DNA of 64,000 nucleotides from Crambe crambe (lineage: Eukaryota > Porifera > Demospongiae > Poecilosclerida > Crambeidae), in assembly GCA_963924555.1 (NCBI GenBank), contig OZ004581.1:930001-994000 (forward strand). The letters are read 5' to 3'. The notes below the pieces were generated by a model. The model saw only the letters and a list, made by a program, of their open reading frames with translations. It had not been told where the DNA came from and searched no databases. Numbering within the stretch: the stretch's first letter is position 1; each line of letters opens with the position of its first letter. Made by a program: the position numbers and the translations under genes. Below, in pieces: positions 1 through 64,000 of the stretch.

Positions 1-503
1 TCTCAACGATTTGGAGGGCAGCAGCCAGGTCCTCAGGGTGACCCATGAGGGTGCCGTCATCGAGGTACCAAGCATTGAGGGAGAGGCCAGGGACTTCATC
101 CCTGATCTTCTCTATCAGAGGGTGGAGAGATAAGGCAAACCCCAATGGACCTAGGGGGTCCCCTTGCTGCACACCACAGGAGCTGCGGATGGTTTCTTTG
201 CCCATGAAGAGGAAAGGTTGGCAGGAATAGCATGCTTCAATCCAGGCAGAAAGGGTGGGGATGCGGTTACGAGTCTTCACAAACATGGCCTCCTGGCTAA
301 TGCAGTTGAAGGCATTACTGAAGTCAAGGAGGAGCGTCCATCGATGTCTTGGGAGGGAGGAAGACATTAGGTCGGAAGCAGCATGAATGATTGCTTCGCA
401 CCCGCCTTTGACACACACACCTAGTTGGAGGGGGGTGAGAGAGGAGAGGGCTGATTGGCGAGCGACATTAACAAGACACTTCGAGGTCAGCCGGCAGCCA
501 CAT
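1..503 (-). mobile_element. LINE-type reverse transcriptase relic
   Basis: Reading the minus strand from about 503 down to the window edge gives one continuous RT-like frame. It contains GGCEAIIHAASDL, then LLDFSNAFN (RT block A), GVQQGDPLGPLGFAL (block B-like) and YLDDGTLMG, where YLDD is the catalytic metal-binding core. This order is that of non-LTR retrotransposon reverse transcriptases. The frame starts abruptly near 503 without a start codon, so the insert is 5'-truncated, and it runs off the window at position 1. No stop codon is seen within the stretch, so this piece may be fairly young. The family within the non-LTR elements cannot be named from this fragment. Confidence 0.85.
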
Positions 504-635
504 ACATGCGCATGCGCAATGGGCCCGGGTTTAAAATTTCATTTTGAAATTAAAACGATCATAATAACTCAACTGTTTTTCAGCCAGACTATCCATCACT
601 GTGGTCCATCCTAGATGGGATGTTTCTCTAAAGAT

Positions 636-1310
636 GAAAATTCCAATGATAATCATAGCTAGCTATTGGCCTGCATTAATTACTTTGTATTCTTTTGATA
701 CTTCCATTAAGTTCGAGTTTTTGGAGTCCTTTGGCCAGTTCCCTCCATGTTGGTGTTCCATTTGCACACACACTCATGACATTATCTTGCCTAATCAACC
801 AAGCATTAGCCATATCAAGGTGGATGGAGCCCAGTGGCATTTTATTCACAGTGGCTGGAAGAAGACCCAATGCTTGGCCTAAAGCCTTCACTTGATCAGG
901 ACTAAGATCATCTATGACAGTCCTAACTTCAAAATTATGACGAACTCCTGTAAATTAAGAGAACATCATCACCCTGTATGAAGAAGGTATATACTCACCT
1001 AGTTCAGTAGTTCCATCAATCTTTCCAAGATCAATGGGCTCTGTGGAGAAGGTTTGCACTATAGAGTGAATATAAAAGGGAGTTAAAGATCCTGTCCTGA
1101 GCTCAGTGAGGATACTAATAGTAGCTATACTGAGGGCCCAAAGACTCAGCAAGGGCTTATCAAGTCACAAAGTAATGAGAAGGCATGTAACTCTCAAAAA
1201 TAAAACAACAACAATAATAATAACAACAAAAAAGCAACAAACATGTGATCATAACCACTGCATAATGTACGCACATATTATTGTACAGATTAAACAGCTG
1301 CTCACACTCT
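636..1310. repeat. Segmental duplication copy 1, part a
   Basis: This stretch is nearly identical to 18306-18995, including the Death-domain exon and its upstream micro-exon. Similarity stops at about 1308 after the shared string ending in gctgctcacac. Beyond that point copy 2 jumps to sequence matching 6139 onward. Confidence 0.9.
676..1040 (-). CDS. Terminal Death-domain exons of gene A
   Basis: Two exons can be joined with correct phase. A 42-nt exon (1040-999, acceptor CTTCTCCACAG, donor GTGAGT) encodes a linker ending DGTTELG. The last exon (947-676, acceptor TTTACAG, stop TAA at 676) encodes VRHNFEVRTVIDDL, DQVKALGQALGLLP and the tail with PTWRELAKGLQKLEL. The pattern of an L..LG..LGL helix, then W...LA.GL.. 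near the C-terminus is that of a Death domain, which makes homotypic contacts in apoptosis or immune adaptors. The micro-exon plus Death exon design recurs in gene G (39301-38973). The upstream exons of this gene are uncertain; candidates are at 10473-10435, 9343-9257 and 3089-2276. Death-fold assignment is by motif only. Confidence 0.65.
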
Positions 1311-2240
1311 TCCACTCAATAAGGAAAGCCCCTTGCTTGAACACATAAAATAACCACAATGGAATGCAAATACATATCTGCTTCATGGCGGGACTCTATT
1401 GGAAAAGAGTAAAAAGCTATAAGTAAAAAGTGGAGTATTTCAATCAAGAACTATGAATAGCAGCTAAATTCTCTCTGAGGAATTGTAAGAACAGCAATTA
1501 TAATCAAGTTGCCACTTAAACTCAATCTTTTATAGCATGATTTACATAGCTACTAACCTGATTTCCCTGGAGAATTTGGATAAAGGGAGGTAGCTAGGAG
1601 AAATAGTTGATTTTAAATTTATGATTCGGGTAGCTATACATTTTTGACATACATGAAAGTCCAAGCCATGCTGACACCAGACCAACTGCCAAGAAGACCA
1701 CACCACTTATTATGATGATGTATACTGGAGTTTTTTTTTTTTTTAAGTGAACAAAATTAATAAATAAATAAATAATAGCAGCTATAGCTATAAAACATTA
1801 TAATAATTATAATGATTGTACTATTATTATCTACATAAAGACAAAGTCATTTCCCCTTCACCTCCCTTCTCCCCTTCATAATCCCCTTGATCTCTTCCCC
1901 TTTCCTCTCCTGGTCCACCTTGATACTTTCCCCTCATGCCCCCTCCCTTCCCGGTGGCAAGTTTGGCAAAACAAGGAAGTGATTTCATGGAAGGATTGTA
2001 TGGGTGCATGCATGAGATGTATGACCATGTATATTAACTCTGCTTTGGTGACATGTCAACAAATTTTTATTCAATAGAAAACAACAACAACTAAAATACA
2101 GGATAGATGATCTATTATCAGAAATGTCTATGCTATAGGGTCTAAAATTAATGTAGACTCTTAAGAAAAAAATTCAATGTATCGGGTATAAGGTATACTT
2201 CATAGTCTTCTCTTTAGCTGCAAGATGGGATGTAATAGAG
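1050..2240. other. Intronic/intergenic, degenerate exon copy
   Basis: Mostly A/T-rich sequence with an AACAACAATAATAATAACAAC tract near 1205. At 1415-1377 the minus strand matches the polypyrimidine tract, CAATAG acceptor and first codons of the 10473-10435 exon (ESRHEAD against ESHLETD), but no good donor follows, so it looks like a decayed or alternative exon. A pyrimidine-rich strip lies at 1850-1945. No other gene is visible. Confidence 0.4.
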
Positions 2241-2247
2241 TCAGCAG

Positions 2248-3153
2248 CTACACATGTTTTAATAATGATACTGACCTTGCATTAGGATCTAGGCAAATGT
2301 GATCGTTGAGTAGCGAGAGTCTCACTGGTTGAACAAAGGCTTCTTTTTCATTCTTCCTCATTTTTGACAGCAAAGCTTTGGCTGCTTCTATGAGGAGAAC
2401 TTCAAGGGAATGCAAATATTTTTTCTCTTCCAGCAGCTCGCAAATGACTTTTAGCCACCACCCTCCTGCATGGTCTCCTTCATCGCCGAATGCAACATAT
2501 CCTTTATTTGTTGCTTCAGCCACAAGATAATTGCTTCCCATTGCGTACTTCATGGGTGGCAACTCTTCTTTGATTCCTTCCTTTGCTGAGGGCTGGTTCG
2601 ATGGATTTTTTATTACAGTCTTTTGAATATCACTTCCACGACAAGCATCGAATATGAATACCTTTGGAATCCCTCCAAGATGATCTTCTTTGAATTCCTC
2701 TGGGAATAAACGCTCAATTAATTCCCTCTTCTTTCGCACTTTTTCAAAATTATACATGTATAGGATTTCGTCGCCAGTTGGAACTGGGTGATTTTCAATA
2801 CGCACTTTATCATTGTCTCCATGACCAGAGACTATAAAGATTATGCAGCGGTAATTCTTGAAAGATTGACGTTTAAGTTCCTTCATTTTCTTTATATATC
2901 CCTTCAATACATCTTTTGTAGCTCCATGCGACCAATAAACATCAAAGTTTAAATTGTTGAATGCTGCTTCAAGTCTTTCACCATCTTTTTTAGTTGAATG
3001 AAGATGGTTATTCTTATTTGGATCTTCTTGGTAATCATTTGTCAGGATGATAGCAGCACCAATTTTGTCTGAATTATCTTTGATATCATCTAGAATCGCA
3101 TGATATGTTTGTATAAGTGCAAAATTTTGTACCCGCAAATAAGGTATGCCCAA
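2248..3153 (-). CDS. Caspase-like peptidase (C14) exon
   Basis: The minus frame encodes a caspase p20/p10-type domain. In order it has KIGAAIILTNDY (first strand), a long acidic and basic insert, KDGERLEAAFNNLNFDV, IIFIVSGHGD with the catalytic His of the SGHG motif, then IPKVFIFDACRGSD with the catalytic Cys in DACRG (QACRG in classical caspases). PPMKYAMGSNYLVAEAT corresponds to the substrate-pocket strand after the p20/p10 linker, and a small-subunit-like helix follows. No ATG opens the frame. A good acceptor (GATTCTAG) at 3091-3090 starts the exon at 3089 in phase 1, the phase used throughout the neighbouring Death-fold genes. A donor (AAG/GTCAGT) at 2275-2274 would end it at 2276; otherwise it stops at TAG 2248. 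Upstream exons, probably with a recruitment domain, are not identified. Both catalytic residues are present, so it could be active. Confidence 0.85.
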   Translation of the reverse strand: MGIPYLRVQNFALIQTYHAILDDIKDNSDKIGAAIILTNDYQEDPNKNNHLHSTKKDGERLEAAFNNLNFDVYWSHGATKDVLKGYIKKMKELKRQSFKNYRCIIFIVSGHGDNDKVRIENHPVPTGDEILYMYNFEKVRKKRELIERLFPEEFKEDHLGGIPKVFIFDACRGSDIQKTVIKNPSNQPSAKEGIKEELPPMKYAMGSNYLVAEATNKGYVAFGDEGDHAGGWWLKVICELLEEKKYLHSLEVLLIEAAKALLSKMRKNEKEAFVQPVRLSLLNDHICLDPNARSVSLLKHV

Positions 3154-3159
3154 TCAATA

Positions 3160-3750
3160 TTCAGAGCTTTAGAAAAAAGAGGGTGGGTATGAGACTTCAA
3201 CTAGGCAGGGGCCTCAACTTCTATGGCTTCCCATGGAGTAATTAATCTAATCAAGAATTGTGATTTTCTTCTTAATTTTGTTACTGTGTAAGCTAGTGCA
3301 CACGCACAGTGTGTAAGGAAAAAATAATAATTGCACACAGGGTGAATGGTATATGACTGTTATTCTTAAGTTCAAAGGTTATAGGAGTTTCATTCCTTCC
3401 TTGTTTTGTTCCTCCCCCAACTTAACTTGGCTCCTCCACCCCTGGTGCTACAAGAACATGATAGTGTATGGTAGTGTATGTTACAAGGGCAATGTAGAAC
3501 ATTGAGTCCCAGCAAGTGAGCGAGCATTCCTATAGGCTTTTATGCTGATATTCATTTGTGCTTCAACTCCTTAGAAGATTTTGCTGAGTTTATATGTAAG
3601 TGGCAGGCAGCTGCATACATAGAAAGATGTAATACTTACCCCAAAGCAGCCTAGTGCCTACAATCCGCTTCATAAGCCCTTGTGCCTGCTGCCCAAAAGG
3701 CTGTATCAATTTTGAGCATGTGCATTATGCAGCCACAGGGTGCTACTTAT
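3160..3750. other. No gene seen
   Basis: I see no supported exon or element here. It may hold intron or promoter sequence of the caspase-like gene. No conserved motif stands out on either strand. Confidence 0.3.
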
Positions 3751-4197
3751 ACAAGTGAGTGCAAAAAATTCCTCCTAAATAAAAAGTGAAGTAGGGATGG
3801 CCATAAAATTTAGCTGCATTATTACTATTCCTATCACTCCTAGCCCTCCTAATTTCAATAACCGCACCTATATCCTACTTCTCTTCCCCTAAGTGAGTCA
3901 AGTAACCCCTTACTCGTACCCACAGCAATATTACAAAACTACTATTCCTACTTCACTCCTAGGCCTCCTAAATGGGTGTGGCTATTTAAATTAGGAGGCC
4001 TAGGAGTGAAGTAGGAATAGTAGTTTTGTAATATTGCTGTGGGTACGGGTAAAGGGTTACTTAACTCACTTAGGGGGAGAGAAGTAGGATATAGGTGTGG
4101 TTATTGGGCTAGGAGTGATAGGAATAGTTAATAATGCAGCTTTATGGCCATCCCTACTTCACTTTTTATTTAGAAGAAATTTTTTGCGCTCACTTGT
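3751..4197. mobile_element. Palindromic MITE, family 1
   Basis: Inverted repeat of about 447 bp. The outer arms read acaagtgagtgcaaaaaatt at the left and the complement, ending gcgctcacttgt, at the right. Arms continue through aagtgaagtagggatggcca and an inner hairpin (ctaggcctcctaaatgggtg region) centred near 3975. It has no coding capacity. A shorter relative with the same termini is at 15738-15998, so this is a mobile family and not a local hairpin. Confidence 0.8.
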
Positions 4198-4689
4198 TTC
4201 CATTCTTTTTTTTTTGTAATTAGATATAGAAATTCACAACAACCTTTTTAATCTCTCTTTTATCTTCCTCTTTGTAGGTACGTAGCATTTGGGATCACAG
4301 ATTAGCTAGTTATAACAAAATTTGTGTATTATTCTATATCTAAATAATGTGCATGGCAGAGCCTCCAACCATACTGATTCCTCAATATTTTTTACTGAAA
4401 TTATATTTTATAACATAATAGCTTGTATTAAAAAAGGCTGAAATCAGGTTGGAGGCGCACACACTGGCATGGTGAAGTGAGCAGACTACATACAGCAATG
4501 TAAGATGAGCATCTATACTGAGGAGTGGCTGGAACAGCACCATCTGACCGGAATAGATAGCTAGTTAAGCGATTAAACTGAAGAGCTAGCTTAGTTAGCG
4601 AAAATGGGAGCCTGAAGTCAAAGTGCACACTCTTCACAGGTTGGAGGCACTGGCATGGTGAAGAATCAGTACTGAGGAATGACTGAAAC

Positions 4690-5180
4690 ACCATCTGACC
4701 AGAACAATAGCTAGCTAAACGAAGCTAGCTCTAGCAGGTGGCTCTAGCTCGTGCGCTTCTATGTGGCCCCGGCTTCCAAAAAAATGGCGAAGAAAGATTA
4801 GCTAATGTTCTGAGTGCTGCCGATATCACTGAATTGTGAATCGAACTGTAGTCAAAACTAATAGCGAAAGATCAGCCTCTAGGTGCCGCTCTAATGGATG
4901 GCCTGAACAGAATTTTGATAACTATAGCCAGTAAGTCAGTACGTCGATCTTATTTATTATTATTATTATGTTAAATAACCAGAACAAAAGTCAATTTTAG
5001 ATATCGTTTTTTTCTTATGTTAGCGAATGAATTTTAGATTTTTGAACATTCCTCTGTCTTCTGTGTAGCTGTGATGAATCACTGTAGCCTTCTGAGAACC
5101 TATAGAGTAAATGTAGAAGAGAAAGAAGAGTTTTTAGTTTATACAGTCTTATGACCTTTGACCTGCCATCCCTACTTAGA
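4690..5180. repeat. Dispersed repeat, inverted relative at 14.9-15.35 kb
   Basis: The block contains ggcgaagaaagattagctaa, the cacctagaggctgatctttc complement and ctgccatccctac. All of these reappear in reverse orientation at 14878-15350. Similarity is high but indel-rich, as for old transposon copies. No open frame is convincing in either copy. Confidence 0.65.
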
Positions 5181-5189
5181 GAGTGCTAG

Positions 5190-6190
5190 CGCACTCTCTG
5201 ATGACACAGTATGTACAACATGACACACCTGGAGTGTAGACTTATATCTAGTTATGTGCTTGTAGCACAGAAGGGTGAGTGAAGCAACACAGCCTGCTTT
5301 TGCGAAAACTTTAAATGTTGCATTATGATATTTTGGAGTTGCATGCCCTCTTCTCATAGAGTCTACAAGCCCTTGATACTACTAACCTAGCTTCTCTGAA
5401 TCTAATCTCTGCCTCTTTTGTCCAGCCTTAGTTTTGGCATTCGCTTCACTTTCCATCGTTAGCTAAAAGTTAGCTATTTTGTGCATGCATGCAGTATTTT
5501 ACCCTCAGGGCTTGACGTACGTACGTACCAATATATATATATATATTGCCACTATCCAGTTTGTACACCATAGAGAGGGGCTTGCTTCGCTCGTGACTTG
5601 AGAATCAGCTCACTCGCTCCACTCGCTTGCTGAATTAAGGGGTAGTGCTTAGTCTATACTCACCTTAGCTAGCTATGGCAGGATATAAAATAGTTAGAAC
5701 ATTGGTGCCATGGGTTTTATGGATTATAAACGACCCTTGCCCTTGGGTGCACTCGGGTTGTTTATAATCCATAAAACCCTGGCACCCATGTTTTAATTAT
5801 TACATACACTAATCCATAATACCATACACTAGCTACATTTTTACCTTCATGTTTAGTGGCTGCACTTTCTTGTCTCCATGGAGATTAAACGTTGTTTCCA
5901 TGGACGACGGGCAATATGACTCATAATGCCCATCGTTCATGATGACGGGCATTATATGGCTTATCTTGATCTTGCCCACGCATGGGATATAAGGTATTAT
6001 GGAGTAGTGTATGGTATTATGGAGTAAGTGTATGATATTATGGGGTAGTGTATGGTGTGTATGGTATTATGTAGTATGTGCTGCAAGAGTGGCAGGTGCC
6101 TGTGCTAGAAGTTGTGACTATGACTACCGTAGAAGGAAGTACGTGGATTGTACTTAGCGGCAAATTCCTGAGGTCTCCTGTTAGAAACCC
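5190..6190. other. Non-coding with a hairpin at 5697-5799
   Basis: A near-perfect hairpin pairs gggttttatggattataaac (5713) with gtttataatccataaaaccc (5760). It looks like another small palindromic element. Short direct repeats of gtatggtattatggagtag type occur at 5990-6075. A cgtacgtacgtacc/atatatat stretch lies at 5516-5545. No gene is seen. Confidence 0.5.
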
Positions 6191-6193
6191 AAT

Positions 6194-8485
6194 GCATAGG
6201 TGCCGGAATAGGGTGGGCAGGGGCAGCTAGGGCCTCCCCACTTTTTAGCAAATGCGATATTCTAAATAATGCACATGTTGATAATGGTCGTCATAATCAT
6301 TAGCACCTTTAGGTGTATTCCGCATAGCTATGCGCATGGCTAGTATGGCTTTAGTTCAGAGATGTCTGAGGTTACTCTATCTAAGCCAAATCAACCAAGG
6401 AAGTTTACTTTTCCCAAGAGGAGATTTGGCAAAAAGGTAAACATTCACAATAGCTAAGTGCATTTTGAGGTTTTAGTAATTTTTAAATTAGGTAGAAGTG
6501 AAAAGATCTTTTCAACCATCATGGTTTGATAGGTGGCCATGGCTACACTATAATGAGTGTGATGATACTGTTGTTTGCTTCACATGCAAAAAGGCTAGTT
6601 CAGAAAATAAGTTGCAATGGGCTTCAAATGCAGATGCCGCTTTCATAGAGAGAGGGTTTTCAAATTGGAAGGATGCATGTAAAAAAATTGATACACACCA
6701 AAAAAGTAAAACTCATGAAGAGTCTGTATTGAAGATTGTTACCATACCTGTTTCAATGAAAGATATAGGTGAAAGCTTATCTTCTCAGCTTAAAATTGAA
6801 AGGCTTGAGCACAGGCATTGCTTCCTAAAAATTGTTTCAGTTTTGAAATTTCTTGCTAGACAAGGTATTGCAATAAGAGGCCACGGAGATAATGAGAAAG
6901 ATTCCAATTTTTTTCAGCTTTTGCAACTTAGAGGAGAAGATGATGCAAAGCTGAATGCATGGCTCAAGAAAAAAACTGACAAATACACTTCTAGTGATAT
7001 TCAGAACGAAATACTGAAAGTGATGTCTTTGCGTATTTTGTGCGATATCTCGTCTCTAATTCAATCTGCTCAATTCTTTTCAGTTATGGTGGATGAAACT
7101 ACGGACATATCAAATAAGGAACAAGTAGTTTTGTGTTTTAGGTGGATTGACAAATACCTAGAAGCACATGAAGAATTTATCGGCCTATATTTGGTTGGTT
7201 CTACTGCAGCTTCTGCACTTTTTAGTGTTATTAAAGATGTATTTGCAAGAATGAATATTGATATAAAGAATTAAGAAGGCAATGCTATGATGGAGCATCT
7301 TCTATGTCTGGCTCTAGATCTGGGGTTGCTACTTGTATATTGCAAGAAGAGCCAAGAGCTCTTTATACTCACTGTTATGGCCACTCATTAAATTTAGCCT
7401 GTTCTGATACAATTAAAGAGTGCAGATTGATGAGAAATGCACTAGATGTTGTGCAAGAAATTACAAAATTGGTGAAAAAATCACCTCGCCGTGATAGCAC
7501 TCTACAATCTATCAAACAGCAGTTATCATCTGATAGTCCAGGATTGCGTGTCCTGTGCCCAACAAGATGGACAGTTTGTGCTAATGCACTTCACAGTATC
7601 TATATTAACTATGAAGCATCATTGATGCAACTTTGGAAAGAATCTCTTGATTTTGTTAAAGAGACTGACATGAGGACTCGTATCATTGGAGTACAGTCAT
7701 ACATGAAAAAATTTGATTTCTTTTTTGGCATCATGCTAGGTGAGCTAGTATTACGACACAGTGATAACCTCAGCAAAACACTTCAATCTCCGAAACTATC
7801 GGCTGCAGAGGCTCAAACTGTAGTAGCAATGACTGTTAAAACATTGGAGTCCCTCAGAACAGAAGAAAAGTTTAAACTTTTTTGGACTAATATTGTCAAA
7901 AAAAGTGATGAACTATCAGTAGATGATCCTGAATTGCCGAGGGGAAAGAAGACTCCAAGGAGGCATGAAATTGGTCAATCTACAGGAGATTTTGTCGAAG
8001 ATGTCGAGACCAATTACAGAGTTATCTACTATGCTGCACTAGACCAAGTCACAAACAGCATTAAGAGTCGTTTTGAGCAACCAGGTCATCGAGTTTATTG
8101 TCACTTGGAGTCTCTCCTTTTAAAAGCTGTCGATAAGGAAGAAGACATGGAATTTATTTGTAATTTTTATGGAAATGACTTCAATAGAGATATGCTTGAA
8201 ATGCAGTTGGGTATAATGTCTAGCAACATTCCTGAAAAGTCTATAAAATATAGCCTCAATGACCTTATACAGTACATGAAAGGTTTATCTGATGGACAGA
8301 GGATCTTAGTCTAGTGGATATAGGAAATGAATTTGTCCATGGCTCAGTACATCGTCAACATATATTTGGAAAATTCTTAGAAACTGATAGCTAATTGAAG
8401 TAGAGAATTATATACATATTTGTTGTGGAAATAATTATAGGTTATCACTATTAATGGAAGGCCTCCCCACTTAAAAATTCCTATG
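6194..8485 (+). mobile_element. hAT transposon copy 1
   Basis: The left end reads cataggtgccggaatagggt followed by a G/C-rich subterminal stretch ending cctccccactttt. The right end reads cctccccacttaaaaattcctatg, so the ends form an imperfect terminal inverted repeat starting CATAGG. No clear 8-bp target duplication remains. The internal gene is a zinc-finger hAT transposase. It shares the termini type with the small MITEs at 42260, 52285 and 58101. Confidence 0.75.
6336..8313 (+). pseudogene. hAT transposase, ZMYM/TTF-finger type, broken
   Basis: Exon 1 (6336-6435) has lost one base relative to copy 2 and is out of frame from its sixth codon. After a 55-bp intron, the main frame starts VEVKRSFQPSWFDRWPWLHY and has the TTF-type zinc finger around VCFTCKKAS with KSKTHEES. 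It continues through the catalytic-core start MVDETTDIS. A frame break at about 7273 (ATAAAGAATTAAGA) separates this from the second frame (QCYDGASSMSG, HCYGHSLNLA, LCPTRWT), which are hAT RNase-H-like core landmarks. About 190 bp are deleted after DGQR, removing the C-terminal dimerisation segment still seen in copy 2. Non-functional. Confidence 0.9.
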
Positions 8486-8805
8486 AATAGAACTAGTGAA
8501 ATGCCAAAGTCTATAAAAGAAGACATTCAGGTCCTGTTATAACTATAAATGCTTCTGAAAGGTCATATTCCTAGTGGATGTTACAAATAATCCATGAGAA
8601 CAATATTCATGTTAAGCATAGATCATATGTCATTTATTTTTTTGAATATGACTTTAAAATCACTGAAACCTAATGTGTGTCAGAACTTGCTGAGTACTAT
8701 AAAAGAAAGAGTATGGTGAGTATTCATCATGTAAGGACCAACTGAAATCTGATTAGACCCAAGTCATGTGACCAGCAATAAAACACTTATGACTAACTTT
8801 GCGTC

Positions 8806-8882
8806 TTTTAATGAGGCACACTCGCATCATCCTCGCTCGTGTGCACACATTAAAAGACGCAAAGTCAGCTAGGCATGTTATT
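8806..8882. repeat. Hairpin, tgcgtcttttaat arms
   Basis: tttgcgtcttttaatgaggc is followed by an A/C-rich loop and the complement attaaaagacgcaaag. The same hairpin is in the duplicate at 21846-21911, and a degraded relative is near 61480. Probably a tiny non-autonomous element. Confidence 0.6.
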
Positions 8883-9256
8883 GCTATCTAGCTATTATAT
8901 TTCATCCCTTCCTCAGGGGTGGAGACAGCTACCAAAAAGGGGGGGGGGGTGACACTTAGCCTTGTCCCCAGGCCTTACTCTCCTCCATAAGTGTGAATTG
9001 CTTGCTTGCTTGCTAATTACTTGTTACATGTAACAGTATCATCAACTGAAACACACACATACGTAAGCATACACATACAATATATATCCGAACAGGGGGG
9101 AGGGGGGGAGGGAAAGAAATTTTTGAGAGGTTTTATTACTGCCCAAGCAGTGAAGAACTGTTTGTTTGCAAGCCATCAAATCCAGCTCTTATTAACATGC
9201 ACATGGTGATATTAGATGCATGCTGCAATTGAATGTAGAATATTAGACTGACTTAC

Positions 9257-9343
9257 CAGGCACGGCTCCACCACTAACAGGCTTTTTTCCACCACTAACA
9301 GACTTTTTTCCACCACCTTGAACTGGCTTTTTTTCACCACCTT
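9257..9343 (-). CDS. Linker exon with GGGKKPVSG repeats (gene A)
   Basis: An 87-nt exon is bounded by acceptor GAGCAG and donor GTAAGT, in phase 1 on both sides. It encodes a low-complexity Gly/Lys linker made of three near-copies of GGGKKPVSG (GGEKKPVQG, GGGKKSVSG, GGGKKPVSG), ending GAVPG. The same exon in the duplicate (22371-22284) has an extra A that shifts the frame. Such basic flexible linkers connect domains in the Death-fold genes of this window. The function of the repeat is unknown. Confidence 0.55.
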
Positions 9344-9889
9344 CTGCTCAGCAAAATATAACAAGTTAGCTAGTCTTTTAGACTAGAATGTCTCGGCACA
9401 ACTTCTTAACATCATAATTAGCTATAGTAGCTATTATAAATGTTTTGGTTTGGAAATGCATAAGCTATTAGAAGTTTCATGGTCATACTGTCAGCAGCTC
9501 ACTCCCTTGATGTGCTAGCCTTGATTGTTATTTTCATATCTCCTGTTTTTGGTACTTGCGATGAAATGGTAAAGGGTTGACACGATTGATAATGCTATGT
9601 TTTTGTACTACGTGGTAGCTGACACGATTTGGTGTTCCCTCATTGTTCATAGCTTACTTGTAGGCAAAAGATTACCAAGTAGCTAGAGGGTGGCCTCTGA
9701 CTATATGTTCTAGTTTATTCACATACTTTTCAGTGATAGTTCTGCACATTTTACGCCAGGCATCTTGGGACTCCATGACTCTTTTTTCTAACGTTTTATG
9801 CACATGCATGTATGGTTGCATGGTCTAAACTTTGAACACATGTATGTACATACGGTTGACCTGGCACTGTGTCTTGGCACTAGCTCCAG

Positions 9890-11640
9890 TGCCAAGACAA
9901 AAAAGTAGTAGTAGGGACAATGTGCAACATTTCATACGAGCAAGCAAGAATGAGCATATGAGACGAGAAGGGTAACCAGCTAAATTTTTTTCATAGCTAG
10001 CAACCAGGGGTCCAAGTCCCATGAGGGTTTTAGTTTACATTTCAACTTTCAACCTGAGTTAGCAGGCCACCTCTTTATAGCTAACAGCCATTTCTTGCTG
10101 GCTCGAGGGTGACCACTATAACCAGGTTCCGATAGTATATAGGCTTAACTATTACAGCTTCCTACATAATGCAGCTGCCTGATTGGAACCCTATCAGCTC
10201 TTTGAAAAATAAACAAAAACCATTACAAAAAAGCAACATCTACAAGTGGCATGCTCTTTCAATCCTAGAACTTTACAAAATATCCCCTAACAATGCAGCA
10301 GCATGGTTGGTATTGGATGCTATAAGCTAAATAGAGTCTAATGATAATATAATGGGTCTAGGGGATATCCCATTCTTAGAAATACATTCCATTCCATTGG
10401 TAGAGGTAGCCTGGTTAATGTATTTTAAACTTACCAGGTATGAGATCGTCTGAGTCTGTTTCAAGGTGGGACTCTATTGGAAAAGAGTAAAAAGCTATAA
10501 GTAAAAACTAGAATAACATCATAGTTGGACATAATCATGGTAGCACTGTGATAACCCCTTAATGACTAGGGATATACTAGTATAATTATTGTATATCTGT
10601 AATTTCATAGAAATTCCCCTAATGGTTTTTGATTACCGCCTTAATGACTTAATGGAATTCTATGAATTTAAAATAATTTGTAGGGATATACTAGTATCCA
10701 ACCGTCCCAATTTGGCTGGGACACTCACAATATTATAGCTCTTATCCTGGTCCCGCCCGACATAATGCTCTAACAATGACTTATCCCGACAGATAGAGCT
10801 ACATGGAGCTAATTTTATTAATAATAGCTAGTTACTTCAGCTGCAGCATTATTACAGCACACATATGATCGGGTTATAGACAAATAACATCATGATATCC
10901 AGCATGGATCTCTGTTTTTCTAAAGCTCAAGTTTAATCAAAAATGGGTGATGGTGTTTAATAAAAAGTGGGTGTGGTCAAGTTTCGCGTGCGCTGCATAG
11001 ACTGTCCCTATATTCCATTTCCAGAAGTTGGCAAGTAACACAATTGATTAATATATAGCTAACTATTTGCATTCACCTGCCACTTTGATCATTCACTATA
11101 GCTAACTGCTACAACTATTCTTAACCAAATTTTAAATTTCAAACACCAGCCGAGACTGAATAATCAGCTCTCTGTTGATGTATCAAACTAGAAGAATTGA
11201 GAAAGTTATAGCAGTTATGGTGAATGCAAATAGACTTTAGGTGGAGGAATAGTGATTGCTTTGGGGAGGTTATAAAGATGAGACCATAAACACAAATGAA
11301 AGCTCATTATTAATTTTGTATAATTTTGAGATAATAGCTAGCTGGCTATACAAGATTCAGGCATACACATGTTTTGTTATGGTGGTGTCAACTGAGTGGA
11401 TGGGTGGGATCAAGATATGAAAGGAAAGTGTCATGCATGGTGATGATTTACTTTCCTAGCTATAGGAAGTTAGCTACTTTTGCTTCAAGGAGATGAGAAA
11501 ATTCAAGATGTGCAAGTATTTTGTTTTAATAATGTAGGGCAATGTGTAACATTTGACAGAAGCAAGCTATGGCTTAGGCTCTAATTCATTTGTGCTTCAA
11601 ATGCTTGCTTGTTTTCTATAGTCAGGCAATATACCAATCG
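9890..11640 (-). other. Intronic region with linker exon 10435-10473
   Basis: A 39-nt exon (10473-10435, acceptor CCAATAG, donor GTAAGT, phase 1/1) encodes SHLETDSDDLIPG, an acidic linker that fits the chain of phase-1 linker exons in this gene family. The rest is A/T-rich with the paired string gggatatactagtat at 10569 and 10683. A further relic of the promoter-like or intron sequence lies at 11150-11200. No other exon is supported. Confidence 0.45.
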
Positions 11641-11648
11641 CCAGGCCA

Positions 11649-11811
11649 GGTACACTGTGCATTAGTCTTGTGAGCCAGACGTACGTATTGCAGAAGAAGG
11701 GGGAGGGAGAAAGAAAATACTTGCGTCTTTCACCAGACGTATTTTCTCCTTCTCCCTCCCCTTTCTTCCGCAATACATCTGCTGGCTCACGAGATAAACT
11801 GTGCACTTGGG
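11649..11811. mobile_element. Palindromic MITE, family 2
   Basis: The arms pair gtgagccagacgtacgtatt with the complement near gcaatacatctgctggctcac. The inner parts (gggggagggagaaagaaaat and attttctccttctccctccc) also pair. Outer bases tacactgtgc and ctgtgcactt extend the match. No coding capacity. Confidence 0.65.
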
Positions 11812-11869
11812 ATTTCAAGTGTGTCAACCCTTTACCAACTTCAATAATTGAAGGCTAGCTTGCCAAGCA

Positions 11870-12418
11870 TCAAGACACGAAAGCCTATCTCAAAACCACA
11901 CACCCATAACAACTCAACTGTACATGGGTGCATGATAATTTGTTTCTGGCATGAACTAACTGGATGTCTGGAAAAAAAACTCTTGTGAATCCCATGAATT
12001 TAAGTAATATCAAAGCTGCTTGTTCGTTCACTTCGTATAGTGCTTAGCCATTGAAATCACACCTGCAACCACTACTTTCAGTGTAGCTACAACCACCCTA
12101 AATCACATCATATTTAACAACTTCAAAAGAGCCTAAAATAGCGGTCCAGTGATTCAGGTTTACACACTCCCACCAAAAAATGTCTAATTCAAGATAGTGA
12201 AGCCATACTCAAATCATACCAAGATTAATACTCTGACCACAGGGGAGACACAGGCCCAAGGAGTTTACATAACTTTGTTAGAAAGTTAATTATTTTGCAT
12301 TATGACCAACTAGCTATTATTATAGCCTGAAGCCAGTGATTTAATTGGCTGTAAGTAAATCAAGTCAATCAACCACATCAAGGTAATTTAACCAACTTCA
12401 AAAGAGCCTAGACTCATA
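11870..12418. other. No gene seen
   Basis: A/T-rich sequence with no supported exon. The phrase aattcaagatagtgaagccata at 12185 recurs at about 12945 on the other side of the next element, so the two flanks may once have been one duplicated piece. Confidence 0.3.
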
Positions 12419-12859
12419 GACATGCATAGTTCCCAACTGTCCCGAAACGTCCGGGACAGTCCCGGGTTTATCAGCTCTGTCCCGTCCCGCCACGGAAGTG
12501 TAAACTGCTTATTGTTTGTCCCCCCCCCAAGCTTCGTTTTAGCGCTACAGACTATGGTAGTTTGTTTACTTAACAGCATAACCAGAGTCACTAATGAATG
12601 CACCACACTGACTGCACAGCATTCAGACAATGCAGTAAGCTAAGACAGCTGCACGTATCAATCAACAGTGCACAAGGTCAAGTAATTCAGTGTCCAGTTT
12701 GTGGAAACTGTTCTTCTCCACAGTTCTTAGTTCTTGAGTCCTTCTGTCTTCAGTCAGTGGCCAGAATATGGGCATGGTACAGGGGCGGGACTTCAAAAGT
12801 AGTGGTAGAATTTAGTGTCCCTGAAGTTAGTTTCTCAAAGTTGGGAACTATGGACATGT
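12419..12859. mobile_element. Small TIR element (catagttcccaact ends)
   Basis: The left end gacatgcatagttcccaact is matched by agttgggaactatggacatg at the right, a terminal inverted repeat of about 18 bp enclosing 440 bp. Subterminal cgtccgggacagtcccg is itself palindromic. No transposase is present; the frames inside are short and lack known motifs. Confidence 0.65.
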
Positions 12860-14160
12860 TTTAGGTGGGAGTGTGTAAAGGGTGGACTGGATACTGGGCT
12901 ATGCTCTACTACATTGTATTTTAGAAACATGTCTATGAGTCTTCAAGATAGTGAAGCCATATCATAGCAAGATCATTGGGACAATTTAGTGTGCAGTAAA
13001 CACTTTCGTTTTTACAGCATCAACACAATAACTAGCTAATTACGAATACAGTCTTTGCAGAACAGTTGTCATTAGGAATGGGGCTAATATGCTTAGGTCA
13101 TTTCAATCATCCTGCTGCATTATAATGCAGCAAATTTGTGTGAAGAGTTTAAAGCAAAAGAAGATGAAGACTTCTCAGAGATGTGCGCTTATGCCCTTTG
13201 TAGGGTGAAGAGAAGCACTGTGAGCCAGATCAAATAACCTTATGGTATTATATGTCCATATGGAACATACAGATAAATTAAAGGATGTATGGCTAGCTGA
13301 TGAATTTATAAACACAGGTAGAACATTTTTGGAAAACAATAATAATTTAATGTTTTGATTTTAGCTGTGTAGCTACTGATTAATATCCCTCTCAGGATGC
13401 ACCAGATGCAGTCTAGGAGGAACATTTCCGGGGGGGCATGCCCCATGCCCCCAGACCCCCCTAGATGGTGCACTTTGCATATCCCTGGCCTGACCAATCA
13501 AAAATTGCTTCCTTCAGGACTGATACAGTGGATTGCAGTGATCTTGCAACATGAAATTCAGAACACCAAACTAAAATTTACATAGCTTCCTTTTAAGCAG
13601 CCCAACTCTAAAGCCACAATTAAGTCTTTGAAAGGAGGCTATGTAAATTTTGGTAACCCAAAAGAATGCTTTGGAAAAGTAAACCTGACCTGCCTGACCA
13701 CTTCCTCTGGCCTTGTGCTAGCATAATAATGGTTCACTGGAATTCCAGCATAATAGGCTTAAAAAACAGAATAATAGGCTGCAGTCATTATTATAGCTAC
13801 TATAACCTCACTCCTCCCTAGCCCTATCCTTTGGGTATCAGCAACATCTTTAATGCTATATATCCACAGTTCAAAAAATACTCTCTTGTTATTTTGTTGA
13901 GCAATAATAGGCTATACTATTACTATAAAATAATAATTGGTCTGCTGGGGGAGTAGCCCCATGCATCAGGTAGGAATAGGTGGTGGGTTTGAAGTATTTG
14001 TGGCTGGGGAACATTTCATAGCCCTATTGTTCTTAGCCACTAGCTACTCCAGAGCTACTCATCTTGCTGTGACAACCACTCTGCAAACTACTGCAGTTTA
14101 ATTCCCCTGTTGATTGCGTGATGGTAATCAGTGCTCTGGGACATCTGCTCTTACAGCAGA
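12860..14160. other. Repeat-derived sequence
   Basis: Contains a C/G palindromic piece at 13425-13470 (gggggcatgcccc, then agacccccctag), a common signature of old transposon ends. A MITE at 13551-13660 pairs aaaatttacatagcttcc with ggaggctatgtaaatttt and is related to 49241-49357. No host exon is recognised. Confidence 0.45.
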
Positions 14161-14275
14161 TACACTGCAAAAAGAAATGTGTAAAAACAACCCATTTTTA
14201 GGTTATCTCAGTTGCAAATTGCAACTCAGATAACCAAAAAATGCGTTGTTTTTACACATTTCTTTTTGCAGTGTA
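14161..14275. mobile_element. 115-bp hairpin MITE, family 3
   Basis: An almost perfect hairpin: tacactgcaaaaagaaatgt at the left end and its complement ending tttttgcagtgta at the right, with arms meeting at agttgcaaattgcaact. Two further copies lie at 17983-18085 and, shortened, at 16573-16635. The short length, TIRs and multiple copies define a MITE. Confidence 0.85.
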
Positions 14276-14877
14276 ACCACTTGCTGTGATATAATTCTAA
14301 CCACTAGCACTCATCTATATAGTGGGATAGATAGGTGTACCACTATGCCCACACTTCCACGATGAGCTCTCATGTAACCCGTCTATGCATGGGCGGATTT
14401 TCCACACTTTTCTTGTAATTTTCCGTAACTGCCATCATCCATTATACATGATCGATAGCTAGCTAGCTAGTGGTACGATTTCATAGGCAAGGATCATCCC
14501 GAAAGAAGAACAGCCCTAGTCTATAATTATTCTGACGACAGCAAGTGCATCTTTGTGTGGCTGCCTATACTGGGTTCGGTAAGAGTATCTGCTATCAGCT
14601 CTAGACATGTCATCCTAGTACAAGTGTCCTACACAACTGGCAAACTCTTAGTTTTATAACGGTGTATCAGCTATCAGCTATATACATTGATAATTCCAAT
14701 GATGTCATAGAAAATAAGTGTATTATAGTGTCATGACGGAAGGTCTTCATGTAAAACATCCATGCATTAATTAGGATTCATGATAGGCTGAAACCAGGCT
14801 CTCTTTTTCCTTCCCCCTCCCCTTTTTGTGTGGAGAGCCTGGAAAGAGGACATCTGCTCACAGCAGCAAGTAGGGAT

Positions 14878-15350
14878 GGCGGGTCAAAGGTCATAAGACA
14901 GTATAAACTAAAAACTCTTCTTTCTCTTCTACCCTTACTCTACAGGTTCTCAGAAGTCTAGAGTGAATTATTACATCTACAAAGAAGAGAGGAGAATATT
15001 CCAAAACCAAAAATTCATTCGCTAACATAAGAAAAAAACGATGTCTAAAATTGACTTTTGTTCGGTTTCTTTATAATAATAATAAGGATAATAATCAGAT
15101 CGACGTACCGGCTTACTGGCTATAGTCATCAAAATTCTGCTTTGGCCATCTGTTAGAGCGGCACCTAGAGGCTGATCTTTTGCTATTAGTTTTGACTAAG
15201 GCTCTACTTCACTATTCGAGCACTCGGAACACTAGCTAATCTTTCGACGCCATTTTGAAGCGCACGTTGGTAGGGGGCGGGGCTTATGGGCGGAGCCACG
15301 TAAGCTTAGCTAGCTAGGTCTTCGTTTAGCTAGCTATTATTATCTGATGA
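14878..15350. repeat. Dispersed repeat, inverted copy of 4690-5180
   Basis: Contains ggtcaaaggtcataagacag, the tctttctcttcta stretch and cacctagaggctgatctttt, all matching 4690-5180 in reverse. It lies next to a MITE just as the first copy does, so the two may be parts of one larger composite element. Confidence 0.65.
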
Positions 15351-15737
15351 TGTTCCAGTCACTCCTTGCTGAATTGCAGTACAGATGCTCATCTTATAGT
15401 AGTATTATAGCCAGTACTTGGCTGTAGTGTAGTCAGCTCACTTCACCATGCCTTGCACATGTCATTAAGCTACATTGCTGTTGCTGTAAAGTTTTATATT
15501 AAATAATAGACAAAATTTAAATAGCTAAACAAATTCTTTAACCAGAGATTGTGTATGTACCTACAAAAGAAAAAGATAAGTTTTATGTAGAGCTGGCTCT
15601 GTATAGCTAGTACTGTACTGTAGACTCGTGTCAAATTAATAATCACTGCATGCATACTCTCAGTTGAAGTGACAGTCAATACTGCCACTCAATTCTTTAC
15701 ATACACAACTTACATTCACTAAGAAAAAAGGATAGAA

Positions 15738-15998
15738 ACAAGTGAATGCAAAAAATTTCTTCTAAATAAAAAGGTTAAGTAGGGATAGCTTAAAATCTAG
15801 CTGGGCTATATAATGTACTGCAGCCTCGTATGAAAACAATCCCTACTTTTACAACTGTCATAGCTAGCTATTGGTAGTGGATGTAAATGTAGGGATTGTT
15901 TTCATACGAGGCTGCAGTACATTATATAGCCCAGCTAGATTTTAAGCTATCCCTACTTAACCTTTTTATTTAGAAGAAATTTTTTGCATTCACTTGTT
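15738..15998. mobile_element. Palindromic MITE, family 1, short form
   Basis: Left arm acaagtgaatgcaaaaaatt, then taagtagggatagcttaaaa. The right arm is its complement ending gcattcacttgt. Arms are about 110 bp, with inner pairing of ggctgcagtacattatatag. Same termini as 3751-4197. Confidence 0.8.
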
Positions 15999-16477
15999 GT
16001 GATAGTATTATCAATCATCAAAGAGAGGAGGTGTACAGCATAAGGTAAAACCAAAATTTACATAGCCTCCTTTCAAGTAGCCAGACTCCAAAGTCATTTG
16101 AAAGGAGACTATATAAATTGGTTTTGCTATTGGTTAAGGTCTTGTATCCTTTTTTTTTTTTTTTTGTGACTTGGGTAACCAAGGATGTCAATTTCAACAA
16201 GTAACCTCTACATTTATATCATGGTTGAAAAATAATATCAAAGCTGCATGTTCTTTCATTTCCTATTACATTTATTGGAAATTTTGCTTAACTGAGTGAG
16301 TCCCATCAGCACGAGTTCCATCTTTGGGTCATCCCCCCCCCCAATTTATTAATAATCATCTGATGGTGAATTTAATGATACTGCTCTTAATTCTTGAATG
16401 CACATTAGCTAATTCACTAATGTGGGGTTATTTTCAAGCTTCTACCCTCACTTAATCTTGAACTACATAAGACTTAC

Positions 16478-16528
16478 CATCTTTCACTTCAGAATAGTCT
16501 GGTACAGCAACACGTTTTCCTTTTTGAC
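16478..16528 (-). CDS. Small linker exon, unassigned Death-fold gene
   Basis: A 51-nt exon with acceptor GATTCTAG and donor GTAAGT, phase 1 at both ends, encodes QKGKRVAVPDYSEVKDG. Its copy at about 17950-17898 keeps the acceptor but has ATAATAAG in place of ATGGTAAG, so it can no longer splice there. A further candidate mini-exon at 16945-16927 (ACAG, then TCAAGGACAAGGC) matches the terminal exon of gene G at 38676-38660. No domain can be assigned. Confidence 0.4.
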
Positions 16529-17982
16529 CTAGAATCAAGCAACCACGAGAATAATTTATTCCATGCACAAGTACACTAGTAAAAACAACCTGCAAATTGG
16601 AACTCAGATTGTTTTTACACATTTCTTTTTCAATTTAAGGAATCATTTGGGCTCATAGGAAGGGCTAAGGCTAAAGCAGGCTGGATGAAATATGGCCATC
16701 TCTTGTACCTAACATATCAAGATTGATGGGGGAGACACAGGCTATACAACTTTTGTTAGAAAGTTAGTTCAAATCATGATCAAACTATAAAAGCTACAGT
16801 AGCTGTAAACGACATACAACAACAAAACAACTAATAGTTAATTAATGTTGACAACATTCATTCAAATCTCTTCATTATTCTAAGAAAAGATAAACGAACC
16901 ATCATATAAGCTTATGTCACTTACTCTTACTGCCTTGTCCTTGACTGTAATGAACACATTATTAAAACAGAAACGGGACCTATTATTTTCTATTTCAGAT
17001 TCCTCCCTAAATACTAAATGTGAAAGGCCCAAAAGTGGTCGATCTATAGCTACCGTTCTTAAATTGATAGAAAGCCAATTGAAATTTTGAAATGCCTATC
17101 ATGATCAATAGGCATTTCAGGCTCTCTTTTTCCTTCCTCCCTCCCCTTTTCATGTGGAGAGCCTAGGAAGGAGGCTATTCAGGACTCACAGTAGCAATGG
17201 TTAACCAATTATTGTGATAGCATTATCAATCATCAAAGAGAGGAGGTGTACAGCACAAGGTAAAACCAAGCCTCCTTTCAAGTAGCCAGACTCCAAAGTC
17301 ATTTGAAAGGAGAATATGTAAATTGGTTTTTGCTGTTCTAGATGTTGATCTGCTGTACCACTTACTAAGCCAACATTTCCGACAGATACTGAGGCGGAGC
17401 CGAGGTGTCTTTGTAAACAGAGTAGTCACTCACTGGAGTGACTTAGACAATAGTATAAACTCTTATGACAACCACAGGTCTCTAAGTGGAACCACAGGTC
17501 TCTAAGTGGAACCATTTAGGTCTCATATCCTCTGTTTTTTGTTTTTTTAAATTAATGTATTTTTTTTTTCTGACATGGGTAACCAGGATGAAATCTTGAG
17601 ACAATTCAACAAGTAATCTTTATAATATCATGATTGAAAAATAATTCATGTTCTTTCATTTCCTATTACATTTTTTGTTTTAGTCTGAGTGAGCCCCACC
17701 ACAAATATAATTACTGAATTTTGTGTTCATCGGCATGAGTTCCATCTTTGGGTTATTCCCTCCCCCAGTGGCAATTTATTACATGATCATGATAAATGCT
17801 GCTCTTAATTCTTCAATGCACATAAGCTATAATTCACTAGTGTGGGGTTTTTTCAAGCTTCTACCCTCACTTAATCCTGAACTAATAAGACTTATTATCT
17901 TTCACTTTAGAATTGTCTGTTACGGCACCATGGTTTCTTTTTTGACCTAAAATCAAGCAACCACAAGAATAATTTATTCCAT

Positions 17983-18085
17983 GCACTGTAGTAAAACAAC
18001 CCATTTTTAGGTTATCTGAGCTGCAAATTGGAACTCAGATAACCTATGAAAATGGGTTGTTTTTACACATTTCTTTTTCAGTGTA
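17983..18085. mobile_element. Hairpin MITE, family 3, second copy
   Basis: Arms aaaacaacccatttttaggt and its complement ending tttctttttcagtgta. The left end is trimmed to cactgtagt. A shorter derivative at 16573-16635 has lost most of its left arm. Confidence 0.75.
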
Positions 18086-18347
18086 GCTATATATAATCAC
18101 TGTTCCTCAATTTTAGGGATCATTGGGCTCATAGGAAGGGCTAAGGCTAAAGCAGGCTGGATGAAATATGGCAATCTTGCATGCTATGCAAATATTACGT
18201 ATGGGAAATTCAGCTATTACAGTGACGACAGCTCTCCAATCTGGATCCTGATTATTGAAGTAATCAGTGAGACATTCACGTTTCTTAGATTATCATTGGA
18301 ATTAGATGAAAATTCCAATGATAATCATAGCTAGCTATTGGCCTGCA

Positions 18348-21300
18348 TTAATTACTTTGTATTCTTTTGATATTTCCATTAAGTTCGAGTTTTTGGAGTC
18401 CTTTGGCCAGTTCCCTCCATGTTGGTGTTCCATTTGCACACACACTCATGACATTATCTTGCCTAATCAACCAAGCATTAGCCATATCAAGGTGGATGGA
18501 GCCCAGTGACATTTTATTCACAGTGGCTGGAAGAAGACCCAATGCTTGGCCTAAAGCCTTCACTTGATCAGGACTAAGATCATCTATGACAGTCCTAACT
18601 TCAAAATTATGACGAACTCCTGTAAGTTAAGAGAACATCATCACCCTGTATGAAGAAGGTATATACTCACCTAGTTCAGTAGTTCCATCAATCTTTCCAA
18701 GGTCAATGGGCTCTGTGGAGAAGGTTTGCACTATAGAGTGAATATAAAAGGGAGTTAAAGATCCTGTCCTGAGCTCAGTGAGGATACTAATAGTAGCTAT
18801 ACTGAGGGCCCAAAGACTCAGCAAGGGCTTATCAAGTCACACAAAGTAATGAGAAGGCATGTAACTCCCAAAAATAAAACAACAACACAATAACAACAAC
18901 AAAAAAGTATGTTTGTGTTAGCACAGCATGTCACATGTGATCATAACCACTGCATAATGTACGCACATTATTATTGTACACATTAAACAGCTGCTCACAC
19001 AAGTGGGTTTCACACAAGTGGATTGTACTTAGCGGCAAATTCCTGAGGTCTCCTGTTAGAAACCCAATGCATAGGCGCCGGAATAGGGTGGGCATGGGGC
19101 AGCTAGGGCCTCCCCACTTTTTAGCAAATGCGATATTCTAAATAATGCACATGTTGATAATGGTCGTCATAATCATTAGCACCTTTAGGTACGTGTATTC
19201 CGCATAGCTATGCGCATGGCTAATATGGCTTCTAGTTCAGAGATGTCTGAGGTTACTCTATCTAAGCCAAATCAACCAAGGAAGTTTACTTTTCCCAAGA
19301 GGAGACTTGGCAAAAAGGTAAACATTCACAATAGCTAAGTGCATTTTGAGGTTTTAGTAATTTTTAAATTAGGTAGAAGTGAAAAGATCTTTTCAACCAT
19401 CATGGTTTGATAGGTGGCCATGGCTACACTATAATGAGTGTGATGATACTGTTGTTTGCTTCACATGCAAAAAGGCTAGTTCAGAAAACAAGTTGCAATG
19501 GGCTTCAAATGCAGATGCCGCTTTCATAGAGAGAGGGTTTTCAAATTGGAAGGATGCATGTAAAAAAATTGATACACACCAAAAAAGTAAAACTCATGAA
19601 GAGTCTGTATTGAAGATTGTTACCATACCTGTTTCAATGAAAGATATAGGTGAAAGCTTATCTTCTCAGCTTAAAATTGAAAGGCTTGAGCACAGGCATT
19701 GCTTCTTAAAAATTGCTTCAGTTTTGAAATTTCTTGCTAGACAAGGTATTGCAATAAGAGGCCACGGAGATAATGAGAAAGATTCCAATTTTTTTCAGCT
19801 TTTGCAACTTAGAGGAGAAGATGATGCAAAGCTGAATGCATGGCTCAAGAAAAAAACTGACAAATACACTTCTAGTGATATTCAGAACGAAATACTGAAA
19901 GTGATGTCTTTGCGTATTTTGCGCGATATCTCGTCTCTAATTCAATCTGCTCAATTCTTTTCAGTTATGGTGGATGAAACTACGGACATATCAAATAAGG
20001 AACAAGTAGTTTTGTGTTTTAGGTGGATTGACAAATACCTAGAAGCACATGAAGAATTTATCGGCCCATATTTGGTTGGTTCTACTGCAGCTTCTGCACT
20101 TTTTAGTGTTATTAAAGATGTATTTGCAAGAATGAATATTGAAATTAAGAGGGCAATGCTATGATGGAGCATCTTCTATGTCTGGCTCTAGATCTGGGGT
20201 TGCTACTTGTATATTGCAAGAAGAGCCAAGAGCTCTTTATACTCACTGTTATGGCCACTCATTAAATTTAGCCTGTTCTGATACAATTAAAGAGTGCAGA
20301 TTGATGAGAAATGCACTAGATGTTGTGCAAGAAATTACAAAATTGGTGAAAAAATCACCTCGCCGTGATAGCACTCTACAATCTATCAAACAGCAGTTAT
20401 CATCTGATAGTCCAGGATTGCGTGTCCTGTGCCCAACAAGATGGACAGTTTGTGCTAATGCACTTCACAGTATCTATATTAACTATGAAGCATCATTGAT
20501 GCAACTTTGGAAAGAATCTCTTGATTTTGTTAAAGAGACTGACATGAGGACTCGTATCATTGGAGTACAGTCATACATGAAAAAATTTGATTTCTTTTTT
20601 GGCATCATGCTAGGTGAGCTAGTATTACGACACAGTGATAACCTCAGCAAAACACTTCAATCTCCGAAACTATCGGCTGCAGAGGCTCAAACTGTAGTAG
20701 CAATGACTGTTAAAACATTGGAGTCCCTCAGAACAGAAGAAAAGTTTAAACTTTTTTGGACTAATATTGTCAAAAAAAGTGATGAACTATCAGTAGATGA
20801 TCCTGAATTGCCGAGGGGAAAGAAGACTCCAAGGAGGCATGAAATTGGTCAATCTACAGGAGATTTTGTCGAAGATGTCGAGACCAATTACAGAGTTATC
20901 TACTATGCTGCACTAGACCAAGTCACAAACAGCATTAAGAGTCGTTTTGAGCAACCAGGTCATCGAGTTTATTGTCACTTGGAGTCTCTCCTTTTAAAAG
21001 CTGTCGATAAGGAAGAAGACATGGAATTTATTTGTAATTTTTATGGAAATGACTTCAATGGAGATATGCTTGAAATGCAGTTGGGTATAATGTCTAGCAA
21101 CATTCCTGAAAAGTCTATAAAATATAGCCTCAATGACCTTGTACAGTACATGAAAGGTTTATCTGATGGACAGAGGGGATTATTATCTGAAGTATATGTT
21201 TTATTATCTCTGATTTAGTAATGCCTGCTACTAATGCTATTAGTGAGAGGTCATTTAGTTCACTTCGTCGTGTCAAGAATTACCTGCGATCTACAATGAC

Positions 21301-23508
21301 ACAGGAGCGTTTGAACAATGTAATGATATTACATGTTCACAAGGAGAGAACAGATAATCTTAGTCTAGTGGATATAGGAAATGAATTTGTCCATGGCTCA
21401 GTACATCGTCAACATATATTTGGAAAATTCTTAGAAACTGATAGCTAATTGAAGTAGAGAATTATATATATATTTGTTGTGGAAATAATTATAGGTTATC
21501 ACTATTAATGGAAGGCCTCCCCACTTAAAAATTCCAGAACTAGTGAAATGTCAAAGTCTATAAAAGAAGACATTCAGGTCCTGTTATAACTATAAATGCT
21601 TCTGAAAGGTCATATTCCTAGTGGATGTTACAAATAATCCATGAGAACAATATTCATGTTAAGCATAGATCATATGTCATTTATTTTTTTGAATATGACT
21701 TTAAAATCACTGAAACCTAATGTGTGTCAGAACTTGCTGAGTACTATAAAAGAAAGAGTATGGTGAGTATTCATCATGTAAGGACCAACTGAAATCTGAT
21801 TAGACCCAAGTCATGTGACCAGCAATAAAACACTCATGACTAACTTTGCGTCTTTTAATGAGGCACACTCGCATCATCCTCGCTCGTGTGCACACATTAA
21901 AAGACGCAAAGTCAGCTAGGCATGTTATTGCTATCTAGCTATTATATTTCATCCCTTCCTCAGGGGTGGAGACAGCTACCAAAAAGGGGGGGGTGACACT
22001 TAGCCTTGTCCCCAGGCCTTACTCTCCTCCATAAGTGTGAATTGCTTGCTTGCTTGCTAATGTTACATGTAACAGTATCATCAACTGAAACACACACATA
22101 AGCATACACATACAATATATATCTGAACAGGGGGGAGGGAAAGAAATTTTTGAGAGGTTTTATTACTGCCCAAGCAGTGAAGAACTGTTTATTTGCAAGC
22201 CATCAAATCCAGCTCTTATTAACATGCACATGGTGATACTAGATGCATGCTGCAATTGAATGTAGAACATTAGACTGACTTACCAGGCACGGCTCCACCA
22301 CTAACAGGCTTTTTTCCACCACCAATAGGCTTTTTTCCACCACCTTGAACTGGGTTTTTTTTCACCACCTTCTGCTAAGCAAAATATAACAAGTTAGCTA
22401 GTCTTTTAGACTAGAATGTCTCGGCACAACTTCTTAACATCATAATTAGCTATAGTAGCTATTATAAATGTTTTGGTTTGGAAATGCATAAGCTATTAGA
22501 AGTTTCATGGTCATACTGTCAGCAGCTCACTCCCTTGATGTGCTAGCCTTGATTGTTATTTTCATATCTCCTGTTTTTGGTACTTGCGATGAAATGGTAA
22601 AGGGTTGACACGATTGATAATGCTATGTTTTTGTACTACGTGGTAGCTGACACGATTTGGTGTTCCCTCATTGTTCATAGCTTACTTGTAGGCAAAAGAT
22701 TACCAAGTAGCTAGAGGGTGGCCTCTGACTATATGTTCTAGTTTATTCACATACTTTTCAGTGATAGTTCTGCACATTTACGCCTGAAGTTGCAGGCGTC
22801 TCAGGACTCCATGACTCTTTTTTCTAACGTTTTATGCACATGCATGTGGTCTAAACTTTGAACACATGTATGTATGTACGGTTTGACCTGGTACTGTGTT
22901 TTGTCTTGGCAAAAATCGTTGTGTGGCTCACGAGACTCTGTGTTGTGTTCCGGATCCAAATTCCTGTCAAGTCCAGCTGAATAAAAAAAATCACATTTCT
23001 CATATAAGGTCTTGTCCCTCATTATGGTTCAAATGTAACCATATGTAATGAACTGACTTATGAGAACTGCCTGCAGCATGCATTGAAATACAGTGGTTAT
23101 TTCACCATACAAACTGTATAATCCACGTCATGTATAGCTAGACTAAATTTAGCTATCTAACTTTCAAAATCACAATTTTTTCATGATGGTGATTACCTTC
23201 CTTGTCTTCCATCTCTTCTCTAAGATCCTTTACCAGCTCATGGTAATCTGCATTCACCAAGCAATCAATGAATGTCCTCCACTCTACAGGTTGCTTTCCT
23301 CTCCCAATCAACCACTGGTTAAAGACTTCATTCATAATCTCTGTCACTGATGGTCCATGTCCCTTCTTTATCGCAGCCAGCTTGTTCCCTCTGTCGTCAA
23401 GGATGCAGGTAGCAAATAGGTTGTAGTCAACTATCTCTGCTGCCAGGTCAATGGACTTTCCATCCAGTTTAGGAAAGCGTCTGAGCTCTAATAACACTGG
23501 CTTATCAT
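18348..23508 (-). CDS. Gene N: two Death-domain protein (partial model)
   Basis: Exons that fit by phase: 23508-23197, 22371-22284, 18712-18671 and 18619-18348 (stop TAA). The first encodes DDKPVLLELRRFPKL, then EIMNEVFNQWLIGRG and PVEWRTFIDCLVNADYHELV, a Death-domain pattern whose W...I..L......L helix is clear. The second is the GGGKK linker, here with one extra A in the run (8 instead of 7) that shifts the frame. The third and fourth repeat gene A's micro-exon and Death domain, with a single change of GSIHLD context. A 2.5-kb hAT sits in the intron between linker and terminal exons. The 5' end above 23508 is not found. The frameshift may be real decay or an assembly error in a homopolymer. 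Confidence 0.5.
19070..21534 (+). mobile_element. hAT transposon copy 2
   Basis: Left end cataggcgccggaatagggt. The right end is at cctccccacttaaaaattcc, where the final tatg of copy 1 is missing. It lies in the same relative place as copy 1, so it was duplicated with its surroundings and did not jump separately. Confidence 0.75.
19216..21448 (+). pseudogene. hAT transposase, near-complete, two frame breaks
   Basis: Exon 1 is 19216-19317 (MANMASSSEMSEVTLSKPNQ onward), with donor GTAAAC and acceptor AAATTAG at 19372; the frame resumes at 19373. The TTF-type zinc finger (DTVVCFTCKKAS), MVDETTDIS, HCYGHSLNLAC, CPTRWT and the C-terminal dimerisation segment (PATNAISERSFSSLRR, LNNVMILHVHKE) are all present, in the order known for ZMYM-type hAT transposases. 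Frame breaks at about 20150 (GAAATTAAGAGGG) and about 21205 (before VMPATNAISE) split it into three frames. The first break is at the same spot as in copy 1, so it predates the duplication. Only about two single-base changes separate it from an intact frame. Confidence 0.9.
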
Positions 23509-23509
23509 C

Positions 23510-24240
23510 TGAATTAATGATATAAAGAATGATATTCAGCTACCTAGCCACACAGCAAGGAAATAATTAGCTGACTAGCTGCTGCTAGCAAGTTTATGGG
23601 CAGATAGATAAATCCATACTGTTAATATGTATAATCTTGACTGGTCAGGTGTATGGATTCAAAACAGAGCACATTCAATTATTACCACAGCTATTTCTAA
23701 GGGATATTTAGTGATTGTTCTGCCTGCTTGCTGTCTTATAAAAGGCTCAAATCCATGGGTATAATGGTGTCTTTCATCAAACCCTAAGAGAACAGCTCAA
23801 AATTGATTAGCTAGCTACGTACACTATAATGATTAAATGTTAAGGAGGGGGATAAGGCTGTGATGTGTAAATGTCTAGTGACAGAGTCAAATCATGACAT
23901 TAAGGGGAGAGTCTAGCCTCAGTGCCACCATTTCAATTTGGAGATGCCCCTTATTAGATTAGCTATGTTGTAAGCTAGCTGCTAACGTCATAAATTAACT
24001 CACCTAGCTTGATTGCTGACGATAGGGATGCCAGACCTTAAAGAACGAAATTAATACATAAATACTACCCTCGGCGTATGCTAACTTACAAAATAATGTT
24101 AGCCAAACAAGAGCCTTCATCTTGACTTCCGCTAAAAATCTTGTACAGCACCCGCCCCCCTAGCCTAAAGAAGTATAAATAATAATTATAAATATAAAGA
24201 AGAAGTATAAATATCGCTTTCAAACAGGCGTTTGCAGCGT
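23510..24240. other. Non-coding, possible 5' region of gene N
   Basis: No exon with good splice sites is seen upstream of 23508. Sequence is A/T-rich with a CCCGCCCCCC patch at 24151. The missing first exon or exons of gene N may lie here but cannot be identified. Confidence 0.3.
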
Positions 24241-24245
24241 TGGCA

Positions 24246-24322
24246 CTGTAGCGCATCGGTTAGTGCTCTGGCCATTGGAATCATCAGGTCATGGGTTCGA
24301 ATCCTCCGAATTGCTATCTTTT
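24246..24322 (+). repeat. tRNA-like sequence (A and B boxes), SINE or pseudo-tRNA
   Basis: An A-box-like TAGCGCATCGGTTAGTG (24252-24268) and a B-box GGTTCGAATCC (24294-24304) are spaced as in tRNA genes. GCGC/GTGC can form a D stem. The anticodon stem and acceptor stem do not pair well as written, so I do not call a functional tRNA. A tRNA-derived SINE head or decayed tRNA gene fits best. Confidence 0.5.
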
Positions 24323-24777
24323 CGAAAATTTTCTAAGTGCCCACTGTGCCGTAAAAATAGTCTTGTTCGCAAAGTACACGGCGCCGTAAGAATAGCCACT
24401 GCGGATAAAAAATGTCTGAGCATTATAGAGTCTCCTGGACAGAATGTATAGCAGTTATATTTTGTCCGAGCAAAATATAACTGCTTACATGTGCCGGATG
24501 AAATTGCAATAGGTCTGGACAAAAAATAATTGGGGGATAAAATATGGCAAGAGGGGACCAAATATTGCAACCAGATTTGGTCCATGAGGACAAAATATGG
24601 CTGCCATATTTTGTCCGGCTACAATCCGCCGGCTACAATTAGCAGCTCACCTTTCTTATGCTTCCCGAAGCTGTTAGCGAGACAACCAACTTAGTGTGCT
24701 TACGATGGTTTGCGATCCTATTTTATGCACCCTGTGCGCATTCGGGGTACAACGAAACGGACTGTCACGAAAAATTT

Positions 24778-26163
24778 GGACCGGTGTCACGTAAATTTAG
24801 GGACCCCATAAATTTGGGGACCCCCGACCCCAAAATTATCGTAAAATCAGGGTCCCCCCTGTAAAATTAGGGACCCCATGCATGCATGCTCACCGCGCGC
24901 ATGCGTATGCCAGCTTTGAAGGTTTTTAAAAAGGGTGACAAATATGCTGAAGGAGGCTGATCTGCACTGGTGGGCTAACTGGGGCATAGCTAATAGTTAT
25001 AAACTCAAATAAAGCAATAATATTAAACAACAGTTGCATGCTAGCCTTGTTTTATAATAATTATTATAATGTAGCTAGCTATGAGCCCTTAGGCTTATAT
25101 TGATCATCCATGGAGAGAGAGAGAGGGAGAGAGAGGGGGGGAGGGAGGGAGGGAGGGAACCCTTCAATAAAGTCATGAGACCCTGGTGCATTAACAATCC
25201 ATGAATTGGTGCACAACTAACATTTCCATAGCCTATGAGGGTAGAGTTATAGCCATGTGTAGGGCGTTTATGTCTATAGGCGATTTATATGACTGTATTC
25301 GAGTAGGTAAGGCAAATTCTTGAGCTAAATCCAAGGTTGAAGATCATGCTGCAACTATTCATGATGATAGCCGCACTGAATCAATGATCTAGTCTGTAAA
25401 AAATATTATTGGCCTGGTTATATATTTCAACCTAGCTATGTAGCTATAATAGCTATCATGGCTAAGCAATTCATTTGTATTGAAGTTTTCCACAGGTTGG
25501 AACATATCAAAGTAAACTCATGAATAATTTTATTGTAGAAAGAATGATCTTGTTTATAAGCCTGTTTAATATTGGAAGAAGGGTTTGATGAGGACAAAAC
25601 TGCCTTATACTACAAGGCAAGTGGCTTACTGATGCAGCTGGTACTGAGTTTCTCAGGGAAAGTTTCCAAATATGAAAGGATTACAGCCCACTTCACTTGC
25701 AGTGCAGTGGATTTGACATTCAGAGAAGGGACTGCCTGAATGTGCATGGCTCTCACTGAATAACTATAGCTAGCTGGTGATAGTTCTCCTGAGGACTGTC
25801 AGCGTATATGATAGCCTTCCTAATCGGTGTGCCCATGTACCACCAGATTTCTGGAAGAACAAAAAATAAATTTTGGTATTGTAATTATATGCTATAGCTG
25901 CAGATAAAAAATCATTAATATCAATATCTTGTCCATATCAGGGGGTCCCCAAAATTATTGAGGGATCCCCATATTTATGATTAATTTGGGCATGGGGATC
26001 CCCAAAATAACTTTAAAATGGCCATAATTAGGGGGTCCCTAAAATTCTTGAGGGATCCCCATATTTATGATAAATTTGGGGATGGGGGTCCCCAAAATTA
26101 CAAAAAAATGGGGATGGGGGTCCCCATTTTGTGGGGGTCCCCATTTTTACTTGACACCGGTCC
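24778..26163 (+). mobile_element. 1.38-kb element, left copy of an inverted pair
   Basis: Starts ggaccggtgtcacgtaaatt and ends tttttacttgacaccggtcc, giving a terminal inverted repeat with core ACCGGTGTCA. Subterminal regions are packed with ggggtcccc-type repeats in both directions. The body holds a (ga/gggag)n tract at 25110-25160. No transposase is seen. Its near-identical partner in opposite orientation is 28718-30097. Confidence 0.8.
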
Positions 26164-26975
26164 AGTTTTGCCGCCGAAATCCTGGCAGGTCCATTTTTGG
26201 CAGGGGGAAAAAGTGGACCCGGTCCAGTTTCCTGCCGAAATCCAGGAAGGTCCAATTTTGGCAGGGGAAAAAAGTGGACCCGGTCCAGTTTCGCTGCCGA
26301 AATCCTGGCAGGTCCATTTTTGGCAGGGGAAAAAAGTGGACCCGGTCCAGTTTCCTGCCGAAATCCTGGCAGGTCCATTTTTGGCAGGGGAAAAAAGTGG
26401 ACCCGGTCCAGTTTCCTGCCGAAATCCTGGCAGGTCCATTTTTGGCAGGGGAAAAAAGTGGACCCGGTCCAGTTTCCTGCCGAAATCCTGGCAGGTCCAT
26501 TTTTGGCAGGGGAAAAAAGTGGACCCGGTCCAGTTTCCTGCCGAAATCCAGGCAGGTCCATTTTTGGCAGGGGAAAAAAGTGAGTTTCCTGCCGAAGGTC
26601 CATTTTTGGCAGGGGAAAAAAGTGGATCCAGTCCAGTTTCGCTGTCGAAATCCAGGCAGGTCCATTTTTGGCGGGGGGAAAAAGTGGACCCGGTCCAGTT
26701 TCCTGCCGAAATCCAGGCAGGTCCATTTTTGGCGGGGGAAAAAAGTGGACCCGGTCCAGTTTCCTGCCGAAATCCAGGCAGGTCCATTTTTGGCGGGGGA
26801 AAAAAGTGGACCCGGTCCAGTTTCCTGTCGAAATCCAGGCAGGTCCATTTTTGGTGGGGGAAAAAAGTGGACCCGGTCCAGTTTCCTGTCGAAATCCAGG
26901 CAGGTCCATTTTTGGCAGGGGGAAAAAAGTGGACCTGGTCCAGTTTTGCTGCTGAAATTTAGGCAGGTCCAGTGG
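26164..26975. repeat. 61-bp minisatellite, about 13 units
   Basis: Units of about 61 bp with gtccagtttcctgccgaaat, ccaggcaggtccatttttgg and a ggaaaaaagtggaccc end are repeated head to tail. Every frame on both strands stays open because a stop-free unit not divisible by three is repeated. These frames are not genes. The same unit recurs at 30098-30428 beyond the right copy of the 1.38-kb element. Confidence 0.95.
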
Positions 26976-27257
26976 ACATGGCTTTGAAGATTAACCCACC
27001 CTCCTCCCAATAATTATAAGTTAATCAAGTCTATTGAAGTTTGTCAAGTTGTTTTTTCCTTGAAAGGATACCTATGTAGGAATATAACTGCATGCTATAT
27101 AAAATTCACTTGTTGACTATCTGGTTATTATTTACATGTAGGACAAGACTACTTTATATCAGATATGTTATTCATGTAATGTCACCAGGCAGCATCTCAA
27201 GTGATATTAGACTTTACTCAAGGGTCACAAATCAAGGAGTGAACATGTGATACAAGA

Positions 27258-28630
27258 TTACGTCATGAGTGAAATCACAATGATGATTACATAACAGTTA
27301 GTAATGATAAAAGTAATAATTAATGTTACTGTCACACACCCCCTCCTCCAGTTAGAGCTTGCCCCGAGCATGGCCAGATTACTAGGGTAACTCAGATTTA
27401 AGTGTACATGAATAATATCATCTTTTGAAGTGTAGACACGTTTTCCTGCAATGCCGGTTGGAGTCACCTCAACAACTCAATATAGGGTCCATGCCACAGA
27501 CGAGATAACTTCTGAAACTTCCCGGACTCTTCCTGAGGAAATCGAAATAGCACTAGACCTCCAGTCTTGAACTGCATAGGAGAACATTATTGTTCACCTT
27601 ATTATAGTACTTTTTGCAATGCTTCTGGGTTTTCTGGATTGACTGAGTATATATCTCAGTGAGTTCCTGTCGCATCGGTAGCCTGTCAGGTCAGCCCCTT
27701 CTACCTCATTAGCAGGAAGAAATGCAGCTTCAATAGGATAGCTACCATAAAGAAGGTAAGATGGCTTCTCGCCTGTTGCCTCATAGGCATCCCATGTAAA
27801 TACTTGTCCCACTGTAGTATTCAATTTCATAATTCCAAGAAGACTGCATACATTGGTCATCAGGTAGGATAGCTGATTGGGTCCCTTCTTCGATAGCGAT
27901 AGTAGACTTTCTGGAACACCACACACAGGTATGATCTCAGCACCAGTAGCTATGTCCACTATTAAACCATACAGCCTTTTGGTCAGGGATATATAGGGAA
28001 AACCCATGGTCATCAGAATGATATTTGATTTGATTATTTATTTGAAGAGAATAGCTGGGTAACTTGGTACATATGGTATCTGTACCAGAAAATCTGGTAC
28101 AGATACCATAATTATACTGTGCAGTAGATTATGTGACAGTACTTGGGAAAAGGTACCTTTTCGTGCAAAAATTCATAATTGAGTTATTGGTATCATTTTA
28201 AAGCTCTTAATCTGGAGATTTACATGGCTTTTAATTATACACCACTTTGTTCCTGAGTTATACTTAATTGAATTTTACATCTCTTGTACATTTTATATAT
28301 AGCTTGTAAACTTTACAAGTGTTTAACAGCTTTTAATGTTTTGCACGAAAAGGTACCTTTTCCCAAGTACTGTCACATATATAGTATCTATGCTGGTAGC
28401 TAGTAAGGCCATAATTAAGTAGAATCACCATGATTGCATCTAGACTCAACTTCATGCGTAGCTAGCTAAGCTAGCTATCTACAAGCATAATAAGCACCTA
28501 TGAAAAATCAGATCTTACCACGCTCTTCTTTGAAAAGAACTCCCTTTCTTACATTGAACATAGCTGCTTTCTCTCCAATAGCTCTCTTTTTGTCTTGACT
28601 ACAGTCTGGTGGGTAGCGCTGCTCAGTTAT
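27258..28630 (-). pseudogene. Ty3/gypsy-type integrase relic
   Basis: Going down the minus strand: 28630-28526 encodes a zinc-binding-region start (RYPPDCSQDKKRAIGEKA, FNVRKGVLF). 28013-27594 encodes part of the integrase core (LMTNVCSLLGIMKLNTTV, then a gap, WDAYEATGEKPSYLLYGSYP). 27580-27480 gives RFPQEESGKFQKLSRLWHGPY, the GPY/F module. 27467-27340 gives TPTGIAGKRVYTSKDDIIH. The catalytic D,D-35-E parts are largely deleted, frames shift at least twice, and a MITE (28131-28378) interrupts the gene. A gypsy-like Pol C-terminus is the best reading. Confidence 0.75.
28131..28378. mobile_element. 248-bp MITE with 40-bp perfect TIR
   Basis: The first 40 bases (atgtgacagtacttgggaaa onward to tcgtgcaaaa) are the exact reverse complement of the last 40 (ttttgcacgaaaaggtacct to gtcacat). 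It sits inside the gypsy relic. No coding capacity. The perfect TIR suggests recent activity. Confidence 0.9.
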
Positions 28631-28717
28631 GTATAAGCTGATATGCCCGGATAACTTTTGGTAAAGTCGGTCCACTTTTTTCATGGAAAAAACTGGACCG
28701 CCGGTCCAATTTTTTCC

Positions 28718-30097
28718 CCGGTGTCAAGTAAAAATGGGGACCCCCACAAAATGGGGACCCCCATCCCCATTTTTTTGTAATTTTGGGGACCCCCATCCCC
28801 AAATTTATCATAAATATGGGGATCCCTCAAGAATTTTAGGGACCCCCTAATTATGGCCATTTTAAAGTTATTTTGGGGATCCCCATGCCCAAATTAATCA
28901 TAAATATGGGGATCCCTCAATAATTTTGGGGACCCCCTGATATGGACAAGATATTGATATTAATGATTTTTTATCTGCAGCTATAGCATATAATTACAAT
29001 ACCAAAATTTATTTTTTGTTCTTCCAGAAATCTGGTGGTACATGGGCACACCGATTAGGAAGGCTATCATATACGCTGACAGTCCTCAGGAGAACTATCA
29101 CCAGCTAGCTATAGTTATTCAGTGAGAGCCATGCACATTCAGGCAGTCCCTTCTCTGAATGTCAAATCCACTGCACTGCAAGTGAAGTGGGCTGTAATCC
29201 TTTCATATTTGGAAACTTTCCCTGAGAAACTCAGTACCAGCTGCATCAGTAAGCCACTTGCCTTGTAGTATAAGGCAGTTTTGTCCTCATCAAACCCTTC
29301 TTCCAATATTAAACAGGCTTATAAACAAGATCATTCTTTCTACAATAAAATTATTCATGAGTTTACTTTGATATGTTCCAACCTGTGGAAAACTTCAATA
29401 CAAATGAATTGCTTAGCCATGATAGCTATTATAGCTACATAGCTAGGTTGAAATATATAACCAGGCCAATAATATTTTTTACAGACTAGATCATTGATTC
29501 AGTGCGGCTATCATCATGAATAGTTGCAGCATGATCTTCAACCTTGGATTTAGCTCAAGAATTTGCCTTACCTACTCGAATACAGTCATATAAATCGCCT
29601 ATAGACATAAACGCCCTACACATGGCTATAACTCTACCCTCATAGGCTATGGAAATGTTAGTTGTGCACCAATTCATGGATTGTTAATGCACCAGGGTCT
29701 CATGACTTTATTGAAGGGTTCCCTCCCTCCCTCCCTCCCCCCCTCTCTCTCCCTCTCTCTCTCTCCATGGATGATCAATATAAGCCTAAGGGCTCATAGC
29801 TAGCTACATTATAATAATTATTATAAAACAAGGCTAGCATGCAACTGTTGTTTAATATTATTGCTTTATTTGAGTTTATAACTATTAGCTATGCCCCAGT
29901 TAGCCCACCAGTGCAGATCAGCCTCCTTCAGCATATTTGTCACCCTTTTTAAAAACCTTCAAAGCTGGCATACGCATGCGCGCGGTGAGCATGCATGCAT
30001 GGGGTCCCTAATTTTACAGGGGGGACCCTGATTTTACGATAATTTTGGGGTCGGGGGTCCCCAAATTTATGGGGTCCCTAAATTTACGTGACACCGG
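28718..30097 (-). mobile_element. 1.38-kb element, right copy of the inverted pair
   Basis: Reverse complement of 24778-26163 over essentially its full length, including the purine/pyrimidine tract (29720-29766). Flanked on its outer side by the GGTCC minisatellite. Confidence 0.85.
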
Positions 30098-30428
30098 GTC
30101 CACTTTTTTCCCCTGCCAAAAATGGACCTGCCTGGATTTCGACAGCGAAACTGGACCGGGTCCACTTTTTTCCTCTGCCAAAAATGGACATGCTTAGACT
30201 TTGACGGTGAAACTGGACCGGGTCCACTTTTTTCCCCTGCCAAATATGGACCTGCTTAGATTTTGACGGCGAAACTGGACCGGGTCCACTTTTTTCTTGA
30301 CAATATGGACCAGGTCCACTTTTGGCAAGGCAGGTCCACTTTTGGCAGAAAAAAGTGGACCCCCCGGTCCATTTTTTTCTGCCAAAAGTGGACCGGGGGG
30401 TCCACTTTTTTCCCGGTCCACTTTTGGC
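30098..30428. repeat. Minisatellite, degenerate units outside right arm
   Basis: Reverse-orientation units of the 61-bp repeat (gggtccacttttttcccctg, aaaatggacctgcctgg), becoming shorter and more diverged toward 30430. A short block of the same type lies at 28660-28715. Confidence 0.85.
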
Positions 30429-30429
30429 A

Positions 30430-31050
30430 TGACAGTACAATCTTATTTGCTGCCTCAGAATGTGCATTACATTATATACAGTATCAATCATCCAATACAA
30501 CTGCCACAGTGACTATAACTTACAATATACTGACTCTTTAATAAAATAGACATGTTTAATTATTAATAAACAAAATTTCAGTAAAATTGTGGGCATATTA
30601 AACTCAAGTATAATGGGCATAGCAAACTAAATGGGCATCATAGCTAATACATAGGTGGAGAAACCCATAGGGCAGATAGGGCTATAGCCCTACCTGTGTG
30701 CTGAAGAAGTAGGCTAAGCCCTACCATGCATTAGATACTCTGTTAGCTATAAGTGAGTGGTCCCAAAATCTAGTAACACCAGCAGAGGGAGTGGATAATC
30801 AGCTCTCTGTTGATGCATTAAACTAGTTAAGAATTGAGAGTTATTATAGAGAATGATCAAGGTGCCGAAATGAGATAGACTGCATTTTTGACTGCAGCAT
30901 CCAAGCCCCACCAATCAAGCTCACCAATCCAGCTCTAGCCCCACCAATCAAAAGCATCTTTCTCCACCTATGCTAATAGGTATAGCATTGCTCAAAAGCA
31001 TCATAACTAGGCAAAAAAAAGAGCATTAATAGGTTCAAGCCTAGAATATG
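30430..31050. other. No gene seen
   Basis: A/T-rich. The phrase gataatcagctctctgttgatg (30794) also occurs near 11159, another shared dispersed sequence. No exon is supported. Confidence 0.3.
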
Positions 31051-31057
31051 CCTATAG

Positions 31058-31387
31058 TCAATACATGTAGCTAATAGTTAGTGAATGTTTCTCAGCAATC
31101 TTTTCATAGAGAGCATTATTTATACTCTGCACTGCCTTTGCCAGCATCTCCCAAGTTGGCTTTCCATGCTTCCTGTGATCATATTTCATCAGTAACCATT
31201 CTTTCAAGGCTTCAGAGAGGCATTTCTCAGCATCACGAGGATAATTTTCTTTGATAGTATCCCTGACAGCTATACTAAGATGTAATTTGCCAGCAAAGCG
31301 TTCCCAATTGGCAGCCAGTGACTTCACTTCAGTAAAGATTTCTTCATGATGTTCTTCATCTAATAAATTTATTAATGGCTGTATAGC
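31058..31387 (-). CDS. Death-domain terminal exon (gene M)
   Basis: The minus frame encodes PLINLLDEEHHEEIF, VKSLAANWERFAGKLHL, YPRDAEKCLSEALKEWL and KPTWEMLAKAVQSINNALYE, then a stop at 31058. The W..FA..L.L, A...W and TW..L..A...I positions follow the Death-domain pattern of six helices. An acceptor at TATACAG precedes PLIN. The upstream exons are not identified; a 1.4-kb palindromic transposon begins 260 bp upstream, so the gene may be interrupted or have long introns. This exon is not a close copy of any other Death exon in the window. Confidence 0.6.
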   Translation of the reverse strand, partial: AIQPLINLLDEEHHEEIFTEVKSLAANWERFAGKLHLSIAVRDTIKENYPRDAEKCLSEALKEWLLMKYDHRKHGKPTWEMLAKAVQSINNALYEKIAEKHSLTISYMY

Positions 31388-31641
31388 TACAACTGTAGGA
31401 GGTATCAGTATTAGTATTAAGGATTTTTTTAGCTGTGCCAGACCAAAGGTAGAAAACTATAGCTATTTCTCAAGCATAAAATTCATGTCGTGCTTTATAT
31501 GGTAGCTATGATAGTATAATTATTCCTTGGTGCTAAAGAGCCACAAGACCTTCCTGGTTTGGTTTGCATGCTCTCAAGTATCCTAATTATATGCTCTACA
31601 GAGAATTTGAATCTGGATTATACCAATCTGCCATTGCTTAG

Positions 31642-33050
31642 TTAAAGGGTAGGTTGAATGAAAAAAAATTTTTTTTTTAAATATCACCAAAACCCTTTCA
31701 AGGTAGTCTATAAACTAAATATATTACAATTTTAATTCACACTACAGCATAACACCCACAAAAAATCATTCTTTTCAGCTAGAAATCGACATTAGATATT
31801 TACTTCCTGTTGTGGGCGGGGCTTAACGATGACGCAGACGTAGGGATTCATTTGGCCACATGCTATAAATTATGGCAACAGATGGTAGTCTAGGTGACCA
31901 TAGTTCTGGAGAAAGCACTTTAGACTCAAGCTCTTGACTAGGAAGTAGTTCAGGTGACAGCTCCCTAGCACTTTCATATGCATCTTCTGAGTTTGAAGGT
32001 GCTGATGAGCCAGAAGGAGTGCATCCATTTCTCTATGAGCCTGTTACCAGTAGTGATGATGATGAAGGGAGTGATTCAAGTGATGGTGACTCACCTAGAC
32101 TTCTCAATACAGATTGGTAAGTAAACAGCAGTTCAAGTGTATTGATTTTTTTTGTTTCTCGATGTTGAAGGTGCACTTAGCTAATAATGCCTACAGCTAT
32201 AGAATGTCTCTGCTGTAGTGAAATTACAGAAATGATGAATAAAAGATCAACAGAAGAAGTAGGGTGTATTACTCTTCACCCGGGGTTTCAAAGTGTTTGC
32301 TTGAATACATGGGTTCTCCAAACCGCATGTTATAGCTATAGACAGCAGTATGGTGAAAATGCTATTGAAGGAGCTATTCAAGCAAACACTTTGAAACCCC
32401 GGGTGAAGAGTAATACACCCTACTTCTTCTGTTGATCTTTTATTCATCATTTCTGTAATTTCACTACAGCAGAGACATTCTATAGCTGTAGGTATTATCA
32501 TACAGTGATCACAAGTGCACCTTCAACATTGAGAAACAAAAAAAAATCTAACTATTCAATACACTTGAACTGTTGTTTACTTACCAATCTGTATTGAGAA
32601 GTCTAGGTGAGTCACCATCACTTGAATCACTCCTATCACTACTGGTAACAGGCTCATAGAGAAATGGATGCACTCCTTCTGGCTCATCAGCACCTTCAAA
32701 CTCAGAAGATGCATATGAAAGTGCTAGGGAGCTGTCACCTGAACTACTTCCTAGTCAAGAGCTTGAGTCTAAAGTGCTTTCTCCAGAACTATGGTCACCT
32801 AGACTACCATCTGTTGCCATAATTTTATAGCATGTGGCCAAATGAATCCCTACATCTGCGTCATCGTTAAGCCCCGCCCACAACAGGAAGTAAATGTCAA
32901 TGTCGATTTCTAGCTGAAAAGAATGATTTTTTGTGGGTGTTATGCTGTAGTGTGAATTAAAATTAATATATATTTAGTTTATAGACTACCTTGAAAGGGT
33001 TTTGGTGATATTAAAAAAAAAATTTTTTTTTCATTCAACCTACCCTTTAA
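31642..33050. mobile_element. Palindromic TTAA element, copy 1
   Basis: TTAA duplications (31642-31645, 33047-33050) flank ends agggtaggttgaatg / cattcaacctaccct. The two arms of about 670 bp are inverted copies and meet at a single-copy loop of about 70 bp (32309-32380). Each arm encodes a small acidic Ser-rich protein starting MATDGSLGDHSSGEST and ending LLNTDW, then an intron and a Cys-rich exon. In this copy both arms have TCA changed to TGA (a stop after LDSSS). TTAA targeting is known for piggyBac and Sola3 types; which group this belongs to is not clear. Confidence 0.85.
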
Positions 33051-33059
33051 ATCATTTAC

Positions 33060-36000
33060 GTACTTAATATTGGAATGCAACCTCACAGCTCCAGTTGGTG
33101 TGGTCACAAATGTATTCATAATGGGAATATACAATGCAACCTCAGCCTCACAGGCCCAGTGGGTGTGGTCACAAATGTGGAATGCACAATAAAAGAATTA
33201 TATATATTTTTTTCATCATGATTAGCTAATTGGCTAATTGCTTTTATACTGGAATCAAAATTAGGAACTGCATGGCTGGCTCCTAGTATGCAGGCTTCTG
33301 AATGTACACTTGCTAGCGACCCTAAACCTAAAACATGTCTTATTGGTGTCTTAGTGAATTCTAAGAGTGGGGGGGAAGACCATGGCCTCCCCTTTCATGC
33401 CGTCCAGCTCAATGAATATGAAGGGTCAAATCATCTCCATGAATGTCCTTAGCAAATTCATCTTCAACCTCAAAGCATGCATTGATTACATGATATGATA
33501 ACAAGAAAAGGGTACCAGTCAGTTGAGTAAACAGCTAGCTGCCCACAGCACACTATTAATCATGGTTGTGGTTGTAGCTTAGCTACAAGGGGAAAAATCA
33601 TACTTCATTACACTTCAATGTCTCACTTCAATTGCAAGGTTTGCCAAAAAAATGTCCTTCAGTAAGAAATCTGTATAGGCAGTAAAATAGGCCATTCTGG
33701 AGGTAGGCCCAAGGGCACTGGTGCCAGTGATGGTTACTGTGTGTATGCAGTAAGCCATCCACATGAGTAGCCTCATCACGCCATTTGACTTCCCTTCCTC
33801 CACCACAACATATTATCATCCCTCCACCACTACCCCCTTTACCAGTGGGATTGGTACATTTGAGGGAATAATAGGAAAGCTTCACTCATCACAATGCTTT
33901 GCATTCCCTAGTACAGTGGGATGAAGAGATGAAATCCATTGTATATAGCTAGCTGCTAGAGTGCTAGCTAGGGTGCAGATTATATAATTATTCTTACATA
34001 TTATGCTCCATCCAAAATTAATTAATAGCATTAGCAATGAGGCAGTAGATTTCAGTTTATCCAATAATATGCTCTAAAAGTCATAGTTTTCTAGTAAGTC
34101 ATAGTAAGAGTTCTGAAGCCATTTCATGTGACCATATGCCAATGGAATTGTATATGCCCATCCAGGAAGTGATTATGCCCACAAAGTGCCTATTATGCAC
34201 CTCTCTATTGATAACTACAAATGTTAGTCTCGAAGTTAAAAATATAGCTATACCTCAGTGGAACCCCGACACTCTGAAAAAGGACGAACCTCTCAACAAA
34301 GGATAATCTTTTATATAATATAACCTCCAAAAGAGGACAACCTCTCTACAAAAGATAAAAGGATAGGTCCCAAGTCACCAAGTGTGTCTATGTCCATTTG
34401 GAGGTTTCTTTTGGGGGGAAGGGAGACCTTTAAACCTACTTTGGAAAGGTGCCCTTTTTTTAAATTGAAATTTTCCTGCTTCTATTGGATGGGTTTCTGT
34501 TGGATAAGTACTTAGCTATCTGATCTGACTGAGGAAAGAGCGCTGATTATTTTTAAGAAATATATATATATATATCTCAACAAGTACCTTATAAACTCTA
34601 GCCTCCAACCTCTCTACAAAGGACAAAAGGCTGGGTCTCAAGTGTGTCAGAGGTTCTAGGTTCCTACTTCTAATAATGAAATTAAGGACACACTGGGGAC
34701 AACCTCCTTGTAGAGAGGTTGTCCGGAAGTAACAGTGAACATTTGGGACCTGGATATTCAAGAGAGTGACTCAGCTCACCTGTCATTTTTATCGCTAGCT
34801 GCTCATAGCTAAAAGCGTCATATACCGGCACACTCTATACAATTTCTTGACAAATTAAGGTGTCCATCATTTGGAGGTTCCAATCATGGATTTTTGTATA
34901 ATAGTAACAGTGACACTGATAACTGAAACCTCCAGATGAGCTAGAAATCGAATATTATCCCGTTTTTAAGTAGCTGCTTAATTGAATGTGCAATATGCAT
35001 TGATGAAATTGTCCCAAACTTCTGTCATGTGTTCTATAATGATTGAACTATCTCTATAGCAAATTTCAAGACCTAGGAATGAATATTAACAATATTGGAA
35101 TGCAACCTCACAGGCCCAGTGGCAGTGGGTGTGGTCACAAATGTATTCATAATGGGAATTCACTTGTTATTGGTCAAAGATCCAACCATATCTAGGGAAT
35201 TATATTAAACAGTACATGAATGTCCCCAAGCTCTTCATCTTACTAGCTAAGTTCAAAGCATGCATTGATTACATGATATGATAACAAGAAAAGGGCGCCA
35301 GTCAGTTGAGTAAACAGCTAGCTGCCCACAGCACACTATTAATCATGGTTGTGGTTGTAGCTACTACAAGGGGAAAAATCATACTTTATTACACTTCAAT
35401 GTCTCACTTCAATTACAAGGTTTGCCAAGAAATGTCCTTCAGTAAGAAATCTGTAGGTAGTAAAGTAGGCCATTCTGGAGGTAGGCCCAAGGGTACTGGT
35501 GCCAGTGATGGGTACTGGTGCCAGTGATGGTTACTGTGTGTATGAAGTAAATCGTTACTGTAATAGGAAAGCTTCGCTTGCCACAATGCTTTGCATTTCC
35601 CTAGTAGTACGGTGGCAACACAGGATACTGTGGTTTGGCATGAGATGAAATGCATTGTATATAGCTAGAGTGCTAACTAGGCAGGTGAGCTCATGTGACC
35701 ATATACCAATGGAATTGTATATGCCCATCCAGAGGAAGTGATTATGCCCACAAAGTGCCTATTATGCCAAAAGAATAATGCTAATAATATTATGCACCTC
35801 CCTAGTGTTAGTCTCGAAGTTAAAATATAATCCCCACCAAGAGTGTACAGTGTAACCATGACACTCTGAAAGAGGACGGACCTCTCAACAAAGGACAATC
35901 TTTTATACAATAGCTATGAAATAACCTCCAAAATACCTCTCTACAATTAAAGGGGTCCCAAGTGTGTCTATGCCTATTTGGAGGTTTCTTTTAGGGGGGA

Positions 36001-36140
36001 ACCTTTAACCTACTTTGGAAAGGTGCTGTTTTTTTTAAATTAAAATTTTCCTGCTTCACTGGATGGATTTCTGTTGGATAAGTTTATCTGACTGAGGAAA
36101 GAGCGCTGAAGGGTTTAAGAAATGTGTATTATAGCTATTT
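33060..36140. repeat. Local duplication 33.05-34.75 kb / 35.09-36.12 kb
   Basis: Landmarks shared in order are tattggaatgcaacctcaca, aaagcatgcattgattacat, gagtaaacagctagctgccc, atgtccttcagtaagaaatc and ggaggtaggcccaagggcac. Pieces of a third copy occur at 38060-38330. The frames visible here are short and inconsistent between copies, so I do not call a gene. GGAACCTC-type MITE fragments (34255-34745, 35855-36030) are mixed in. Confidence 0.7.
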
Positions 36141-36149
36141 TTAAAACCC

Positions 36150-37880
36150 AAGAAAGTCAGTTAGAGGGTGGAGTCATATAGTGGAGGCTATGGTGTTCGA
36201 CTCCATCTTTTCAAGCACACTCTCCAAGATGGCATGTGTTTTGGATCATCCAAAGACTTATGATTTCTTGCAACACTCTACTGGAATTTCTTGGGTGGTC
36301 CTGTTCAACTCATTCCACATCGGTTTTCTTCAAGCCCAGTTCTAAAGCAAGGTCCAAATACCTCAGAACTGATAGTTCTTTTAAACAATGCAATGCCACT
36401 TCTTTCAAACAAAACTCCTTATCTATAATGAATGAAACAGGGGAGATATTAGCAGGTTATAACTACCTCCTTAATTACCTCCATATTTGGTGACTTTAAA
36501 TTTGTTGTTGATGATCCATCTGATAAAGGCTTTCCTATAGCTAACAAGATTAGTTAACCTCCAATAAAGGACACTCTGAAAGAGGACAAATCTCTCAACA
36601 AAGGACAATCTAAAAGTACCTTTGTATGCACTAGCTATAACCTCCAAAAGAGGACAACCTCTTTACAAAGGACAAAAGGCTAAGAGTGTTGTTCAGCCAG
36701 CTAGCGACTCAGGAACCTCTGAAATTAAGAATAGCCATCATGTCACTTGTAGAGAGGTAGTCAACAGTAGGGACATGAAGTTAGAGAGGTTATTGTGTCC
36801 TATTCTTGGAGGTCCTTTACCTCCACTTTATTCATTGATATGATTATGCTTACCAGTTAATTGTGGTATGAATAGAATTTTCTAGGTGGTGCACAAGATG
36901 AAGGAGGTTTGGTAGTTGAAGTATCTTTCAGAGAAGATGCTTTGTTAGGTCACCATCATTAGAGAGTGACTCATCATTTTTATTGCTAGCTGCTCGTTTC
37001 CCCCTTCCATTGCAGCATCAATCAGCACCTGAATGGTGGGCTCTATTTCCAGATCAGTGAACTAGTAAGATGGGTCATTAAAAAGGCTCAGCCATACCTA
37101 ATTAATTAAAGCGCCATTCCGTAGTCAGCACATGACCCTTTGGCTACAGTGGAACCTCCAAATAATGGACACATAATAGAGAAGTTGCCCTTATTTTGTA
37201 TAGGATGTAGCTAGCTATAGTTAAACTTCCAAATAATGGACAGAGGTTTTCCTCTTTTGGAGGTTATTTTAAGAGAGTGTATGTACAAAGGTACTTTTAG
37301 ATTGTCCTTCGTTAAGAGGTTTGTCCTCTTTTGGAGTGTTCTTTATCAATATTACAACTAACTTTGGTTAATTCTCTTCCTCAGAGCCGAAATATTTGCC
37401 AGCTGTGATTTCCAACTTCATCAAGGGTACTCCAATCAAACTGTGAGCTACTTTAAGAATGTCAAGGGCCAGTTTACTTATTACCTCTTGTCTCCTCTAC
37501 AAAAACATGATCAATTTCGCATGTAAATAGTAATACTATAAGGCCTACTGCTATAGTTCAACCAAGTACTTATTTATAAAGTTGATCAGTTCATGCATAA
37601 ACTTGGAGCAGTAAGAGAAAGGCCTAGATTAACCACAAATATTCATTCAAATTCTTCCAAGGAATAAAGAGCTGCACAGCAATCTTACCTAAGGGTGTTT
37701 CATCTCCAATAACTGACCACAGTGGAACCTCTGATAAAGGACACTCCGAAACTGTCAACAAAGGACAATCTAAAAGTTACCGTTGTCATATACCGGCACA
37801 CTCTATACAACTTCTTGACAATCAAGGTGTCCATCATTTGGAGGTTCCACTGTATGATTTTGTTACAGTGACACTGAAAA
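36150..37880 (-). pseudogene. Decayed Death-fold gene copy (L)
   Basis: Minus strand remnants in gene order: exon-5-like at 37505-37380 (EVISKLA..DILKVAH with a deletion removing the RWFEVGT part), exon-6-like at 37075-36965 (stop in place of Y, GGGN shortened), exon-7-like at 36950-36880, and a Death exon at 36430-36170 matching gene H's terminal exon, with TGA in place of the CGA/AGA codon after KTDVE and an internal deletion at the KPHEPSW region. A gene of the H type has degenerated here. Confidence 0.75.
37729..37855. mobile_element. MITE with ACAGTGGAACCTC termini
   Basis: Left end cagtggaacctctgataaag, right end catttggaggttccactg, a 13-bp inverted repeat. The interior carries ctgtcaacaaaggacaatct and taccggcacactctatac. 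Many full or partial copies are in introns of the array: about 41561-41693, 51585-51717, 57400-57532, 43712-43880, 59455-59628, 36555-36840, 47000-47240 and 56700-56940. Termini resemble those of pogo/Tigger-type mariner elements, which is a comparison from memory. Confidence 0.7.
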
Positions 37881-38659
37881 CGAAACATCCAGATGTGACA
37901 GTCCTAGGTAGGATTATCCCGTTTTTAAGTAGCTTAATTGAATGGGCAATTTCTCAAACATGCTTTGATGAAATTGTCCCAAACTTCTGTCATGTGTTCT
38001 AGCTATAATGATTGAATCATCTCTATAGCAGACCTAGGACACTGGGAATGAATATACAACATTCACTTGTTATTGGAATGCAACCTCACAGGCCCAGTGA
38101 CAGGCCCAGTGGGTGTGATCACAAATGAATGGCTGGCTCCTAGCTAGTATGCAGGCTTGTGAAGGGCAGGGGGGAAGACCATGGCCCCCCTGCCATCCCC
38201 AGCTCAATGAATATGTTAAAAATGTCCAACCATACCTCAAATCATCTCACGAATGTCCCTAACAAGTTCATCTTCAACCTCATCTTACTTCAAAGCATGC
38301 ATTGATTACATGATATGATAGGCACCAGTCTGGCTAGCTCTGAGTGTTTGATCATGATTTGTGTGTCCATATAATTATGTAGAACATTATGCTAAACTAA
38401 ATTTTGTGTAATTTAAAACTCCTTGGCCATTGGAGTCACTTGATCTGCCCTGGCATAATGTTATTGGGGAAGGAGTTTATTCTAGCTCCAATAGGGCCGT
38501 AACAGAAGGTGCAAGATTATACTAAAAGCTTGAGAAAACCCCATGCTTGACAATGCTCTTCATTTTTCTAACTTCAAAATAAACCATCAATGATCACTAG
38601 CTTTCAAAATAATTAAACCATCAATGAATTATGTAAAGGATTATGTCACTTACTTTGAT

Positions 38660-41600
38660 CTATGCCTTGTCCTTGACTGGGATGTGCTATAAATGAAAAA
38701 ATGAGCTGATTTTCTATAAAGATTCCTACCAATAATTATGGAATCCCAAAAGTAAAAGCTAATGATGGATCATTCCTTTCCCTCCACAGATTTCATTGTG
38801 TGTGTGTGTGTGTGTTAAATATAAGACAGGTTATGTCGAGTCATGCAGTTCTTGATGTAAACAGTTATAGGCTCGGCAATGCGTACAAAAAGGAACTTCA
38901 ACTTGTCATGTTTAGTACCCAGGCCTAGACCACATACGTATACAAGGAAGTGTATTATAATAATAATATTACCTTCTTTAATTTGTCTAACAAATTTTCC
39001 TTTTTTAATGAGATCTAGACCTTTGGCAAATGCCCTCCATGTTGGCTTGTCCTCATTATTTATCCACGCTTCAATCATGTCACCATTGAGAGTTGTATCA
39101 TTCATCTTCTTTAGCTCAATAGGATTGAGGCCCAGGTTCTTCCCCAAATCTCTCACTTCATTAGGGTTCAAAGTTGAGATAAACTTCTCAATATCCACAA
39201 CATCATTCATTCCTGCACATTACTCATAGCTAAAATTATCTAGTTCTACTACTTTATTGCTAACTTACCTAATTCTGTAGAATTATCGATACCTTCTATA
39301 TCTGCAATAATACAAAAACATCAATAGTCTAATGACAGGGATACACTGGGGACAGCCATTATGTCCTCCTTGTAGAGAGGTTGTCCTCTCTACGAACTGC
39401 CATTTTACATAAATACGTACAATCATACCTGGTTTTTGATGAGGTTTTTGTGGAATGCCACCATCTGAACCATGAGCGGGAGCAGGGGAGTTTGTAACAG
39501 TTCCCTTGATCTGCATGTCCCAAGCACACATATATTCTTATTGAATAATTATGTCTTAGCTATAGTTACCTCCTCTTGGAGTGAAGTCAACATTCTTCGG
39601 TCAGCCCCTCTTTTGATTCCATAATCTTCTTTCCATTCATCGTCTGATATTGTCAAAAATACACGACCTGCTATCTCTTCCTCTGAAATACGAAAACCAA
39701 ATTCAAACCCATGCATCTCTACAGTACGTACACTACACATACTCTCAATGATATCACAGATTTCTTTCTTTACAAACTTGTTCCGCAGCCAAGCAGCAAG
39801 CTCTTTTGGACTAAATTTTGCAGAAAATTCAACAGCAACGGCTGCTGCAGAGTGACCTTAAAAGATTAGAAATTATAGCCACTGTTGTCAATAATAACCA
39901 TTTCTAAAAAAATATATTATGTGATTCAATACCTAGAGCTAGCTGTATACCTTAAAGTAGCTATAGCTAATTAAACTACAAACAACACAGCATAATCACA
40001 ACACTATTATTTTAAACAGTTATCTGGACAATCATTTTTGCACATACCTTTTGATAGGGAGTAGTATTCCTTGTGTTCATTGTACACTCTTAGCTGATTT
40101 TTTTGTTCTTTGCTCAAAGGGTCAATTTGTGAAGAATATAGAAACCGAGTACTATGCATCCATCTTCCACACTTCTGAGGTATACAGGCTTTTTGAGTAA
40201 CCTAGTTAACTCAGATTGTATTTTATAAATATCTACTGGAACATCGAAAGTCTTATCAGTTTTAATATAAAAAGTAGTTCCTTTGCTTTTCCCAGGAGGA
40301 TTTAATGCATCAATAGGTACTTCACTAAGCCTGCGTTGGCAAAACTCTTTGAAATGCTTTTCATATTTTTCTAACCTCTCCTTATCAGAACTTGTACCGA
40401 ACTGATCGATAATCATCCTCAAGATTCGAAAACTAAAGAACCAACAGTGATGAAATGCTTTTTGAAGTATTTCTTCCACATCACATTCATTAAGCTCTGA
40501 TATTCTGTAAGGTTCAAGTGCAATCTTTAAGGCTGGTATGGATTTAATCGTGCTGGTTAAAGATTTACTAGTTTCAGTAACTAGAATAGCATATTCATCC
40601 CGGATATCGTCGCTTTCCACCGTTAATCTTCCCACAAGTTGTTTCTTTGCTTTATTCGATAAATGGTCAACTTTTAAATAAGGAAAACACTCTTCTGCTA
40701 TAGAGCTATCACCTAGCAGGTAAATAATAGCAATTCTGAAAACTCTCTCATTAAATTTTATAAGTGGCTATTACTACACTAACATTTATGACCCTCACAG
40801 TTTCAAGGGCAACTATATACCAAGTAAACCGAAAAATACCTCATGAAAGTTATTTTTGGTAAGGGTTTTCATTGTTGCAGGCACTAATTATCAATATTAA
40901 ATAGTGCTATATAAAAGCCTCACGGCTAAGAAATAATATATGTATATAATTTATGAGAGTGGTAAAACAACAACATAACATTATCATTATACCATTATTA
41001 TTATTATTGTTTCTTATTAATACCAAACCTCTACACAGTCATAACACCATGACTGTCCTTATAAAGTACTTTTTTTGTATTATAGCTACACTCTACTTTC
41101 AACAGATCATGTGATTCAAGTATGAACCTAGCAGTGTTCTCTTCTCGGAGGGTTCTTTACTTCCCACTGTATTCACTGATATGATTTATGCTTACCAGTT
41201 GTGGTGGTAGGAATAGAATTTTCAAGTTTAGGTGGTGCACAAGATGAAGGAGGTTTGGTAGTTGAAGTATCTTTAAGAGAAGGATGCTTTGCTAAGGAAA
41301 AAAAAAACAGGTCATCGTTATAAGCTAGCTATTGCATTTGGATACTCAAGAGAATGACTCTCACCTGTCATTTTTATCGCTAGCTGCTCATTTCCCCCTC
41401 CCATGGGATGTGCAACAGCATCAATCAGCATCTGAATGGTGGGCTCCATTTCCAGATCAGTGAAGTAGTAAGATGGGTCATTAAAAAGGCCTAGCCATAC
41501 CTATGAGAATTAATTAAAGCTCAGATGAAAGCCATCATATGCACCCTTTGACTAAGAGGTACAGTGGAACCTTGATAATGGACATGCTAGAGAGGTTGCC

Positions 41601-43447
41601 CTCTTTTTGGAGGTAATTTTGTATAGAGTGTATACACAAAGGTACTTTTAGGTTGCTCTTTCAGAGTGTCCTTTATTGGAGGTTCCACTGTATTATAACT
41701 AACTTCAATTAATTCCTGCAATTTCTCTTCCTCAGAGTTGAAATGCTTGCCAGCTATGATTTCCAACTTCATCAAGGGCACTCCAATCAGCGTTCCAACT
41801 TCAAACCATCTGTGAGCCACTTCAAGAATGTCATGGGCCAGTTCACTTATTATCTCCTTTGTTTCATCTACATACATTAAAAAAAAACACATCAATAGTA
41901 GCAGTAAAACTTCATAAGGCCATAGGTATCGTGCTGCACAGCAATCTTACCTAAAGGTCTTTCATCTCCGTTCAGTGCAACAGTTGAAAGAGGCCTCCTC
42001 TCATACTCTGTGTGATTATTAGATACCCTTTTACGTAATAACCAAACGTCTGATAAAGGACACCCCTAAAACTTTCAACAAAGGACAATCTAAAAGTACC
42101 TTTGCATATACACATTCTATTTAATAAGGACAAACTTGATGAATTAAGGAGCAAAGGATGGGTTCCAAATGTCCATTATTCAGAGGTTTCACTGTGAAGT
42201 AAAGGACAAGTGGAAAGTCAGTTATCCCTTACTCAGAGGTGTATCTTATCATGCATACCATAGGCGTAGGAACCATGGGGGCTCCGGGGGCTGGAACCCC
42301 CCTTTATTTTTCCAGCAACTGGCCCCAATTTCAAAGTTTCACATACAGCTTTATTCAGTTTTCAATTTTGTGCTTTGGTGAATGGAGGAGCCCCCCTTAT
42401 TCAAATCATCTTCCTATGCCTATGCATACCTTCCCACTTCATTGCAATAGTCTTAGCAGCTGCAGGATTACCGCCACCCAGGGAATCAGCCACGACATAA
42501 ACGACAGACCACCAACATGGATAAAGGTTCTCATGGTGCTCTCCTCTCTTCATCCATTCATCAAGGGCATGGATCAAACCAAGGGCAGAGTTTGCTGAAA
42601 GTATAGAGTGGAAGATAAGAATGATTCAGAGTTGGGGGTCTAAAAAGTATGGGAAGGGCCTTCTCCATTCCTGAAGCCATGCCAGAGAAGGAGCCAAGTA
42701 TATGGCCCTAGCTGGGAGGATGGATCAGAAAAAGTGGGAAAGAAAGGTGGGGAGGGGGATTTCTCCTCCCGAGACTGAATGTGTTTACCAATCACCGAGG
42801 CAGCTACATAGGTGACTTGCTGTCAGGAAGGTTAGGGGGAATAGGTGGATAGCTACATTTTGTTTCATGGTTTACACAACTGCATGGATCATATCGTATA
42901 GGACATCAAAGGATCAAGTTTCTTAGGTCCTTGTAAACCACTACCTATTTCTCATTCCTTATGGACAACCATCCTGAAGTCTAACAGCATCTCCTCTGAT
43001 TAAGAATGGAGGAATAGGAGAGAAAGGGGATTCTCCTCATAAATTGAAAGTGTTTACTCATCACTGAGACAGCTAGGTGACTACTGACCCGTCCTGTATC
43101 TCCTCTTGAACTGATCGGCAGTGTCAGAGGGTAGCAAGAAACCAGCAATGCTCTCCCATTTAGCACACACTTCAGAGAAGGCCTTAACTAGTGTCACAAA
43201 GTCCTTAGCCTCTGGAAAGGATAGATAAGCATCATAGCTATTATGATCTCATCTCTCTCTGTATAGCTTATCTAGATCCCTCCCTCCCTACATATTTTAT
43301 ACTATATTTGTTGCTTGTTTCAGCTTGTTAGCTACAAGATAAGCTCCACAAAATCTTACCAAACATTCTGATGGGGACATTAGGATACTTTCTAAAAATT
43401 TTCACAGCATGGTTGGGCTTCAGTCCCCTCCAATCAACACTTGCCAT
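38660..43447 (-). CDS. Gene G: Death-like x2, SAM-like, Death domain
   Basis: Thirteen exons join with compatible phases: 43447-43360, 43211-43089, 42594-42430, 41965-41951, 41867-41704, 41500-41365, 41291-41196, 40712-40048, 39856-39570, 39510-39429, 39301-39269, 39212-38973, 38676-38660. About 703 aa. ATG opens MASVDWRGLKPNHAV. Death-like domain 1 spans exons 2-3 (WESIAGFLLP, PCWWSVVYVVADSLGGGNPA), domain 2 exons 5-6 (DILEVAHRWFEVGT, LIDAVAHPMGGGNEQLA). Exon 7 is a Thr/Ser/Pro linker. Exon 8 holds an unrecognised domain of about 220 aa (FHHCWFFSFRILRMIIDQFG, KTDKTFDVPVDIYKIQ, VYLRSVEDGCIVL). Exon 9 looks like a divergent SAM domain (FSPKELAAWLRNKFV, DDEWKEDYGIKRGADRRML). Exon 12 is a Death domain (DKPTWRAFAKGLDLIKKG). 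One base is missing near 40145, so the frame breaks after GCIVL. Confidence 0.7.
42260..42422. mobile_element. hAT-type MITE at exon 3 donor of gene G
   Basis: Termini taggcgtaggaa / ttcctatgccta, flanked by 8-bp duplications TGCATACC (42252-42259 and 42423-42430). The duplication contains the splice donor of exon 3, so the donor exists on both sides of the insert. The 8-bp target size and CATAGG-type ends fit the hAT superfamily, like the full-length hAT at 6194. Confidence 0.85.
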
Positions 43448-44250
43448 CGAGTCCTTACTATACTAGCTAACTACCTCTATAGATAAACATCCTGGGTTAG
43501 TCCCTGTAATTATCAATAATAAATAAATTTAATATACTATCATAACAAATCAACCACTATAATTTAATTACAGCTAGCTATAGAGTCTCTCTAATACTAC
43601 TATGGTGTAGTCTTGAAGCTTCATACTTGGCTGCTCTTTCAAGCTGAACTTGAGAAGGGCATCTTCTATTCATCCACAAGCCTGTCAATACGGTATCCTG
43701 TATACAGCAGAACCTCCGATAAAGGACCCTCCAAGAAAAGGACAACCTCCCAACAATGGATGCTCTTTTGGCCCCTTTCCTATAGGCGTTAGTACATTTT
43801 AAACCTGGCTAACCTCTTTCTACAAAGGACAAAGTGGCTGATCCCTAAGTGTACTTTGTACTCAGAGGTTTCATTGTGATTATAGAATAGGCGAATGGAA
43901 TAAGTCTTTGCTCCTCTTCCTATATAGCATAATTATGTACATATGAGGCTGCCACAACACAGTGGTAACCTCTTGTCCTCACTCCTCAGTGCGTGGTCGA
44001 AACTTACCGGTCATTTTGCTTGCAATGTCTTTGTTGCCTCCTCCCATGTCATGGGCTACAGCATCAATCAAAACTTGGATGGTGGGTGCAGGCAAGAAGT
44101 CATAGTCGTTATTATAGTAGAGAGCCACCCATTTGTGAATAGAGTGATTCCTGAATACTATTAACTGCTGCTAAAATGTCAAGCATTGGCAGAAAGATAT
44201 TTTGGCAGTAAGAATTTGGTTGAAGAATTGAGGAAGATAGCTAGCTATAC

Positions 44251-44430
44251 TGGGGTAATGGGGTAATACCGAACAGTTCAAATAATTATTTTCAAGACTC
44301 TTCAAACTTAGTCTATTTGTGACATATTCTACTGATTATATCTTTGAGCTCAGAAGTCACAAAGTTTCAGAAATATTTGCACCTTTCAGAATTGCCCCAC
44401 AGTTTGGAATCACCCCGCTTTATCTTACCT
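44251..44430. mobile_element. MITE with gggcaattc termini (family 4)
   Basis: Right end gaattgccccacagtttgga then ccgctttatcttac, left end ggggtaataccgaacagttc. Related copies are at 46131-46236, 55279-55500 and 60010-60180. The 55279 copy is the clearest hairpin. Confidence 0.6.
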
Positions 44431-44737
44431 AGACAATATTGTTACAGGGATCTGAATAGAGAGGTGGTTTATCTTACTTCTATCACTGCCATCATTCTGT
44501 CCTTCATCTCATCAATGGGTTCCCGGCTCCAGGGTGGATAAGGGCAGTCCAAGAACCACACCAATCTCAAACCACTTGTTAGCAACATCCTCATACAAGT
44601 GTCTGATCACTCTTCTCATTTCTCCTGGGATAAGCTCACCTGATAAAGAATATTACTAGTAAAGAATATTACTGTCAGTAGTATGAAACCTCCAGTTGTG
44701 GATTATCCCAGGATTATCCCATAAAAAATAAAATTTT

Positions 44738-45306
44738 TAAAGCGTCCATATCTACCCCTTATAAGCTTGATTTAGGTCTCAAAAGAGAGCTCTCTTTGAG
44801 AGCTTTCCAATAGTGTACTTCGTTACAACTTTAGACACCCCCCCCCCCCCCCCCCCCCCCTCCCAATATGGAAAACCTTACATGACCTCAGTGGTTAAAA
44901 AATACTTATAAAATTACCACATACTTAGGAGGCCTTTGATACTCCTATCATAGCTTCTATGGGCCTAGCTGCTTTGGGATTTCAAGGGGGGGGGGGGGGG
45001 GGGGGGGGGGTTCCAAACATATGAAGGTAGATGTACTTTTTTCACATTTACTTCTTTTTTTTGAAATCCCATCGCTCATTCAAAGCAGCTAGGCCCATAG
45101 AAGCTATGATAGGAGTATCAAAGGCTTCCTAAGTATATGGTAATTTTTAAAAATTTTTTTAAAATACTGAGGTCATGTCAGGTCTTCCATATTTGGGGGG
45201 TGTAAAGTTGTAACTAAGTACACCATTGGAAAGCTCTCAAAGAGAGCTCTCTTTTGAGACCTAAATCAAGCTTATAGGGGGTAGTATAATGAAGATATGG
45301 ACGTTC
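44738..45306. mobile_element. Palindromic element with C23 and G25 tracts
   Basis: Outer arms pair cgtccatatctacccc with the complement near 45290, then ttgatttaggtctcaaaaga and gagagctctctttgagagct with their complements at 45229-45270. Poly-C (44838-44860) and poly-G (44986-45010) tracts lie on the same strand. A second inner repeat (tactcctatcatagcttcta at 44940, complement at 45100) surrounds the G tract. No coding capacity. Confidence 0.8.
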
Positions 45307-45309
45307 CCT

Positions 45310-46130
45310 TAATGGACAAACTTGGGACCCAGCTTTGTAGAGAGAGGTTGTCTTCTTTTAGAGTTATTTTAGATTGTCCATTGTCGAGCTTTTAATATCA
45401 ATCCCACTATTTACCCAACTCTTTGACTAAATTCACTACTGATGACTTATACCAGCACACTAGCCTAGCCTGATTATGAGAATTGGTTATGAGTACCAGT
45501 TCTGGCCCTTATTTCTGGCCTGGTTTCAGTGGGGTCTTATGGGAACAAAAATCTACATGTTTACAATGTATGTGCTGGCTTGGTTCTGTCATGGTTCTGT
45601 GCCTGGTGCCAGCCTGGTTTCCTCGACTGAACTGTGCTGGCCTAGCTCACATTTGAAATTTACCTGGGCCAGAACTGTGCTGGTTTAGGTTGGGGGAGGG
45701 GGAGGGGAGAATAGCTGCTCTGGCTGCAGGTATTGTCATCAAATCAGCAAGGACCACACAATAAAGATGTGATGCTGTAGCTGATTGTACTAGCTATAAA
45801 CCTTCCTTATCATTTCCCTGTTTAGAGGATTTCAAATGGGTTGAAGGACTGACCAAAGATTATACAGGAATGATCCCTGTTTTCAGATATCAGCCTGGAA
45901 TATCTACTAGATAGATACCATTGTCACTGGTGGTTAAATCTGCTTGATGATGATGCTATTTTTTAAAGACACTCACTCAGTTCTGTGCTGTCCCCCTCCT
46001 TAGCCATCTCACAGAGATCATTTAGCTTCATACTCTTCAAGAGAATCACATAATAATTAACTTTAATTTCAGCTTGTAATGCACTGAGGAAGGCACAGCT
46101 TTAGACTTACTAAAGAGCGGTTAAGGTAAG
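45310..46130. other. Intronic part of J'
   Basis: Contains low-complexity tggcctggttt-like repeats at 45500-45690 with ggctggttt/ctgtgctgg periodicity, and the J' micro-exon. Nothing else is supported. Confidence 0.35.
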
Positions 46131-46644
46131 GCGGGGCAATTTCGAGGTTGGAGCAATTCTGTCATTTTTGTCTCTCCAATAGACCAACTGAAATATCACC
46201 TTTTTTTACAGTGTTGGAATTGCCCCACTTTAACTTACTATGAGAGGAAATGAGTGTTTAAAGACTAGCTGTTAAATTATTTTCCAAATCTCCAACAATA
46301 GAGGACTTTTAAAATAAGGTACATCACTTTGTGTCTGACAGAAGCCTGACAGTAATTTTCTGGGGCAGCCACTAGTTATTAATTTTACTCTTGAGTCTCC
46401 TTTCCAATCCCTTCAGTATTGAACTGGGGAGCTCAATACACTCTCCAATCCCTTGCCAGCTAGGATACACAGATGACAGAGACTTCACGAGGAGTCTGAG
46501 GTGCTTCTTATGTCCTGTGAGCAGTAAGCTCAGTATTGCACTGCAAGAATTTATATCTAGAATGGATAATTGCTTACCAAACTTGGCAGTGGAAACTTTA
46601 TGATCAGTGAATACTTTTTCAGAAGCGTTTATAGAATAAATTCT

Positions 46645-46692
46645 CGCGCATGCGCAGCTCAGCTCAGAGTGCTAAATATTCGCGCATGCGCG
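46645..46692. promoter_or_regulatory. Paired NRF1-like sites upstream of J'
   Basis: CGCGCATGCGCA (46645-46656) and CGCGCATGCGCG (46681-46692) match the palindromic NRF1 consensus GCGCATGCGC. The same pair with similar spacing stands upstream of gene J at 62214-62251, so a promoter was probably copied with the block. Confidence 0.55.
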
Positions 46693-46745
46693 GAGTGAAT
46701 CATGCATCAACACCTTATTAAAGCAGAATAGTTATTCAGAAATGC

Positions 46746-46851
46746 CTCTTTCTTTCTTCTTTCCTCCCTCCAAATACATCTTCTCCGTAGACTCTGTCCT
46801 TCTTCTTATATCATGTTGAACCCAAAGTTGCAATGGAAGTATCTGAAGTTT
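46746..46851 (-). pseudogene. Broken copy of the fatty acid hydroxylase last exon
   Basis: The minus strand reads the acceptor CTTCAG, then YFHCNFGFNM as in 62572-62446. A deletion then removes the NLFDRLHGTL part and creates ATATAA (stop), followed by KKDRVYGED. It marks the left boundary of the duplicated FAH-J-G/H block. Confidence 0.85.
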
Positions 46852-46919
46852 GTATTGGATACTGAACAAGTAATCATTCTTTATGTAGCATTAATGTAGG
46901 GTAGATAAAGGTATTATAT

Positions 46920-48310
46920 GAAACAGTGAGGTTTTATGAAACACTCTCTTGGAATCCATTTCTTACATGGTTAGCCCTAATGAAAGTGTTCCATAATACC
47001 CCACCGTTTCAGCTCAACAAGTACCTTATACACTCTATACGAAATAACTTCCAACATCTCTACAAAAGGACAAAAGGCTGGGTCCCAAGTGTGTCCATTA
47101 TTCAGAGGTCCCAGGTTGCTACTTCTAATAATGATTACAATACAAAATTAAGGACACACTGGGGACAGCCATTATGTTCCCTCCTTGTAGAGAGGTTGTC
47201 CTCTCCTTGGAAGTAACAGTGAACATTTTGGGACCTTGAAGATAGAGAGCTAGGTTATTGTGTCCTCTTCTCAGAGGGTCCTTTACTTCCTAAGGAGTGT
47301 TATTTAAAATAATTTGTGTTATGAGAATCATTATCATTTTCATACTGACCCAATATCAATAGAGCAGTTCACCCATGAAACATACAAATAGGACAACTTG
47401 ACGAATAAAAAAGGATGGGTTCCAAGTGTGTCCATTATTCAGAGGCTCCACTGTGTGATATAGATTTTTGCATTATTATTAGCTATAAACATAAAGGACA
47501 AGTGCAATGTCATTTATCCTTTACTCAGAGGTGTGTGTGTCTTCTTATCATGTATACCTTCCCACTTCATTGCAATATTAGCAGCTGCAGGATTACTGCC
47601 ACCCAGGGAATCAGCTACTTGGCTCCTTCTCTGTAGCTAATGGCTTCAGGAATGAAGAAGCCCTTCCCATACTTTTCAGACCCCCAATACTGAATCATTC
47701 CTATCTTCTATGACTCTACTTTCAGCAAACTTTGCCCTTGGTTTGATCATGTCCTTGATGGATGGATTTTCTCCTCCTTAGATTGAAAATGTTTACCAAT
47801 CACCGAAGCAGCTATACATAGGTGAGACTATCCATTGGTTGTTGGTTAGGGGGAATAGATTGATAGCAACATTTTGTTCCATGGTTTACACACCTGCATG
47901 GATTCTATAGGACATGAAAGGATCGGTCTTTGTAAGCCACTAGCAACCTATTTCTCATTCCTTATGGACAACCATCCTGAACTCTAACAGTATCTCCTCT
48001 AATTAAGAAAGGAAGAATAGGAGAAAAAGATTTCTCCGCAGCTAGGTGACTACTGACCCATCCTGTATCGAGACCTCTTGAACTGACCGGCAGGCAGTAG
48101 GAAACCAGCAATGCTCTCCCATTAGCACACACTTCAGAGAAAGCATCACAAAGTCCTTAGACTCTGCACCATATAGATTGGCAGGACTCTTTATGATCTC
48201 ATCCCTCACTCACATTATAGTGAGAATTTCTTTAAAGCTAGAAACTAGCTAGCTATTATGCTAAATTTGTTGCTTGTTTTATCTTGAGGTAATTAAGCTC
48301 CATTAAATCT
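46920..48310 (-). pseudogene. Decayed copy of the G/H/I 5' half (K)
   Basis: A truncated exon-3 relic at 47620-47555 (ADSLGGSNPAAA..IAMKWEG) is fused to unrelated upstream sequence. An exon-2 relic with deletions is at 48165-48062, and an exon-1 stub is near 48318. Frames are not maintained. The site corresponding to the hAT-MITE insertion is empty (TGTATACC at 47551-47558). Confidence 0.75.
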
Positions 48311-48319
48311 TACCATGCC

Positions 48320-49240
48320 ATCGACCTACAAGTCTATGTAGCTATTCGCGCGTTCACTTTGCACTCCTAGCATAATTTTCTTGAAAGCAAAAATTGAATA
48401 TCTATCCGCTGCAGTAGCCCACCCATCCGACCCTGCTAAAGGCGATGCCAGATTAGCTAGGCTATAGCTAGCAGCATTATTATAAAAAAATCATTGGTGT
48501 AATAATTATCATGCATGCATGTGAAATAAGATCTTCAGTCTTTAGGTATAACTCCTATATACACCTGCAAAGAAATCAGTTACAAGGTAACCCCAAATGA
48601 TAATGCAAGTCTACTACATGCATGCTGAGGCATCAAGTCTTTTTAAAGATAAACTTGTTTGATCAGACATAACTATCATGGGGATCTGATCTGAAACAGG
48701 TGGGGATAGTCTATGTGATAGTAACTGCTAACTACATTTCTGACTTACTCCATATTAGACCAAACATTAGTAAACATATTATTATAGCCTTGATAGACAC
48801 TGGATGTTCTTCTTTTGCTACAAAAAAAATTCAGTTAGCTATATAGCTATAATTACACAACATTGTGCAAAATATTGAAATGTGAACCATTTAAAAATTT
48901 CCCACTTTACCTTACAGTCAAAGGAATAGCTAGCTAATAGCATTGATAGTGTTGTCTGTTATAACTCAGCAGTGCTTATGATAAGAAATTGATATTGACC
49001 GGACATTGACCGGACATGAAGTAGCTATAGTTTGTCCTAATATTTAAGCATCAGTGTGCATTTTGACAGGCTGTTATCATAAGCTCTGTCAATGTGAAAC
49101 CACAATAATGCATTCATGAACCTTAGATCTGTATAGCTAATCATGGATTTTGTGTAATTGCATAATTTGAAAATTGGACCAATAGGATTGCTGCATTTAG
49201 ATGGATCGAGTGGTTGTAGTGGATTGCAGTGATCTTGCAA
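48320..49240. other. No gene seen; 3' end of gene I may lie here
   Basis: A/T-rich. Gene I's last recognised exon (49599-49522) ends in phase 1 with a good donor, so at least one more exon is expected below 49520. I could not pick it out. Confidence 0.3.
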
Positions 49241-49357
49241 TGTGAAATTCAGAACACCAAACCAAAAGCTTCCTTTAAGTATAGCCCGACTCTAAAAGTC
49301 ACAATTAAGTCCTTTGAAAGGAAGCTATGTAAATTTTGGTTTGGTGTTCTGAATTTC
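49241..49357. mobile_element. MITE with gaaattcagaacacc termini
   Basis: gaaattcagaacaccaaacc at the left and ttttggtttggtgttctgaa at the right form a TIR of about 24 bp. Inner pairing joins agcttcctttaa with ctttgaaaggaagct. Shorter relatives are at 13551-13660, 16046-16130 and 17255-17330. Confidence 0.8.
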
Positions 49358-49521
49358 AATCCACTCTATGATCTGCCTGGTCCTCAGGATATTGTTAAAC
49401 CAACAGAGCATGATAAAGTTCTCTAACCATGTATGTAGCTATGGTCTCTAGCCTGAGAAGCATACCATAAAAAGTAAATTATGCCTCAGTATGTAACCTA
49501 AACTTTTATACCATTTCTTAC

Positions 49522-52500
49522 CGGGTACTCTAGTTTGAACAGCTGGGGCAATAGCTGAATCTGATTGGTCATTTTGCACCGGTATTGGGACCAAGATCTC
49601 TGCTTTTGATAGGAAAGTTTGATTCAAAATGGGTACTGAAAGAATGACTTACACTGTACTTAGCTACCTGGTATATATGATGCAGGGAAGGTGTTTCTTA
49701 AAGTGCTTTGTTCAGCATCTAGAGCTTCTCTTAGTCGCTTCATCACCATAACACTGTCAGAGTCTTGTAGAATGTTGCACAAGCCGTCCCAAGTTAGTGG
49801 GTAGCGTTTGCGATTAGGAAGTACATCACAATTTTCCATCCACTTCCCAAAGACTTCACGCATGCAATCAATCATTTCACGTCCCATTCCTGGAGCAGTG
49901 ATGATGGAAATAGCAACCTGACTCAGACCAATCACAACAGCAACCTCCTTCCATTTTGGCGACATCTCTTCGTAAATCTTCAGATTTTCTTCCCTTCCTT
50001 TTGGGTCAATCCATTTTATGAGTTGGAGGTGGTAGTAAACGATATTTGGGAGCTGAACTGATCCTATAAGGGATGGAGCATCAATGTAGTTATTGAAATG
50101 TTTAAGCCTTACTTTGGTCACTAGCCGATGGTGTCCTTTTGTGCACATTTAGTGGCAGCAATGTGTGGTCAGTACCAGTAGCACCTTGAGCTCTTGCTCC
50201 ATCTAAATAGCAAAAACTCACCACATTCTATTGACTATGATTATAAAAACACTATTGCCCATGTAGACACAAACTAATGCAAACACACCGGCTAAAATCT
50301 GACACACTGCCTGAGCTGCCATAGTAGCTCCTCCTTCAAGTAACTTTTTTAGTAAGTGACCATATGTTGCATGGAAAGCATGTCTGTTCCTCCAATTACG
50401 CAGAGCTGCTATTCTAAAAAAGTAAATTAATTTTAAAATTTAGTTAGCTCAAATTGGACAGGGGCATTATATTATAGGAAGCACTTTGGCCAGTCAGGCC
50501 ATGGTCTGACCAATATTTTCGATGAAAATGGATGTGGCCCCATACCAAGGGCATGGTTACACGTGACATGTGGCACTCTTTTTCTAAAGATGCTCCTGAG
50601 GTTCCTCACCAACTAGATTCAGGAATTAACCCTTATATGAGTGAAGTTATTTGTGGACGCTATAACATAAGCTAGTGAATTCATTGGTGATTCTGAGCAT
50701 AGAATGATTGATGGGTGTAGCCATTAAGGGTGTGGTTTGAATGGCCTGACCAATGCAAGTCTGCTTGCTGGCTGGGTTAATTTCTTGCCAGGGCACAGCT
50801 ATGTTTCATGTTGGACTTGAGCAAGATTCTACTTTTGAGCTATTCTGCCAGGGGATGTGCCCTGGCAGCCCCTGGTTTCCCCTATTGGAGGATAAAATCT
50901 CCAAATTACCCCCTTCAAATTACTATAGTACCTTACCAAATTACTAGTACCTTACCAAATTACTAGTACCTTACCAAATTACTAGTACCTTACCAAATTA
51001 CTACTACCTTACCAAATTACTAGTACCTTACCAAATTACTACTACCTTACCAAAATATTTCCTCCACTCCTTCCCAAAATTAATTTCAAGCAAGCACCTA
51101 ACCTTTGGAGGGCAGGTTTGTTTCTGTAGCTGTTTTTAATTTCACTAATATCCACTTTAGTGAGTCCCAAGTGGCTTGCCCTCGACTCCCAGTCCATTAA
51201 GTGGTTTGCTATCTCTCCAAGATCCTTCTCCACGCCTTTGTGCTCAAAATCCAGAGCCTTATCCAACTTGAATCTGCACTGAGGTGGGATGAAGTCCACA
51301 TATTCAGAATATAGTTTGTCTACTCCACCTGTATCCATTACTTCCAAGTTAACTAGAATTAATTAACTATTATTCACTCTCACCTGTGTTTCCCCCTCCC
51401 ATTTTTGTCGCTAGCTGCTCGTTTCCCCCTCCTATGGGATGTGCAACAGCATCAATCAGCATCTGAATGGTGGGCTTCATTTCCAGATCAGTGAAGTAGT
51501 GAGACGGGTCATTAAAAAGGCCCAGCCATACCTATGAGAATTAATTAAAGCTCAGATGAAAGCCACCACACGCACCCTTTGACTAAGAGGTACTTGATAA
51601 TGGACACATTAGAGAGATTGCCCGATTATGGAGGTTATAGAGTGTATACACAAACTAAGTCCTTTGTTGAGAGGTTTATCCTCTTTCAGAGTGTCCTTTA
51701 TTGGAGGTTCCACTGTATTATAAGTAACTAACTTTGATTAATTCCTGCAATTTCTCTTCCTCAGAGTTGAAATGCTTGCCAGCTATGATTTCCAACTCCA
51801 TCAAGGGCACTCCAATCAGCGTTCCAACCTCAAACCATCTGTGAGCCACTTCAAGAATGTCATGGGCCAGTTTACTTATTACCTCTTTTGTCTCATCTAC
51901 GTACATACAAAAAAATCAATAGTTGAGGTAAACTTGCAACAGTAAACTTCATAAGGCCATAGGTATTGTCCTGCACAGCAATCTTACCTAAAGGTCTTTC
52001 ATCTCGGTTCAGTGGAACAGTTAAAAGAGGCCTCCTCTCATACTCTGTAGGATTATAACCAAACCTCTGATAAAGGACATACCAAAACTTTCAACAAAGG
52101 ACAATCCTTTGCATATACACACTCTATACAAACAGGACGAATTAAGGACCAAAAAATGGGTTTCAAGTGTGTTCCACTGTGTAATATGGATTTTTGTATA
52201 TTAGTTATACAGTGACACTGAAAGGACAAGTGCAATATCAGTTATCCCTTACTAAGAGGTGTGTCTTATCAATTCATGCATACCATAGGCGTAGGAACCA
52301 TGGGGCTCCGGGGCTGGAACCTCCCTTTATTTTTCCAGCAACTGACCCTAATTTCAAAGTTTCACATTCAGTTTTCAATATTGTGCTTTGGTGAATGGAG
52401 GAGCTCCCCTTACGTATTCAAATCATCTTCCTATGCCTATGCATACCTTCCCACTTCATTGCAATAGTCTTAGCAGCTGCAGGATTACCGCCACCCAGGG

Positions 52501-53379
52501 AATCAGCCACGACATAAACGACAGACCACCAACATGGATAAAGGTTCTCATGGTGCTCTCCTCTCTTCATCCATTCATCAAGGGCATGGATCAAACCAAG
52601 GGCAGAGTTTGCTGAAAGTATAGAGTGGAAGATAAGAATGATTCAGAGTTGGGGGTCTAAAAAGTATGGGAAGGGCCTTCTCCATTCCTGAAGCCATGAC
52701 GAAGGAGTCAAGTATATGGCCCCAGCTGGGAGGATGGATCAGAAGGGGAGAGGAAGTGGGAAAGAAAGGGGTTTCTCCTCCCTAGACTGAACGTGTTTAC
52801 CAATCACCGAGGCAGCTACATAGGTAATTATTCATTGCTTGTTGTCAGGTTGATAGCTAGATTTTGATTCATGGTTTACACAACTGCATGGATCGTATAG
52901 GACATCAAACCTTGTAAGCCACTACCTATTTCTCATTCCTTATGGACAACCATCCTGAAATCTAACTGCATCTCCTCTAATTAAGAATGGAGGAATAGGA
53001 GAGAAAGGGATTTCTCCTCATGAATTGAAAGTGTTTACCCACCACTGAGGCAGCTAGGTGACTACTGACCTGTCCCGTATCTCCTCTTGAACTGATCGGC
53101 AGTGTCAGAGGGCAGCAAGAAACCAGCAATGCTCTCCCATTTAGCACACACTTCAGAGAAGGCCCTAACTAGTGTCACAAAGTCCTTAGCCTCTGGAAAG
53201 GATAGATAAGCATCATAGCTATTATGATCTCATCTCTCATCTCTGTATAGCTTAACTAGATAGCTACAAGATAAGCTCCATAAAATCTTACCAAACCTTC
53301 TGGTGGGGACATTAGGATAATTTCTAAAAATTCTCACAGCATGGTTGGGCTTCAGTCCCTTCCAATCAACACTTGCCAT
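49522..53379 (-). CDS. Gene I: two Death-like plus two Death domains
   Basis: Exons with compatible phases: 53379-53292, 53192-53070, 52611-52447, 52002-51988, 51896-51733, 51531-51384, 51352-51103, 50413-50289, 50202-50176, 50063-49668, 49599-49522; the 3' end is not resolved. The first six exons are close copies of genes G and H (MASVDWKGLKPNHAV; RWFEVGTLIGVPLMELE; LIDAVAHPIGGGNEQLA). The second domain gained 12 nt that repeat MGGGN at its end. Exons 7-8 form a Death domain split by an intron (EIANHLMDWESRASHLGL, then IAALRNWRNRHAFHATYGHL and QAVCQILAG). Exon 10 encodes another (EMSPKWKEVAVVIGLS, MREVFGKWMENC, YPLTWDGLCNILQ). Exons 9 and 11 are linkers. No frame break is seen in these exons. 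Confidence 0.7.
50928..51056. repeat. 19-bp tandem repeat, about 7 units
   Basis: Unit accttaccaaattactagt repeated head to tail with few changes, in the intron between the two halves of gene I's first Death domain. Each unit holds ccttac on the plus strand, i.e. GTAAGG on the coding strand, a donor-like string repeated through the intron. Confidence 0.9.
52285..52439. mobile_element. hAT-type MITE at exon 3 donor of gene I
   Basis: Same position, termini and TGCATACC target duplications (52277-52284, 52440-52447) as in gene G, with a small internal deletion. Confidence 0.85.
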
Positions 53380-53399
53380 CGAGTCCTTACTATACTAGC

Positions 53400-53800
53400 T
53401 AACTACCTCTATAGATAAACATCCTGGGTTAGTCCCTGTAATTAATAAATTTAATATACTATATTACTATCATAACAAATCAACCACTAAAATTTAATTA
53501 CAGCTAGCTATAGAGTCTCTCTATGTAATACTATGGTGTAGTCTTGTTTAATCTTGAAGCTTCATACTTGGCTGCTCTTTCAAGCTGAACTTGCGGGGAA
53601 AATTTTTTGAAAACCACGCCCACTTCCCAAGCCACACCCACTTTTTTAAATGAGCCTGATAATAATACTGATGAATAGGATGATAATGCTTGACTGATGA
53701 ACTGACAAAAAATATTCATGATAACAGTGCTGAAGGAATCAGAGCATGTTGAATGAGGTGGAAATGATGAAGCATGTCATCGAGTGAATGGAGTGGAGAA
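53400..53800. other. Upstream region of gene I
   Basis: Contains the gctctttcaagctgaactt sequence that in the G and H units follows the J terminal exon. In this unit the J-type gene is missing and replaced by unrelated sequence ending at the palindromic TTAA element. No exon is seen. Confidence 0.4.
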
Positions 53801-53807
53801 AGTCGGT

Positions 53808-55215
53808 TTAAAGGGTAGGTTGAATGAAAAAAAAATTTTTTTTTTAATATCACCAAAACCCTTTCAAGGTAGTCTATAAACTAAATATATTATAATTTTA
53901 ATTCACACTACAGCATAACACCCACAAAAAATCATTCTTTTCAGCTAGAAATCAACATTGATATTTACTTCCTGTTGTGGGCGGGGCTTAACGATGACGC
54001 AGATGTAGGGATTCATTTGGCCATACGCTATAAATTATGGCAACAGATGGTAGTCTAGGTGACCATAGTTCTGGAGAAAGCACTTTAGACTCAAGCTCTT
54101 CACTAGGAAGTAGTTCAGGTGACAGCTCCCTAGCACTTTCATATGCATCTTCTGAGTTTGAAGGTGCTGATGAGCCAGAAGGAGTGCATCCATTTCTCTA
54201 TGAGCCTGTTACCAGTAGTGATAGGAGTGATTCAAGTGATGGTGACTCACCTAGACTTCTCAATACAGATTGGTAAGTAAACAACAGTTCAAGTGTATTG
54301 AATAGTTAGATTTTTTTTTTGTTTCTCAATGTTGAAGGTGCACTTGTGGTCACTGTATGATAATACCTACAGCTATAGAATGTCTCTGCTGTAGTGAAAT
54401 TACAGAAATGATGAATAAAAGATCAACAGAAGAAGTAGGGTGTATTACTCTTCACCCGGGGTTTCAAAGTGTTTGCTTGAATAGCTCCTTCAATAGCATT
54501 TTCACCATACTGCTGTCTATAGCTATAACATGCGGTTTGGAGAACCCATGTATTCAAGCAAACACTTTGAAACCCCGGGTGAAGAGTAATACACCCTACT
54601 TCTTCTGTTGATCTTTTATTCATCATTTCTGTAATTTCACTACAGCAGAGACATTCTATAGCTGTAGGCATTATCAAGTGCACCTTCAACATCGAGAAAC
54701 AAAAAAAAAATCAATACACTTGAACTGTTGTTTACTTACCAATCTGTATTGAGAAGTCTAGGTGAGTCACCATCACTTGAATCACTCCCTTCATCATCAT
54801 CACTACTGGTAACAGGCTCATAGAGAAATGGATGCACTCCTTCTGGCTCATCAGCACCTTCAAACTCAGAAGATGCATATGAAAGTGCTAGAGAGCTGTC
54901 ACCTGAACTACTTCCTAGTGAAGAGCTTGAGTCTAAAGTGCTTTCTCCAGAACTATGGTCACCTAGACTACCATCTGTTGCCATAATTTATAGCATGTGG
55001 CCAAATGAATCCCTACGTCTGCGTCATCGTTAAGCCCCGCCCACAACAGGAAGTAAATGTCTAATGTCGATTTCTAGCTGAAAAGAATGATTTTTTTGTG
55101 GGTGTTATGCTGTAGTGTGAATTAAAATTGTAATATATTTAGTTTATAGACTACCTTGAAAGGGTTTTGGTGATATTTAAAAAAAAAATTTTTTTCCATT
55201 CAACCTACCCTTTAA
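53808..55215. mobile_element. Palindromic TTAA element, copy 2 (inverted, intact arms)
   Basis: Inverted relative to 31642-33050, with the loop also reversed, so the whole element is flipped. TTAA at 53808-53811 and 55212-55215. Plus arm: MATDGSLGDHSS at 54037, exon end NTD plus split W codon, donor GTAAGTA, acceptor GTTGAAG, then CTCGHCMIIPTAIECLCCSE and CITLHPGFQSVCLN. Minus arm: the same acidic protein (54984-54736) and a second exon running through the loop (VCLNTWVLQTACYSYRQQYG) but lacking the CTC.HC codons. The Cys/His pattern fits the P2X7 C-terminal (zinc-binding) domain, judged from memory of that family. Confidence 0.8.
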
Positions 55216-55278
55216 AAAGTATCATGTATACAACAATACATACATACTCGGGTATCATGCATAATAACAATACAATTG

Positions 55279-55500
55279 GTAAATTAGGGCAATTCTGAAT
55301 GGTGGGGTAATTCCCAACGGTTCAATATTTCTGAAAGTAGCTACTGAGACTTCTGAGCTCAAAGGGAGGATTAGCTATATTCTATACTATCATAGTAGAT
55401 TTTATCTTCCAACTTTGAGCTCAGAATTCTCAGTAGTTTCAGAAATATTGAACCATTCGGAGTACCCCGCCGCCGTTCAGAATTGCCCCACTTTATGTTA
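55279..55500. mobile_element. Hairpin MITE, family 4
   Basis: ttagggcaattctgaatggt pairs with the right end gttcagaattgccccac. Inner arms tcaatatttctgaaagtagc and tgagacttctgagctcaaag pair with their complements at 55410-55460. Confidence 0.7.
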
Positions 55501-55509
55501 AATCTAACA

Positions 55510-56280
55510 CTAACAACATACATTTACAGAGGAATCCTCTCTAGCCTCACGATGTAGAGTAAGTGATCAAAGATCGGACACCATGTATTATCGATACACT
55601 ATATCTCAGGAATGACAGCATGGAGAACCAAATTTAAACTACCACAATGGAGTATAAACCTTCCTTATTCTGTCACCAAAAAATTGTTTTTATATCTTTT
55701 GTTATTTTTCAAAGCAATAGCTAGAAATGTAACTTACCTCAACACGCACTTGGAAATAATAACCATGGTTTTTAAATGAATCAGAGCGCACCAAGAAACA
55801 ATAACTGTGGCCACCGCGATGCGTTGCTAGAATTGAACCAATTGGAATGACCATCTTTACCGGGTTTACCTAGGGCAAGTGAATTCTAAGTGCTATAAGG
55901 CGTGATTCTAAGTGCCATAAGGCGTGATTCTAAGTGAATAGAATTCACCAAATGGACCAATCAGATTCCTTGATTGTGACTAGCTATAGTCTATTATTAC
56001 TATTATTATTATTATTATGACCTGAGAGTTGGGTCAGCTCACTCGCTGAGTTGTCTACAAAGGAGGTCCCAAGTCACATGTGTCTATGTCTATTTGGAGG
56101 TTTCTTTTAGGGGGGAGGGGACCTTTTAACCTACTTTGGAAAGGAATTAGAAGTGATACAGTCAGATCCTGTAGGTGGGCGGGGATGAGAAACCAAAATA
56201 GTGGCCTTATAGATAAAGTAGTCCAGAATCACTACTACAATGACACACAAAAAGATGACCAAATTTTAAAACCCAAGATA
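55510..56280. other. Intergenic, downstream of gene H
   Basis: Contains a duplicated gattctaagtgccataaggc string at 55885-55930 and a (att)n tract near 55990. No exon is seen. Confidence 0.3.
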
Positions 56281-56283
56281 GAG

Positions 56284-59195
56284 TCATATGGTAGAGGCTA
56301 TGCTGTTCAACTCCATCTTTTCAAGCACACTTTTCAAAAATTTCCAAGATGGCTCGTGTTTTGGATCACTTTTGTCCATCCAAAGACTTATGATTTCTTG
56401 CAACACTCTGCTGGAATTTCTTGGGTGGTCCTGTTCAACTCGTTCCACGTCGGTTTTCTTCAAGCCCAGTTCTAAAGCAAGGTCCAAATACCTCAGAACT
56501 GATAGTTCCTTTAAACAATGCAATGCCACTTCTTTCAAACAAAACTCCTTGTCTATAATGAATGAAACAGGGGAGATATTAGCAGGTTATAACTATTTCC
56601 TTAATTACCTCCATATTTGGTGACTGTTGTTATTGATGATCCATTTGATAAAGGCTTTTCTATAATAAAATCATTGATTTATACTTAAAAGTTAACCTCC
56701 AATAAAGGATGTCATTCTGAAATAGGAATCTCTCAACAAGTACCTTATACACTATAACCTCCAACCTCTCTACAAAGGGACAAAAGGCTGGGTCCCACGT
56801 GTGTCCATTATTCAGAGGTCCCAGGTTCCTACTTCTAATAATGATTGCAATACAAAATTAAGGACACACTGGGGACAGCCATTATGTTCCCTCCTTGTAG
56901 AAAGGTTGTCCTCTCCTTGGAAGTAACAGTGAACATTTGGGACCTTGAAGATAGAGAGCTAGGTTATAGTGTCCTCTTCTCAGAGGGTCCTTTACTTCCC
57001 ACTGTATTCACTGATATGATTTATGCTTACCAGTTGTGGCGGTAGGAATAGAATTTTCAAGTTTAGGTGGTGTACAAGATGAAGGAGGTTTGGTAGTTGA
57101 AGTATCTTTAAGAGAAGGATGCTTTGCTAAGGAAAAAACAAACAAACAGGTCATCATTATAAGCTATTGCATTTGGATACTCAAGAGAATGACTCTCACC
57201 TGTCATTTTTATCGCTAGCTGCTCATTTCCTCCTCCCATGGGATGCGCAACAGCATCGATCAGCATCTGGATGGTGGGCTCCATTTCCAGATCAGTGAAG
57301 TAGTAAGATGGGTCATTAAAAAGGCCCAGCCATACCTATGAGAATTAATTAAAGCTCGGATCAAAGCCACCACACGCACCCTTTGACTAAGAGGTACAGT
57401 AGAACCTCAATAATAGAGAGATTGTCCTCTTTTTGGAGGTTATTTTGTTATATACAAAGGTACTTTTAGATTTAGCCTTTGTTGAGAGGTTTGTCCTCTT
57501 TCAGAGTGTCCTTTATTGAAGGTTCCACTGTATTATAACTAACTTTAATTAATTCCTGCAATTTCTCTTCCTCGGAGTTGAAATGCTTGCCAGCTATGAT
57601 TTCCAACTTCATCAAGGGCACTCCAATCAGCGTTCCAACTTCAAACCATCTGTGAGCCACTTCAAGAATGTCATGGGCCAGTTCACTTATTATCTCCTTT
57701 GTTTCATCTACATACATTTAAAAAAAAACACATCAATAGTAACAGTAAAACTTCATAAGGTCATAGGTATCGTGCTGCACAGCAATCTTACCTAAAGGTC
57801 TTTCATCTCCGTTCAGTGCAACAGTTGAAAGAGGCCTCCTCTCATACTCTGTGTGATTATTAGATACCCTTTTACGTAATAACCAAACGTCTGATAAAGG
57901 ACACCCCTAAAACTTTCAACAAAGGACAATCTAAAAGTACCTTTGCATATACACATTCTATTTAATAAGGACAAACTTGATGAATTAAGGAGCAAAGGAT
58001 GGGTTCCAAGTGTCCGTTATTCAGAGGTTTCACTGTGAAGTAAAGGACAAGTGGAAAGTCAGTTATCCCTTACTCAGAGGTGTATCTTATCATGCATACC
58101 ATAGGCGTAGGAACCATGGGGGCTCCAGGGGCTGGAACCCCCCTTTATTTTTCCAGCAACTGGCCCCAATTTCAAAGTTTCACATACAGCTTTATTCAGT
58201 TTTCAATTTTGTGCTTTGGTGAATGGAGGAGCCCCCCTTATTCAAATCATCTTCCTATGCCTATGCATACCTTCCCACTTCATTGCAATAGTCTTAGCAG
58301 CTGCAGGATTACCGCCACCCAGGGAATCAGCCACGACATAAACGACAGACCACCAGCATGGATAAAGGTTCTCATGGTGCTCTCCTCTCTTCATCCATCC
58401 ATCAAGGACATGGATCAAACCAAGGGCAGAGTTTGCTGAAAGTAGAGTCATAAATGAATGGAAGATAAGGAGTTGGGGTCGGGAAGGGCTTCTCCATTCC
58501 TGAAGCCATGACAGAGAAGGAGCCAAGTATATGGCCCTGGCTGGGAGGATGGAGAGGGAGTGGGAAAGAAAGGTGGGGAGGGGGATTCACTGAGGCAACT
58601 ACATATGTGACCATTCATTGCTCTCAGGAAGGTTAGGGAATAGTTGATAGCTACATTTTGATTCATGGTCCTTGTAAGCCACTACCTACTTCTCATTCTT
58701 TATGGACAACCATCCTGAAATCTAACTGCATCTCCTCTGATTAAGAATGGAGGAATAGGAGAGAAAGGGGATTTCTCCTCATAAATTGAAAGTGTTTACC
58801 CATCACTAAGGCAGCTAGGTGACTACTGACCTGTCCTGTATCTCTTCTTGAACTGATTGGCAGTGTCAGAGGGCAGCAAGAAACCAGCAATGCTCTCCCA
58901 TTTAGCACACACTTCAGAGAAGGCCTTAACTAGCGTCACAAAGTCCTTAGGTTCTGGAAAGGATAGATAGCATCATAGCTACTATGATCTCATCTCTCAT
59001 CTCTGTAAAGCTTAACTAGATCCTTCCCTCTCACCCTCCCTTCCCTACACATCATTTGTTTCTTGTTTTAGCTTGTTAGCTACAAGATAAGCTCCACAAA
59101 ATCTTACCAAACCTTCTGGTGGGGACATTAGGATAGTTTCTAAAAATTCTCACAGCATGGTTGGGATTCAGTCCCCTCCAATCAACACTTGCCAT
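56284..59195 (-). CDS. Gene H: two Death-like domains plus Death domain
   Basis: Eight exons: 59195-59108, 58953-58831, 58435-58271, 57806-57792, 57707-57544, 57335-57200, 57126-57031, 56552-56284. They sum to 1056 nt, 351 aa, with all junction phases agreeing and no internal stop. ATG opens MASVDWRGLNPNHAV. Death-like domain 1: VTLVKAFSEVCAKWESIAGF then PCWWSVVYVVADSLGGGNPA. Domain 2: ISELAHDILEVAHRWFEVGT then LIDAVAHPMGGGNEQLAIKM. A Thr/Pro linker follows, and the last exon is a Death domain (LRYLDLALELGLKKTDVE, VLQEIISLWMDKSD, EPSWKFLKSVLEKMEL). A possible extra 15-nt exon near 56625 (SPNME-like) would also keep phase. Gene J lies 219 bp upstream on the same strand. The 15-nt micro-exon is the weakest part. 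Probably an intracellular adaptor; no signal peptide or membrane segment. Confidence 0.75.
58101..58263. mobile_element. hAT-type MITE at exon 3 donor of gene H
   Basis: As in genes G and I, with TGCATACC at 58093-58100 and 58264-58271. Nearly identical to the gene G copy. Confidence 0.85.
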
Positions 59196-59413
59196 CGAGT
59201 CCTTACTATACTAGCTAACTACCTCTATAGATAAACATCCTGGGTTAGTCCCTGTAATTATCAATAATAAATAAATTTATTATACTATCATAACAAATCA
59301 ACCACTATAATTTAATTACAGCTAGCTATAGAGTCTCTCTAATACTACTATGGTGTAGTCTTGAAGCTTCATACTTGGCTGCTCTTTCAAGCTGAACTTG
59401 AGAAGGGCATCTT

Positions 59414-62157
59414 CTATTCATCCACAAGCCTGTCAATACGGTATCCTGTATACAGTGGAACCTCCGATAAAGGACCCTCCAAGAAAAGGACAACCTCCCA
59501 ACAATGGATGCTCTTTTTGGCCCCTTTCCTATAGGCGTTAGTACATTTTAAACCTGGCTAACCTCTTTCTACAAAGGACAAAGTGGCTGATCCCTAAGTG
59601 TACTTTGTACTCAGAGGTTTCATTGTGATTATAGAATAGGCGAATGGAATAAGTCTTTGCTCCTCTTCCTAGCATATGTGCATATGAGGCTGTGGTAACC
59701 TCTTGTCCTCACTCCTCAGTGCGTGGTTGAAACTTACCGGTCATTTTGCTTGCAGTGTCTTTGTTGCCTCCTCCCATGTCATGGGCTACAGCATCAATCA
59801 AAACTTGGATGGTGGGTGCAGGCAAGAAGTCATAGTCGTTATTATAGTAGAGAGCCACCCATTTCTAGTATGTTAGTGAATAGAGTGATTCCTGAATACT
59901 ATTAACTTCTGATACTGTTGAATATGGGAAGTTACCAGATAATTATATTTTGGCAGTAAGAATTTGGTGAAGAATTGAGGAAGATTGCTAGCTAGCTATA
60001 CTGGATGTGAATGTGAGGTAAAGCGGGCTAATGGGGTAATACCGAACAGTTCAAATATTTATTTTCAAGACTCTTCAAACTTGTGAAAGATATACATATT
60101 CTACTGATAATATCTTTGAGCTCAAAAGTCACAACGTTTGCATCTTTCAGAATTGCCCCACAGTTTGGAATTACCCCCCTAGACTATATATTATTTTATT
60201 GTTTACAGGGGTCTGAATAGAAAGGTGGTTTATCTCACTTCTATCACTGCCATCATTCTGTCCTTCATCTCATCCTCTTCACCAATGGGCTCCAGGGTGG
60301 ACAAGGGCAGTCCAAGAACCACACCAATCTCAAACCACTTGTTAGCAACATCCTTAAGGTACTCAACATACAAGTGTTTGATCACTCCTCTCATTTTTTC
60401 TGGGCTAAGCTCACCTGATAAAGAATATTAGTATGAGTGAAATGATGCATTAACAGTGAATTCTCCACACACTTGTCCCTTGCCTTGTAGAGAGAGGTTG
60501 TCCTCTTTTTAAGGTACTTTTAGACTTTTTTTTGAGAGAGGTTTGTAAGCTTTATCGGATTGTATTCATATTCACTTTTTATCTTTGTATTGATGTATCT
60601 AGCTATCCCAACTCTTTGACTAAATTCGAGACAACCCTCTTACATATTAGGTTAGTAGATATTGGGGGAGGGGGGAATGACAGAATACTCGAAAATATAG
60701 TCACCTCACTCTCATCAACAGCAAGGACCACACAATAAAGATGTAGCTAGTTGACTAGACCTTATCATTTCCTGTGAAGAGGTTTCAAATAGATAGAAGA
60801 ACTGACCAGAAAATTATATAGGAATAATTCCTCTAAGGTTTTCAGATAGGTAAGTAGCTAGGACCAATTGGTCCTCAAGGTTGGAATAATTAGCTAGCTA
60901 CCTGCTAGAATCAATACTGGTCCTGCTTTTATGATGCTATTGATAAAGATACTCACTCAATTGTGTGCCGTCTCCCTTCTTAGCCATCTCACATAGATCA
61001 TTTGCTTCATATTCTTCAAGAGAGTTACACATTTAATTATCACATTAAATTTACTTTTTAATTTCAGCTATATTGTTAATACATTCATACTTTCCCAATT
61101 TTTTGCTATTTCACGAGCAGCTGCAGGGTTACCCCCTCCTATGTCATCCGCTACGATGTAAACAATGGACCACCAGCATGGGTAGAGCTTCTCGTTTCCT
61201 GAACCACTCAGCCACTTGTCCATCACATAAATCAGTCCTTTAACTGAGCCCTCTATAGAGAAAGAGAAAGAGAAGAAGAGCTTAGTGACATAACTTGTGA
61301 CCAATCAGATCCTCTGAAAAGTGTGTTTTAGATCTCATAAAGCACACTTAAATATTTAGTGCACACTTGAGGAACCGTGCTGTAGGCTAGGGCTAGGCTA
61401 GGACTAGGATTCTGTAAGGACGAACTGGAATTTGATTGGTCACAAGTCATGTGATCAGCACTAAAATGTTTACTAGCTCCATGTGTTTTAATGCATAGTG
61501 CACTCGAATGATGCTATAATGGTCTCGGTGATGTAATCCACTTGCCTTGGCGCGCGCTCATGCATTACATTCACCTCGAGCATTATAGCATCGAGGTGAA
61601 TGTAATGTGGAAGAAGAGGAAGGCATAGCTTAGACAAGAAGAAACATTTTATAGGAAAGGACAGCTAACACGAAGAAACAACTTTTACTACTAATGAAAT
61701 AATGATAAGAAATGAGTACATAAAGACTGTTAAACAATTGATAATGAAGTTTTTTCTCCACTACAGCTACCAATTGAGGACCTTCCTTATAAAACACATC
61801 ACTCTGTATTTTAACAGTTATTTTCTGAAGCCTGATAGTAATTTTCTGAGGCACTACAGTAGCTAACTTAAGCTTACTCTTGAATCTCTTTCCCAATCCA
61901 TTCAGTGTTGCACTGGGGAGCTCAATGCAGTCTCCAATCCCTTGCCAGCTAGGATACACAGATGACAGAGACTTCACGAGGAGTCTGAGGTGCTTCTTGG
62001 GTTCTGTGTGCAGTATTTATTTAAAGTTCAGTAAATGGCCTATCTTGCACCTTGCCAGCAAGCAATTCTTACCGAACTTAGCGGTGGGAACTCTATAATC
62101 AGTGAATATTATTTCAGAAGCGTTGGAAGTCAAGCCCCTCTCTCTAGCACTGGCCAT
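59414..62157 (-). CDS. Gene J: compact protein of two Death-like domains
   Basis: Seven exons: 62157-62073, 62003-61878, 61252-61091, 61013-60957, 60414-60239, 59864-59738, 59445-59414. They total 765 nt (254 aa plus TAG) with every phase agreeing. ATG opens MASARERGLTSNASEI. Domain 1: LVKSLSSVYPSWQGIGDCI, then YPCWWSIVYIVADDIGGGNP. A micro-exon linker (NDLCEMAKKGDGTQLS) leads to domain 2: MRGVIKHLYVEYLKDVANKW, FEIGVVLGLPLSTLEP, then LIDAVAHDMGGGNKDTASKM, ending YRIDRLVDE. Each domain is split by an intron in the same place as in G, H and I. Domain 1's intron is phase 1 and domain 2's phase 0. Without a C-terminal Death domain it could act as a small adaptor or inhibitor; that is inference. 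Confidence 0.75.
60010..60180. mobile_element. MITE family 4 in gene J intron 5
   Basis: Starts gtgaggtaaagcgggctaat and ends cagaattgccccacagtttg-like. Same insertion as 44251-44430 in the J' copy, so it predates the block duplication. Confidence 0.6.
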
Positions 62158-62213
62158 TTTACCAGCCAGCTAGCTTGGGGCCGAGTAGTCGAACGGGGAA
62201 TCCCGCAAATGCT

Positions 62214-62251
62214 CGCGCATGCGTATAGTGTTGAACACTCGCGCATGCGCG
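62214..62251. promoter_or_regulatory. Paired NRF1-like sites upstream of gene J
   Basis: CGCGCATGCG (62214-62223) and CGCGCATGCGCG (62240-62251) lie 57-94 bp upstream of the gene J start codon, in the 288-bp gap to the end of the fatty acid hydroxylase gene. NRF1 binds GCGCATGCGC-type palindromes in animal core promoters. Role here inferred from position and from conservation at 46645-46692. Confidence 0.6.
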
Positions 62252-62445
62252 GAGTGAAAACGACATTACTCACATCGCCTGATATTAGCCTCATACGATT
62301 CCCCACTATGCATGCAGAGCATGATGCATCAAAATCGTATTATAATAGTATAAACCAGAATAGGCATTGCCCTGAACTAGCTATGCTGCTTGGTAAGAAA
62401 TTAGCCTTAAGTTAGTGTTAAAATTATCAGAAAATCAAGTTCTAC

Positions 62446-63806
62446 TCATTCATTTTTTTTCTTTCCTCTCCCTCCAAATATATCTTCTCCATAGACTCTG
62501 TCCTTCTTCCTCAAGGTGCCATGGAGACGGTCAAATAGATTCATGTTGAACCCAAAGTTGCAGTGGAAGTATCTGAAGTTTGTATTGAGTAATCATTGAT
62601 AATGGTGGGCTTATGTAGCATTAAATTAATGTAGGCTAGATAAGGGTATTATATGAAACAGTGAGGTATTATGGGGAACACTCTCTTGGAATCCGTTTTC
62701 TACACTAGCCCTAGCCCCAGCCCTAAATAATGAAAGTATTCCATAATACCCCACTCTTTCATAATACCCCACTGATAACTACAGTGGAAGCTCTCATTTT
62801 TAGACCATGAGATGTGTCCTGTTTATGTAGTGCTCTTTTGTTGTTGTTGTTGTTGTTGTTGTTGTTACTGCTGCTGCTGCTGCTGCTGCTGCCGTGCCTC
62901 CAACCTGTGAACTTTGATTTCAGTACCATTTTCAGTACTTTCAGCATTAATTTTTATACAGTATAGCCAGTAAGTTTATTTTCGGTCAAATTTCAATCTG
63001 ATGAATCAGTATGGTTGGAGGCTCTGTTGTTTGGCTCCCACTGCATGAGCTGCAGTACCTACAAGCTACTTATACTCAGTAACATATCCCACCACTGCAT
63101 ATTGTATTGTGTGGAGGGGGGCAAGTGTACTATTGAAAAGGGGGCGGTAGAATTTTTCTCTCACCTGTGATGATCATCATGGAACATGGTATGTGGTTGC
63201 CAGGGAAACCAAGAGTCCATTTTGATGCCTGAGTGGTCCATGAGTCCGAAGTAGTAGATATAAACGACCTCCACCACGTAGACCATAGCATGGATGGGAA
63301 ATAGGAACAGGGGAATGATGGTCGCACCATCCAGGAAAATGAGATCTATGGGGCTCATGGCGATTGCTGAGTAAGCAGTTGGAGAGTGGTACCTGTAGTC
63401 ACATGAAAGTCATGTGATTATAAAATTAGTCAATGCATAGCTAATACAATAAATAATGAGCTGCAATCATTGGAATAATTATACAAGCATCAAAGCATCC
63501 TTTTAGATTTCCATAAACAGTGTCTAACTACAGCTTACATGAGTAATGTAGGTGAGTGGGTATTAAGCAAAAAGTCACATTGTTTGTTTGTTTGTTTACA
63601 CATATACCTGTGGTGGTGTTTGTGGAACATCTTGTAGAACCATGGGAAGTGGAACATGGTGTGGATATAATAGGCCGTAGCTTCCAGCCACAGAAAGAGT
63701 AATACAATGGAAAGAAAGAAGTAGGGATAGCCATACTCGTCCACCCGAAAGTACATGGTGGTGTAGTTCCCACTTTTAATCCAGCATGTGAGAAAACCAG
63801 AGACTC
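62446..63806 (-). CDS. Sterol desaturase / fatty acid hydroxylase family, 3' part
   Basis: Three exons join in phase: 63806-63608, 63392-63165, 62572-62446 (stop TGA). The product is a membrane di-iron oxygenase of the FA_hydroxylase family, which hydroxylates or desaturates sterols or lipids in the ER. His clusters are visible in order: HTMFH (HX3H), HKHHH, and HDDHH with HCNFG. Hydrophobic segments flank them (FFLSIVLLFLWLEATAYYI; FLDGATIIPLFLFPIHAMVY). The C-terminus DRLHGTLRKKDRVYGEDIFG is the usual end of the family, and GKKKNE is a basic, ER-retention-like tail. The first exon here starts with an acceptor (CCATAG), so the N-terminal exons lie beyond the window. No break is seen. Substrate cannot be told from sequence. 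Confidence 0.85.
62838..62892. repeat. (TTG)n(CTG)n microsatellite
   Basis: About 8 TTG units run into about 7 CTG units in the last intron of the hydroxylase gene. The poly-Asn/poly-Ser frame it opens on the minus strand is not coding. Confidence 0.95.
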
Positions 63807-63809
63807 CTA

Positions 63810-64000
63810 TGGGGAATAGTAGAAAAATTCAGAAACTCTTGGAAGAACAGTATTGCTACCCCAATCCTCTCTCCCTCCCCTCCCCTCAGGTTTCCCCTCA
63901 GGTTTCCCCTCCCACCCTTTCCTCTGGTCCCCACCCCCTCCTCCACCCATAACCACACCCAGCCCCTCCAATGTCAGTCTTTTCCTCTTCTTCTTCTTCT
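63810..64000. other. Intronic, pyrimidine-rich
   Basis: Cytosine-rich runs with two copies of cctcaggtttcccctc at 63884-63911 and a (ttc)n tail at the window edge. Probably intron of the hydroxylase gene. Confidence 0.4.

Follow-up and report, generated by a model that had tools for sequence, protein, structure and literature searches.

A tandem Death-fold gene array in the sponge Crambe crambe with a constant N-terminal cassette, differing C-terminal ends and a possible role in NLR-linked signalling

A tandem array on chromosome 1 of the demosponge Crambe crambe (odCraCram1.1), in which genes G, H, I and J all lie on the minus strand, raises the question of whether a constant N-terminal unit has been joined to different C-terminal ends, and what the resulting proteins would do. 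The original prediction was partly supported, in that a Death-fold family in tandem, amplified recently and tied to immune families, keeps its N-terminus constant while its C-termini differ. The present analysis covers the window, the whole 64,000-nucleotide stretch C1:930001-994000, in which positions are counted from the first base. Neither the array nor its cassette appeared among the papers listed by literature searches. The cassette occurs in three of the genes, and J carries an older form of it:

43447-41365, minus strand: G cassette, six exons from MASVDW
53379-51384, minus strand: I cassette, six exons from MASVDW
59195-57200, minus strand: H cassette, six exons from MASVDW
59326-62157, minus strand: gene J, older cassette only, an intact 7-exon frame of 278 aa (exons 62157-62073, 62003-61878, 61252-61091, 61013-60957, 60414-60239, 59864-59738 and 59429-59326)

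The common six-exon cassette proposed for G, H and I was recovered with GT-AG introns and consistent phases, its protein being 95% (G) and 92% (I) identical to that of H. Gene J, expected to hold related Death-like domains and then to stop, indeed has an intact cassette-only frame, 47% identical to the H cassette. In the cassette introns, 91-99% of aligned bases are alike, nearly as similar as the coding parts, and the copies are therefore recent. Synonymous changes per site exceed replacement changes in the G-H (Fisher p 0.0026) and H-I (p 0.0025) pairs, and the excess is not significant for G-I (p 0.15). The description of the family as rapidly evolving holds for copy number and fails for the cassette coding sequence, which is under purifying constraint in two of the three pairs. 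In place of the predicted 15-nt micro-exon, cassette exon 4 is read as 57 nt, a length that stays open and in phase in all four genes (G, H, I and J). In five NACHT-linked paralogs, a separate exon some 23 residues long matches in the exon-4 position. Phase would also be preserved in G, H and I by a 15-nt exon 4, which may thus exist as a variant.

Profile searches did not confirm a Death-type assignment of the cassette domains themselves: the cassette halves of H and I stayed below the Pfam cut-offs and matched nothing at E 1, with Death, DED, CARD and PYD families included. Among single-exon relatives, a match to Pfam Death below cut-off was found in 6 of 14; alignment A2 omits L070, the one of 15 single-exon stretches that lacked a match at E 0.1. 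The six-helix Death fold was predicted for a single-exon relative matched by both cassette halves (L059), so that this part of the fold proposal is borne out for the relative rather than for the spliced cassette; its Foldseek matches to Death structures are weak (best E 0.034). When compared by profile with Death domains alone, the cassette domains gave a moderate result (89%).

The clearest case of a cassette joined to a different end is gene H:

56284-59195, minus strand: gene H, 9 exons, 382 aa, introns all GT-AG, phases consistent, no internal stop
59195-57200, minus strand: H exons 1-6, cassette
57126-57031 and 56659-56609, minus strand: H exons 7-8, linker
56552-56284, minus strand: H exon 9, Death

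The single terminal Death domain proposed for H was confirmed (PF00531, E 3.9e-7, aa 317-381, 30.5 bits against a cut-off of 22.6), and a PDB sequence search with H returned no significant match. Elsewhere in the genome, relatives of the H Death tail and of the last domain of I terminate Roco-like (COR) GTPase genes; in the one on C18, the COR-A match reaches 21.4 bits, below the Pfam cut-off of 35.3.

Gene I has a longer tail, and its reading depends on one short intron:

49660-53379, minus strand: gene I, 10 exons, 529 aa, open frame provided that the 55-nt intron 51383-51329 is removed by splicing
53379-51384, minus strand: I exons 1-6, cassette
51328-51103 and 50413-50289, minus strand: Death exons
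50202-50113, minus strand: linker exon
50063-49660, minus strand: last exon
51341-51384, minus strand: fusion junction, cassette homology stopping at ACAGGTGAGAGT

Of the two Death domains attributed to I, the first is a Pfam Death domain (PF00531, E 5e-14, aa 284-359, 52.6 bits, cut-off 22.6), while the last falls below Pfam, a relative of it scoring 17.5 bits against the same Death cut-off (22.6), and the join is insecure. Beyond the cassette end, the sequence aligns with a cassette-free Death gene at C1:556k, over its start codon and the flank 5' of it, and the first bases of the tail (ATGGATACAGG) are the same as those that begin this gene. Since the tail starts its own gene elsewhere, joining it to the cassette needs the 55-nt intron. 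From the sequence, it is possible but not secure that the cassette is joined to the two-Death tail, and I may be two genes. On one doubtful account, the junction preserves a fusion at base resolution: the exon-6 donor came to lie about 50 bp before the start codon of a free-standing two-Death gene, whose first codons happen to hold an in-phase acceptor.

Gene G was predicted to be one protein ending in an unknown domain, a SAM-like domain and a Death domain, a reading that is contradicted by its tail:

38654-43447, minus strand: gene G
43447-41365, minus strand: cassette
41291-41196, minus strand: linker exon 7
From 40712, minus strand: TRADD-N-like exon
39856-39570, minus strand: SAM-like exon
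39510-39429 and 39301-39269, minus strand: linkers
39212-38973, minus strand: Death-like exon
38686-38654, minus strand: further downstream exon

In the exon from 40712 the frame is lost near 40130, where it is open in 9 of 9 relatives (9 of 11 examined). With this break, G would either give a truncated product or be a pseudogene beyond its cassette. The G module matches Pfam TRADD-like_N at E 0.071; three of nine relatives do so at E 0.0033-0.015, all below cut-off, and the other six have no match. Relatives of this tail module occur elsewhere in TRADD-N-like families. Its structure model, examined for the RRM-like fold of TRADD-N, has a mean pLDDT of 62, with values at or below about 50 over most of residues 130-196, and at this low confidence gave no useful match in the PDB. 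The SAM-like exon matches Pfam SAM_1 at E 0.018 (15.8 bits, below the cut-off of 23; the 514k relative, E 0.068), and the Death-like exon has no Pfam match. Because G is frame-broken and the join in I uncertain, H is the only secure intact chimera, and the proposal that the family varies its effector end, made on three genes, is secure only for H.

As predicted, decayed copies lie between the genes, and these remnants are on the minus strand (about 48.2-46.9k and 46.7-44.0k, plus 37.7-36.2k, outside 38660-62157); a fold-back element is listed with them:

46980-48210, minus strand: remnant of a decayed cassette, with parts of exons 2 and 3 and of H-type intron 7
43979-46700, minus strand: J', decayed J copy upstream of G, from block alignments and reading
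36171-37720, minus strand: decayed H-like 3' half (exons 4-9) downstream of G, stop in the Death exon
53808-55216, no strand assigned: fold-back element of 1.4 kb lying between H and I, with another copy at 31642-33051

The J' blocks align at 88.7% (42926-44658 with 58667-60433, taking in part of G and H), 69.1% (45736-46080 with 60712-61062) and 78.9% (46341-46629 with 61827-62124), and the exon near 44520 is frame-broken by reading. In the H-like 3' half, the Death exon (966241-966423 on the chromosome) has one TGA. The second copy of the fold-back element, left of the array, is 98% identical. Separately, a caspase-Death fusion was considered near the left edge of the window; the link is not claimed because the caspase exon (3153-2248) has its own terminal stop and the Death-like exon (954-676) looks like a piece of a partial C1:514k locus copy (83% identity in that exon).

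The proposed genome-wide count yielded 20 cassette loci, 18 of them on chromosome 1. NACHT lies just downstream at five of the 20, and was in frame with the cassette, by reading, at both loci checked; the sequence after the cassette was read at nine loci, two of which showed NACHT. Judged by its sequence, the cassette is also the N-terminus of a predicted NACHT (NLR) family on chromosome 1. Within the array, Pfam found no NACHT in the H and I proteins or in three G tail exons, and no listed NACHT place falls in C1:930001-994000 (103 of 232 candidates scored). Downstream of the C5:3572k cassette, ARM-like repeats were suspected by eye, and a Pfam scan of three frames gave no match for them. A cassette tree covers 14 of the 20 loci, omitting C1:1463k, 1473k, 1483k, 1803k, 4210k and 5702k, and places J weakly (82/79).

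Sponge Death-like units with variable C-termini are already known from Kaur et al. (2021, eLife, PMC8195603), which describes in Amphimedon a lineage-specific TRADD-N/Death-like expansion with 357 TRADD-N proteins and with a constant N-terminal part, made of 1-3 Death-like domains, before a variable, often fast-evolving C-terminus. The Crambe array is likewise a sponge expansion with a constant Death-like N-terminal unit and variable C-termini. It differs in that H, I and J show no TRADD-N and the TRADD-N-like exon of G has lost its frame; moreover, its constant unit also occurs in NACHT genes, and its tails also occur in Roco-like genes. Sponge NLRs with an N-terminal Death domain are termed NLRD in a Dysidea avara study (PMC12909245); the five cassette paralogs with NACHT directly downstream resemble these, whereas no NACHT was seen in the window and the cassette domains lie below Pfam Death. 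Exon-level shuffling in candidate immune receptors is shared with brown-algal ROCO genes, in which LRR exons are shuffled within one family (PMC11378527), whereas Crambe joins whole modules of different families.

The sequence of the cluster suggests that it may make linker proteins for immune or cell-death signalling. ASC, FADD and CRADD are bipartite Death-fold adaptors, each end matching a different partner class, and ASC couples NLRP sensors to caspase-1. The Crambe chimeras would resemble them in this, each end having its own class of partner, but unlike these adaptors the cassette has two predicted Death domains; matches to CARD, PYD or DED were not found. The reading we favour, at slightly under an even chance, is one of young NLR-cassette/Death-tail chimeras in tandem, of which H, and I if spliced, would be an ASC-like linker. 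The cassette end would bind the corresponding cassette of NLR sensors through contact between Death domains, and a second Death protein would be recruited at the C-terminal Death domain, H (and I if spliced) thereby linking two partners; J could be a cassette-only competitor or regulator. Several results weigh against this reading: the cassette Death domains match no Pfam model, G is broken, I may be two genes, the G-I pair lacks significant constraint, the Foldseek matches are weak and come from a relative, the C18 COR-A match falls short of its cut-off, and NACHT was seen at two of the nine loci read.

Less probable, though a serious competitor, is birth-and-death debris in which H and J are the sole intact genes, G, the I tail and the rest are accidental neighbours, and ends are not functionally swapped. 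The broken frame of G, the three decayed copies, an I tail that begins its own gene elsewhere and introns conserved nearly as well as exons all fit this account, whereas frames open across 9, 10 and 7 exons in H, I and J, and the synonymous excess in two of three pairs, speak against it. CARD-only and PYD-only proteins are competitive inhibitors, and NACHT-less cassette proteins might likewise inhibit the NLR family, their tails being incidental; an intact, cassette-only J and a cassette common to five NACHT-linked loci would agree with such an unlikely role, but the open Death tails of H and I are unexpected if the cassette alone mattered. A single regulated locus, alternatively spliced to several ends even across genes (J into exon 2 of H, or G to an end beyond its own tail), is improbable: module borders are often phase 1 and the J sixth-exon end phase fits H exon 2, yet phase-1 borders are common in animal genes, and downstream of G the H-type end has decayed and holds an in-frame stop.

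Since the cassette escapes Pfam, Pfam-based N-terminal surveys probably undercount sponge Death-type NLRs, and cassette NLRs would probably be filed as NLRX (without an identified N-terminal domain) in Pfam-based schemes. Beyond the chimeras favoured here, sponges might capture an NLR's own N-terminal cassette and place it ahead of Death tails taken from a different signalling family, yielding NLR-matched linkers, a speculative extension. Linker and sensor would then remain matched, as one duplicating cassette is common to both. Such sharing of an N-terminal cassette would offer a simple answer, testable in a sponge, to the question of how NLR signalling partners keep pace with sensors that duplicate fast.

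The six-exon cassette that opens genes G, H and I (a MASVDW start followed by two Death-like domains) was traced along the array in gene models predicted from genomic sequence alone, with exons joined manually at GT-AG borders and checked by script:

59195-56284, minus strand: gene H, 9 exons, 382 aa, open, with consistent phases
53379-49660, minus strand: gene I, 10 exons, 529 aa, open, with consistent phases
62157-59326, minus strand: gene J, 7 exons, 278 aa, open, with consistent phases
43447-41365, minus strand: cassette of gene G, open, as is its linker exon 7

J looks like a front end without a tail. The G exon starting at 40712 encodes a TRADD-N-like stretch and then loses its frame near 40130, a point past which the open frame continues in all nine relatives examined (11 in the set). 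The SAM-like and Death-like exons further downstream are open and phase-true relative to each other. Given the break, they are unreachable in frame by a simple model, and the original prediction of G as one protein with a SAM and Death end was not upheld. The 15-nt micro-exon proposed for the cassette is likewise unsupported, because exon 4 measures 57 nt in all of G, H, I and J, and five NACHT-linked paralogs carry a separate exon of approximately 23 residues at this place. A 1.4-kb fold-back element occurs in two copies, 98% identical, between H and I (53808-55216) and left of the array (31642-33051).

The assembly searched contains 143,139,886 bases in 119 contigs, and the window (C1:930001-994000) lies on chromosome 1 of Crambe crambe odCraCram1.1. 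For this demosponge, the genome description reports PacBio reads, a QV of 58.1, a chromosome 1 of 9.57 Mb and 124 scaffolds of 143.20 Mb, slightly larger than the assembly searched (PMC12166358). Genome-wide, the codon pattern for CWWS and its neighbours was found at 19 exact sites (17 on C1, two on C5), and the reversed pattern at none in the same search; an additional cassette locus, C1:5413k, was detected by protein search only. The genome-wide count suggested in the original prediction stands at 20 cassette loci, intact or not. At least five of them (C1:1463k, 1473k, 1483k, 1494k and 1919k) have a NACHT match 1.2–2.8 kb downstream on the same strand, a lower bound based on 103 scored NACHT candidates out of 232. 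In both such paralogs read (L054 and L055), the last cassette exon continues, by reading, in frame into the NACHT exon, and NACHT was confirmed by Pfam. By these downstream matches and in-frame joins, the cassette doubles as the N-terminal end of an NLR family. Sequence 3' of the cassette was read at nine of the 20 loci (the window's four, C1:514k, 1494k, 1641k, 1919k and C5:3572k), and no NACHT-size frame was seen in the 4.6–5.0 kb beyond the cassettes of C1:1641k and C5:3572k. At C5:3574401-3579400, a cassette paralog is followed by long helical-looking frames, possibly another C-terminus class; three frames were scanned, with no Pfam match.

The tails have relatives of their own. Six full-length relatives of the H Death exon, at 62–74% identity, lie outside the array on C14, C8, C11 and C1; on C14, the exon ahead of it is 750 aa long and matches COR-A at 36.3 bits (cut-off 35.3), and the entry phase is identical to that of H. 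Relatives of the last exon of I (71–78% identity) occur on C18, C8 and C1. The C18 relative is preceded, in the same phase, by a Roco-like exon, whose COR-A match is under the cut-off. The terminal Death exon of I type occurs ten times across 0.42 Mb of C18 (506515-928843, plus strand), with a Roco-like exon ahead of it in the one copy read. Across the genome, the TRADD-N-like exon of G matches 147 places with E no higher than 0.001, counting its own position. By reading, 10 of 10 relatives examined have a same-phase AG acceptor before the exon, exon starts varying by a few codons. Although the TRADD-N assignment of this exon type scores below the Pfam cut-off, these findings fit the expansion of TRADD-N proteins described for sponges (PMC8195603).

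Gene I is a fusion at the DNA level, because its cassette homology with H ends at ACAGGTGAGAGT, where exon 6 closes with its donor, and the bases 3' of this point align to the 5' flank and start codon of a cassette-free gene at C1:556k. A search of the 3 kb upstream of that gene turned up no cassette, and the cassette matches listed include none near it. Of 12 matches to the first Death exon of the I tail, four start with ATG (three at C1:553001-557400, one at C1:514k), and eight look internal or unclear by reading. Fusion of the protein would depend on splicing of a 55-nt intron, a length not unusual locally, as the I and H models include introns of 49 and 56 nt. Beside the I-type gene, positions 1862-2161 (minus strand) of C1:553001-557400 hold a SAM-like exon 79% identical to that of G, with two stops as read.

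At C1:514k, a cassette shares 63–76% identity with H in exons 2, 3, 5 and 6 and 44% in exon 1. Within 4–5 kb after it lie two SAM-like copies, Death-like exons, one I-type Death exon (36–43%) and one H-type Death exon (62%); no TRADD-N match falls there among the genome-wide matches listed. As judged from sequence, relatives of modules found separately in G, H and I thus adjoin one another, and the window's variety may therefore come partly from differential retention of such a locus rather than from free swapping. Death-like exons also lie at window 676-954 and 18348-18626 (minus strand); the first shares 83% identity with a Death-like exon of the C1:514k cassette locus, which its flanks likewise resemble, and partial copies of that locus may be present in the left part of the window. 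The window also contains a caspase-like exon at 2248-3153 (minus strand; Peptidase_C14, E 2.7e-21; SGHG and DACRG motifs; own stop at its end), two near-identical pairs of long frames, hAT/ZMYM-type transposase-like by eye (6492-8314 and 19373-21218, plus strand), a retroelement reverse transcriptase-like frame, also by eye (1-400, minus strand), and a tandem repeat with several frames open on both strands (25985-27013).

The cassette copies of G, H and I differ at 0–9% of aligned bases, exons and introns alike; over the 400 upstream bases, divergence is 1% between G and H and 12–13% between I and either of them. Pairwise counts over 243 codons gave 11 differences at 157 synonymous sites and 11 at 572 replacement sites for G-H (p 0.0026), 15 at 158 and 19 at 571 for H-I (p 0.0025), and 9 at 158 and 18 at 571 for G-I (p 0.15). 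The closest pair changes along the genes, exon 3 being identical in G-I and intron 3 99% identical in G-H, and this shifting near-identity is the pattern that would be expected from gene conversion or unequal exchange.

Death domains assemble through like-to-like contacts, and the adaptors ASC and FADD are taken as the model for a linker role. An NLR front combined with a Death end from another family would represent a linker-type build, of which H, as a gene model, is the secure case. By analogy with ASC and FADD, we infer that the cassette/Death-tail proteins would serve as linkers.
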